A program made the position numbers and the translations under genes. From positions 1 through 39,327 of IMG/VR virus record IMGVR_UViG_3300035698_021947: a stretch of 39,327 bases of DNA, one strand, 5' to 3'. Shown here one piece after another: positions 1 to 39,327 of the stretch. This stretch comes from a virus. Position 1 is the stretch's first letter; each line of letters opens with the position of its first letter. The notes below the pieces were generated by a model. That model saw nothing but the letters and a program-made list of their open reading frames with translations, had not been told where the DNA came from and made no database searches.

Positions 1-264
1 ATCCAAACTTTTTAAAGCAAACTGTAATGTCTGTGAATTAACCTCTTTTAACAAAATAGTATTTTTGTGTTTTTTTAATTCAGTAAGTGTTTTTGCTTGT
101 CCATAGTAATTATCAGTTTTTTTATCTATCTGATATTGTCCTTTTCTTTCATTTAAAAAGTGATTGTAAATATATCGAACACAACCAAAGTGTTTATCTA
201 ACAAAATTTTTTGCTCATTGTTTGGCAATAATTCAAACTTATATGTTCTATGTATTGTCTTCAC
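1..264 (-). CDS. tnpB: TnpB-type nuclease, N-terminal part (runs off left edge)
   Basis: N-terminal 88 codons of a TnpB (IS200/IS605 OrfB-like) protein, in known cases an RNA-guided DNA nuclease. Translating the minus strand gives VKTIHRTYKFELLPNNEQ, then FGCVRYIYNHFL, then LLKEVNSQTLQFALKSLD. These match in order the conserved N-terminal pattern of the family (Y..L.P...Q, FG..R..YN, L.EV.SQ.LQ.AL..LD). The start must be GTG at 264, because an in-frame TAA lies just upstream and no ATG is available. The RuvC catalytic residues and zinc ribbon lie outside the window, so integrity cannot be judged. No tnpA is visible. A hairpin repeat typical of IS605-family ends lies about 65 bases upstream. 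Confidence 0.85.
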   Translation of the reverse strand, partial: MKTIHRTYKFELLPNNEQKILLDKHFGCVRYIYNHFLNERKGQYQIDKKTDNYYGQAKTLTELKKHKNTILLKEVNSQTLQFALKSLD

Positions 265-330
265 TCTGTTGTTATTAAATAGTCTAATATTTTATAAAAT
301 CAACCTTATTTGTAACTTTTTAAGAAACTT

Positions 331-418
331 TTCGTATGTTTAAATATTAACTGGCAATTCATCCAATCCACACTAAGTGATGAATGGGTTTTATTGCTCT
401 GTGTTTATAAAAAATAAA
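331..418 (+). repeat. 88-base hairpin repeat, copy 1 (IS200/IS605-like end)
   Basis: About 87% identical to the reverse complement of 20562-20650. The core can fold: GGCAA at 353-357 pairs with TTGCT at 394-398 (one G-T pair), and TTCATC at 358-363 pairs with GATGAA at 379-384. A GCAATTCAT...TTTTxTTGC arrangement is what I remember from IS605-family right ends and TnpB guide-RNA scaffolds. It lies between divergent genes, upstream of the tnpB start. It could be a transposon end, a remnant, or a regulatory hairpin, since both copies also precede a gene in the same orientation. Confidence 0.6.
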
Positions 419-489
419 ATTTTTAAATTTTATACTATTTTCTTTGATTTTTATAATATTTTTTTTTATATTTAAATAAAAAGCAAATT

Positions 490-969
490 ATGAAAATAAT
501 ATTTACAAGCCAAAAAAACTTAAGTCTTAAAGAAATAAAACTTTTCTTAATGGACAAAAATGGATTTGAGAATCTAGTTAATTTAAAAATGGGAGAAATT
601 GTTTTTTCAGAAACAACAATCTTAACTAATTCGCTAAGAATATATGGAAGAAAAGATATTATTAAAATTGAAGACTTTGAAAAACCTGCCCATTTAAAAT
701 ATAACAAATCATATCAAAAAAATGATTTACAATTAAATCAAGAATTTGAAAAACACTTAGAAAAAAATAAGGCAGTTTCAAATAAAGAGGAAATAAAAGA
801 AGAGAAAATAGCTACTCAAGAAGAAATAGTTACCAAGCTTGATAAAATTAAAAAAGAAGTTAGAGAATATAAAAAAACAAAAAGCAAAAAAAGAAAAAGT
901 GTTAAAAAAGTTGGAAGACCGAAAAAGAGAGGTCCAAAAAAAGGAACAAAAAGAAAAAAGAAAATTTAA
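490..969 (+). CDS. Hypothetical protein with lysine-rich, AT-hook-like tail
   Basis: 159 residues, not assigned to a family. The first ~75 residues look globular. Residues ~85-115 are Glu/Lys-rich and probably helical. The last ~35 residues are extremely basic and contain VGRPKKRGPKKGTKRKKK, which resembles an AT-hook (GRP core with flanking Lys/Arg) and suggests binding to AT-rich DNA or RNA. ATG at 490 follows an A-rich leader without a Shine-Dalgarno sequence. It heads a plus-strand run (490-3224) that begins just after hairpin repeat copy 1. DNA binding is inferred from composition only. Confidence 0.7.
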   Translation: MKIIFTSQKNLSLKEIKLFLMDKNGFENLVNLKMGEIVFSETTILTNSLRIYGRKDIIKIEDFEKPAHLKYNKSYQKNDLQLNQEFEKHLEKNKAVSNKEEIKEEKIATQEEIVTKLDKIKKEVREYKKTKSKKRKSVKKVGRPKKRGPKKGTKRKKKI

Positions 970-977
970 GGTAGCTT

Positions 978-1241
978 ATGCAACAAGTATTTAAACTAAA
1001 CAAAAGACAATTTGAAAAAAAGACAATGACTGTTTTTAAAAACTGTTTAGTGAAATTTTTTAAATGCCAATCAATAAGAGGTTTTTTATTAAATGAAGTT
1101 GATCAGGTTTTTAAGTTTAAAAAAACATATAAAATTAATTCCATTTTTATGAAAGATAAAAAAGAGCATTGGGGAAAATATAAAATTGAAGATTGTGATG
1201 ATAACAAACACATGTTTCTTACTATAATTTATGGAAAATAA
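978..1241 (+). CDS. Small hypothetical protein
   Basis: 87 residues, basic and unrecognised. It starts 8 bases after the previous stop and overlaps the next gene by 11 bases, so the three genes are probably co-transcribed and translationally coupled. The start at 978 has AAGG a few bases upstream, one of few Shine-Dalgarno-like hints here. The C-terminal part (HWGKYKIEDCDDNKHMFLTIIYGK) mixes hydrophobic and charged residues as in a small folded domain; no motif is recognised. Confidence 0.6.
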   Translation: MQQVFKLNKRQFEKKTMTVFKNCLVKFFKCQSIRGFLLNEVDQVFKFKKTYKINSIFMKDKKEHWGKYKIEDCDDNKHMFLTIIYGK

Positions 1242-2007
1242 ATTAACAAATAAAGAAAAATATATCAAAACACTGTTTATTCCAAATCAAAAAAATTCAA
1301 AAAAAGAATCTTTAAGTGAAGAAAAGGTTCTTAATATTATTAAAAAAATTTCAGCAATAGGAAATAGGGCTGGATATGTTGGTTTAAACATTAGTCAAAA
1401 TAAAGAGAAGGCAGAAAAAAGAAAACATAAATATGATGTTTGGATTGCCAAGGAAGTAAAAAAAGATTTAAACCTACTTGAAAAATCAAATGATTTATGT
1501 TTAATTTTGGACTGGGCGATATCAACAACTTGTGATTTATTTCAATACAATTTTAATGCAGCAAAACTTAAACAAGACTTATGGCATAAGGACTTAATAA
1601 AAAATTTAAACATACAGGAAATAAAACAACAGAAAGTAGATTTAAGTAGAATATTATATAGGTGTTCTGATGAGGATTTTTTTATATATATGCTTTCAGA
1701 GGATGATTTAACATATGAAGGAAGACAAATGAAAAACTGCATTGGACAAAAACACTATAAAAACAAATTAAAAAACAACAAAAGCCTTTATATTTCCTTG
1801 AGAGATAAAGATAATGAACCACACATCACAACAGAAATTGACATAGAATCAAAAACAATAATACAACAGTTTGGAAAAACTAATAAAAAACCACAACAAA
1901 AATACATAGAAAAAATATTAGAATTTGTTTTATTTTATACTAATTATAATTGGATAAATGATAAAAACAAAATAAAAGCCTTGAACTTAAATAATTTAAT
2001 GTACTAA
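1231..2007 (+). CDS. PcfJ-like domain protein
   Basis: 258 residues. The C-terminal half (~148-236) fits the PcfJ-like pattern: QMKNCIGQKHY (family M..C.G.Y), then a short linker, LYISLRD, PHITTEID and IIQQFGKTNKKP (family I.Q..G..N..P). PcfJ-like domains occur on conjugative plasmids and in phages; their biochemical role is not established. The N-terminal half is Lys-rich with no recognised motif. The gene overlaps its upstream neighbour by 11 bases and is 12 bases from the next. A second, larger PcfJ-like protein lies at 10212-12119. The domain call rests on motif recall, not a search. Confidence 0.6.
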   Translation: MENKLTNKEKYIKTLFIPNQKNSKKESLSEEKVLNIIKKISAIGNRAGYVGLNISQNKEKAEKRKHKYDVWIAKEVKKDLNLLEKSNDLCLILDWAISTTCDLFQYNFNAAKLKQDLWHKDLIKNLNIQEIKQQKVDLSRILYRCSDEDFFIYMLSEDDLTYEGRQMKNCIGQKHYKNKLKNNKSLYISLRDKDNEPHITTEIDIESKTIIQQFGKTNKKPQQKYIEKILEFVLFYTNYNWINDKNKIKALNLNNLMY

Positions 2008-2019
2008 AAAATAAAATTT

Positions 2020-2823
2020 ATGAAAAATGTAATAAAATTTATAACAAAAAACTACAGAATAATATTTTCAATATTGTTTCTTTTATTAATAATGCTTTTA
2101 ATGAACCAATGTAGAGTAAGTAGAAAACTAAGAAGAACAATTGAAATTGAGAAATTAAAAGCACAACAAAATATGAGCGCTCTTAATGATACGGTTTCTT
2201 TTTATAAAAACAAAAACGGAGATGAAAGTTTTGCAAAAGCAATTGCAATTATGTCAAAAAAAGAATTAATAGAAAAATATCCAGATTTATATGAAAGTTT
2301 AAACAATGAATTTGGAGAAGTTAAATATATTACTCAATATGAAATAATCTATAAAGACACTGGTAGTGTAAAAAACATTGTTTCAAAATTAAGCAAAGAC
2401 CATTATTCATTATATTCTGAATATCATAGTTTAGGTGGTAGCATATGTTTAAAGAGTTCAAGTTCATTTTTTGCAAAAGTAAATTTTCTTAATCCAGAAC
2501 ATACAGAGTTTGATTTAAACATAACAAATGATATAACAACATACCACGACATTGAAATGAAGTTTGGTGTTACTACTGGAATAAAAAAAGATGATGATGG
2601 AATATGTAGGATTTTTATTACTCCAGATAATAACAAATTCATTGTAACGGATATTAAAGGAGCAGACGTATCAAACCAGATATATAATACAGATAATTTA
2701 AAAAAGAAAAAATGGGGAATTGGACCAAATATTGGATATGGTGTTATGTTTGGTAATGAAAATAAACTGTATCACGGATTGTATCTTGGATTAAGCTTTC
2801 ATTATTCTTTATTTGAATTTTAA
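2020..2823 (+). CDS. Membrane-anchored protein with coiled coil and C-terminal beta segment; possible spanin
   Basis: 267 residues. Residues ~12-29 (IIFSILFLLLIMLLMN) form one strong transmembrane helix, followed by a charged, probably coiled-coil stretch (VSRKLRRTIEIEKLKAQQN). The C-terminus reads WGIGPNIGYGVMFG then GLYLGLSFHYSLFEF: alternating Gly/aromatic beta strands ending in Phe, as in outer-membrane beta proteins. Inner-membrane anchor, periplasmic helix and outer-membrane-like tail are the layout expected of a protein bridging both membranes, as spanins do. Proteins of this shape are common in Bacteroidetes phages. It is not next to the amidase (15666-16565), so the lysis role is inference. 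Confidence 0.6.
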   Translation: MKNVIKFITKNYRIIFSILFLLLIMLLMNQCRVSRKLRRTIEIEKLKAQQNMSALNDTVSFYKNKNGDESFAKAIAIMSKKELIEKYPDLYESLNNEFGEVKYITQYEIIYKDTGSVKNIVSKLSKDHYSLYSEYHSLGGSICLKSSSSFFAKVNFLNPEHTEFDLNITNDITTYHDIEMKFGVTTGIKKDDDGICRIFITPDNNKFIVTDIKGADVSNQIYNTDNLKKKKWGIGPNIGYGVMFGNENKLYHGLYLGLSFHYSLFEF

Positions 2824-2833
2824 AAATTTCACA

Positions 2834-2841
2834 TATTTATA
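2834..2841 (+). promoter_or_regulatory. Candidate late promoter box TATTTATA
   Basis: TATTTATA followed by a long A-run, 17 bases before the ATG at 2859. One of the recurrent octamers proposed as the phage late promoter. Confidence 0.5.
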
Positions 2842-2858
2842 AAAAAAACAATTAGATT

Positions 2859-3224
2859 ATGGAATATCAAGAATATAAGTTTAGAGTTTCCCATGATAAT
2901 GGAAGTGTGATATTAAAAACTAAAGCTTCCAGTGAAGAAGCAGCAATAAACATAATTATGAAAGCAGAGGGATGTCCAAAGAGAGCATTAGAAAGAATTG
3001 ATGAATCTACAAGATATACAGAATTATGTGGAATAACAGAGAATAAAACAAAAAAACAACTTATAAATGAGCAATATCAAGATAAGGTTATTAAAAAAAA
3101 GATACTAAAAGAAGAACTTGATCCTAATGAATTTGATATTATTGAATTTTCGAAAGATGAATATGATAACGAAGAGGAAAAACAAGATAGTGTTCTATAT
3201 AAAATGAAAAACAAAAAAAAATAA
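2859..3224 (+). CDS. Hypothetical protein with small N-terminal alpha/beta domain
   Basis: 121 residues. The first ~45 (YKFRVSHDNGSVILKTKA, then SSEEAAINIIMKAEGCP) predict strand-strand-helix and resemble short phage domains with an E-A-I...E-x-C-P pattern that I cannot name. The rest is highly charged (DEYDNEEEKQ near the end) and likely flexible. It has its own TATTTATA box. It ends one base before the convergent gene at 3226, with no terminator visible between them. Confidence 0.65.
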   Translation: MEYQEYKFRVSHDNGSVILKTKASSEEAAINIIMKAEGCPKRALERIDESTRYTELCGITENKTKKQLINEQYQDKVIKKKILKEELDPNEFDIIEFSKDEYDNEEEKQDSVLYKMKNKKK

Positions 3225-3225
3225 C

Positions 3226-3495
3226 CTATTTCTTTCTAAAATTAAAAAGCTTATTTTTTTTCTTATTTTTATAGTCTTCTGCGGTTTCTGTTTTAACTTT
3301 TGTTTTAACGCCTTCAAGACCATCAAATCCCTGACTTAATACTGTTGTTACAATTTCATTAGAAACAAGCTTTAACGTCCTCTGTTTGTCTTCTGGGGAA
3401 CCACTCTCATTATTCCAAAGAGCTACTTTATTATATACAATTCGAACTAATTTATCAATATCAAGCATATATTTCTCATTACTATTGTTTTCCAT
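3226..3495 (-). CDS. Small hypothetical protein
   Basis: 89 residues from ATG at 3495 (MENNSNEKYMLDIDKLV). An upstream in-frame start at 3552 is unlikely because it would run through the promoter region and into the divergent gene at 3531. The body is helical (KLVRIVYNKVALWNNE, TLKLVSNEIVTTVLSQG) with a basic tail (NKKKNKLFNFRKK). No family recognised. It stands alone on the minus strand between two plus genes, and shares a 35-base divergent control region with 3531. Confidence 0.6.
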   Translation of the reverse strand: MENNSNEKYMLDIDKLVRIVYNKVALWNNESGSPEDKQRTLKLVSNEIVTTVLSQGFDGLEGVKTKVKTETAEDYKNKKKNKLFNFRKK

Positions 3496-3509
3496 AAAAA
3501 AGTTTTTTA

Positions 3510-3517
3510 TATTTATA
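3510..3517 (+). promoter_or_regulatory. Candidate divergent promoter (TATTTATA / TATAAATA)
   Basis: The plus strand reads TATTTATA 13 bases before the ATG at 3531; the minus strand reads TATAAATATAAAAAAC 14 bases before the ATG at 3495. The near-symmetric AT element could serve both genes. Confidence 0.45.
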
Positions 3518-3530
3518 TAAAACAAAAATA

Positions 3531-4424
3531 ATGAATAAATCTGAAAAAACAAAATTAATTACAGATTCTTTTATAAATAAAATACTAGATGGAGAATGGG
3601 AATTGTTAAATGAGAGTATGATAATCCATTTGGTAAAAAACGCAAATTATGATATTTTAAAAGATTATATAATAGCAGAAAATGAAATAATTTATAAAAA
3701 CATTCAATGGGGTCGAGTCAATAGAAAAAAAATACTAAGAGTAATATCAAGAAATTTTGATATTACTAGTGAAGTAGATATAGGTAAATATAAATTTTCA
3801 ATAAAAGAAGCAAAATATTTAATTAAATCAAATCCAACAATAACTAAAGCGTTAAAAGTAAATTTTAAAACATTAAAAAAACTAGATGCATTTATAATGT
3901 TAAAAACAGGTCATGAATATTTTTTAGATAAAATACAAATAAACAAATTTAATTTCACATCAAAAGAAATTTATGAAATATTAGAAGTGTTTAATTTTAA
4001 CAAATTTGTGTTTAATAGTGTTAACAATAAAAAACTAAATAAATATCACATATCAAACATTATAAAACATACAGACACTATGTTTATAAAACAATTAGAT
4101 TTAAGTAAATTAACAGCTAAGAAATGGTGTGAAATTTTAAAAAAAAAACCCTACTTGTTGGAATATTGTAATTTAGAATTATTTGTAAAGGCTGATATAT
4201 ATTACTCTGTTTTGTTATTGTCTATATTTCGAAACAATGATTTAATATATTTAATAAAAGACAGAAAAGATTATAAACAAGAACTGTCTCCTTTGGGTTG
4301 GCAAAAATTAATTATAAATATGCCAAATGAGTTTATAGATGAATGTCCGTTGTTTTGTTTAAATGAAAATAATTGGAATGCTATTTTTAATTATCATCCA
4401 GAATTAATAACATATAAGAATTAA
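3531..4424 (+). CDS. Hypothetical helical-repeat protein
   Basis: 297 residues. It has no recognised enzyme motif but shows degenerate ~25-30-residue units of the form L-x-x-x-x-W-x-x-I-L-x-x-x-P-x-L-x-x-x-C: LSKLTAKKWCEILKKKPYLL, LSPLGWQKLIINMPNEFI and LNENNWNAIFNYHPELI, with weaker copies toward the N-terminus (FTSKEIYEILEVFNF). Such repeats usually build a helical solenoid for protein contacts. It is an isolated plus-strand gene with its own TATTTATA box, convergent with 4434. Function unknown. Confidence 0.65.
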   Translation: MNKSEKTKLITDSFINKILDGEWELLNESMIIHLVKNANYDILKDYIIAENEIIYKNIQWGRVNRKKILRVISRNFDITSEVDIGKYKFSIKEAKYLIKSNPTITKALKVNFKTLKKLDAFIMLKTGHEYFLDKIQINKFNFTSKEIYEILEVFNFNKFVFNSVNNKKLNKYHISNIIKHTDTMFIKQLDLSKLTAKKWCEILKKKPYLLEYCNLELFVKADIYYSVLLLSIFRNNDLIYLIKDRKDYKQELSPLGWQKLIINMPNEFIDECPLFCLNENNWNAIFNYHPELITYKN

Positions 4425-4433
4425 TTGTTGTTA

Positions 4434-4676
4434 TTAGCTTTTTAGTGTCTTTGTTAATAAATTTCCCAATTCTCCCAGACTTTTGATTGCAATTTTTACA
4501 GAATCTAAAACCTTTTCATCATCATCGTTTTCAATGTGTGTTTTAAAATCAGCAATATCACTATAAACTCTTTCTTTACATGTGTCTTGGTTTTTTGTAT
4601 CTATTAATTCATTTATTTCTTTTGAATTAACGATTATTTCCCAAATTTGCTTTTTAATTTTATCTTCATTTATCAT
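4434..4676 (-). CDS. Small hypothetical protein
   Basis: 80 residues, acidic, predicted all-helical (KKQIWEIIVNSKEINELI; SVKIAIKSLGELGNLLTKTL). It starts 13 bases after the stop of the 679-residue gene upstream, so it is probably the last cistron of that transcript. No motif recognised. It is convergent with 3531-4424; only 9 bases separate the two stops and no hairpin is evident. Confidence 0.55.
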   Translation of the reverse strand: MINEDKIKKQIWEIIVNSKEINELIDTKNQDTCKERVYSDIADFKTHIENDDDEKVLDSVKIAIKSLGELGNLLTKTLKS

Positions 4677-4689
4677 AACTGCTTTTCTG

Positions 4690-6729
4690 TTAGTTTTTAA
4701 ACTTAGGATTTGGAACTATTTTATTTGTATAATGATCCATTAAAAAAGCTTTATTTTCATTTAAATCTTGTTTTAAAACTTTATATACTACCAATCCAGT
4801 ATTTGTTTTTGGAATGATTTCAAATTCATTATCACAACCTTCAACTCCATCACATGCTGGCGAAGAATCTAAATGTGTTTCCAAGTTCTGTTCTGTATTT
4901 TTTTCAAATTCACTTTCCACATAGTCATTGTATTGATTTCCTTCTATTTCTTTATTATCATCTTTAATATTTTCAAAAGAAACAGTTTCAATTAACTGAT
5001 TAAATCGTGCTTTTTCTTCATCACTACTTAATTTTTCAGTTATTACATATCTTTTATTAACTCCATTTATTTTGTTTTCTACCAGAGAAGAAATTTTTCT
5101 TTGTGATAATCTAACTTTTCTTTTATATGATTCTTCTAGTTTTTCTGCTTCTGTTTCTAGTTGACTTGTACTTCCGTGTCCAGTTCTAGCTAATTCTTCT
5201 TTACTGTTTACATCAACATCATGAAGACCAAGTACGTAGTTTTTTTTCATTCCTTTTGGAACATTCAAATTTTGTTGACCTGGCTCAAACTCTACATCTA
5301 CAACATAAGTTCCATCTTTTCTAACCATTCTCCCTCTTTTTCGCTTCATTTCTCCATATGGAGTTTTTTTCACTTCTTCATTGATTCTATATTGTTTTGG
5401 CACATTATCTTTATCAGCAACAACGTTTCCTTCTTCTCCTATTGATTTATCTCTAAATTCTCTTTTAATTGTGTTTCCAAGTGGTGTTGCATATGCTCCA
5501 CCCGTAGATGTTCCTTCATTATCAGTTGGTGTTGTTTCTCCACCAATTGGACCAGATACTCCACCAGGTGCAGTAGTTATCTCATTTATATCATCTTCTC
5601 CTTCTTCTTCTCCTTTTAACAATTCTTTCTTTTCACCATCAGAATCAATTGTAATTTTTTTATCTACTTCTTTTTCTTCTAATTCATCTATGGTATCATT
5701 GTTAAGCATTTCAACAATATCTTCAACAGAACCAAGGAATCCAGCTGCATAATCATCACCCTTTTCAGATGTATTGTCTGTTGGAAAATCTTCAATCCAC
5801 AACTCTCCATTATCGCTTCCAAACCAAATATTATAATGATTTTCGTTTATTTCAACGTTTGCATAAGGTCCTTGATATTTATCAAAGCCTTTAATATCAT
5901 TAACAACAACGTTATCAACAGAATTTTCTATTTCTTTAACATTTATTTCTAATTGTTTTTTCCAATCTTGGAATTCTGGATCATTATCATCCCACTCCCC
6001 AGTTTCAATTATTAAATTTTCTTGAAGTTTTTGTTTTGTTAGGTTTTTTATTTCTTTTAGGTCTCCTTCTAACAATTTTTTTATTGACATTTTATTTTCC
6101 ATAACAGTAGATGCGTTTTGTTTTTTTTCTATTTTATCGTCTTGTCCAATTTTTGTTCCAATTAGATATGCTGCTTCTGCTTTACATATATCAGAAAACA
6201 TATCTTCTAGTTGTTTTTTAAATTTTTTAGTATCAGCTATATTTGGAATACTTGTTTTCTTTTCTAGTTTTCTTATAGCATATGTATCACCATCACTTTG
6301 TTGGTGAAACCCTGAATCTTCGGTGTTTTTATATGTAATATTTAAATTTTCACCTTGTATGTTAATATAAATTTCACTTACAAGTTTTTTCCCTCCAAAT
6401 GTTGTAATTTTCTGCATATTAGAAATCAATGGTGCAGAATCTTCACTTCCAGAGTATTTTTTTGGGTATGAAATTGTTACATTAACTTTAGATTCAGCAG
6501 TACCTTTTCCCCCACTCTTATCTTCATCAGTTTCTTTATCATTATCTTTAGCATAAACAAAATAATAGCCACTTTTTTCTTGAAAACCCATATTTCTAAA
6601 TGCTTGATATGTTTTTTCTTTAGCTATCTCTTTTATAAGCTTATCGACTAATTTTTTAATTTCTTTTCTTTTTGTAAAATCTTCCGTTTCCTTTTTTATT
6701 CCTTCTGGATATGTATTATATTTTTCCAT
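4690..6729 (-). CDS. Large hypothetical protein, probably virion-associated
   Basis: 679 residues from ATG at 6729; a TTG two codons upstream is less likely. The N-terminus has a Lys/Glu helix (EIKKLVDKLIKEIAKEK). Residues ~215-250 form another amphipathic helix. Near residues 385-430 is a low-complexity Gly/Thr/Pro linker (GGVSGPIGGETTPTDNEG, then TSTGGAYATPLGNTIKREF). A Lys/Glu-rich helical part follows (KLEESYKRKVRLSQRKISSL). No enzyme motif. Linkers of this T-G-G-x-Y-x-T-P type occur, in my recollection, in structural proteins of large phages. It has its own TATTTATA box and a terminator-like hairpin upstream, suggesting independent late expression. Confidence 0.6.
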   Translation of the reverse strand: MEKYNTYPEGIKKETEDFTKRKEIKKLVDKLIKEIAKEKTYQAFRNMGFQEKSGYYFVYAKDNDKETDEDKSGGKGTAESKVNVTISYPKKYSGSEDSAPLISNMQKITTFGGKKLVSEIYINIQGENLNITYKNTEDSGFHQQSDGDTYAIRKLEKKTSIPNIADTKKFKKQLEDMFSDICKAEAAYLIGTKIGQDDKIEKKQNASTVMENKMSIKKLLEGDLKEIKNLTKQKLQENLIIETGEWDDNDPEFQDWKKQLEINVKEIENSVDNVVVNDIKGFDKYQGPYANVEINENHYNIWFGSDNGELWIEDFPTDNTSEKGDDYAAGFLGSVEDIVEMLNNDTIDELEEKEVDKKITIDSDGEKKELLKGEEEGEDDINEITTAPGGVSGPIGGETTPTDNEGTSTGGAYATPLGNTIKREFRDKSIGEEGNVVADKDNVPKQYRINEEVKKTPYGEMKRKRGRMVRKDGTYVVDVEFEPGQQNLNVPKGMKKNYVLGLHDVDVNSKEELARTGHGSTSQLETEAEKLEESYKRKVRLSQRKISSLVENKINGVNKRYVITEKLSSDEEKARFNQLIETVSFENIKDDNKEIEGNQYNDYVESEFEKNTEQNLETHLDSSPACDGVEGCDNEFEIIPKTNTGLVVYKVLKQDLNENKAFLMDHYTNKIVPNPKFKN

Positions 6730-6745
6730 TGACAAATTGTTTTTC

Positions 6746-6753
6746 TATAAATA
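6746..6753 (-). promoter_or_regulatory. Candidate late promoter box TATTTATA
   Basis: On the minus strand TATTTATAGAAAAACA precedes the ATG at 6729 by 16 bases. It lies between the terminator at 6789-6819 and the gene, as a fresh promoter would. Confidence 0.55.
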
Positions 6754-6788
6754 ATCAAAAAAAGTTTTTATTCGATTATTTGTTAAAA

Positions 6789-6819
6789 AAAATAGAGCTT
6801 AAATAATTAGCTCTATTTT
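6789..6819 (-). terminator. Intrinsic terminator
   Basis: Perfect 11-bp stem (AAAATAGAGCT / AGCTCTATTTT) with a 9-base loop, followed on the minus strand by further T residues. It terminates the run ending at 6813; the TAG stop of that gene (6815-6813) lies inside the stem. Confidence 0.8.
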
Positions 6820-7109
6820 ATTAATTTCTTTTTTTTCCAGGATTTCCATGTTTCATAGTCAATTTTAAAACCAGGATTATCATCATATATATTGTTTTTG
6901 TAAAAATATCCAACAAATCTTCTTTTGCTAACTGTTTTTTCCTTGCTTTTTATTTTATAGTCAATATCCATATTATAGTTATCATTAACCTTATAGTTAA
7001 CGCTTTTGTATAGTTTTGTTGCAAAAAACCAAAAATTAAAATTCCAAATTGTATTTTTAATATAGAATCGTAACCGTGAATGTTTCCATATGTTTTTTAA
7101 ATTAATCAT
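6813..7109 (-). CDS. Small basic aromatic-rich hypothetical protein
   Basis: 98 residues from ATG at 7109 (MINLKNIWKHSRLRFYIKN). The earlier in-frame start at 7142 would overlap the upstream gene by 28 bases and is less likely. Very basic and rich in Trp, Tyr and Phe (NTIWNFNFWFFATKLY), ending WKSWKKKKLIK. No family recognised. It follows the gene at 7115 with a 5-base gap; both are small, basic and Trp-rich and may be distant relatives. A strong terminator ends the transcript at its stop codon. Confidence 0.5.
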   Translation of the reverse strand: MINLKNIWKHSRLRFYIKNTIWNFNFWFFATKLYKSVNYKVNDNYNMDIDYKIKSKEKTVSKRRFVGYFYKNNIYDDNPGFKIDYETWKSWKKKKLIK

Positions 7110-7114
7110 TTTAA

Positions 7115-7426
7115 TTAAGAAACTAATTGATAAAATTTCCACAATTTTTTCCTTAAAATCAATTTTCTACTCTGATTAAAACTTGTTCTTCTATGTAAAA
7201 TTACTTGGAAATATAATTTTAAAAAACCAAACATTAAGCTTCTTTGGGAATTATTACTTACATTTTTTATTGGAAAAAATTGTAGTTTATCAGACCATCT
7301 TATTCCATATTTGAATGCTGACCAATTCCAACTAACATTTTCATTTTTCCAAACAATTACAAATCGTGTTGCTTTATAACCAAGTTTTTTTAACTTGTTT
7401 TGTTTTGCTTCTTTAAATATATTCAT
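7115..7426 (-). CDS. Small basic hypothetical protein
   Basis: 103 residues, basic, with many Trp/Phe residues (VSWNWSAFKYGIRWSDKLQF) and a basic C-terminal half. No recognised family. Its composition resembles its downstream neighbour, pointing to a paralogous pair. The 156 bases upstream (7427-7582) contain an open 37-codon stretch ending at 7434 that lacks an ATG, GTG or TTG start; I see nothing else there. Confidence 0.5.
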   Translation of the reverse strand: MNIFKEAKQNKLKKLGYKATRFVIVWKNENVSWNWSAFKYGIRWSDKLQFFPIKNVSNNSQRSLMFGFLKLYFQVILHRRTSFNQSRKLILRKKLWKFYQLVS

Positions 7427-7582
7427 TTTACTATTATTTATATTCTTTTTTTAATTCTTGTCTCAATTTTTTTTGAGTATTTTTTTGTATAAACTTATCT
7501 TTTTTTCTCCCTCTTGGGTTTTTTTGATTTTTTTGTATTTCATGTGATAGTTTTTACTTAAAAAAATACATATTACAAATAA

Positions 7583-7813
7583 CTAGACTATTTGTATTGG
7601 GATTATAATTAAATAACACAACAATAGTGCAAAAACACAAAGTGCTAATAGTACAAAATAAAAAACAACACTAAGTTTTGTTTTATCTGCAATAGAAGAT
7701 TCTTCAAAACTAACCAGTTTCTTTGTTCTTTTAAAATCTAAAAACATTAATCGTGCAATAAGAAAATCAAACACAACCATTAATCCAAGAATAATTTTAA
7801 GAATTATTATCAT
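7583..7813 (-). CDS. Small membrane protein, two transmembrane helices
   Basis: 76 residues with two clear hydrophobic helices: ~2-25 (IIILKIILGLMVVFDFLIAR) and ~48-74 (LSVVFYFVLLALCVFALLL onward), separated by a charged loop (KRTKKLVSFEESSIADKTK). Size and topology fit a holin or another small phage membrane protein, but there is no lysis gene beside it. It is the last gene of a tight cluster (7583-8591): 5 bases separate it from 7819, which itself overlaps the next gene upstream. Function not assigned. Confidence 0.6.
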   Translation of the reverse strand: MIIILKIILGLMVVFDFLIARLMFLDFKRTKKLVSFEESSIADKTKLSVVFYFVLLALCVFALLLCYLIIIPIQIV

Positions 7814-7818
7814 TTTTT

Positions 7819-8043
7819 TTATTTTTTTTCTTTGTTAAGCTTTGCTTTATAATATACCCCTGTTGCTTCTATTGCAATTTCTTGGGCAGCTATTTTTTTA
7901 AATAATTTATCTAATTCTTTTACTGTATTATCATTGTTATCTTTATTTAAACATGTTTGTATTTTAAATAAAATCTCCTCTTTTTTTGCTTGTTGTCTTA
8001 ACAATACAGCATTAAATAATAATTTTGCTTCATTTTTTTCCAT
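7819..8043 (-). CDS. Small helical hypothetical protein
   Basis: 74 residues, predicted almost wholly helical (KLLFNAVLLRQQAKKEEILF; VKELDKLFKKIAAQEIAIEA). The start overlaps the upstream stop in a TAATG junction at 8043, so translation is probably coupled. No motif recognised. Confidence 0.6.
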   Translation of the reverse strand: MEKNEAKLLFNAVLLRQQAKKEEILFKIQTCLNKDNNDNTVKELDKLFKKIAAQEIAIEATGVYYKAKLNKEKK

Positions 8044-8591
8044 TAATTATCTTTTTTTGAAACCTTCTCCTCTTCTACAATTCTATTAATAGTTAAATCA
8101 ACGACCTCTGAGCTATTTAAAACCTCATTTGCACCAAATTTACGTAGATTGTTTAAATACTCCTTAGAATCAACCTGTCGCTTTTTTAAATTATCTTCTG
8201 AACTTATATCAACACCACATAGTAGTTTATCTAATTGGATAACTTTGTTTTTAATATCTAATTCTTTCCAACACTTATAATGAACAATTAAAATATAATC
8301 AAAATCATCGTTTACCATTTTTTCCATTCCACTACGCATACTTAAAGTTCCAGTAATGTATCTTCCACCATCTTTTTTTGCATTTGTTGTGTAAAGGTAT
8401 TTTATTCTTTCTGGTTTGAGGTCTGAGTTATAGTTTGAATTTGCTTTTATATATTTGGAAATTTCAATTAACTCATCATCTGCATCTAAATATGCACTAT
8501 TTCCATTAAACTTAATTCCGTTTTCTTTTGAGCATTCTATTAAAATTTCTGGAGTAGTTAAATTTTGTAATGTTGAAAATTCTTCGTTCAT
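8043..8591 (-). CDS. Possible degenerate phage metallopeptidase-like protein
   Basis: 182 residues. The middle (~62-125) resembles the putative phage metallopeptidase family in layout: IKYLYTTNAKKDGGRYITGT, then DYILIVHYKCWKELDIKNK, then VIQLDKLLCGVDIS. In family members I recall, the last segment carries a zinc-binding H-E-x-x-H; here the aligned residues are D-K-L-L-C, so an active site would be missing. Either a catalytically dead relative or an unrelated fold. N-terminus: MNEEFSTLQNLTTPEIL. It sits at the head of a coupled cluster. The family assignment is tentative. Confidence 0.45.
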   Translation of the reverse strand: MNEEFSTLQNLTTPEILIECSKENGIKFNGNSAYLDADDELIEISKYIKANSNYNSDLKPERIKYLYTTNAKKDGGRYITGTLSMRSGMEKMVNDDFDYILIVHYKCWKELDIKNKVIQLDKLLCGVDISSEDNLKKRQVDSKEYLNNLRKFGANEVLNSSEVVDLTINRIVEEEKVSKKDN

Positions 8592-8621
8592 TGTTTTTGT
8601 TTTTTTAAGATTAGTTTTTTA

Positions 8622-8629
8622 CAAAAATA
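8622..8629 (-). promoter_or_regulatory. Candidate TAnnTTTG promoter element
   Basis: The minus strand reads TATTTTTGTAAAAAAC about 30 bases before the ATG at 8591. TAnnTTTG is the known Bacteroidetes -7 box. In AT-rich DNA this could be chance. Confidence 0.3.
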
Positions 8630-8653
8630 ATAAAAAATTATTAAAAAACAAAA

Positions 8654-9199
8654 TTATCTGTGAATTCTTGTGTTTGTTGGATCGTGTTTTATTTGGAAAA
8701 TGCCTAAACCTTTATTGTTTCCTGCTCCGCCAGCTTTTCTTATTCTTTCTTTTGTTTTGTTGTTTTCAGTTTTATTTGTTTCTAAATAATTAGTAACCCA
8801 TCTTTCTCCATTATCTCCACCATGCAAATTCCACGTTAATATAATTTCTGATTTTAGCATTTCATTTTCTGTTCCTTTTTCGTTTGATTTAATGTTATGC
8901 TTTGTTCTTTCGCTATTAACTTGGGTTTTATACTTATCAAAATAAGCTTTTAATCTTTTTATTTCACTGAAATTCTGAAGTGTTTTTTCTGATAGATTTT
9001 TTGCTTTTGTTTTGCCACTACCATCATTGCCGTGGTTTCCAAGTGAAATATCATTATTATTTAAAACATTTAATGCTGCTGTTGTAGTTCTTACAACATC
9101 ATCTGGTGGAATAACCTGTTCGCTTTTATTAGAAAATTCAAAAGCTTCAAAAATAGAATCTATTTCCTCTTTTATTATTTTTCGAACAAGGTTTTTCAT
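8654..9199 (-). CDS. Tagged virion-like protein with W..W-G-G-D-type C-terminal motif
   Basis: 181 residues. The N-terminus MKNLVRKIIKEEIDSIFE is an amphipathic helix ending in I-F-E before Ala, like a T4-type prohead-protease site. The rest contains VVRTTTAALNVL, NDGSGKTKAKNLS, FSEIKRLKAYFDKY and LTWNLHGGDNGERWVTNYL. An order of S-x-I-K-R-x-K-x-F followed by W-x-x-x-G-G-D-x-G-x-x-W recurs in uncharacterised phage proteins that I recall but cannot name. Likely a packaged or head-associated protein. It starts 3 bases after the stop of 9203, so the two are co-translated. Confidence 0.55.
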   Translation of the reverse strand: MKNLVRKIIKEEIDSIFEAFEFSNKSEQVIPPDDVVRTTTAALNVLNNNDISLGNHGNDGSGKTKAKNLSEKTLQNFSEIKRLKAYFDKYKTQVNSERTKHNIKSNEKGTENEMLKSEIILTWNLHGGDNGERWVTNYLETNKTENNKTKERIRKAGGAGNNKGLGIFQIKHDPTNTRIHR

Positions 9200-9202
9200 T
9201 AA

Positions 9203-9673
9203 CTATTCTCCAATCATATTTAAAATAGCCTGTTTAATATCCATATCTTTAACTGCTGGAAAGCTAATATTCATTAAATTCCAATTAACTTCTTCATAAA
9301 ATGATATGTTATTTATTGGGTGTCCTGATTTTATAGTTCTTTTTATCGCAACTTCCAAAGCCTCACCTGATCTTAATCCGCTTGGTTCTGATTTTGGAGA
9401 TTTGACATCGTTCATTTCTTTTTTTTGAGCATCATCTAAAAAACTTCCAACTGTTTTGCCTTGTCCACCAGTCTGAAATGAACCTGCTACATAATAGTTT
9501 TCATTTTTAAAATCTTTATTTGTATCTTTAGAAATTAAAGCAGACATTCTATCTTTATTTTTCTTTAAATCTGCTTCATTTATGGTTTTTTTTTCTTTTT
9601 CAATACCCTCTTGGAAATTGTCCAAAAAACTAACCATATCATTCATTCTCTTTGTTTCTTTGTTTTTTTTCAT
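9203..9673 (-). CDS. Hypothetical protein, possibly head-associated
   Basis: 156 residues, no family recognised. The charged N-terminal region contains KKTINEADLKKN; T-I-N-E-A around residue 33 recurs in the tagged protein at 21704 (STINEAISF) and fits the T4 prohead-protease pattern (I/L)-x-E. Central Gly/Lys-rich part: YYVAGSFQTGGQGKTVGSFL. The C-terminal helical segment MDIKQAILNMIGE may fold. The start at 9673 has AATATATATT just upstream. Virion association is inferred from neighbours and the cleavage-like motif. Confidence 0.55.
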   Translation of the reverse strand: MKKNKETKRMNDMVSFLDNFQEGIEKEKKTINEADLKKNKDRMSALISKDTNKDFKNENYYVAGSFQTGGQGKTVGSFLDDAQKKEMNDVKSPKSEPSGLRSGEALEVAIKRTIKSGHPINNISFYEEVNWNLMNISFPAVKDMDIKQAILNMIGE

Positions 9674-9686
9674 AATATATATTTTT

Positions 9687-10166
9687 TTACCAAACTACGG
9701 TTCCCAACCCAAGATTACCAGAATAATTTCTAATAGATTTTGGCATAGATTTTTTAAATATTTTTTCAGCATCCATTGTTTGATTTACGCCTATCATAGT
9801 GTTTGATGCGTTTTTTGGTAAATCATCGTTTATCATAATTTCATTTGTATCATCTATAATTTCATTTAAATCTTCGGAAGTGTCTTTTGCATCAATAAAA
9901 TAATCCAATAAGAATGTTAAAAAAATATTTGCACTTTTTTTGTGGTGTAAATTATTTTCAAACCAATTTGTAAAACTTTCTATATGAATTAAAAAATCAA
10001 AAACTTTTCCATATGTTGTAGAAAAATTAATAATAATACAATTTTCATCTAAATTAAACTTAATATCATTTATTTTAGAAATCACTCCATTATCTATATA
10101 TAAAAAATCTTTATCTTTCTCGCTTTGAGACTCTAATATTAAATTTTTTAAACTATTATTAATCAT
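9687..10166 (-). CDS. Hypothetical protein
   Basis: 159 residues. It begins MINNSLKNLILESQSEKD, a short hydrophobic/basic helix with I-L-E before Ser, a weaker version of the tag seen in neighbours. Residues ~24-90 predict an alpha/beta domain (KFNLDENCIIINFSTTYG; VFDFLIHIESFTNWFEN). An Asp/Glu-rich linker follows, then a distinctive tail SMPKSIRNYSGNLGLGTVVW. No known family. It has an imperfect promoter box (TATTTATT) 16 bases upstream, and leads the group 9687-9203-8654. Confidence 0.55.
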   Translation of the reverse strand: MINNSLKNLILESQSEKDKDFLYIDNGVISKINDIKFNLDENCIIINFSTTYGKVFDFLIHIESFTNWFENNLHHKKSANIFLTFLLDYFIDAKDTSEDLNEIIDDTNEIMINDDLPKNASNTMIGVNQTMDAEKIFKKSMPKSIRNYSGNLGLGTVVW

Positions 10167-10182
10167 TATAATTTGTTTTTCA

Positions 10183-10190
10183 ATAAATAG
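10183..10190 (-). promoter_or_regulatory. Candidate late promoter box (TATTTATT variant)
   Basis: The minus strand reads CCTATTTATTGAAAAACA, 16 bases before the ATG at 10166; one mismatch to the TATTTATA octamer, with the usual A-run after it. Confidence 0.45.
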
Positions 10191-10211
10191 GTTATAAAAA
10201 ACATTTTTCGA

Positions 10212-12119
10212 TTATGAATGCAATTTTAAATCTTTTAATGGTTTAAATGATATATCTTTTTCTGTTAAATATTCCATAACTAATCTTTTTAGCCTATCAG
10301 TACCTTGCTTGTTACCAAATCCTTTTAGTTGATGAAATTCTAATCCAGTAATTTTATTATAAGAGAAGCCAATTGTAAATCTTTTATCTTTTTTGTCTTC
10401 TATGTTTTCAGAATCATCAAAAACCTGTCCAATTAAATATATGTTATTAATTACTTTTTTTGAATATGATGATGCACTATGTCTCATAGAAACCCCTTCT
10501 GTTATAAGCATAGATGGATTGTCTATTAGTTTTATGCGTATTGGACCTTTATATTCGTCACTATTTTCTAAATATCTAAACCTATTAACAAAGTCTTTGA
10601 ATTTTTTACTTTTATTTTCATCAGATACAACATTAAAATATTTAACAAGATTGTTGTGGTATTCAACTAATTTGTGATATTCTTTTATTTTTGTAAACTC
10701 TCTGTTTTTATCAAACTCAAGAACCTCCATCATCATAATACAATCATCATAATATGTAAATTCAAATAAATCTACTAAACTATAATCTATATCAAAATCC
10801 TTTCTTAGTGTAGGCTTTTTTTGTAATGTTGTTATTTTTGTATAATTATCTATTATATTAAGAGCATGTTCAACTTCTTTCAAATCCATTTTATCTCTAA
10901 AATAAATCAAATCAATAGTGTGCATTAATAAATCTAAATTATATTTTTGCAAAAGAGATATTATTTGTCTTTTATTGTAAAACTTAAAATATTTTAAAAT
11001 TTGTTTAAAATCTTTAAATTTTTCTATTTTATTAAAAATAAATTTTGAAGCTGTTGAGTCTTCAGATATATTCATTACTTCATAATCTGATGATAGTTTA
11101 TTTTTATTTATTTTGCTTTTATAATCACTGTTTTTTTTAAATTTAACTTCTAATTCTTGTTCTTGATCTAAATTTTTTACTGTAACTTTGTGTTCTTCTG
11201 ATTGAACAAGTTGTTTTGATTTAAATGTAAAACTATGTGTTTCTTTATTATCTTCATTTATTTCTTCGTTAATTTTTTTAATATAATTTTTTATTAAAAA
11301 ATTGAATATTTTCAATGGAGATGTTGCATTGCTTTCTTTCATTGTTTTACTATCTGGAATATCACATTCTGTTATTAAATCATATAAAAACACACTTCCC
11401 TTTGTCATAGCAACAGTAGATAGGTTTGAATATTTTATTATTCCGAATAATATAGATGTTATTTTTTTTATAATATCTAAATTAGCATTGTTTAATTGTC
11501 CTCTCATTTCTCCAATTAAATTATCTACAATATTAATGTTGCTTATATCTGACACATGTTTTGCTATGGCATTTACATACAATTGTAAATTATGTAAGTT
11601 ATATATTATTTTTATATCATTATCAAACATTTTATTTGAATATTTGACAACACTATTTAAATCAAATTCTATTTCATCTGAATCGTAGTTTTTATAAAAC
11701 AGTTTTTTAGAATTTTTTTCAAATCTTATATATTTACTATTTTTATGAAAATGTAATTGATTGTGGTTTTCTTCTTTTTGTAGAACTTTAAATCTATCAT
11801 AAAATACAAAAAGACTTTCATTATCTTCTTTTAGATTAAATTCTGATATAAAATAGAAATTTATTGCAATAAGATTTCTTTGATTGTGTATGCTTGAGTG
11901 GTTTTTTTTACATGAATCACATATTACATCATCTTGACTGCTCAATTTAATACTTTTATATATGTCTTCAAGCCCCAAAGTATCATCAACATAATTACTT
12001 CCTTCGTTGTTTTCTTCGTTGCTTTTATTAAAGATATGACCACAAGAACAAAAATAAACATCATTATTTTTGTTTTCTGCTACAAATGAATAGTCTTTTT
12101 TAATTTCAGTAAATTCCAT
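10212..12119 (-). CDS. Large zinc-ribbon and PcfJ-like protein
   Basis: 635 residues. N-terminus: VYFCSCGHIF (~23-32) and DVICDSCKKNH (~59-69) give two Cys pairs that could form a zinc ribbon. The centre is long, helical and Lys/Asn-rich without motifs (IISLLQKYNLDLLMHTIDLI). The C-terminal ~130 residues fit a PcfJ-like domain: GVSMRHSASSYSKKVINN, IYLIGQVF, RFTIGFSY, LEFHQLKGFGNKQGTDRLKR. The usual Cys after M-R-H is Ser here. It is far larger than the PcfJ-like protein at 1231-2007. Nucleic-acid contact through the zinc ribbon is inference. Confidence 0.6.
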   Translation of the reverse strand: MEFTEIKKDYSFVAENKNNDVYFCSCGHIFNKSNEENNEGSNYVDDTLGLEDIYKSIKLSSQDDVICDSCKKNHSSIHNQRNLIAINFYFISEFNLKEDNESLFVFYDRFKVLQKEENHNQLHFHKNSKYIRFEKNSKKLFYKNYDSDEIEFDLNSVVKYSNKMFDNDIKIIYNLHNLQLYVNAIAKHVSDISNINIVDNLIGEMRGQLNNANLDIIKKITSILFGIIKYSNLSTVAMTKGSVFLYDLITECDIPDSKTMKESNATSPLKIFNFLIKNYIKKINEEINEDNKETHSFTFKSKQLVQSEEHKVTVKNLDQEQELEVKFKKNSDYKSKINKNKLSSDYEVMNISEDSTASKFIFNKIEKFKDFKQILKYFKFYNKRQIISLLQKYNLDLLMHTIDLIYFRDKMDLKEVEHALNIIDNYTKITTLQKKPTLRKDFDIDYSLVDLFEFTYYDDCIMMMEVLEFDKNREFTKIKEYHKLVEYHNNLVKYFNVVSDENKSKKFKDFVNRFRYLENSDEYKGPIRIKLIDNPSMLITEGVSMRHSASSYSKKVINNIYLIGQVFDDSENIEDKKDKRFTIGFSYNKITGLEFHQLKGFGNKQGTDRLKRLVMEYLTEKDISFKPLKDLKLHS

Positions 12120-12160
12120 TGCTATTTTTTTTATTAAAAATATAATAAATTAAAAACAAA

Positions 12161-12186
12161 AAACCAAGCTTTTTAGCCTGGTTTTT
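12161..12186 (-). terminator. Intrinsic terminator
   Basis: On the minus strand AAACCAGGCT, loop AAAA, AGCTTGGTTT, then TTTG and more T residues. The single non-Watson-Crick position is G-U in minus-strand RNA but A-C in plus-strand RNA, so the hairpin is best formed by minus transcripts. It lies between 12213 and 12119. Confidence 0.8.
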
Positions 12187-12212
12187 ATAAATATTAAAAT
12201 ATAATTAAGAAT

Positions 12213-12923
12213 TTAGATTAATTTCAAAGCTTTTTTTGCTTCTTCTTGAATAAATCCAATAAGTTCTTTTTTGTTTTTAAAAGTTTCTGGTAATTGTATT
12301 GTGCTTATTTGTTTGTCTAGTTTCTCTTTATAGTCATCTTTTTCTTGTTCTGCTTTTGCTCTAACATCTTGATCTGTTTGACCTTTTGAAAACCCTTCTT
12401 TGCTTTTTTCTCCCTTTCCTAAAACTTGTGTTTTTGGAGTTGTCTGCTTATCTTCTTTATCTTCTTTTTGCATATCAGTTTGATTTTCTTTATCTCCTGA
12501 TATTCCACCTTTTTTTGTTGGATCTGCATCAACAGAAACATTTGGCATATCTTTTTTAGAAGTTACATCTGGATTAGCTAATCCTGATGCGTGATTTTTT
12601 GTGCCTGGTTTTTTTGAGTTTGTACCTTTAACTTCTGCTGCTGTTGCCCATTGTTCATCAGAACCATCATTTCTTTCTGTCATTTTAACATCAGTAGGTT
12701 GTTCAGTTGAATCAAATTCTTTTGGTATATCCACAGGAGCTGCTGTTTTTTCTTTAAATGTTCCTTTTTTATTTACTGAAACTTTTGCACCAGTTTTTTT
12801 AATTGATTCTTCTGCTTTTTTATTCATTTTTAAATCAATAGGATTTCCAGCGTTTTCAATTTTTTGTTCATTTAATATCTCTAATGCAGTTTCTTTTACA
12901 AATTTTGAAAATTCTTCGTTCAT
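12213..12923 (-). CDS. Disordered, charged protein with N-terminal tag; possible scaffold/internal head protein
   Basis: 236 residues. N-terminus MNEEFSKFVKETALEILNE is an amphipathic helix ending in L-N-E, resembling the tag on neighbours. Residues ~25-200 are low-complexity Lys/Glu/Thr/Asp/Gly (TSKKDMPNVSVDADPTKKGG), probably disordered. A C-terminal helix closes it (KNKKELIGFIQEEAKKALKL). Helix, disordered middle, helix is reminiscent of scaffold or internal head proteins, but this is inference. It has its own TATTTATA box and a terminator after its stop, so it is a single-gene transcription unit. Confidence 0.6.
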   Translation of the reverse strand: MNEEFSKFVKETALEILNEQKIENAGNPIDLKMNKKAEESIKKTGAKVSVNKKGTFKEKTAAPVDIPKEFDSTEQPTDVKMTERNDGSDEQWATAAEVKGTNSKKPGTKNHASGLANPDVTSKKDMPNVSVDADPTKKGGISGDKENQTDMQKEDKEDKQTTPKTQVLGKGEKSKEGFSKGQTDQDVRAKAEQEKDDYKEKLDKQISTIQLPETFKNKKELIGFIQEEAKKALKLI

Positions 12924-12952
12924 AATTTTATATTTTTATATTTTTATTTTTC

Positions 12953-12960
12953 TATAAATA
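12953..12960 (-). promoter_or_regulatory. Candidate late promoter box TATTTATA
   Basis: The minus strand reads GTCTATTTATAGAAAAAT, 29 bases before the ATG at 12923; same octamer and A-rich follow-on as at other late genes. Confidence 0.55.
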
Positions 12961-13023
12961 GACAATAAAATAAAAAAATCAAAAAAAAACACAAAAAAGT
13001 GTGCGATTTTAAAAAATTTTTAT

Positions 13024-13031
13024 TATTTTTG
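13024..13031 (+). promoter_or_regulatory. Candidate TAnnTTTG promoter element
   Basis: TATTTTTG sits 5 bases before the ATG at 13037. It fits the Bacteroidetes -7 box; such spacing would give a leaderless or near-leaderless transcript. Weak evidence alone. Confidence 0.3.
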
Positions 13032-13036
13032 TATTA

Positions 13037-13531
13037 ATGGGAAAAAATAAATTTAAACTATATGTATGTAACTTCTTTCCTGAAAGCTTATTTATACAGC
13101 AATATGGAGAAAATGTATACAATACAATAAAGAACAAAACAAAAAACATGGGTTTTTGTGAAGCTTGTGGACATGAACCAAGACACACTCCAATTGAAAA
13201 GAGCCTTAATTTACATATTTATAATATAGATAACACAAATCCAGAAAATTCGAAAGCTGTAATATTATGCAAAGGATGTCATGCTACACAACATATAGCA
13301 AAATCAATACAAAACAACTGGATAAACTTTGTAAATTCGTCTTTAACACAAGCTAACATTGTAAGAGTATCAAGACATGGAAACCTAATTAATCTATATG
13401 AAGATTCTAAAATAAAAAAATTACAAAAATCCCCTGATAAATTTTTACAAGAAATCAATCAAGGGAAGTTTAAAGTCAACAATACTTTAAAAGTTGTTTT
13501 TACAAATAAGTTTTTATTTAATGACCTTTAA
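13037..13531 (+). CDS. Zinc-binding HNH-like protein
   Basis: 164 residues. Two CxxC pairs (GFCEACGHEP ~38-47 and VILCKGCHATQHI ~80-92) flank LNLHIYNIDNTNPENSKA. A zinc-holding Cys pair, a central H-x(n)-N and a C-x-x-C-H-x-x-x-H end is the general plan of HNH nucleases. The first catalytic His is uncertain (LHIYNI rather than the usual double His), so activity is not assured. It stands alone on the plus strand between minus operons and overlaps the end of 13518-14195 by 14 bases, consistent with a late-arriving homing-type gene. Confidence 0.5.
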   Translation: MGKNKFKLYVCNFFPESLFIQQYGENVYNTIKNKTKNMGFCEACGHEPRHTPIEKSLNLHIYNIDNTNPENSKAVILCKGCHATQHIAKSIQNNWINFVNSSLTQANIVRVSRHGNLINLYEDSKIKKLQKSPDKFLQEINQGKFKVNNTLKVVFTNKFLFNDL

Positions 13532-14195
13532 TTTTAACTGGAGTTAATTTATATAATTTTTCATTAATTTCAACTATTGCTTTGTCTTTATTATAAAATT
13601 TAAATTGTTTTTTTTCTTTATTCTGTTCTATAAACTTTTTTAATATGTTTTGAACTGTTTTTTCAGCAACCTCTTGTGAAATTTGAATTATCAATGATTT
13701 TAACTCTTCTTGATCTAAATTTTCATTTATATTTTCATTTCTGTTTTCATTTATAATGTTGGGAGATTGTCTTGATTTTTGTTGTTGTTGTTTTTCTAAA
13801 AATGATTTTGGGTTATATGCTGGCATATTAATATTATCAACTTGACCTACTTGACCATTATTGTCAAATGATACTGTTGAAACATCCTCAAATAAACTTG
13901 CAAGTTGAGATGCTTCACCACTTTTTTTTGGAGTAAAATTCTTCACTTCAACTTTTTGTACATTTTTTTGTTGTGTTTGAGCTCTTTCTGGCATTTTTTT
14001 AAAATTGTTTTGTTGTGTTTTTTCAACAACTTGACTTTCTATGTTTTTATACATATCCTTTTTCGCTCCTCGTTTTATGTCTTGTAGTTTTTGATGTTTT
14101 GATGATCCTTGTGTAGCTTCCATTTTACTGTTTTGCATAATTCTTCCAGCGTTTGCTGGTAAGCCCATTTCTTTAAATCTATCTTTATTGCTCAT
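13518..14195 (-). CDS. Gln/Asn/Lys-rich hypothetical protein, probably virion-associated
   Basis: 225 residues. Mostly low complexity (KTQQNNFKKMPERAQTQQKN) with short N-E-N repeats (NENRNENINENLDQE) near residues 150-164, matched by repeated ATTTTCATTT-like units in the DNA around 13720-13760. A helix follows (LKSLIIQISQEVAEKTVQNI), then a compact strand-rich end (FYNKDKAIVEINEKLYKLTP). No enzyme motif. It overlaps the upstream gene by 11 bases and the convergent HNH-like gene by 14 bases. Structural role inferred from composition and position. Confidence 0.55.
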   Translation of the reverse strand: MSNKDRFKEMGLPANAGRIMQNSKMEATQGSSKHQKLQDIKRGAKKDMYKNIESQVVEKTQQNNFKKMPERAQTQQKNVQKVEVKNFTPKKSGEASQLASLFEDVSTVSFDNNGQVGQVDNINMPAYNPKSFLEKQQQQKSRQSPNIINENRNENINENLDQEELKSLIIQISQEVAEKTVQNILKKFIEQNKEKKQFKFYNKDKAIVEINEKLYKLTPVKIKGH

Positions 14196-14532
14196 CTTTA
14201 TTTTCTCCTTGTTTTAATAATTTTATATTTTTTATTTTATATTTATGAAAAAATTTAATTTCATTTTCATTTAATAAATAGTCTAGTTTTTCTTTCTCTT
14301 TATCTAGCATATCAACTTTTAAAGTTAAAACCATACCATTACGTTCAAATTTACGAAATTTCACCCTACTATTAATCATACTATGAACCATTTGCTTTAA
14401 ATCAATATAGCTATCTTGTTCTATAATAGAATATGGGACATTATCTCCATAAAATTCATAAAAATTATTCATACTTCCATTGTAACAAATATCAAATAAA
14501 TATGATTTTGTGTTTTTTCTATCTTTTAACAT
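14185..14532 (-). CDS. Small hypothetical protein
   Basis: 115 residues, unrecognised. N-terminal alpha/beta part (SYLFDICYNGSMNNFYEFYG), then a basic region (MINSRVKFRKFERNGMVLTL) and a Lys/Glu helix. Overlaps both neighbours (11 and 14 bases), so it is within a tightly coupled operon running from the amidase gene (16565) down to 13518. Confidence 0.55.
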   Translation of the reverse strand: MLKDRKNTKSYLFDICYNGSMNNFYEFYGDNVPYSIIEQDSYIDLKQMVHSMINSRVKFRKFERNGMVLTLKVDMLDKEKEKLDYLLNENEIKFFHKYKIKNIKLLKQGENKDEQ

Positions 14533-14809
14533 ATTGTAATATTTCTGTTTCTTCTGTTTTTACATTCCACCAAACATAAAAGTTCTTGTTTCTATTTGTA
14601 CTTATAAAAAACAATTGGTTTAAATGTTTTTTTGGATTGGTGCTTTTAAATCTATCTTCTAATTTTTTCTTTTCTTTTTGTATAAATTTATCAACACTTT
14701 TAATTTTTTTCAAATCATTTTTTGCAACACTATACTCATTTAACATATAATCAAGAATGTTTTCTTTATATTTTTCTTGATTGCTTATTATTTGTTTAGT
14801 TGTATGCAT
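14519..14809 (-). CDS. Small helical hypothetical protein
   Basis: 96 residues from ATG at 14809 (MHTTKQIISNQEKYKENILD). A longer in-frame reading to 14887 would overlap the upstream gene by 32 bases and adds an unlikely hydrophobic leader, so I prefer 14809. Helical and basic (YSVAKNDLKKIKSVDKFIQ), then a strand-rich end (QLFFISTNRNKNFYVWWNV). No family recognised. ACTATTTAG, a partial match to the promoter box, lies about 38 bases upstream. Confidence 0.5.
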   Translation of the reverse strand: MHTTKQIISNQEKYKENILDYMLNEYSVAKNDLKKIKSVDKFIQKEKKKLEDRFKSTNPKKHLNQLFFISTNRNKNFYVWWNVKTEETEILQYVKR

Positions 14810-14855
14810 ATGAAATAAACATAATTTAAAATATAGTAAAACTAAATAGTTATTT

Positions 14856-15416
14856 TTAGTTATTCTCTGCTGAAGAAAGTAACTCACTAAACCTTTTTTT
14901 GAAAATAGTATTATATAAATTAAAAACTTTAGATATTACATCATTATTTGATTCATTTACTACAAAGTTTTCCATATTTATTATAAACCCATCATTTAAT
15001 GACATTGTAAAATCTATTTTATTGTCAATTGTTCCTTTTGTAATAATATCTAATTTATTATTTTTTATAGGAAATGATAAAATAGATTGTTTTCCATTAA
15101 CAACTTGATTTTCAAACTCAATAGCGTTTCCTGACAAGTGATTATACATATCTTTTTGAAACTGTTTTATCTCTTGTGTTGTAATGCTAATAACTGCATT
15201 CTCATTTATATTGATTTTCTTTTTAATGTTATTATTAGCATTTCCACCATAAAACAAATCTAAATCAACCTGACTCTCTAGTTGTGATTTTGTTCTTTTT
15301 ATTTTTTCTTGTTGTTGCCTTTGTTTGTCTTCAAAGTTAGACAACGTATCAATAGAAGTGTCATTTATTATTTGTCTAATAATTTCTAATACTTTTTCTC
15401 TAGCCTTTTTTTCCAT
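14856..15416 (-). CDS. Hypothetical protein
   Basis: 186 residues. An N-terminal amphipathic helix (EKKAREKVLEIIRQIIND) and a Gln/Lys-rich coiled-coil-like stretch (DKQRQQQEKIKRTKSQLESQ) precede an alpha/beta region (SILSFPIKNNKLDIITKG, DFTMSLNDGFIINMENF). The helical start resembles the tag of other proteins here but lacks the (I/L)-x-E end. It begins one base after the stop of 15418. No known family. Confidence 0.55.
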   Translation of the reverse strand: MEKKAREKVLEIIRQIINDTSIDTLSNFEDKQRQQQEKIKRTKSQLESQVDLDLFYGGNANNNIKKKININENAVISITTQEIKQFQKDMYNHLSGNAIEFENQVVNGKQSILSFPIKNNKLDIITKGTIDNKIDFTMSLNDGFIINMENFVVNESNNDVISKVFNLYNTIFKKRFSELLSSAENN

Positions 15417-15417
15417 A

Positions 15418-15666
15418 TTAAACTTTATTTATAAATTGTGTTACAATACCAGATTTTTCCCACATAAATTTACTTTGTTGTATAAAAGCTTTAATTATTA
15501 TATCTTTTATGTCTTTTTTGGTTAAAATTGTTTTATTAATTTTTTTCAATTCATCTTCAACAAATTCCGTATATTCTTTTTTAATATTCTTATCTTGCTT
15601 TTTAAATTCTTTATCTAATTCTTTTTTAATTAGATTTTGAATTTCTTCTTTAAGTTTTCTATCCAT
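15418..15666 (-). CDS. Small charged helical protein
   Basis: 82 residues, strongly helical and Lys/Glu-rich (MDRKLKEEIQNLIKKELDKE), with a C-terminal segment DIIIKAFIQQSKFMWEKSG. Similar short proteins ending in an aromatic F-x-W-x-K segment occur in large phages, as I recall, with no known role. Its ATG overlaps the amidase stop in a TAATG junction, so its translation is probably coupled to the endolysin. Confidence 0.55.
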   Translation of the reverse strand: MDRKLKEEIQNLIKKELDKEFKKQDKNIKKEYTEFVEDELKKINKTILTKKDIKDIIIKAFIQQSKFMWEKSGIVTQFINKV

Positions 15667-16565
15667 TAGTTATATTTTTTAGCAACTCTATTTAAAAGTT
15701 CAATTAGTCTTTTGTCTGGATAACTATCGCTTTTATCTTTTCGAACATTAACATGAGTCCAAATTCCACCTAATGACTTTTTCATTAATTCTTCATTGTA
15801 TTCAAACCAACTTTCATCAAAACTTGGTTGTATTTTCATTTCATATTTCTCTATTAAAAAACATAATAGCTTTTCTAAACTATCCAATTCTTCTTGTGTG
15901 TATTTAAAAAAGTATTTATATCCTCTGAATTCTTTATCTAAAATATACACATTTTCACTTGAAACTTTAGTGTTCCAATCATTTGGCCATGCATAAAAAC
16001 TATCTCCTTTTTTAATCAATGGTCCATAAGAACAAATTTCTATTCCAACAGAACTTATATCTAATTTTCCATTTGTTCCTTTTGCACCAAGATGCCATCC
16101 CCAAAATTCTGGACTAAATGCTTCATAAATAGTTCCATCTTCACCATCAATAACAAATGCAGTTGCAACTTTCCTTTCATCCGAATTCCAATATGCTATT
16201 GAATTGGCTGCTTTTGCACCTCCTGCTGTAAAATGTATAAATATTTTATCTTTATCTGTCTTTTGGTGGACATATTGCTCTATTGGAAGTTTATGCTCTG
16301 TATTAATATTTAAATTCTTATAATCAATGTCGTTTTTTATATCAAAGTCTTCTTTGTGTCTTTTTGGTTGTGCTTCTTTTAATGCTAAGAGAGTGGATTG
16401 CCCAACAATACCATCAACTACAAGGTTGTATTTTTTTTGAAATGCTTTTACTGAACGCAATGTCCTTTTTCCAAAAAACCCATCAACCATAAGATCATAC
16501 CCTAAAAATGATAACATTTTTTGTATGTTTGATACTTCTAATCCTCTATTTCCTAATTTAAACAT
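15666..16565 (-). CDS. Endolysin: peptidoglycan-binding domain plus N-acetylmuramoyl-L-alanine amidase
   Basis: 299 residues. Residues 3-64 form a peptidoglycan-binding type 1 domain (LGNRGLEVSNIQKMLSFLGY, VDGFFGKRTLRSVKAFQKKY, VDGIVGQSTLLALK). Residues ~105-290 are an Amidase_2 domain: IHFTAGG gives the first zinc His (111); IWTHVNV the second (271); K278 and D280 in KDKSD occupy the usual Lys and Asp positions; AFVIDGEDGTIYEAF and SSVGIEIC are conserved core strands. It would cut the peptide side chain from the glycan strand during lysis. No signal peptide, so it needs a holin for export. Own TATTTATA box 16 bases upstream. Confidence 0.93.
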   Translation of the reverse strand: MFKLGNRGLEVSNIQKMLSFLGYDLMVDGFFGKRTLRSVKAFQKKYNLVVDGIVGQSTLLALKEAQPKRHKEDFDIKNDIDYKNLNINTEHKLPIEQYVHQKTDKDKIFIHFTAGGAKAANSIAYWNSDERKVATAFVIDGEDGTIYEAFSPEFWGWHLGAKGTNGKLDISSVGIEICSYGPLIKKGDSFYAWPNDWNTKVSSENVYILDKEFRGYKYFFKYTQEELDSLEKLLCFLIEKYEMKIQPSFDESWFEYNEELMKKSLGGIWTHVNVRKDKSDSYPDKRLIELLNRVAKKYN

Positions 16566-16581
16566 AGTGTTTTTGTTTTTT

Positions 16582-16589
16582 TATAAATA
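16582..16589 (-). promoter_or_regulatory. Candidate late promoter box TATTTATA (amidase)
   Basis: The minus strand reads GACTATTTATAAAAAAAC 16 bases before the ATG at 16565, preceded by a TTTTGTAAAAATTATA segment. The same ~40-base module recurs at 17782-17815, so it is probably a complete promoter. Confidence 0.65.
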
Positions 16590-16719
16590 GTCTTTTTTTT
16601 ATAATTTTTACAAAAAATTTGTTTTTTATAATTTTTTTATATATTTTTGCAACTTTTTTTGATTTCTTTCGTATATAGTTAAAAGGGAACTCAATTTATT
16701 AATTAAAACTTAAAGTATT

Positions 16720-17076
16720 ATGAACTCAAAAAACAAAATTTTCTCAAAAAGATTAAAAATTATTTTTTATAAGTTTACAAAAATAGTTATCAATAAACAT
16801 TTTGTTAATTTACAGGGAATATTTCTTATTTTCTTACCATTTTTCATATCCCATCCAGATGGTGTATTTAGTAATGAATGGTTTCAACTAATGAAAGGTG
16901 TTATTTTAATTTATTTTCCAATAATGTTTTTATTTTATAGATACATTATTTTTGGATTAATTTTTAAACTAACGAAAGAAGACATTAAAAAAAGTCATTT
17001 AAGTGCAGATAACAAAATTGAAGTTATTGTCAAAGAAATTGAAATGTTAGAGCAAAAAAAAACATCTAAAGCATAG
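16720..17076 (+). CDS. Small membrane protein; holin candidate
   Basis: 118 residues. A basic N-terminus (KIFSKRLKIIFYKFTKIVIN), two hydrophobic helices (~32-44, GIFLIFLPFFI; ~60-82, VILIYFPIMFLFYRYIIFGL) and a charged cytoplasm-like tail (IEVIVKEIEMLEQKKTSKA). Two helices and a basic/charged tail are compatible with a holin, and the endolysin gene diverges from it 154 bases away. It is a lone plus-strand gene with its own terminator at the stop codon: a self-contained cassette. Holin function is inference. Confidence 0.6.
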   Translation: MNSKNKIFSKRLKIIFYKFTKIVINKHFVNLQGIFLIFLPFFISHPDGVFSNEWFQLMKGVILIYFPIMFLFYRYIIFGLIFKLTKEDIKKSHLSADNKIEVIVKEIEMLEQKKTSKA

Positions 17077-17087
17077 ATGTTTTTTTT
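17055..17087 (+). terminator. Intrinsic terminator
   Basis: ACATCT / AGATGT stem with a 7-base loop, extended by an A-run before and T-run after (A7...T7). It overlaps the stop codon of the gene ending at 17076. The A-run also makes it usable in the minus direction. Confidence 0.75.
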
Positions 17088-17106
17088 ATTTTATATAAAA
17101 AATATT

Positions 17107-17751
17107 TTAGTTTATTTTTTCTTTTCTTTCTTTTGAAACACTTACAACTAACCAAATAATACCAGCAACTAGTGCAACACCAGCAGATGCAGCAGCAGCA
17201 TTATTAAATATGCTACCTAAGTCAAGTTTTCCTAACATACCAAATATCTGGCTCATTACTCCAGTAATTAATGTAAAAGCAACTCCACCACCTACAACAT
17301 TGGCAAGTCCCTTTTTAAAATCTTCATAAAGAATACTACTTTCTTCATTAACAGTTCCAACTTGTTGTTTTACTATGTCTTTGATTTGTCTGAAATCTTT
17401 TTCTCCAAACTTTTCATCAAGTTCACTTGCAGCTTTATTAATGTCAATTTTATTTTTTTGTATGAAATCTTCCATTTTTTGTCTAAGGGTATTGAAATTC
17501 AAAAACTTTTTAGCAAAATCAGCCATTTTTCCCTCTTCAAGTTGTTGTCCACTTTGATTTTCTTCTTGCTCAATACTTTGAATTTCTTTTGGTGATAATA
17601 AATTATCATCTTCATCTAATATTTCTTCTTCATGCAATTCTGTTAATTGGTTTTTGATTTGTTTTTTTTCTTCTTGTAACTGTTTTAGTTTTTGTATTTT
17701 AATAACCTCTTCTTTTACAATTTGCTTAATTAATGATTTTTTTACTTTCAT
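17107..17751 (-). CDS. Tagged membrane protein with coiled coil
   Basis: 214 residues. N-terminus MKVKKSLIKQIVKEEVIKI is the same K-I-V-K-E-E-V-type amphipathic helix found on other proteins here, running into a Gln/Lys/Glu coiled coil with L-Q-E (~25-27). The C-terminus has two hydrophobic segments: ~150-168 (VVGGGVAFTLITGVMSQIFG) and ~186-206 (AAAASAGVALVAGIIWLVVS). Probably a packaged or virion membrane-active protein, perhaps ejected; inference. Two tandem TATTTATA boxes lie upstream (17782, 17839), implying high late expression. Confidence 0.6.
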   Translation of the reverse strand: MKVKKSLIKQIVKEEVIKIQKLKQLQEEKKQIKNQLTELHEEEILDEDDNLLSPKEIQSIEQEENQSGQQLEEGKMADFAKKFLNFNTLRQKMEDFIQKNKIDINKAASELDEKFGEKDFRQIKDIVKQQVGTVNEESSILYEDFKKGLANVVGGGVAFTLITGVMSQIFGMLGKLDLGSIFNNAAAASAGVALVAGIIWLVVSVSKERKEKIN

Positions 17752-17781
17752 GTCTATTTTATTTTAAAATTAAATGTTTTT

Positions 17782-17789
17782 TATAAATA
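17782..17789 (-). promoter_or_regulatory. Candidate late promoter box TATTTATA (proximal)
   Basis: The minus strand reads GACTATTTATAAAAAACA 30 bases before the ATG at 17751. Flanking sequence out to 17815 is almost identical to that of the amidase promoter. Confidence 0.6.
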
Positions 17790-17838
17790 GTCTTTTTTTT
17801 ATAATTTTTACAAAAATTTTATTTTTTATTGTTTTTTT

Positions 17839-17846
17839 TATAAATA
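17839..17846 (-). promoter_or_regulatory. Candidate late promoter box TATTTATA (distal)
   Basis: The minus strand reads CACTATTTATAAAAAAAAC, 57 bases upstream of the proximal box. It begins just after the helicase gene's stop, whose end region it may also help insulate. Confidence 0.55.
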
Positions 17847-17880
17847 GTGCTTTTTTTATAAAAAAGATATTGTAATTTAA

Positions 17881-19818
17881 TTATTTGTTTGCAATTCTTT
17901 TTAATAATTCTGAAAATACGCTTTCATTATATTTTATAGAATTTTTCTTATACTCTTTATTGTCTAAGGTTTTTGTTACAATATAAGCCTTTTCTTGTAA
18001 TAGTTCAACAAAATCCTCGTCAATTGTATCTTGACAAACTGGTGTTATTATTTCTATTTTATCTGCTGTTGAAGATGCTCTGTGTATTCTATCCTCTATT
18101 TGTTCCATGTCTGATGGTGTCCATGCATATCCTATAATATACATTTTACTAGCAGCAGTTAATGTTATTCCAACTCCAGATGCTATAACCATTCCACTAA
18201 ATAATTTTATATCTGGATTATTTTGAAAACTTTCAACAGACTCATCTTTTTCTTCATCAGATAAAGAACCAGTATGTAAAACAGCCACATCTTTAAAATG
18301 CTTATAAATGCTTTCTGCTATCTCTTGGTAATCTGATATAACTATAACTTTTTCACCACTATCAATTATATCTTGAATCATCTCTCTAATTCGATTTTCT
18401 TTTATTTTTCCTGTAAAAAACTTCAACTTGTGAACTTTTTCTAAATATGTTTCTTTACGTTCTTTTAATTGCCCATCTTTTAGTTCTTGTTTTAGTTCTT
18501 TTTCAATTCTTATGTATTCTTTATATTCTTTATCAGTTAATTCTATTGGAATTTCTACATATGTTTTTTCTGGCAATTCTGGAAGTACGTCTTTTTTTAA
18601 TCTTCTCAAGAAGAAAGGAGAAACTCTTGTGAATAATTCTTCTAAATTAGATGCTCCTTTATAATCCCAACCAAAACCACTCTCATAACCAGCTCCATAT
18701 CTAACTCCGAAATTATGAGAATTTTTCCATTCTTTTGGAAATACGAAATTTAAAGTAGAAAAAAACTCCATCGGTCTACTTTTAATTACCGTTCCAGACA
18801 TTAATACTTTTCTTGGGATTTCTTTAAATGCTTTGTGTATAATTTTTGTCCAAGATGTTTTAAGTTCTTTTATTCTATGACACTCATCTATTACAATTAA
18901 ATCATAATCTTCTGGAGTTAAACTTTCTTTAAAATCATCATCAAATCCAACCAAACCAACAATACGACTTTTAACTGTACCTTTGTTTTCACAAATTGGA
19001 CATTTTGTGTATTTTTTACTTAAGTCTACATGTGTCCAATTACATTTTCCCATTTTTCCATCATTCCTAATCATTGCACCACTACACTTGTGTTTATATT
19101 CTAATTTTATATATGTTTCAACTGCTTCATAATTAATAATATGAAATAGGGATTCTTTTTTCGTATATGCTTTTATTTTACTTTTCTTTTTTGGTTTGAA
19201 TTTGTATATAAATGCATTTTCTTTTGTAAATTTTATTATTTCTTTTCTCCAGTTTAACTTTAAAGAAGATGGACATATAACTAGTGTTTTTAACTGATGC
19301 TTTGTTGCGTATGCAAATGCAGGTAAAGTTTTCCCAACACCAGGTTGATCTCCTAAGATTGCTTTTCCATCATTTATTTCAAAAAACTTAATTGCTTTTT
19401 TTTGATATTCATATGGTTGAATTTTCATAAATGAATAATCCTCATTCGTCACATCCAAAACATCCGCTTTTAATCTTAGCGATTCAGCTATTCTTTTTCT
19501 TTTTTCTAAAAATTCAAGTTTTAGTTTTTTTATAACATCTTGTGTTATGTTTTCAAACACAAATTTTATATTATTATCTATTAAAAAACTAATTATTTCT
19601 CCTATTTTTGCATCACTAACAGTTCTAACCCAATCATCTTTAACTTTACCATCTGTATCTATTATACTATTCTTCCTAACTCTTCTGTGTTCTGTTGGGA
19701 ATCGTTTAATGAATTCTGATAATACTTTAAGATAATCATATCTAAGCTCATAATTAACTTTAAGTTTTTTTATCTTTACGATTATATCTTTTTTTTCAAT
19801 CTTCTTTTTTGACATCAC
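17881..19818 (-). CDS. SNF2-family (SMARCAL1/HARP-like) DNA helicase/translocase
   Basis: 645 residues. Superfamily 2 motifs in order: Q-like YQKKAIKFF (~139-147), Walker A GDQPGVGKT (156-164), Ia TLVICPSSLKLNW, II DECH (311-314), III SGT (341-343), SNF2-type FFLRRLKKDVLPELPEKT (~402-419), V SGVGITLTAAS, VI QIEDRIHRA (573-581). Between Ia and II sits an inserted zinc ribbon (C245, C259, C273, C276). T4 UvsW is the functional counterpart in fork remodelling, but this is SNF2-like rather than UvsW-like. It overlaps the upstream gene by 23 bases; starts at 19818 or 19815 are both possible. Confidence 0.92.
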   Translation of the reverse strand: MMSKKKIEKKDIIVKIKKLKVNYELRYDYLKVLSEFIKRFPTEHRRVRKNSIIDTDGKVKDDWVRTVSDAKIGEIISFLIDNNIKFVFENITQDVIKKLKLEFLEKRKRIAESLRLKADVLDVTNEDYSFMKIQPYEYQKKAIKFFEINDGKAILGDQPGVGKTLPAFAYATKHQLKTLVICPSSLKLNWRKEIIKFTKENAFIYKFKPKKKSKIKAYTKKESLFHIINYEAVETYIKLEYKHKCSGAMIRNDGKMGKCNWTHVDLSKKYTKCPICENKGTVKSRIVGLVGFDDDFKESLTPEDYDLIVIDECHRIKELKTSWTKIIHKAFKEIPRKVLMSGTVIKSRPMEFFSTLNFVFPKEWKNSHNFGVRYGAGYESGFGWDYKGASNLEELFTRVSPFFLRRLKKDVLPELPEKTYVEIPIELTDKEYKEYIRIEKELKQELKDGQLKERKETYLEKVHKLKFFTGKIKENRIREMIQDIIDSGEKVIVISDYQEIAESIYKHFKDVAVLHTGSLSDEEKDESVESFQNNPDIKLFSGMVIASGVGITLTAASKMYIIGYAWTPSDMEQIEDRIHRASSTADKIEIITPVCQDTIDEDFVELLQEKAYIVTKTLDNKEYKKNSIKYNESVFSELLKRIANK

Positions 19819-20155
19819 TTTTAAATTGTGCTAAACGCATTTTTTTCATTTTTGCTATTACAATATCTTCACTTTCCATTCTTTGCTTTTCTTTTATAAT
19901 AGCTTTTTCTAAAACAGATAATTTATTTTCATATGTACTTGGATTTTTTCTTCTTTGTACTTTATCTTTTACTATATCAGATATTAAATCTAAATCTTTT
20001 AAATTTTTTCGAATTCTTGCAGCTCCACTTTTCCAATATTTTTCCACAACAATCTTTTCTGCATCATTTATATTGTTTTTAGTAATTTCTATAATTTTGT
20101 ATAATAGGTCAAGTTCATTACAATTGTTTAAATCTTCCAGTTCTTCTAATGTCAT
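19796..20155 (-). CDS. Histone H1-like (Hc1-type) small DNA-binding protein
   Basis: 119 residues. The middle EKYWKSGAARIRKNLKDLDL then ISDIVKDKVQRRKN parallels the Hc1 pattern of bacterial/phage histone-H1-like proteins (G-x-x-A-A-x-x-x-R-K-x-L-x-x-L-x-x-L). The C-terminus is helical and basic (KMKKMRLAQFKSDVKK). Probably nucleoid- or DNA-binding; the family call is from memory of the pattern. It lies directly upstream of, and overlaps, the SNF2 helicase, and starts 2 bases after the stop of 20158. Confidence 0.5.
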   Translation of the reverse strand: MTLEELEDLNNCNELDLLYKIIEITKNNINDAEKIVVEKYWKSGAARIRKNLKDLDLISDIVKDKVQRRKNPSTYENKLSVLEKAIIKEKQRMESEDIVIAKMKKMRLAQFKSDVKKED

Positions 20156-20157
20156 TC

Positions 20158-20547
20158 TTAATTATTTTTTTTAATTGTTTCTTTAATTTGTTTTATTATG
20201 TTTTCAGGTTCTTTTATTGATTTTTTTGCTTTTTCTTGCTCCTCAGCTCTTGCTTTAATTACTTCCGTAACTGTTTTTCCAACCTTTTGAGCTTGGTATA
20301 AATCCAAAGCAAATCTATCATCGGTATATAAATCATGATCAACTCTGCAAAAGATTTTTCCTTCTAAGCTCATATTTTTAGTTGTGTTGTTAAAATTCAT
20401 CCAAAAAAACCCAACAATATCTTGTTCAGTATTAATTTCATTTTCTGCCTTTTCTACTGGCATAATTGGTTTTGAATTGTTTTTATTTGCTTTATTATTT
20501 TCTACTATAATAAAATCTAAAACATCTTTTTTTGTATAATAACTCAT
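20158..20547 (-). CDS. Hypothetical protein
   Basis: 129 residues, first gene of the helicase operon. The core IVGFFWMNFNNTTKNMSLEG and KIFCRVDHDLYTDDRFALDL looks like a small folded domain; the C-terminus is a charged helix (ARAEEQEKAKKSIKEPENII). No family recognised. The start at 20547 follows the orphan hairpin repeat by 14 bases, and the nearest promoter box is 142 bases away beyond that repeat. Confidence 0.6.
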   Translation of the reverse strand: MSYYTKKDVLDFIIVENNKANKNNSKPIMPVEKAENEINTEQDIVGFFWMNFNNTTKNMSLEGKIFCRVDHDLYTDDRFALDLYQAQKVGKTVTEVIKARAEEQEKAKKSIKEPENIIKQIKETIKKNN

Positions 20548-20561
20548 AATAATTTATAATT

Positions 20562-20650
20562 TAATTTTTATAAAACACAAGGCAAAAAAACCCATTCATC
20601 ATTCAGTGTGGATGGGATGAATTGCCAATTAACATTTAAATATATGAAAA
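20562..20650 (-). repeat. 88-base hairpin repeat, copy 2 (orphan IS605-like end)
   Basis: On the minus strand about 87% identical to 331-418. The hairpin spans 20581-20626: GGCAA / TTGCC outer arms, and TTCATC / GATGAA or alternatively CCCAT / ATGGG inside. No transposase or tnpB is adjacent. It could be a solo or non-autonomous transposon end, or a 5' regulatory hairpin for 20547. It separates the promoter box at 20689 from that gene. Confidence 0.6.
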
Positions 20651-20688
20651 ATTTAATTTAAAATCAAGTTATATTAAAAATTATGTTT

Positions 20689-20696
20689 TATAAATA
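20689..20696 (-). promoter_or_regulatory. Candidate late promoter box TATTTATA
   Basis: The minus strand reads CCTATTTATAAAACATA. The next minus gene starts at 20547, unusually far away (142 bases), because the hairpin repeat lies between. Confidence 0.5.
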
Positions 20697-20760
20697 GGAA
20701 AAAAACTATTAACATAATGTCAACAATTTTTAAAACATTTTTTTTAAACATATATTTTTT

Positions 20761-21630
20761 TTAAATTCCACGTTCATTTAACAGTTCTACATATTGATTA
20801 TATTTTGCATTACACATAGGGTGAACACCATTTTTAAACTTACAAAACATACAACCATATCTCTCATTTCCAAATATCTTAACTTTTGGAAATTCTTTAT
20901 TAATATTAATATCTCGAATTGCTTCGGTTAATTTAAATAATGATTCATAAATTTCTTCTTCACTTGATTCAATGTCTATTATTTGAATACCTCCAAAACC
21001 ACTATTTGGATTTTTTTTATCTACAAGTCTATTTAATACAACATATCTACAATCAATTTGGTCAAGTGGTATATTGTGTTTTTTAGCCCAAAAATATTTA
21101 TAAAATCTCATTTGTCCCATAAAGGTTTTGTCTCTTTTTTTCTTTTTAATATCCCATGGTTGCCCAGATGTTTTCCAATCTGTTATTCTATATCTTTTTG
21201 TTTGTGTGTTTCTGCTATTTATATCAATAAATCCTTTAAAATAAAATTTTCCAAATATATTTTCATATAAATCTTCTTCAACAGAAACAATATCATCTCC
21301 TCCCAAAACCTCATTAATGTTTAAATGTTTTAAAATTTCAACTCCTTGGTTTAAAAAATTTAAAGTTTCTTCATAGCCATCTTTGTTTTTCATATTTTCA
21401 TCCATGTCTTTTTTAAAGAGATTGTAAAAATACTTAACTCTATCATCTATATTTAGATTGTTCTTAACAGACATTTCTATTGCCTCGTGTATTGCATTTC
21501 CAAAATATAAATGAATTGATGGTGGTTGTTCATTTAATTTAAGATATTTATAAATCAAATGTTGATATGGACACTGATTATACATTGAATATTCACTGAA
21601 GCTAATATGTACTAAAGATTTTTCTTTGTT
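20761..21630 (-). CDS. PD-(D/E)XK nuclease, Cas4/AddB-like with possible 4Fe-4S cluster
   Basis: 289 residues from ATG at 21630 (MNKEKSLVHISFSEYSMYNQ); an upstream in-frame TTG overlaps the promoter. Typical RecB-type order: S-x-S-x-x-x-x-x-x-x-C-P (C21), YFGNAIHEAIE with H49, VEEDLYEN, GFIDI with D137, ITDWKTSG with D152 and K154, and QMRFYKYFWAKKH as the Q-x-x-x-Y motif. C-terminal Cys residues in YGCMFCKFKNGVHPMCNA together with C21 could hold a 4Fe-4S cluster. Probably trims or recombines DNA ends with the helicase and Mre11-Rad50 protein. Confidence 0.88.
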   Translation of the reverse strand, partial: NKEKSLVHISFSEYSMYNQCPYQHLIYKYLKLNEQPPSIHLYFGNAIHEAIEMSVKNNLNIDDRVKYFYNLFKKDMDENMKNKDGYEETLNFLNQGVEILKHLNINEVLGGDDIVSVEEDLYENIFGKFYFKGFIDINSRNTQTKRYRITDWKTSGQPWDIKKKKRDKTFMGQMRFYKYFWAKKHNIPLDQIDCRYVVLNRLVDKKNPNSGFGGIQIIDIESSEEEIYESLFKLTEAIRDININKEFPKVKIFGNERYGCMFCKFKNGVHPMCNAKYNQYVELLNERGI

Positions 21631-21649
21631 CATTGTTCTTCTTTTTTTA

Positions 21650-21657
21650 CAAATATA
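21650..21657 (-). promoter_or_regulatory. Candidate host-type promoter element TATATTTG
   Basis: The minus strand reads TATATTTGTAAAAAAAG, 19 bases before the ATG at 21630. It fits the Bacteroidetes -7 box TAnnTTTG and would suit early expression of a nuclease. A -33 element is not clear. Confidence 0.4.
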
Positions 21658-21703
21658 TAAAAAAAAATTCAAAAACTAAATTATTTTTCTATATTTATTA
21701 TAA

Positions 21704-22435
21704 ATGAATTTGAATAAGTCATATAAAAAAAGATTAAAGCTATTAGCAGGTTTATCAACGATAAACGAAGCCATAAGTTTTTCAAATAAAGACTTAAGTA
21801 ATGCATATGATAAAAGTTCTCAGCGCATACAGGGATTTGATATTAATATGATTAAGACGGCAATCAAAGAAGGTAGAGCTATTGGTGTATCATATAAAAG
21901 CAATGAAATGCCTACAATAAAATTTAGAGTAATATTACCAGTAACTGTTGGAAGTTACAAAACAAAGACAGGGACTATATTAAAACTAAGTGCTTTTCAC
22001 TTAGCAGGTCAATCAGAAAAAGCAGCAAGAAAAAATGGAAAAAGAAGTGAAGAAGCATCTAATGTGTGGAGATTGTTTGATTTAAACTTAAGAAAATTTA
22101 AAGGAATGTGGTTTACTGATAGTTTTTTTTATGAGTATCCTCCAGGATATAAAAAAGGAGATAGAAGATTTTCAAGTATACAACAGGAATATGACACTGG
22201 AATGGCCGAATTATATAGAATTGAAAGAGAAGAAAGTAATATTGATGATGGTGTTCCAATACAATTAAGAAATATTGATACACAAGGTGGAACCTCACAA
22301 CAAGATGTATCTAACGATAACGAAAAAACAGATAAGAAAAAAGAACAATTAGATGAAAAAAAGGAAAAAAATCCTTTATATGTAAAAAAACCGTGGTTAA
22401 AATACCTACGAAACAAAAGTAATTATAAAAAATAA
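21704..22435 (+). CDS. Tagged hypothetical protein with possible WYL-like core
   Basis: 243 residues. N-terminus KSYKKRLKLLAGLSTINE then AISF: a basic amphipathic helix ending in I-N-E before Ala, matching the T4 prohead-protease pattern. The core (~47-150) has IKTAIKEGRAIGVSYKS, FRVILPVTVGSY, ILKLSAFHLAGQSEKA and FKGMWFTDSFFYEYPPGY, a strand-rich layout that reminds me of WYL-type domains but is not certain. The C-terminus is charged and disordered. Probably packaged in the head. A lone plus-strand gene; TATTTATT lies only 4 bases before the ATG. Confidence 0.55.
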   Translation: MNLNKSYKKRLKLLAGLSTINEAISFSNKDLSNAYDKSSQRIQGFDINMIKTAIKEGRAIGVSYKSNEMPTIKFRVILPVTVGSYKTKTGTILKLSAFHLAGQSEKAARKNGKRSEEASNVWRLFDLNLRKFKGMWFTDSFFYEYPPGYKKGDRRFSSIQQEYDTGMAELYRIEREESNIDDGVPIQLRNIDTQGGTSQQDVSNDNEKTDKKKEQLDEKKEKNPLYVKKPWLKYLRNKSNYKK

Positions 22436-22478
22436 CATACTTAAACGCTATTTTTATTCTCCAAAAATTTTTTCAGAT

Positions 22479-23075
22479 TTAATCATCCAAAAAAAACGAA
22501 TCTTTATCTCCAAGGATTGTTTTAGATTTAACTATCCAAGAAGAACCAAAAGCAAGAAGCATGATAGTTTCAACTATATAAATAAAATAAGAGATTTGCC
22601 ATCCAGCTAATACATAAACACCAACCGCTGCTATTGAACTAAAAATTAAAATTCCACATATTACATAAAGTTTATTTCTAACTATTTTCATTGCAGTTTT
22701 TATTTTACCACTCTTGGTAAATCTAAAAGCAAAAATGCCAAACGAAATAAAGACAATAGCAGCACTAATTAGATGATATGGTCTCGTTACACCCTCACAA
22801 GGAAAAAATGCAACACCAAGTGCGAAAACGCCAATTATGTTACCTATCCAATTATCTACTGTATCATACCCAACATAAAAAAACATAAAGAAGCTAACTG
22901 CACATAAAGCACCAACAAATAAATTTCTCATATCAGTATAATAATACTGACTAATAGATGGTTCTAATCCCCAATTTCCCAATAGCAATGCAAATGGTAA
23001 CAATATACCAATTATACCAACAAATATCTGAAGTTCCTTATAACTTCTAACCATAGTTCTTTTTTTATTTTTCAT
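22479..23075 (-). CDS. Multi-pass membrane protein of bacterial type (DUF998-like)
   Basis: 198 residues with about six transmembrane helices (IFVGIIGILLPFALLLG; FVGALCAVSFFMFFYVG; IIGVFALGVAFFP; HLISAAIVFISFGIFAF; LYVICGILIFSSIAAVGVYV; YIVETIMLLAFGSSWIV). The segment SISQYYYTDMRNLFVGALCA followed by GYDTVDNW is typical of a bacterial membrane family I associate with DUF998; the name is tentative. An auxiliary gene likely of bacterial origin, perhaps altering the host envelope. Start at 23075, or at 23054 within the same frame. Convergent with 21704. Confidence 0.65.
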   Translation of the reverse strand: MKNKKRTMVRSYKELQIFVGIIGILLPFALLLGNWGLEPSISQYYYTDMRNLFVGALCAVSFFMFFYVGYDTVDNWIGNIIGVFALGVAFFPCEGVTRPYHLISAAIVFISFGIFAFRFTKSGKIKTAMKIVRNKLYVICGILIFSSIAAVGVYVLAGWQISYFIYIVETIMLLAFGSSWIVKSKTILGDKDSFFLDD

Positions 23076-23112
23076 AATTTAATTGTTTTTTTTTATAATT
23101 TTTATTTAAATA

Positions 23113-23535
23113 TTATAATATATTTAAAACCTCAATAGCTTTTTTTTGTAATTCATATAACTTTCTGTTATTCATATTAAAATGCTTTTTATGTTTTTTT
23201 TCATATGCCTTTTCTAAATTATTATCTTTAATGTAAAGCGAAAAAGTGTAAATTTTAGGTTTAATACAAAACATTAACACATCATCAACATACCCATCAA
23301 AATTATTTTTATTTCTATACCATTTTATTGGATTGTTTTTTATTGATGTTGGGGATAACAACTCACATTCTTGTTTTTTAAACTCTATTTCTTTTTTTAA
23401 TTTTCGTTGTACTTTTCTAAGTTGAACTTCTTGTTCTTGATTTTGTTGAGCTTCTTGTTCTTTTTTTTGTTGTATTTCTTTATCAGTCATCTCTACAATT
23501 TGTTCTTTATTTTGTTGCATTTTTCTATTAGTCAT
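23113..23535 (-). CDS. Hypothetical protein with Gln/Lys/Glu repeat N-terminus
   Basis: 140 residues. The first ~45 residues are imperfect repeats of M-T-x-[KR]-x-x-Q-Q-x-K-E-Q: MTNRKMQQNKEQIVE, MTDKEIQQKKEQEA, QQNQEQEV. They are probably coiled coil and are visible as ~45/42/24-base DNA repeats between 23425 and 23535. The C-terminal part (NPIKWYRNKNNFDGYVDDVL; KIYTFSLYIKDNNLEKAYEK) looks globular, family unknown. A second start at 23490 is possible. Two bases from the stop of the Mre11-Rad50 gene. Confidence 0.55.
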   Translation of the reverse strand: MTNRKMQQNKEQIVEMTDKEIQQKKEQEAQQNQEQEVQLRKVQRKLKKEIEFKKQECELLSPTSIKNNPIKWYRNKNNFDGYVDDVLMFCIKPKIYTFSLYIKDNNLEKAYEKKHKKHFNMNNRKLYELQKKAIEVLNIL

Positions 23536-23537
23536 TT

Positions 23538-26500
23538 CTATAATATATTTAGTTTTGTTATACCTGCATTTGGATTATTTTCTATGTTTTTTAGTGAAAT
23601 ATCATCCGTATCTTTATATGCATCTATAATATTATCAACAAAATCTTTTATTTCATTTTTATGAGTAATAATTAAAACATTTTTATATTTGTTTTTAAGA
23701 TAATATAGCACATTTACTATTCCAGCAGAAAGCTCATCATCTAAAGTACCAAATCCTTCATCTATAATATTAATAGATGGTTTTATTAAATTACTAATAT
23801 AGTGCAATGCATCTTTTATAACTAAACTGGAAATGAATTTTTGTGACCCAGAAGCAGAAGAAAGTGGAAGTGTGTCTGATTTATCTTCGCTAAAATAAAA
23901 CTCTTCTACAATATCTCCATTAGTTAAGATTTTTAATTCTAATTTAAAATCTACAATTGAACATAATATACTATTTATTTTATTATTAACAATTGGTAAC
24001 TTTTTTCTAATTATTTTAGATGGTATTCCATCTCTATCAACGGCTTGTTGATACATGGAATAAATGCTAAGCTTTTTCTCTGCTTCTAAAACTTCAACAT
24101 ATTCTTTTTCAATAATACCTAAATCGTTTTTTTCTATTCTTAAATCTCCAGATTTTTCTGTTATATTTTGACCGATGTGGTGAATTTCATATTGATAAGA
24201 TTTTTGTTGTTCTTTTTTGTTTTCTATTTCTAAGTCTATACTTTGGTTTAATTTTTCATTCTTAACATTGGTTTCTACTTTAATTAAATTATTTTCCAAG
24301 TTAATTATTGTTTTACCAATTGAGCTTATTTCACCTTCAATAGAAGAAAAGGAGTTTGATTTGTTTTCAACTTCCTGATTGTGTTGTATTATACCTTGTG
24401 AATTATTAATTAAATTGATATTCTTTTCAATTCCTTCTTTTTGTTGTTTTTTAGAAATAAGAGAAGTTTTTAAAAATTCTTTTCGATTTAATTGTTTATT
24501 ATATTCATTATTGTTTTGAATAATTTCATTATTGTTTTTTATTGACTGATTATATTTATCACATTCTAATTGTTTTTGATTAATCTCATTCGTACATTCT
24601 TTATGCTTTTGTGGATCTGCTTTTTTTGTAATAGCTCCACAAGTTGGACAATTCCCTCCATTATATGTTGGCAATTTGTTTCTTAAATTAGAAATTTCAA
24701 TATTTAAATTATTAAATAAGCTTGTGTAATTATTAACATTAATTTCATTTTTCAATGAATTTAATGTTAAAAAGCTTTCTGTTTGAACATATTCTTGTTT
24801 ATCTTTTTGAAACTCTTTGTTTGTTGTTCTTAGGTTATCTGATAAAGTTTTTACATTTAAACTACTATCAAACAAAAGCTCTTTTTTAAAATTACTTGAT
24901 AACCATGTTTTTATTTCATCCTGCTGAGTTTTTTTATTTTCTTTTTCTTGCTTTTTATTTTTAATTTTATTTTTAATTTCTTCTATATTAGATAATTCGT
25001 CACTATTTAAATCATCTATTTGTTTAAGTGTTTTTGTTAATTTAATAATTTCATCATCAATTATGTTTTTTTCAGCTTCTGCTTTAACTTTTTTATTGTT
25101 ATATCCACTTAACTCCTCTTCACATAACTTAATTTTATCGTTTAAAATTAATCTTTTTTCTTCTATTGCGACAATATCACCAAGTTCTTTTTGTTTTCTT
25201 TTTATTTCATTTAAAAAACTTTTTCCATAAACAAACCTATCTCTAAAAAACTCTAATCCCATGTATTTGTTTATTAAATCATTTTTAGGCTGTTGTTTTT
25301 GGTTTAAATAACTATCAGTTCCACCTTGTGACTGCAACGATACTTTTGTAAAATCATCTACTGTACCAATAGCTTCAATTATTAATTTTTTAGCTTCTGT
25401 ATTTTCAGTTGCAGTTTTATTTGATGCTTTTTGAACCCATTTTTCTTGACCTTTTTCATCTGTAATTAATTTTTCATAAATTACAGGATAGGAATTTGTT
25501 GATTTTCCTTTTTTCGTTACTGTTGTTTTAACTTCTCTTTTTATTCTATACTTTTCACCATCAATAAACAAATTGATATTTACATATCCTTTATTTGATT
25601 TTGTGTAAATGTTAACAATTTTCTTAGGATCACCATCTTCTAATATATGTTGATATAATCCCCAAACAAGTGCTTTTATAGTATTTGATTTTCCTGAGAA
25701 ATTCTTTCCAAAAATACCAGTTAATCCCCTATATCTATCTAAGGAAATTTTAACAGGAGTTTCTCCAAATGAAAATATGTTACATATTTCAATATATTCA
25801 ATATCCCATATTTTTAACTCACAATCCACTTCTTTGATTTCAAGTTCTTGGTCTATTTTACGAGCAAATTCTACTAATTCATTAATTAGAATTTCATCAA
25901 ACTCATTATCGCCATCTTCAACAAATTCTTTCAATTGTTCAATAAAAGTTTGTTCATTCTTTGAATCTTCTATATCTTTGTCTGAACCATCTTTTTTCTC
26001 AATAGCCTCAAAATTAACTTTCACAACTTCACATTCATGGTGTTCCTTAACAAATTGTATTATTTGTCTCTCTTTTTCAGTAGAAAAGTTTTCTTCATAA
26101 TCTTCCCATATAATATAAATTTTAGTTTTCTTTTTATTATTACTAAAACTAATGTTATTAATACGTTCTTCAAACAATTCTCCTTTTGCAATAGTTATTT
26201 TTGCAAATCCATAATCATTTGGAATTTTGATTTTTTCAAACTCTCTGTTTTCTATATCCCATAACAAATATCCTTTATCATTAGACTCTCCATTGTTTTG
26301 TTGAATTAAACTTCCTGAATATGCAATAGTTTTATCATCTCTGAAAGCTTGGTGTTCATGTATATCTCCCAACATCACTATATCAAAATTATCAAAAGTT
26401 CCAACATTTAATAAATGTTCTCCAAACAACTCATATCCATTATCTCCTCTTGCACCACTGATTTGACCATGGTAAAAAGCTACATAGGTTGTGTTATCTT

Positions 26501-27014
26501 TTTTACCTGATTTTTTTAATTTTAATATTTCTTCATCTTTACATGAATATACTCCATATACTAAGTCTTTTTTAATTTGGTAATATCCACTGTCTGGGAA
26601 AAAATAAATACCTTTGTTATCAAAGTTTATCTCATCAACATTTTCTTTTGAAACTATGTGAAATTTTTTATTATTTTTTCTTTCTGCCTCTGTAAGAAGT
26701 TCTCTATATTTATCTAAAATTTTGAATATTGGACTTATAGTATCACCTTGGCTTTTTTGCATCATATTTAAGTCATGGTTTCCTAAAAAAATATCTACTG
26801 GTGCTATTTTTGCTAAATCTGTTAAAAACTCAGCACTCAAGTCTATTGATTGTGGTGACATATTTACCTTTTGGTGGTTTAAATCTCCAACAATAGTAAC
26901 TCTATCTACTTTTTGTTTTTTTAAATCAACATTCAAACTTTTGAAAACTTTTCTGTATTCATCATGTCTGCTTGCAAATCTCATGTGTATGTCGGCCAAG
27001 TGTGCTATTTTCAT
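23538..27014 (-). CDS. Mre11-Rad50 (gp47-gp46/SbcD-SbcC) single-chain fusion nuclease-ATPase
   Basis: 1158 residues in one uninterrupted frame. Residues ~1-300 carry Mre11/SbcD phosphoesterase motifs: ADIH (D8, H10), GDLNHQ (D44), GNHD (N79, H80, D81), FYHGQ (H182), GDIHEHQ (H219, H221). Residues ~400-1158 are Rad50/SbcC: Walker A GIFGKNFSGKSN (~433-444), Q-loop LQSQGG (~559-564), coiled coils with zinc hook CPTC (~788-791), signature LSSASGSQKF (~1050), Walker B NIIDEGFGTLD (~1081). In T4 these are two proteins (gp47, gp46) that process DNA ends for recombination-dependent replication. Overlaps the primase gene by 4 bases. Confidence 0.95.
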   Translation of the reverse strand: MKIAHLADIHMRFASRHDEYRKVFKSLNVDLKKQKVDRVTIVGDLNHQKVNMSPQSIDLSAEFLTDLAKIAPVDIFLGNHDLNMMQKSQGDTISPIFKILDKYRELLTEAERKNNKKFHIVSKENVDEINFDNKGIYFFPDSGYYQIKKDLVYGVYSCKDEEILKLKKSGKKDNTTYVAFYHGQISGARGDNGYELFGEHLLNVGTFDNFDIVMLGDIHEHQAFRDDKTIAYSGSLIQQNNGESNDKGYLLWDIENREFEKIKIPNDYGFAKITIAKGELFEERINNISFSNNKKKTKIYIIWEDYEENFSTEKERQIIQFVKEHHECEVVKVNFEAIEKKDGSDKDIEDSKNEQTFIEQLKEFVEDGDNEFDEILINELVEFARKIDQELEIKEVDCELKIWDIEYIEICNIFSFGETPVKISLDRYRGLTGIFGKNFSGKSNTIKALVWGLYQHILEDGDPKKIVNIYTKSNKGYVNINLFIDGEKYRIKREVKTTVTKKGKSTNSYPVIYEKLITDEKGQEKWVQKASNKTATENTEAKKLIIEAIGTVDDFTKVSLQSQGGTDSYLNQKQQPKNDLINKYMGLEFFRDRFVYGKSFLNEIKRKQKELGDIVAIEEKRLILNDKIKLCEEELSGYNNKKVKAEAEKNIIDDEIIKLTKTLKQIDDLNSDELSNIEEIKNKIKNKKQEKENKKTQQDEIKTWLSSNFKKELLFDSSLNVKTLSDNLRTTNKEFQKDKQEYVQTESFLTLNSLKNEINVNNYTSLFNNLNIEISNLRNKLPTYNGGNCPTCGAITKKADPQKHKECTNEINQKQLECDKYNQSIKNNNEIIQNNNEYNKQLNRKEFLKTSLISKKQQKEGIEKNINLINNSQGIIQHNQEVENKSNSFSSIEGEISSIGKTIINLENNLIKVETNVKNEKLNQSIDLEIENKKEQQKSYQYEIHHIGQNITEKSGDLRIEKNDLGIIEKEYVEVLEAEKKLSIYSMYQQAVDRDGIPSKIIRKKLPIVNNKINSILCSIVDFKLELKILTNGDIVEEFYFSEDKSDTLPLSSASGSQKFISSLVIKDALHYISNLIKPSINIIDEGFGTLDDELSAGIVNVLYYLKNKYKNVLIITHKNEIKDFVDNIIDAYKDTDDISLKNIENNPNAGITKLNIL

Positions 27015-28009
27015 AATAATGTTTTTTCTAATATAAAATTTAAATCTATTTTTCTTTTATTATTTAAAACTTTTAAAAGTTCTTGTTGTCCATAATCTTC
27101 ATATATCTTTGATATATCTCCTCTGTTTTTTAAGTCTATGAAAAATACTTCTAACCCTAAAGAACTAAGTTGTTCATATATTTCAATTCCATCTTTAATA
27201 GCATCTTCATCTAAACAAATAAATACAATACAATTATGGTTTATTAATTTTTTCATCAACAACCAGGATGGTGTTTTCCCAAGCATTGGTATTCCATTGG
27301 GAATTCTTATCATATCAAATACACCTTCAAATAAAAATATTGGCAAATTCCAATTTATATTTTTTTCATTAAATATAATATCATATTTATCTGGAACATT
27401 ATTATTTGTAAAATGTTTTTGGTCTGGTTTATAATATATTGGTTTAATCCCTAAAAAAGAACGAGCTTCAAAGTAATTTACATTGTTATTTTTATTAAAA
27501 GATGGTATTATTATTCTATTTTTATATTCTCCAATTTCAGTATATCCAATTTTAAAATCATTAATTTGATTTATTGTTAATTTTCTTTCCTTGGTTGCAT
27601 ATTCATATGCTTTTTTATGTAATTCTGATTTTATATGTTTTCCTAATGGAGTATATCCCTGCGGAAGAGGACAAGTAACTAAACTGTGATTTACTTTTAG
27701 TTTTTTATTAAATACATCAATAGAATTAAAATTATAATGTGGTAGTATAAGTTCTAGTTTTTTATAATTTTCACTTCCACCATACTTTCGAACTAGCTTA
27801 TGAACAATTCCACTTTCTTTACACTTCCAACATTTAAAAATATTATGTTTTGAGTTAAATGCTAAATTGTGTTTATTTTTATCATTTTTACAATAATCGC
27901 TTGGGCAATTAAATTCCCATTGCTCTTTTGATTCTGAGTCAAAAGAACTTCTAGGTTCTCCAAGAAAATTTTTTATAATAGATAATATAATAAACTTTTG
28001 CTCATTCAT
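27011..28009 (-). CDS. DnaG-like primase
   Basis: 332 residues from ATG at 28009 (MNEQKFIILSIIKNFLGEPR); an earlier in-frame codon at 28045 would read through the promoter. The N-terminal zinc domain has C35, C40, C60 and C63 (NCPSDYCKND; IFKCWKCKESG). The polymerase core contains YKNRIIIPSFNKNNNVNYFE, then a TOPRIM fold: FLFEGVFDMIR (E228, G229) and FICLDEDAIKDG (D267, D269), with LKNRGDISKIYEDYG. It synthesises RNA primers for lagging-strand replication. No helicase-binding domain is obvious. It ends in a 4-base overlap with the Mre11-Rad50 gene. Confidence 0.85.
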   Translation of the reverse strand: MNEQKFIILSIIKNFLGEPRSSFDSESKEQWEFNCPSDYCKNDKNKHNLAFNSKHNIFKCWKCKESGIVHKLVRKYGGSENYKKLELILPHYNFNSIDVFNKKLKVNHSLVTCPLPQGYTPLGKHIKSELHKKAYEYATKERKLTINQINDFKIGYTEIGEYKNRIIIPSFNKNNNVNYFEARSFLGIKPIYYKPDQKHFTNNNVPDKYDIIFNEKNINWNLPIFLFEGVFDMIRIPNGIPMLGKTPSWLLMKKLINHNCIVFICLDEDAIKDGIEIYEQLSSLGLEVFFIDLKNRGDISKIYEDYGQQELLKVLNNKRKIDLNFILEKTLL

Positions 28010-28014
28010 AGCCA

Positions 28015-28022
28015 CAAAAGTA
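28015..28022 (-). promoter_or_regulatory. Candidate host-type promoter element TACTTTTG
   Basis: The minus strand reads TACTTTTGTGGCT directly before the ATG at 28009 (5 bases). It fits TAnnTTTG; if used, the primase mRNA would be essentially leaderless. Confidence 0.3.
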
Positions 28023-28057
28023 ATAAAAACAAATAATAAAAACAAATAAAAATTAGT

Positions 28058-28204
28058 TTATTTTAAAATTGCAAGAAAACCATAATCTCCATCGTCAGAC
28101 TCATCAATAACAACACAATCATTTTTGTTGATTTTTTGTATTTCGTAATGGCTTTTATTGTTATTGTATATTTTCTCTGCATTATCCCAATCACTTGCTA
28201 ACAT
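28058..28204 (-). CDS. Small hypothetical protein (possible shifted continuation of 28198-28434)
   Basis: 48 residues from ATG at 28204 (MLASDWDNAEKIYNNNKSHY), overlapping the upstream TAG in an ATGTTAG junction. The frame stays open upstream to about 28264 (preceding residues QLLWVTTKPYIAARYQ), so it may instead be the second half of the upstream gene after a frameshift near 28220. C-terminus: NDCVVIDESDDGDYGFLAIL. No family recognised. Confidence 0.45.
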   Translation of the reverse strand: MLASDWDNAEKIYNNNKSHYEIQKINKNDCVVIDESDDGDYGFLAILK

Positions 28205-28434
28205 TTGATATCTTGCTGCAATATATGGCTTGGTTGTGACCCACAACAACTGTGTTGATTTGTTATCTTATATTTAGCAATCCAATGTTCAATTTCTTTT
28301 AAATCATAATTATCACGGTCATTAACTTCTAATTCAATAAACTCATTGATATCTATTGGAGAACTAGTTGTGTAGTAAAAATCATTATTAAAATATTCAA
28401 ATAAAACAGAACGTACAATTTTCCTTAGTTTCAT
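28198..28434 (-). CDS. Small tagged hypothetical protein
   Basis: 78 residues. N-terminus MKLRKIVRSVLFEYFNNDF is a basic amphipathic helix like the tags elsewhere. Middle: IDINEFIELEVNDRDNYDLK. The C-terminal end NQHSCCGSQPSHILQQDIKC has a Cys pair. Its stop overlaps the start of 28058-28204. A TATTTATA box 10 bases upstream suggests late expression, unlike the flanking replication genes. If the two frames belong together the product would be ~140 residues. Confidence 0.5.
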   Translation of the reverse strand: MKLRKIVRSVLFEYFNNDFYYTTSSPIDINEFIELEVNDRDNYDLKEIEHWIAKYKITNQHSCCGSQPSHILQQDIKC

Positions 28435-28444
28435 GGTTTTTTAT

Positions 28445-28452
28445 TATAAATA
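28445..28452 (-). promoter_or_regulatory. Candidate late promoter box TATTTATA
   Basis: The minus strand reads TATATTTATAATAAAAAAC, 10 bases before the ATG at 28434. Confidence 0.5.
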
Positions 28453-28470
28453 TAAAAAAATATGTAATTG

Positions 28471-28785
28471 CTACCAATCGCCACATAAACTATTAATACT
28501 CTCTTTTGATTTAGGTCTTGTCCAATTTCCACTTTCATTTTGTGCATACATTCGTTGATGGAATAATGTGTATTCAGTAATCCAATAATCTGCAATATCC
28601 CAAATCCAAACTGGCTCTTTAAACCATTCTGGATTGTAAATTCTACGTCTATTACATGGTATTTCTTTAGGATTTTTAACGTGGTATCTAAAACATCCAT
28701 TTTCTCCAATTGGATGATTTGCACCGTTTCCTCCACCACAGCTACATATAACATTTTTATCAGAGGCCTTGTTTTTTTTATTCAT
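28471..28785 (-). CDS. Small Cys-rich hypothetical protein
   Basis: 104 residues. NVICSCGGGNGANHPIGENG, then CFRYHVKNPKEIPC, places four Cys and two His in the first ~45 residues, suggesting metal binding. The rest is aromatic-rich (EWFKEPVWIWDIADYWITEY). No known family. It begins one base after the resolvase gene ends, so it is in the same transcript. An open frame at 28431-28754 is its shadow. Confidence 0.55.
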   Translation of the reverse strand: MNKKNKASDKNVICSCGGGNGANHPIGENGCFRYHVKNPKEIPCNRRRIYNPEWFKEPVWIWDIADYWITEYTLFHQRMYAQNESGNWTRPKSKESINSLCGDW

Positions 28786-28786
28786 T

Positions 28787-29326
28787 TTATAGTTTTTTAG
28801 ATTGTTTCTCTATCATATTTATATGACATTTTCCAACAACATATGCATCAGCCATGTCATAATTTTCCCCAATAAGCTTTCTGCTTTGTTTTCCATATCT
28901 CCAGTTTATCTGTGGTTCCATTTCTACAACACTTTCCCAAACTTGATGCTTTGTAGAAGAACCATCTCTTGTTATTTTAAAATCTGGAATAGCTGTTGAG
29001 CGTGCTGTTTTTACATTATAATATACAGGTTCTACATTAAATTTTTCAAACACAGAACCACTTATCATACCATTAAATTGATTTAAGACTGCAATAGTGT
29101 GTGCACTAGAATATTTACCTTTGAATTTTTTTAAAGGTTCTTCAATTACAATATGATTAATTTTTGTATCATATAAGTAAGACAATTTTTCATTGAAAAT
29201 TTTTAAACGTTGAAAATAACTTTGTTTATTATTAAATTTTACATAATTTAATTCTATTAAACTATGATCATTATTGAAAACTGCATATCCTATACAGCTT
29301 GTACTTATGTCTAAAGATATTATCAT
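28787..29326 (-). CDS. RuvC-like Holliday junction resolvase
   Basis: 179 residues with RNase H-fold acidic motifs: MIISLDISTSCIGYAVF (D6), HIVIEEPLKKF (E62/E63) and ENYDMADAYVVG (D157, D160). Length and motif spacing fit RuvC-like resolvases (about 170 residues) seen in phages; it would cut branched DNA before packaging. T4 uses an unrelated enzyme (gp49) for this. Conserved SSAHTIAVLNQFNGMI matches the helix after the second motif. Head of the primase/Mre11-Rad50 region; a heptamer-repeat tract lies upstream with only a weak CTATTTATT box. Confidence 0.8.
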   Translation of the reverse strand: MIISLDISTSCIGYAVFNNDHSLIELNYVKFNNKQSYFQRLKIFNEKLSYLYDTKINHIVIEEPLKKFKGKYSSAHTIAVLNQFNGMISGSVFEKFNVEPVYYNVKTARSTAIPDFKITRDGSSTKHQVWESVVEMEPQINWRYGKQSRKLIGENYDMADAYVVGKCHINMIEKQSKKL

Positions 29327-29340
29327 AATTGTTTTTATTT

Positions 29341-29369
29341 AAAAATAAAAAATAAAAAATAAAAAATAA
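29341..29369. repeat. Short tandem repeat of an AAAAATA-type heptamer
   Basis: About four tandem copies of the heptamer AAAAATA, just upstream of the resolvase start. On the minus strand it reads as TATTTTT units and includes a weak CTATTTATT at its upstream end. Possibly slippage-prone control DNA. Confidence 0.6.
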
Positions 29370-29385
29370 ATAGAAAATCGTTTTT

Positions 29386-30525
29386 TTAAACTTCTATGTT
29401 TAAATTAAAAGTAAGTATGTTTGTATATGTTTTTTCTATTGGTCGATCTATTTTAGCAACAGCCAAAAGATCTCCAACAGTATTATACAACCCAACTTGT
29501 GTTACATAAATTGAATCTAAATTATATGTTTCATTTTCAATTTCAGATAAATTACCCGCAGTGTCCCAAGAAAAGTTTGTTGATATGAAGAATTCTTTTG
29601 GCATAGCTAAACAAACTACTGATGTTGCAAAACTTGTATAAATATCAGTATATGTTAAAGTTGACGTTGTTGATGTGAATACAATATTTGTTGTTGCACT
29701 TGTTACTCCTGCATTACTTCCAGTTATAAACGCATCTCCAGCACTTGTGTCATTATATCCATACATTCCAACAGTGCTTCCTGATACCCAAGGTATATCA
29801 TCGATAATATCAGGGTGTGTTAAAACAATGTATCCTTTATCTAACGAAATAAATCCCACAGGAATATCATAATTATAACCCTGATCAAGATGATCTGGAT
29901 AACTCTCTGGAACATATATTGATTGGTTAACTCCACTCCAAGGTCTAGTATCAGAATTTTTATCAACAGATTCTACATCTTTATATGCAACTGCATTTGG
30001 TCTATCTTTAAAACTTATTGTTGGATCCCATGTTATTATTGTATTTCGATTTACTGATGCACCTTCACTTGTTCCGCTAAATGGTAAATTTACATCATCA
30101 GAAAATAAAAATGCTATATTTTCACCAAGCATCATATCATTATTTTTCTTAACAGTATTGTCAGGCTCAGAAAAGAAAGCTGAAACAACTTTTTTTGTCG
30201 TTCCTCCGTATTGTGGAACATTTATTGTTACTGAGCGACCATCTATATATTCTGAATAATCATTTCTGCTAATTTGTACAAACACAGCACTATCAACATT
30301 AAGTTGATACATCTCTGGTCTTTGTAAAGCAATTGTTCCACCTGATGCCATTACACTTTGTGAATATGGAAGATTAAATGATGAAAAATAATTTGATGTT
30401 TTTGCATCATTTATAGTTCTAACGCCTTTTGTATATACAATTTCTAAATTAGATAATGATTTAGACTCATTACTTTCTCGCATTGTTGAAGTTGAACTCT
30501 CTACTTGTTTTAAATAATTTCCCAT
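29386..30525 (-). CDS. Virion structural protein (tail/baseplate or fibre-like)
   Basis: 379 residues, Ser/Thr/Asn-rich and beta-rich with no enzyme motif. The C-terminal ~60 residues (YVTQVGLYNTVGDLLAVAKI, DRPIEKTYTNILTFNLNIEV) match the C-terminus of the 678-residue protein (ITEVGVIDSANNLVAVGKPS, YPIKKNSSRFLAFQLEIDF). A T-x-V-G-x-x-D-x-x-x-x-L-x-A-V-x-K-x-x-x-P-I-x-K end is typical of phage tail/fibre/whisker proteins. Last gene of the four-gene structural group 33761-29386. Confidence 0.65.
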   Translation of the reverse strand: MGNYLKQVESSTSTMRESNESKSLSNLEIVYTKGVRTINDAKTSNYFSSFNLPYSQSVMASGGTIALQRPEMYQLNVDSAVFVQISRNDYSEYIDGRSVTINVPQYGGTTKKVVSAFFSEPDNTVKKNNDMMLGENIAFLFSDDVNLPFSGTSEGASVNRNTIITWDPTISFKDRPNAVAYKDVESVDKNSDTRPWSGVNQSIYVPESYPDHLDQGYNYDIPVGFISLDKGYIVLTHPDIIDDIPWVSGSTVGMYGYNDTSAGDAFITGSNAGVTSATTNIVFTSTTSTLTYTDIYTSFATSVVCLAMPKEFFISTNFSWDTAGNLSEIENETYNLDSIYVTQVGLYNTVGDLLAVAKIDRPIEKTYTNILTFNLNIEV

Positions 30526-30567
30526 TTTATTATGTTATTTTAATTTTATTTTATTATGTTATTTTAA
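30525..30567. repeat. Direct repeat, 19 bases twice
   Basis: TTTTATTATGTTATTTTAA occurs at 30525-30543 and 30549-30567 (period 24), filling the gap between the stop at 30564 and the start at 30525. A tandem duplication of the translation-start region. Confidence 0.75.
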
Positions 30568-31211
30568 CTAGTTATACTTCCTGGATCCCGTATTATTACT
30601 TTATCTGAAAAATCTAAAACAAAATTTACAGTTCCTTGTGTATTAAGTACAGACGATGGGCCAAGGCCTTTAAAATATGCCCATAAAGTTCGTGATTTGT
30701 GCTCTGGATATGTTCCTATTGGATAATATCTGTTATTACTAGGTGTTGTACTGGAATTATCTGGCAATCTATTTCCATATAGAATAGCAGCATCTATCCA
30801 TTCCTGAATAACTTTATCAACATAATCTCTTATGTTATCATTATATTTTGTATCTTTTTCACAAAACGTTATGTATATTTTATTATTATTCCCATTTACT
30901 ACACTTGGCATATGAAATTTCATTCCATAATTTGAATTGCCGAATTGTAAATAGTATTTTTCTGAACCAGAGTTTTGCAAATGTTTTAGTGTAAAATTCC
31001 CAGGTACAACCTCATATAATTCTTGAATATGAGTTTTATTATTTATGTCAGTATTATCAACAGTAAATAATTCCATTGATGTGTGTAACATTGTTGGCGT
31101 TTCAATTGGATTTGTATTTTTTATTTTATCTTCTGTGAAAATGACTTCGCCTGGTGTTAAACTGCCTTCGCTAAATGAGACTGGTGCTAAATTTAAAGAT
31201 TGTGTTATCAT
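30564..31211 (-). CDS. Virion structural protein
   Basis: 215 residues, unrecognised family, in the structural operon. Beta-rich start (SLNLAPVSFSEGSLTPGEVI), a central region with YYLQFGNSNYGMKFHMPSVV and IYITFCEKDTKYND, and an end with TLWAYFKGLGPSSVLNTQGT and VNFVLDFSDKVIIRDPG. It starts 14 bases after the stop of 31226 and so is probably co-transcribed. Structural role is inferred from neighbours and composition. Confidence 0.55.
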   Translation of the reverse strand: MITQSLNLAPVSFSEGSLTPGEVIFTEDKIKNTNPIETPTMLHTSMELFTVDNTDINNKTHIQELYEVVPGNFTLKHLQNSGSEKYYLQFGNSNYGMKFHMPSVVNGNNNKIYITFCEKDTKYNDNIRDYVDKVIQEWIDAAILYGNRLPDNSSTTPSNNRYYPIGTYPEHKSRTLWAYFKGLGPSSVLNTQGTVNFVLDFSDKVIIRDPGSITS

Positions 31212-31225
31212 TTTTATTTTTTTTA

Positions 31226-31687
31226 TTAATTAGTGAAATTAGTTGAATTCTGACTTGTATTTTCTTCACAAACAATTTCTGATAATGAAGAATTTGAAAC
31301 ATTTATGTTAATATGTAAATTATTATCTTCCATATTTGTTGTATATTCAATACTAAAATTAGGATTTGAATTATTATTTGATCCTAATTCTCCATTAAAA
31401 GATATAAGATTTTTTTCTTTTGTAAGTATTGCAGCTTTAATGCAATTTTCATTTCTACCAGATATGTCGGGCACATCTCCACTTTCTAATCTTGTATCAT
31501 CTAGTATTTGATAGTTCATATCTGGATCTGATAAAGAAAAATATGTTATTTCCATTAAATCTACAATTGTTCCTGGTGTTTGACCTGGCACAAATCTAAT
31601 ATTGTTTTTATTAAAAAGAAGTTCTCTTCCTTTTTTTGTTAAGTATGCATTTGCATAAACTGTTGATGATGATAAAACGTTTCCCAT
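31226..31687 (-). CDS. Virion structural protein with LT-x-x-GR-x-L-type N-terminal domain
   Basis: 153 residues. N-terminus AYLTKKGRELLFNKNNIRF, then ITYFSLSDPDMNYQIL, parallels the N-terminus of the 678-residue neighbour (LKLTDTGRQLMSLGALKF, VLLSDREINYKIG), so the two share a domain. The remainder is beta-rich and Asn/Ser-rich. A small paralogue that may sit in the same assembly, such as the neck, whisker or baseplate. Own TATTTATA box 12 bases upstream. Confidence 0.6.
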   Translation of the reverse strand: MGNVLSSSTVYANAYLTKKGRELLFNKNNIRFVPGQTPGTIVDLMEITYFSLSDPDMNYQILDDTRLESGDVPDISGRNENCIKAAILTKEKNLISFNGELGSNNNSNPNFSIEYTTNMEDNNLHININVSNSSLSEIVCEENTSQNSTNFTN

Positions 31688-31699
31688 AGTTGTTTTTTT

Positions 31700-31707
31700 T
31701 ATAAATA
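31700..31707 (-). promoter_or_regulatory. Candidate late promoter box TATTTATA
   Basis: The minus strand reads GATATTTATAAAAAAAACA, 12 bases before the ATG at 31687, placed in the gap after the 31725 stop. Confidence 0.6.
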
Positions 31708-31724
31708 TCTAATTTTTTATTTTT

Positions 31725-33761
31725 TTAAAAATCTATTTCTAATTGAAATGCTAAAAACCTAGAAGAATTTTTCTTAATAGGGTATGATGGCTTTCCAACA
31801 GCTACTAAATTATTTGCACTATCTATAACTCCAACTTCTGTTATAAATGTATTTTCATCTAATGTTCCATCAAATGACTTATTAGATGAACCATTAAGTT
31901 CATTGTTTTTTGCATATACTGTTATAACAGTTTTAAATACTGTTGACATTATTCCTGTTTTTAAATTTCCAAAAAGAAAACTTTCGCTTCCAAATGTTAA
32001 TCCACTATTTGAAATATTTGAATTTATTGTAAATGCTGAATATTGGTTTTCAAATGAATATGTTGTTCCTGAATCATAATCTTCTTGAGAAATTAAAAAA
32101 GAATGTGCTTGTAAAAAAATTGGATCAATTGTGTTGTTACCTGTTTCTCCAGTATATATTCCATTTCCAATTCCATTTGAAATTAATTTCCAATCATATG
32201 TATCAACTTCTCCAATAGTTGTTACTGCTGATGTTGGTGTTTCTTTAATTAATATTTGAACTTGGTTGGCATTCCACCCAGTTCCACTTAAAGTATTTAT
32301 ATTTGCTTGACTTCTCATAAATGGAAGAGAATTGTTTGGAAATTGTGCTTTTAAAAATTCTGGTGCTTGATTGTTTGGAACAACAGGTGTAATTGCAAAA
32401 TCTGTACAATGTAATGCTTGTGGATAACCATAACTTGAACTTCCTCCATATTCATTACTACTTATAACATAAGAAACAAAATATGTATTTCCTGATTTGC
32501 ACAATCCAGTTTGAGATTCATATAATGCTGATGGGCTAGTTTGTGTTCCAACTTCTAATGGAGGTAGTGTATAGTTTCTGTTTGATTTATATGTTAATGC
32601 AGTTAACAACTCCTGATGTGTTATTATTACAATTTTTAATTTGTGATAAACTCTACCAACAACTAAACCACTTTTACTAATAGAGTCTCTTAATTCTTTG
32701 TAGCTTGTTTGTGAAACATCATCAAAATAAACATCTCCAGCAGAATCATAAAGAGTTAATCCTTGTGTTGTTTCATTTCCAACAGGAGATGCTGTTGAAA
32801 TATTATGCCACATTATATTTGGTATATTAAGTTCAAATGTATTTGGAACTAATTGTTCTGCATATGTATTTCCAGTAAAAAGATTACTGTAATGTATTAT
32901 TCCAAAGTTTTTTGTTTCAGAAGAAAATCCAAGATACATTTTTGTCCCATTATATTCTATTGAACCATATGATGTATATCCACTCATTAATTGAGTTGTT
33001 CCAACCTCCGATGTCGTTCTTGCAATATTCATATTCCAAACACCAGTATTTATAGTTGTTGATGAACCATAAAAAGTTTCAATTGCATTATATGAATAAA
33101 AATATGTTGGAATAGTTTGTGGTGAACCTGAAATTGCAACATTTCCAAAATTTGGAATGTTTCTATCTAATTCTATTTTATTTCCATCTGAGGATTGTAC
33201 TCTATACCATAAACTAACACTTGGCCTACCTGAAAACACTTGTGGTGTACTGTTTGTAATTCCACTATATTGAGGCGGTTCCCATGGTATGTAAACTAAA
33301 TCTCCAGTACTTGCAGTATAAGAACCAGTTGTTAAATAAACATCTGTCCCTCCACTTGGTAAGTTTGCAGAATAATCAATTCCACCAGTTCCAATAGGTT
33401 TTCCTTGACCAATTGCTCCACTTGTATTAATAGTGAAATTGTTTGTTTCTCCTGTAAAAAACCCTGTTGTTTCAGTTAGAGCAGAAACTATTTGTCTTGC
33501 ACTTCCAACGTTCTGTCCTTCTAATTCTTGTGGATTCGTTAAATCAAAATTAAACAAAGGTAGTGCTGGCTGGTCATCTTGTGGGCTTAATATTCTATTA
33601 TTACAAATATCATAATTATATCGACCAATTTTATAATTAATTTCTCTGTCTGATAATAAAACTTTTGAAAATTTTAAAGCCCCCAAAGACATTAGTTGTC
33701 TTCCAGTATCTGTAAGCTTTAAATTAATAAAATTTGTAGGTTCTTGTGGAATATAAGACAT
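31725..33761 (-). CDS. Large virion structural protein (tail/fibre-like)
   Basis: 678 residues. It combines the LT-x-x-GR-x-L N-terminal domain (residues ~14-50) shared with the 153-residue neighbour and the T-E-V-G...V-A-V-x-K...P-I-x-K C-terminal domain shared with the 379-residue neighbour. The centre is Ser/Thr/Gly/Asn-rich, beta-type (GGIDYSANLPSGGTDVYLTT; VGNETTQGLTLYDSAGDVYF), as in fibre or whisker proteins. First gene of the minus-strand structural group, divergent from the baseplate gene at 33884, with a TATTTATA box 10 bases upstream. Confidence 0.7.
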   Translation of the reverse strand: MSYIPQEPTNFINLKLTDTGRQLMSLGALKFSKVLLSDREINYKIGRYNYDICNNRILSPQDDQPALPLFNFDLTNPQELEGQNVGSARQIVSALTETTGFFTGETNNFTINTSGAIGQGKPIGTGGIDYSANLPSGGTDVYLTTGSYTASTGDLVYIPWEPPQYSGITNSTPQVFSGRPSVSLWYRVQSSDGNKIELDRNIPNFGNVAISGSPQTIPTYFYSYNAIETFYGSSTTINTGVWNMNIARTTSEVGTTQLMSGYTSYGSIEYNGTKMYLGFSSETKNFGIIHYSNLFTGNTYAEQLVPNTFELNIPNIMWHNISTASPVGNETTQGLTLYDSAGDVYFDDVSQTSYKELRDSISKSGLVVGRVYHKLKIVIITHQELLTALTYKSNRNYTLPPLEVGTQTSPSALYESQTGLCKSGNTYFVSYVISSNEYGGSSSYGYPQALHCTDFAITPVVPNNQAPEFLKAQFPNNSLPFMRSQANINTLSGTGWNANQVQILIKETPTSAVTTIGEVDTYDWKLISNGIGNGIYTGETGNNTIDPIFLQAHSFLISQEDYDSGTTYSFENQYSAFTINSNISNSGLTFGSESFLFGNLKTGIMSTVFKTVITVYAKNNELNGSSNKSFDGTLDENTFITEVGVIDSANNLVAVGKPSYPIKKNSSRFLAFQLEIDF

Positions 33762-33771
33762 AATTTTTTAT

Positions 33772-33779
33772 TATAAATA
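33772..33779 (-). promoter_or_regulatory. Candidate late promoter box TATTTATA
   Basis: The minus strand reads ATTATTTATAATAAAAAAT, 10 bases before the ATG at 33761. A weaker CTATTTATT lies ~40 bases further upstream. Confidence 0.6.
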
Positions 33780-33863
33780 ATACAAGGAAAAAATATTCAA
33801 TTTTTTTTTTAAAATAAATAGTTATTTTATTTAAACATTTATTTCTATAAACTTTTTTGTTAA

Positions 33864-33871
33864 TATTTATA
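33864..33871 (+). promoter_or_regulatory. Candidate late promoter box TATTTATA
   Basis: AATATTTATATAAAAAACA, with the ATG of the baseplate gene 12 bases after the octamer. With 33772 it makes a divergent pair of late promoters. Confidence 0.6.
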
Positions 33872-33883
33872 TAAAAAACAATT

Positions 33884-36493
33884 ATGGCATTTGGAGTACC
33901 AAATAGTGCAAATACATTATCTTTACGTTATAAACCAGGTGAAAACAAAAGATTGCTTAATAGCAATTCAGATGCCTTGTTTACATTTGGAGACTACAGA
34001 ATAGAACAAAATTTAAGTCAAGATTTTTTAGAAAACAACACAAAAAACCTTAGTTTTGATGGATTTTCTACTTTAGAAAGTTTAAAATCTGAAAATTTTA
34101 ATGATAATGTTTTTACAACATCAATAAAAGAAAGTGAATTAAATTTTAAACCAGAGATTCCAGAAAATCATGTATATTTTTCTTCATTTTATACAGAAAC
34201 TGCAAGAGCGATAAATAATATTATTGATAATTATCCATATGCCATTTTATCTTATAACAATGGTTTAGAAAATATTTTTGATTATTCTGAAGAATATGAT
34301 AATATTTCAGGCACAACATCTTCTTCTTTTAAACTTCAACTTTCAGCATTAACAAATCAAAGTTCAATAATAATTAATTCAGGCAATACATTAAATAGAA
34401 CAAGTTTGATGGTTGATTATCGAAACTTTTGTATTCAATTATCGGGTGGTTCTGTAAATCATACTATTAAATCTTATAGTTTTTCTGGAGAACAACTATC
34501 TTTTACAGTTGATGGATATGTATTGTCAGCATCATCTGCCAATACAGTAGCTATTTATATAAGACCAACACCAGAAGAAATAACAAATTTTAGTAGTACA
34601 TTAAGTGCATTAGAATTGCAATTACTTAAAAATGGAGAAATATCTGTTCCAGATATTCAATCTGCCGAAGATGCATCATACATTGAAACATTCGTTTGGC
34701 CAAAAACAATAGATGGATTTGCAATTGATTCCTATGGAACAGAGTTTAATGATTATTCAGAAAACATATTAAAAGCTGCTGAAAAAATTGATGAAGAAAA
34801 AACTAATGTGTTTTTAAAAACAATTATTCCAGAAAACTATATACAATTTGATTCTGATGCAAATATATATCAAACAATAATACAAACTTATGCTAAAGAA
34901 TTTGATAGTTTAAAACAATATATTGATGCAATTGCATATGCACACAGTATTAATTATGATGGAAAAGAAAGTGTACCAAATAAATTTTTAACAAAATTAA
35001 GTAACTTATTAGGATGGGAGCTTTCAGATTCTTTTAGTGAAATTAATCTACTTGATTATTTAACTTCGGATTTAGATGAAGAAAAAAATTCATATTCATA
35101 TTTTAATATTGAAATATGGAAAAGAATTTTAAATAACCTAGTGTGGCTTTATAAGAAAAAAGGAACAAGAGATGCATTAGCTTTTATATTTAAGCTTTTG
35201 GGGGCACCAGATTGTTTAATTGAATTTGATGAATTTGTATATAAAATAAATAGAACAAATAGAACTCCATCTGTTGCGGAAACTGGAGCATTACAAGTTG
35301 AGTATTTAAAAAATCAAAATAAATTAGTTTCTTTTTATACAGCAGGCGAACTGAACAATACACATCAAACACTTGTTTCAAGTTCATCTGGTTATTTAAT
35401 GCCTTATAGCGGAAGTGTTATACAAAATCCACTATCAAGTAATTATGAAAATAGCAAAATTGATAATTTTGGATTTCCTGACATTAAAAATTCTTATAAA
35501 ATTTTCCAAGAAGGTGGAAAAGGAAGAGGAAATGGTCAAGAATATATAAAACAATGGAAACCAAAATATGATCCACAAAAAACATTGGATAATGTAAAAA
35601 TATCAACTGGAAATACAGATATAAGAATTGGAACAAAAGACATTATTAATTCTAAAGAAATGAATTTATGTTTTTCTCCTTCTAAAGCAATTGAAAATGA
35701 TGTGTTTGAGTTTTATAAAAAAGAATGTAGTTGTTGGGAATTTGGTTCTACTTGTCCTTTTAGTGCAGTGACTGTTCCAATAGAAAATTTAAATTACAAC
35801 TGCTCTGTTGTTAAACCAACAAATATATCTACAATGACACTGAATCAGTATATTGATTATATATTTACAAACTCAGTTAATCCAAGAAACAGAAAAACAT
35901 ATGCACAAGGAAATATTGTATATCATTATCCAGAGTTAAAAAATGCTTATTTAAATTATTATTATAGCACAAGTCCAGAGGAAAACCATTTAACAATTGG
36001 CAAACTAGAAAATTATTTAGATTTATTAGGAGTTAAACTTGGAAAGTATATAAAACAATTATTACCAGCAACAACAATTACTAAAGGAGATGGAAGCATT
36101 ACATATAAAAATCCTGTTTTCCATAGACAAAAATTTGTTTATAAAAAAGGAATTGATGATGGTTCTAAATTTAAAACATATTTTCCTGAAAAAGCAGATC
36201 CAACAATACAAACAAACAAAATTTCATTAGAGTCAATTCCAACAAAAGAAATGACAATAACAACTGCACAAATAAATATGCAGAATGTTAAATCTAATGA
36301 TATGCCAATATGTCCAATAATAATCAACTCTATATTTCCACAAAAAACACATTTAACAACTTGTAGAGGTTATAATATTAATATGGAAGTTAATTATAAT
36401 AATATATTAACAGAAATACCAACATGGTCAGCAGAAATAGGATTGCCAAATACCTCAGAGAAACAACTATTTAGCGTTAAACAAATAAATTAA
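33884..36493 (+). CDS. Baseplate/tail protein with contractile-tail P2 gpI-like domain
   Basis: 869 residues. Around residues 330-455 it contains YAKEFDSLKQYIDAIAYA, LTKLSNLLGWELSDSF and, at ~417-455, NLVWLYKKKGTRDALAFIF then KLLGAPDCLIEF. The L-Y-x-x-K-G-T-R-x-x-L-x-F-x-x-K-L-x-G pattern is characteristic of phage tail/baseplate proteins of the gpI/TIGR02242 type in contractile tails. The N-terminal third is beta-rich and Ser-rich; the C-terminal part includes a Cys-containing stretch (KKECSCWEFGSTCPFSAV). Heads the plus-strand structural operon; 6 bases to the next gene. Confidence 0.8.
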   Translation: MAFGVPNSANTLSLRYKPGENKRLLNSNSDALFTFGDYRIEQNLSQDFLENNTKNLSFDGFSTLESLKSENFNDNVFTTSIKESELNFKPEIPENHVYFSSFYTETARAINNIIDNYPYAILSYNNGLENIFDYSEEYDNISGTTSSSFKLQLSALTNQSSIIINSGNTLNRTSLMVDYRNFCIQLSGGSVNHTIKSYSFSGEQLSFTVDGYVLSASSANTVAIYIRPTPEEITNFSSTLSALELQLLKNGEISVPDIQSAEDASYIETFVWPKTIDGFAIDSYGTEFNDYSENILKAAEKIDEEKTNVFLKTIIPENYIQFDSDANIYQTIIQTYAKEFDSLKQYIDAIAYAHSINYDGKESVPNKFLTKLSNLLGWELSDSFSEINLLDYLTSDLDEEKNSYSYFNIEIWKRILNNLVWLYKKKGTRDALAFIFKLLGAPDCLIEFDEFVYKINRTNRTPSVAETGALQVEYLKNQNKLVSFYTAGELNNTHQTLVSSSSGYLMPYSGSVIQNPLSSNYENSKIDNFGFPDIKNSYKIFQEGGKGRGNGQEYIKQWKPKYDPQKTLDNVKISTGNTDIRIGTKDIINSKEMNLCFSPSKAIENDVFEFYKKECSCWEFGSTCPFSAVTVPIENLNYNCSVVKPTNISTMTLNQYIDYIFTNSVNPRNRKTYAQGNIVYHYPELKNAYLNYYYSTSPEENHLTIGKLENYLDLLGVKLGKYIKQLLPATTITKGDGSITYKNPVFHRQKFVYKKGIDDGSKFKTYFPEKADPTIQTNKISLESIPTKEMTITTAQINMQNVKSNDMPICPIIINSIFPQKTHLTTCRGYNINMEVNYNNILTEIPTWSAEIGLPNTSEKQLFSVKQIN

Positions 36494-36499
36494 AAAATA

Positions 36500-38179
36500 A
36501 TGATTTTAAAATACAATATAAATAATAGAATTTTTTTTAAAAACGAGTATAACAAAACTGCTGGGAATACAAATAATATATCTCAAACATTTTATTCAAA
36601 TAGATGGGCAAATTCTAAAACAGATAAAGGTGAACTTTTTACCTATAATATGCCAATATACACATCAAACTGTAACACGACAAATTATTATCAACAAACA
36701 GTACATTCAGTTCTTACAAATACTGTTAAACCAGTTATTAGGTTTAATTTTAGTGCTAACACAACAAGCTTTGGTGCTAACACAACAATAATACATAAAA
36801 TATTCAAGATAGACTATGAAACATTTTCTAAAAATTCATCCATAGCAGAAGATAATACAATTTCATCAACATCAAAGAAAGAAACAACCATAGATGAAAA
36901 CGAAAATACAACCACAAGAACAATCAATGAAACTACTAAAAAAACAGAAACAAAAGAAAATTTTATTTCTAAAGATTCATATAGCACAGAAGAAGAAATT
37001 GATTTTGAAAAAAATACTATTGAAAATCATAATGATATTATTAACTTAATGAAAAATCCAGTTTTAACAATTAGTGCTACAACAACTGGAATAACAACAA
37101 ACATATATGATTTAAATTTAGATGAATATTATAAGCAACTTGGAAAACATAAATTTAAACTATTTGATGATAAATCTCAATATTTTTTAACGACTGATTT
37201 TGAATTCAAAAAAGAAAGTGGAGAAAATTATATTGATTTTTATCAATTAAGCGGAGAAACACAGCATTTAAATGAATTAGATTATCAAACAACATTAACA
37301 GAACAAACAGAAACAACAAAACATACAATAACTGCTGGCACTTTTTCTGGAGTAAGCGTAATGGGTAATTATTTTTCCTACTTCCTTGTTCCAAATAAAC
37401 CAAAAATACAAGAACCATATATTGAAGGTGTTTTAGATACATTTTCTCCAACTTTTTATTTTTCTGATGTGGATGATGGAAATGAATATTTAATTCAGGT
37501 TGTTTATGAAACAGATGATTCTCAATCGTTCTCTGGTGTTGTATATTCTTATCCTTTTAGCAAAGAAGAAAGCAGCCTAAGTACAGACGAAATGATTGGA
37601 GTTGAAAGTAGTGTTTGGGGAAAAACAATAGAAACAACAGATATTATAAGGAAAATAACCATATCATTAAAACCAGCAAAACAATTTTGGTATAGAATAG
37701 GAAATATTAAAAAATTAAAAAACATATTTGATATAGATCAAAGTGTTGTAACTTTTTCAAATATTAATTCTGCCACAACAAGTTCAGATAACTTATCAGT
37801 ATTTGTTTCAGTTAGAGTTGATAGTCCATACACAACAGATGTTTCATCATATCAAACACCACCATGTATAGATAATACTGGTGGAGAATATATTCTTAGT
37901 GGAACTGTTAGTGGAAGCATTGTTACTGGAGCTACAATGCAATTAACATATCCAAATGGTAATTATATAAATAAACAAACAACAGATATGGGATCTTTTT
38001 ATTTTGATTCTCTTGAAATTGGTGATTATACATTAAATACTTATTATAGAGGATATCAACAAGACTCCAGAGATATAAGCATAACTGGAAACACAACAGT
38101 AGGGTTTAAATTAAAATTGCTATGGGGCAATGCTGATGATTCATGGGGAAAATTGGCAAATGAAAATTATTTTGTTTAA
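36500..38179 (+). CDS. Virion structural protein with carboxypeptidase-regulatory-like domain
   Basis: 559 residues. Thr/Asn/Ser-rich and beta-rich with a Lys/Glu/Thr-rich linker around 115-175 (TTTRTINETTKKTETKENF). Residues ~463-535 fit a carboxypeptidase-regulatory-like (Ig-type) fold: YILSGTVSGSIVTGATMQLT, TTDMGSFYFDSLEIGDYTLN, RDISITGNTTVGFKLKL. The end WGNADDSWGKLANENYF is Trp-rich. Such domains decorate phage tails, baseplates and capsids, often for surface contact. Follows the baseplate gene by 6 bases. Confidence 0.7.
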   Translation: MILKYNINNRIFFKNEYNKTAGNTNNISQTFYSNRWANSKTDKGELFTYNMPIYTSNCNTTNYYQQTVHSVLTNTVKPVIRFNFSANTTSFGANTTIIHKIFKIDYETFSKNSSIAEDNTISSTSKKETTIDENENTTTRTINETTKKTETKENFISKDSYSTEEEIDFEKNTIENHNDIINLMKNPVLTISATTTGITTNIYDLNLDEYYKQLGKHKFKLFDDKSQYFLTTDFEFKKESGENYIDFYQLSGETQHLNELDYQTTLTEQTETTKHTITAGTFSGVSVMGNYFSYFLVPNKPKIQEPYIEGVLDTFSPTFYFSDVDDGNEYLIQVVYETDDSQSFSGVVYSYPFSKEESSLSTDEMIGVESSVWGKTIETTDIIRKITISLKPAKQFWYRIGNIKKLKNIFDIDQSVVTFSNINSATTSSDNLSVFVSVRVDSPYTTDVSSYQTPPCIDNTGGEYILSGTVSGSIVTGATMQLTYPNGNYINKQTTDMGSFYFDSLEIGDYTLNTYYRGYQQDSRDISITGNTTVGFKLKLLWGNADDSWGKLANENYFV

Positions 38180-38187
38180 TATTTATA
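38180..38187 (+). promoter_or_regulatory. TATTTATA box very close to a start
   Basis: The octamer ends 4 bases before the ATG at 38192 and overlaps the end of the preceding gene's stop region. If it is used, the mRNA would be leaderless; otherwise it is a chance match. Confidence 0.35.
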
Positions 38188-38191
38188 TGAA

Positions 38192-38743
38192 ATGAAAAAT
38201 AAGCTAAGACATATAATAAAAGAAGAGATAAATAATCTTTTGTCAGAAAAGGAAGAAATCTTTGTTCCACATAATATAAAAGGAAGAAAAAAACAACGCT
38301 TGCAACAAATATATAAAACATTGCAACAAAAACACATTCAAGGCAATTTGGATTTAAATAATACAGATATAGCACATCTTGGGAAACTTGAATCTATTAG
38401 CGGGAATTTAAATTTAATAGGTACAAAAATAACATCACTTGAAAATTTAAAGAAAGTTGGTGAATCTTTAGTTTTAGAAAACACACCAATAACTTCACTT
38501 GGAAATTTAAAAGAAGTTGGTGGTGATTTAGATTTAGATAATACAAAAATAATCTCACTTGGAAGTTTAATTAAAGTTGGTGGTTGGTTATATTTAAAAA
38601 ACACACCAATAACTTCACTTGGAAACTTAAAAGAAGTTAGAAATCAATTAAACTTAGAAAATACACCAAATCTATCTTGGGATGATATACCAAAACATTT
38701 ACATAATCAAATACAAGGAAAAAATATAAAATACGACATATAA
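38192..38743 (+). CDS. Tagged leucine-rich-repeat protein
   Basis: 183 residues. N-terminus MKNKLRHIIKEEINNLLSE is the tag helix ending in L-S-E. Residues ~51-170 are six 20-residue leucine-rich repeats of the form G-x-L-x-L-x-x-T-x-I-x-S-L-x-x-L-x-x-V-G, for example GDLDLDNTKIISLGSLIKVG, the last one degenerate. They should form a curved solenoid for protein binding. The tag suggests it is packaged into the head; the partner is unknown. It lies in the plus-strand structural operon and its last repeat runs to near the C-terminus. Confidence 0.75.
   Translation: MKNKLRHIIKEEINNLLSEKEEIFVPHNIKGRKKQRLQQIYKTLQQKHIQGNLDLNNTDIAHLGKLESISGNLNLIGTKITSLENLKKVGESLVLENTPITSLGNLKEVGGDLDLDNTKIISLGSLIKVGGWLYLKNTPITSLGNLKEVRNQLNLENTPNLSWDDIPKHLHNQIQGKNIKYDI
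38341..38700 (+). repeat. Six tandem 60-base repeats (LRR-coding)
   Basis: Exact 60-base period coding 20-residue leucine-rich repeats. Units near 38481-38520 and 38601-38640 are almost identical in DNA (AACACACCAATAACTTCACT then TGGAAA...), 120 bases apart, pointing to a recent two-unit duplication. Confidence 0.85.
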
Positions 38744-38756
38744 TAAAAAAAGAGAT

Positions 38757-39035
38757 ATGAAATTTAAAGAATTATTACAACAATACATAGATCAAATAGA
38801 AGGTGGAAAAGGAGATAACATATCACCTAAAGATTTAGACACAAAACAGTTATTAGTAGGTATGATGGTAGAAAAAGAACACACAAATGATAACATGATA
38901 GCATTAGAAATTGCAGTAGATCATATAACTGAAGATGTAAATTATTATCATAAATTAATAGCCGCAGACTTAGTAGATGAAAAACCTGCATTAAATTTAT
39001 ACAATAAATTATATCTTAAAAATCTTACAAATTAA
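38757..39035 (+). CDS. Small protein with DUF5661-like domain
   Basis: 92 residues. DLDTKQLLVGMMVEKEHTND, then ALEIAVDHITEDVNYYHKLI, fits a short domain I recall as DUF5661 (G-x-x-x-E-x-E-H-T...A-x-D-H-L-x-E-D-x-x-Y-Y). Function unknown; frequent in large phages. N-terminus MKFKELLQQYIDQIEGGKGD is a short amphipathic helix that resembles a weak tag. 13 bases after the LRR gene. Confidence 0.65.
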   Translation: MKFKELLQQYIDQIEGGKGDNISPKDLDTKQLLVGMMVEKEHTNDNMIALEIAVDHITEDVNYYHKLIAADLVDEKPALNLYNKLYLKNLTN

Positions 39036-39054
39036 AAAAAATATAAATTTAAAC

Positions 39055-39062
39055 TATTTATA
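39055..39062 (+). promoter_or_regulatory. Candidate late promoter box TATTTATA
   Basis: AACTATTTATAAAAAAACA, a full match to the consensus, 13 bases before the ATG at 39076. Confidence 0.6.
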
Positions 39063-39075
39063 AAAAAACAAAAAA

Positions 39076-39327
39076 ATGATTGGTGAATTAATACAAAGTG
39101 CATATACTTATGATCAAGGTAGAATAGCAATTAATAACGCTTTTAGTGGAGAAGCATCTTTAAATGGATTCTCAGCTAACACAATGTTTTCTGGACAAAC
39201 AAATTTATATGATATATTTTTAACAACAACAGACGGAAACGATATAACAAGAGTACAGAGCGGTACAAATATAAGTACAGGTGGAACAGCAAATGAACCA
39301 ATTATTAATTTAGATAATAATATTAGC
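39076..39327 (+). CDS. Tail fibre-like structural protein, N-terminal part (runs off right edge)
   Basis: 84 codons, open at the window end. Translation gives SAYTYDQGRIAINNAFSGEA then SLNGFSANTMFSGQTNLYDI and FLTTTDGNDITRVQSGTN. A start with Y-x-x-G-R-I-x-I-N-x-A-F-S-G followed by M-F-S-G-x-T-x-L-Y-D-I-F resembles the attachment domain of long fibre proteins in large myophages, as I recall. It follows the plus-strand structural genes and has a full-consensus late promoter box, fitting a late virion gene. Confidence 0.6.
   Translation, partial: MIGELIQSAYTYDQGRIAINNAFSGEASLNGFSANTMFSGQTNLYDIFLTTTDGNDITRVQSGTNISTGGTANEPIINLDNNIS

Follow-up and report, generated by a model that had tools for sequence, protein, structure and literature searches.

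The closest described counterpart of the tags analysed here is the capsid-targeting peptide (CTS) of phage T4, which comprises 10–19 residues, is carried by diverse cargoes and is cleaved by gp21 after L/I-X-E (PMC9026906, PMC3012670). Like the CTS of IPI, IPII, IPIII and Alt, the tags are short N-terminal peptides that sit on unrelated bodies and end in the gp21 site L/I-x-E. Both systems also have a gp21-type protease, a gp23 shell and a cargo that includes an ADP-ribosyltransferase (PMC9026906). A second parallel is found in the ejection proteins of phiKZ- and SPN3US-like giant phages, where a gp21-related protease removes the propeptides of head proteins after a glutamate (PMC10052503, PMC9026906). 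A third is provided by engineered P22, whose cargo is fused to a C-terminal portion of the scaffold and enters the procapsid with it, the scaffold C-terminus being in contact with the coat (PMC9962691).

The stretch analysed here (the window) is a 39-kb fragment (39,327 nt) of the IMG/VR record IMGVR_UViG_3300035698_021947, and a fragment of a large AT-rich far-T4 phage is the best explanation of it. An earlier note had proposed that several of its proteins begin with a T4-like capsid-targeting propeptide ending in (L/I)-x-E. This proposal is supported by the N-terminal position of the tags in unconstrained scans, by a conservation that stops at the E and by the exchange of tags between bodies. 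As judged from sequence, the probability that the phage targets proteins to its capsid in a T4-like way, through independent tags that serve many cargoes, is about 0.8.

The N-termini quoted in that note are all present in the sequence where it had placed them, and a common start is real on three proteins; however, the set is smaller than proposed and includes two tag families rather than one. Class 1 (LxxIIKEEIxxxLxE) is found on proteins 8654 and 38192, designated here by their lower coordinates, and class 4 (RxxxLAG..[LI]xE) on protein 21704. That the window has only one tag family is ruled out, since 21704 carries LAG rather than class 1. Models from which the rows of the window had been removed, scored against all its six-frame stop-to-stop frames, gave significant values for the three proteins (E 8e-7 for 38192 and E 1e-3 for 8654 with class 1; E 4e-7 for 21704 with class 4). 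The genome-wide look for the same start that had been suggested, run on the called proteins of the window, revealed the strict class-1 core three times (8654, 17107 and 38192), always at the N-terminus.

The class-1 tag of 8654 (MKNLVRKIIKEEIDSIFE; 9146..9199, minus strand), with a predicted cut after E18, precedes a slightly basic body of 163 aa (8654..9145, minus strand; K+R 27, D+E 20), which has no convincing PHROGs match and whose single-sequence structure model is poor and uninformative (pLDDT 43). That of 38192 (MKNKLRHIIKEEINNLLSE; 38192..38248, plus strand), predicted to be cut after E19, is followed by a leucine-rich-repeat (LRR) protein (38249..38743, plus strand) with five regular 20-residue repeats, at residues 53, 73, 93, 113 and 133; an LRR relative in L005 exhibits 57% identity over 113 aa, and L006 has tagged LRR proteins. 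The class-4 tag of 21704 (MNLNKSYKKRLKLLAGLSTINE; 21704..21769, plus strand), which holds the RxxxLAG-type stretch SYKKRLKLLAGL and has its predicted cut after E22, is near-invariant in 18 of 19 aligned homologues, L131 having a different start instead. The body of 21704 (21770..22435, plus strand) belongs to a conserved family with 38 members in the clustering and is tentatively WYL-like, as its AlphaFold2 model (pLDDT ~90 across most of residues 31–165) finds PafBC and BrxR as best Foldseek matches (E 0.007–0.03, probability 1.0). Except for the LRR protein, PHROGs and Pfam yielded no function for the tagged proteins of the window.

The remaining proteins that had been named as members differ in their standing. 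Both 17107 and 12213 are plausible, having orthologues with similar helical starts, although the models place neither above chance. The start of 17107 (MKVKKSLIKQIVKEEV; 17704..17751, minus strand) is probably a class-1 variant, which matches the strict core, lacks a clean cut site and escapes model detection; the orthologue in L136 begins similarly. Hydrophobic segments close to its C-terminal end (hydropathy >1.6 at residues 152–170 and 181–208) and a long coiled region characterize its body (17107..17703, minus strand), making it a membrane protein candidate. From the packaged set envisaged in the earlier note, the LRR protein 38192 is therefore a solid member, whereas the membrane protein 17107 is only a probable one. 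The possible cargo 12213 (12213..12923, minus strand), with the N-terminal helix MNEEFSKFVKETALEILNE, lacks model support itself, and its homologues in L159, L141 and G040 have class-1-like starts. Protein 14856 (14856..15416, minus strand) is weak in itself, yet it probably represents a cargo family, whose relatives hold either an N-terminal class-1 start or a C-terminal RMKKLAGL (family alignments A5 and A6: hhalign probability 98.7, E 5e-16). Protein 15418 does not belong to the set, because its orthologues contain the helix within the conserved protein, not necessarily at its beginning. The weaker members 28198 (E 3.4) and 9687 (no model match) may owe their resemblance to compositional chance.

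A position-free scan of viral contigs with RM[KQ]KLAGI gave 81 cases among the matches listed: in 69 the motif lies at the very C-terminus, and in 10 it is N-terminal. A gp23-like capsid gene lies directly downstream of 64 of the 65 C-terminal LAG proteins with room for it (among the matches listed), which argues that class 4 is a copy of the scaffold tip. Upstream of these 64 proteins, and likewise among the matches listed, a protease is encoded in 28 cases and was not detected in 9, and in 27 there was no room to see one. Considering the gene order and its acidic, coiled character, the C-terminal LAG protein is most likely a gp22-like scaffold; it has no match among the named scaffold families of Pfam or PHROGs. 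The LAG tip is also carried by the scaffolds of the cultured phages immuto, Mel-JY01 and RM378, immuto being Flavobacterium phage vB_FspM_immuto with Flavobacterium sp. LMO8 as its host. The tie between the LAG tag and a scaffold tip was unexpected.

Tagged proteins form 59 clusters, with 55 representatives that can be aligned in the tag only. Classes 1, 2, 3 and 4 substitute for one another on homologous bodies, as illustrated by L161:15242 and L158:16765 (class 1 versus class 4), by L082:18942 and L091:4744 (class 1 versus class 2), and by bodies with an N-terminal class-1 tag versus a C-terminal LAG, while L055:11840 carries tandem tags. The cargo types recognized among these bodies (ART-PolyVal, DUF3990, NUDIX, SprT-like and LRR) would fit delivered effectors; NUDIX and SprT-like enzymes are also known as ordinary cytoplasmic phage proteins. 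Alternatively, the tags could target the capsid but chiefly serve to build the prohead core, the tagged proteins being assembly factors that are degraded rather than delivered. The fact that the scaffold itself bears LAG, and that class-1-like starts occur on small proteins at the gene 67/68 position, would agree with such a role, which is nevertheless rather unlikely: enzymes and folded domains occur among the bodies (NUDIX, SprT-like, ADP-ribosyltransferase-like and LRR), and the bodies vary greatly among related phages, unlike core genes.

Within the 39-kb window there are no head genes. The gp21-like protease that the earlier note suggested looking for is absent from it, but is present in relatives, namely G034 (PF03420, E 2e-34) and G036 (E 2e-32), as well as G035, G005, G010 and G011; records without PF03420 are mostly fragments, yet several of more than 100 kb also lack it. 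In a relative, the protease adjoins a gp23 capsid protein (PF07068, E 3e-75; gp23 profile in G034) whose own N-terminal site ends HMLNE, and the N-terminal sites of the capsid proteins are LNE, LRE, VTE, INE, VSE and ISE. The occurrence in relatives of the protease together with matching capsid-protein sites is thus established by comparison. These sites bear on another explanation, by which the tags dock to a different virion or intracellular assembly, such as the tail, the baseplate, a membrane or the replication compartment, and not to the head interior. An amphipathic N-terminal helix could indeed bind membranes or many partners, and some tagged genes are far from head genes. Docking elsewhere is improbable, however, given that the class-4 tag equals a scaffold tip encoded beside the capsid gene, that the four classes swap on homologous bodies, and that the tag ends with the same hydrophobic-x-E as the capsid-protein propeptide.

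The placement of class 1 was addressed with a second position-free scan of viral contigs ([LF]K[QK]IIKEEI), where, in 89 of the 97 cases among the matches listed, no more than 25 residues separate the start of the core from the first ATG. Since gene starts in the metagenome records are mechanical ORF calls, a few of the tags in the middle of proteins are probably misplaced starts. An [ILVMF]xE follows within 9 residues of the core in 63 of 79 distinct bodies, compared with 4 of 79 for a control stretch further in (both among the matches listed); about one fifth of the class-1 starts listed have no hydrophobic-x-E nearby, so that some may stay uncut. Across 11 records with 1,442 called proteins, the strict core appears 32 times in the first 20 residues and 5 times elsewhere, a 75-fold N-terminal enrichment; its Fisher p of 1e-30 overstates the significance, the records being related. 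Among 33 tags, from which the 79 bodies form an independent set, the E is present in 70% and a hydrophobic P3 in 82%, and column information is high as far as the E, then drops to the small-sample level. Comparison between sequences hence establishes the placement of the tags, their exchange between bodies, a conservation ending at the E and the identity of LAG with the scaffold tip. With at least 97 class-1 core and at least 81 LAG matches in the position-free scans, the tags are common. A compositional resemblance, in which the K, I and E favoured by AT-rich genomes would make short N-terminal helices similar by chance, would suit a window with 25.6% GC and frequent K, E and I, but is extremely improbable and, for classes 1 and 4, is refuted by the shuffling of proteins (zero matches to either class), the enrichment and the position-free scans, while tags also occur in contigs near 40–50% GC.

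Regarding the T4-like capsid-targeting system, the docking partner, packaging, cleavage, ejection or host entry, and the roles of the cargoes can be inferred as follows. An N-terminal class-1 amphipathic helix or class-4 LAG helix would dock the cargo into the assembling prohead, whereas some proteins would dock through a C-terminal LAG peptide instead. The LAG peptide would act as a copy of the tip in which the gp22-like scaffold ends at its C-terminus, and its expected partner is that of this tip, most probably the inner side of the capsid protein or else the core. Cleavage after (I/L)-x-E by the gp21-type protease, which also matures the capsid protein in this way, would then release the cargo inside the head, from where it would be ejected together with the DNA. 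Because one of the labels copies the tip of the head scaffold, tagged proteins are probably packed in the head and delivered with the DNA to the next host.

A broader model, which is likely though less secure, is that about four interchangeable address peptides serve far-T4 and huge phages of aquatic bacteria for loading diverse effectors into the head. One of these peptides would be a natural copy of the scaffold tip, which a cargo could carry at either end and which is followed by a protease site at N-termini, so that the scaffold tip would act as a portable packaging signal. If this is true, a simple sequence rule predicts which proteins of unknown function are carried in the virion and delivered on infection in a large and abundant group of environmental phages. 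Such proteins would be candidates for host takeover and anti-defence, and the rule would point to a testable docking site, the partner of the scaffold tip.

Despite the functional parallel, sequence homology to the T4 peptide MKTYQEFIAEA was rejected, as the class-1 and class-4 profiles match nothing in T4. These profiles have no N-terminal match in T4, P-SSM4 or HTVC008M, the last two being the scanned genomes of the same family as S-SM1, S-PM2 and Syn9, the phages covered by a paper on cyanophage structural proteomes, and the lack of N-terminal tags in the three phages leaves homology to T4's own peptide unsupported; classes 2 and 3 resemble MKTYQEFIAE by eye only. A tblastn search of the 21–22-residue tags against named phages, too insensitive for such lengths, gave no match for classes 2 and 3 and only LR756508 for class 1, and a direct tail-protein search matched no named phage. 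Unlike T4, the tagged phages hold several interchangeable classes, with at least ten tagged genes in some genomes, a LAG tag identical to the scaffold tip, and tags used at the C-terminus. The propeptides of the phiKZ- and SPN3US-like phages, on the other hand, are mostly long (111–254 residues) and end in A-x-E or S/A-x-E sites, and the papers cited above describe no short tag common to many bodies. Finally, the P22 fusion is engineered and involves a long scaffold fragment, whereas the LAG candidate is natural, has ~10 residues and is found at either end of the cargo. If the proposed model is true, it supplies a short tag of natural origin with which proteins could be loaded into phage heads, in the manner of the T4 CTS and of the engineered P22 scaffold fusions.

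The N-terminal tags described here very probably (about 0.83) load proteins into the capsid as propeptides, in the manner of the T4 capsid targeting sequence (CTS). Comparison shows their anatomy, position, cut site and exchangeability and their link to the scaffold, whereas docking partner, packaging, cleavage and delivery are inferred. In the earlier note, a single tag ending in (I/L)-x-E was proposed for a packaged set of unrelated window proteins. The quoted starts all exist in the sequence, and they fall into more than one tag: class 1, xxLxxIIKEEIxxxLxE, on the proteins at 8654 and 38192, and a second, RxxxLAG followed by [LI]xE (class 4, the LAG tag), on that at 21704. Models built without the window and scored against all its six-frame open frames recovered all three (class 1, E 1e-3 for 8654 and 8e-7 for 38192; LAG, E 4e-7 for 21704). 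From the rest of the proposed set, 14856 is backed through its family and 12213 by class-1-like homologues only; 17107 begins with a strict class-1 core, with no clean cut site and a non-significant model score; 9687 and 28198 are placed neither with the tagged nor with the rejected proteins; and 15418 was rejected, its start not being a tag. Gene starts in metagenome records are mechanical calls.

In 11 records, whose relatedness overstates p-values, 1,442 proteins (367,719 residues) were called. Matches to the class-1 model (≥10 bits) were N-terminal in 35 cases, C-terminal in 1 and in the middle in 5; for the LAG model these counts were 12, 10 and 1, and neither model matched any shuffled protein. 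Because the class-1 seed had been taken from N-terminal sequences, two tests without positional constraint were made, in which viral contigs were scanned for DNA patterns encoding [LF]K[QK]IIKEEI and RM[KQ]KLAGI anywhere. The first yielded at least 97 in-frame occurrences among the 80 loci listed: 89 of the 97 listed lie no more than 25 residues from the first ATG, three have an ATG within 15 residues in a longer frame, one is C-terminal, one is at a contig edge, and three count as middle (two of these look to us like GTG starts). The second occurs at least 81 times; among those listed, 69 end 0–4 residues before the stop, 10 are N-terminal and two are ambiguous. Both motifs are commoner than these counts. 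The 484-kb huge phage LR756508 (150000-199999) holds about 14 class-1 tags in these 50 kb, several in adjacent small-gene runs. In a 1111-aa protein of G034, a long relative of the window (92545-95880, minus strand, in locus L167), the LAG tag is mimicked by chance: the internal RLSLLAGLIDSDGHL there resembles the motif of a LAGLIDADG homing endonuclease or intein.

In 33 non-redundant class-1 tags, column information is high through the E and drops at once to the small-sample level, with E at the site in 70% and a hydrophobic residue two positions before it in 82%. In an independent scan set, [ILVMF]xE lies within 9 residues of the class-1 core in 63 of 79 distinct bodies, against only 4 of 79 for control residues 13-21 (matches listed in both cases). 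Such a site also ends the N-terminal region of capsid proteins in the same phages (HMLNE in G034, SMLNE in G036, ELLRE in G005, QLVTE in G010 and G011, HMINE in G018, QIVSE in immuto, QLISE in Mel-JY01). T4 gp21 cleaves after L/I-X-E (PMC9026906), and the tags would be cleaved likewise. Two adjacent tagged LRR paralogues (L006, 3382-4350, minus strand) have starts ending in NDFDW instead of LxE, a variant (NDFDW/NDFGW) seen again in L004 and L005.

The window is a virus fragment of 39,327 bases and 25.6% GC, encoding an SNF2-type helicase, a PD-(D/E)XK nuclease, an SbcC/gp46-47-type protein and an endolysin. With the gp46-47 protein as query, 32 related viral loci were retrieved (identity about 39-49% in 31, 24% in one); they hold homologues of most window genes at 14-37 kb. 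The 39-kb fragment is without head genes of its own; the gp21-like protease that the earlier note advised seeking is present in the long related records G034 (232 kb) and G036 (96 kb), within a T4-type head module of protease (PF03420), a protein in scaffold position and gp23 capsid protein (PF07068, E 3e-75 in G034). By capsid protein, the nearest cultured relatives are Flavobacterium phage immuto and Microcystis phage Mel-JY01, and Rhodothermus phage RM378 for the more distant record G010.

Several other features of the window were observed. Its gene starts mostly lack a Shine-Dalgarno motif and follow A-rich stretches, which would fit a Bacteroidota-type host. SbcD-like and SbcC-like (gp47/gp46) parts apparently share a single 1158-aa frame (23538-27014, minus strand); L154 and L157 have about 1 kb more in the corresponding stretch, which suggests that an intron or intein is inserted there. 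The C-terminal parts of 1231-2007 (plus strand) and 10212-12119 (minus strand) are both PcfJ-like to our eye, and the PHROGs matches of 1231 are families of unknown function. A 681-aa K/E-rich protein (4690-6735, minus strand), with no homologue among the fetched relatives, contains TSTGGAYATPLGN, which by eye resembles a TGxxGYxTPxAF stretch of small proteins in gene 67/68 position in related head modules.

Comparison of the head modules identifies the LAG motif as the tip of the scaffold. In 64 of the 65 C-terminal LAG cases with room downstream (of 69 listed), the next 1.5 kb of the same strand holds a gp23-like gene, and the protease is also seen upstream in 28 of those 64 (matches listed). 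The protein before gp23 ends in RWQKLAGIIK in immuto, RMKKLAGIVK in Mel-JY01 and RIKRLAGL in RM378; LR756508 has the variant tip RMQKLADIS, and T4 gp22 and the HTVC008M scaffold are without a LAG tip. As no named scaffold profile matched the C-terminal LAG proteins, their identification as scaffold is based on gene order and acidic, coiled composition.

The tags are also modular, judging from homologous bodies. The 21704 body carries a LAG tag in nearly all homologues and a different, class-1-like start in L131; since the latter may be a LAG tag that has diverged, this case is weak by itself. Stronger are L161:15242 (class 1) versus L158:16765 (class 4), with bodies 40% identical over 95 residues; L082:18942 (class 1) versus L091:4744 (class 2), 93% identical over 58 residues; and the 14856 family, in which two relatives have class-1 N-termini and four others a C-terminal LAG-type tip (RMKKLAGL, RMKRLAGL, RMKKLSGIK), the two sets being joined by hhalign (98.7% probability, E 5e-16). 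The same genomes hold further N-terminal tags, class 2 (MKxFNLKKYLAENKLLNE) and class 3 (MKLLxENWRKFINE); G005 133468 (class 3) and G011 140226 (class 2) share, by eye, the start of their bodies, and in L055:11840 a class-1-like tag comes after a LAG tag.

The 55 representative tagged proteins can be aligned in the tag only. Recognised cargo domains are NUDIX, SprT-like, ART-PolyVal, DUF3990, DHH and LRR, several at weak E-values. The LRR protein of the earlier note is 38192, with five regular leucine-rich repeats, and its membrane protein would be 17107, which has C-terminal hydrophobic segments. The 21704 body has a confident predicted fold, with pLDDT near 90 through most of residues 31-165; its best structural matches, at weak E-values, are WYL-domain proteins. 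L015 (437-2295, minus strand) has three class-1 tagged genes: two have very lysine-rich bodies, possibly DNA-binding head proteins, and the third continues into a Tat-like RRKFCQMMAATGGALA stretch. The ADP-ribosyltransferase Alt is packaged and ejected by T4 (PMC9026906); by the same route, tagged proteins would dock on a head partner, be packaged and be delivered.

In T-even phages, a single targeting peptide is known to be shared by diverse packaged proteins (PMC3012670, PMC9026906). Among open-licence full texts, none was found that describes these tags or a scaffold tip put to natural use for packaging. By sequence, the tags do not belong to the family of the T4 peptide: the tag profiles match nothing in T4, P-SSM4 or HTVC008M except for one internal match in HTVC008M. 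The class-1 and class-4 tags resemble the CTS in sitting on diverse bodies, in ending at an L/I-x-E-type site and in the gp21-type protease found in relatives.
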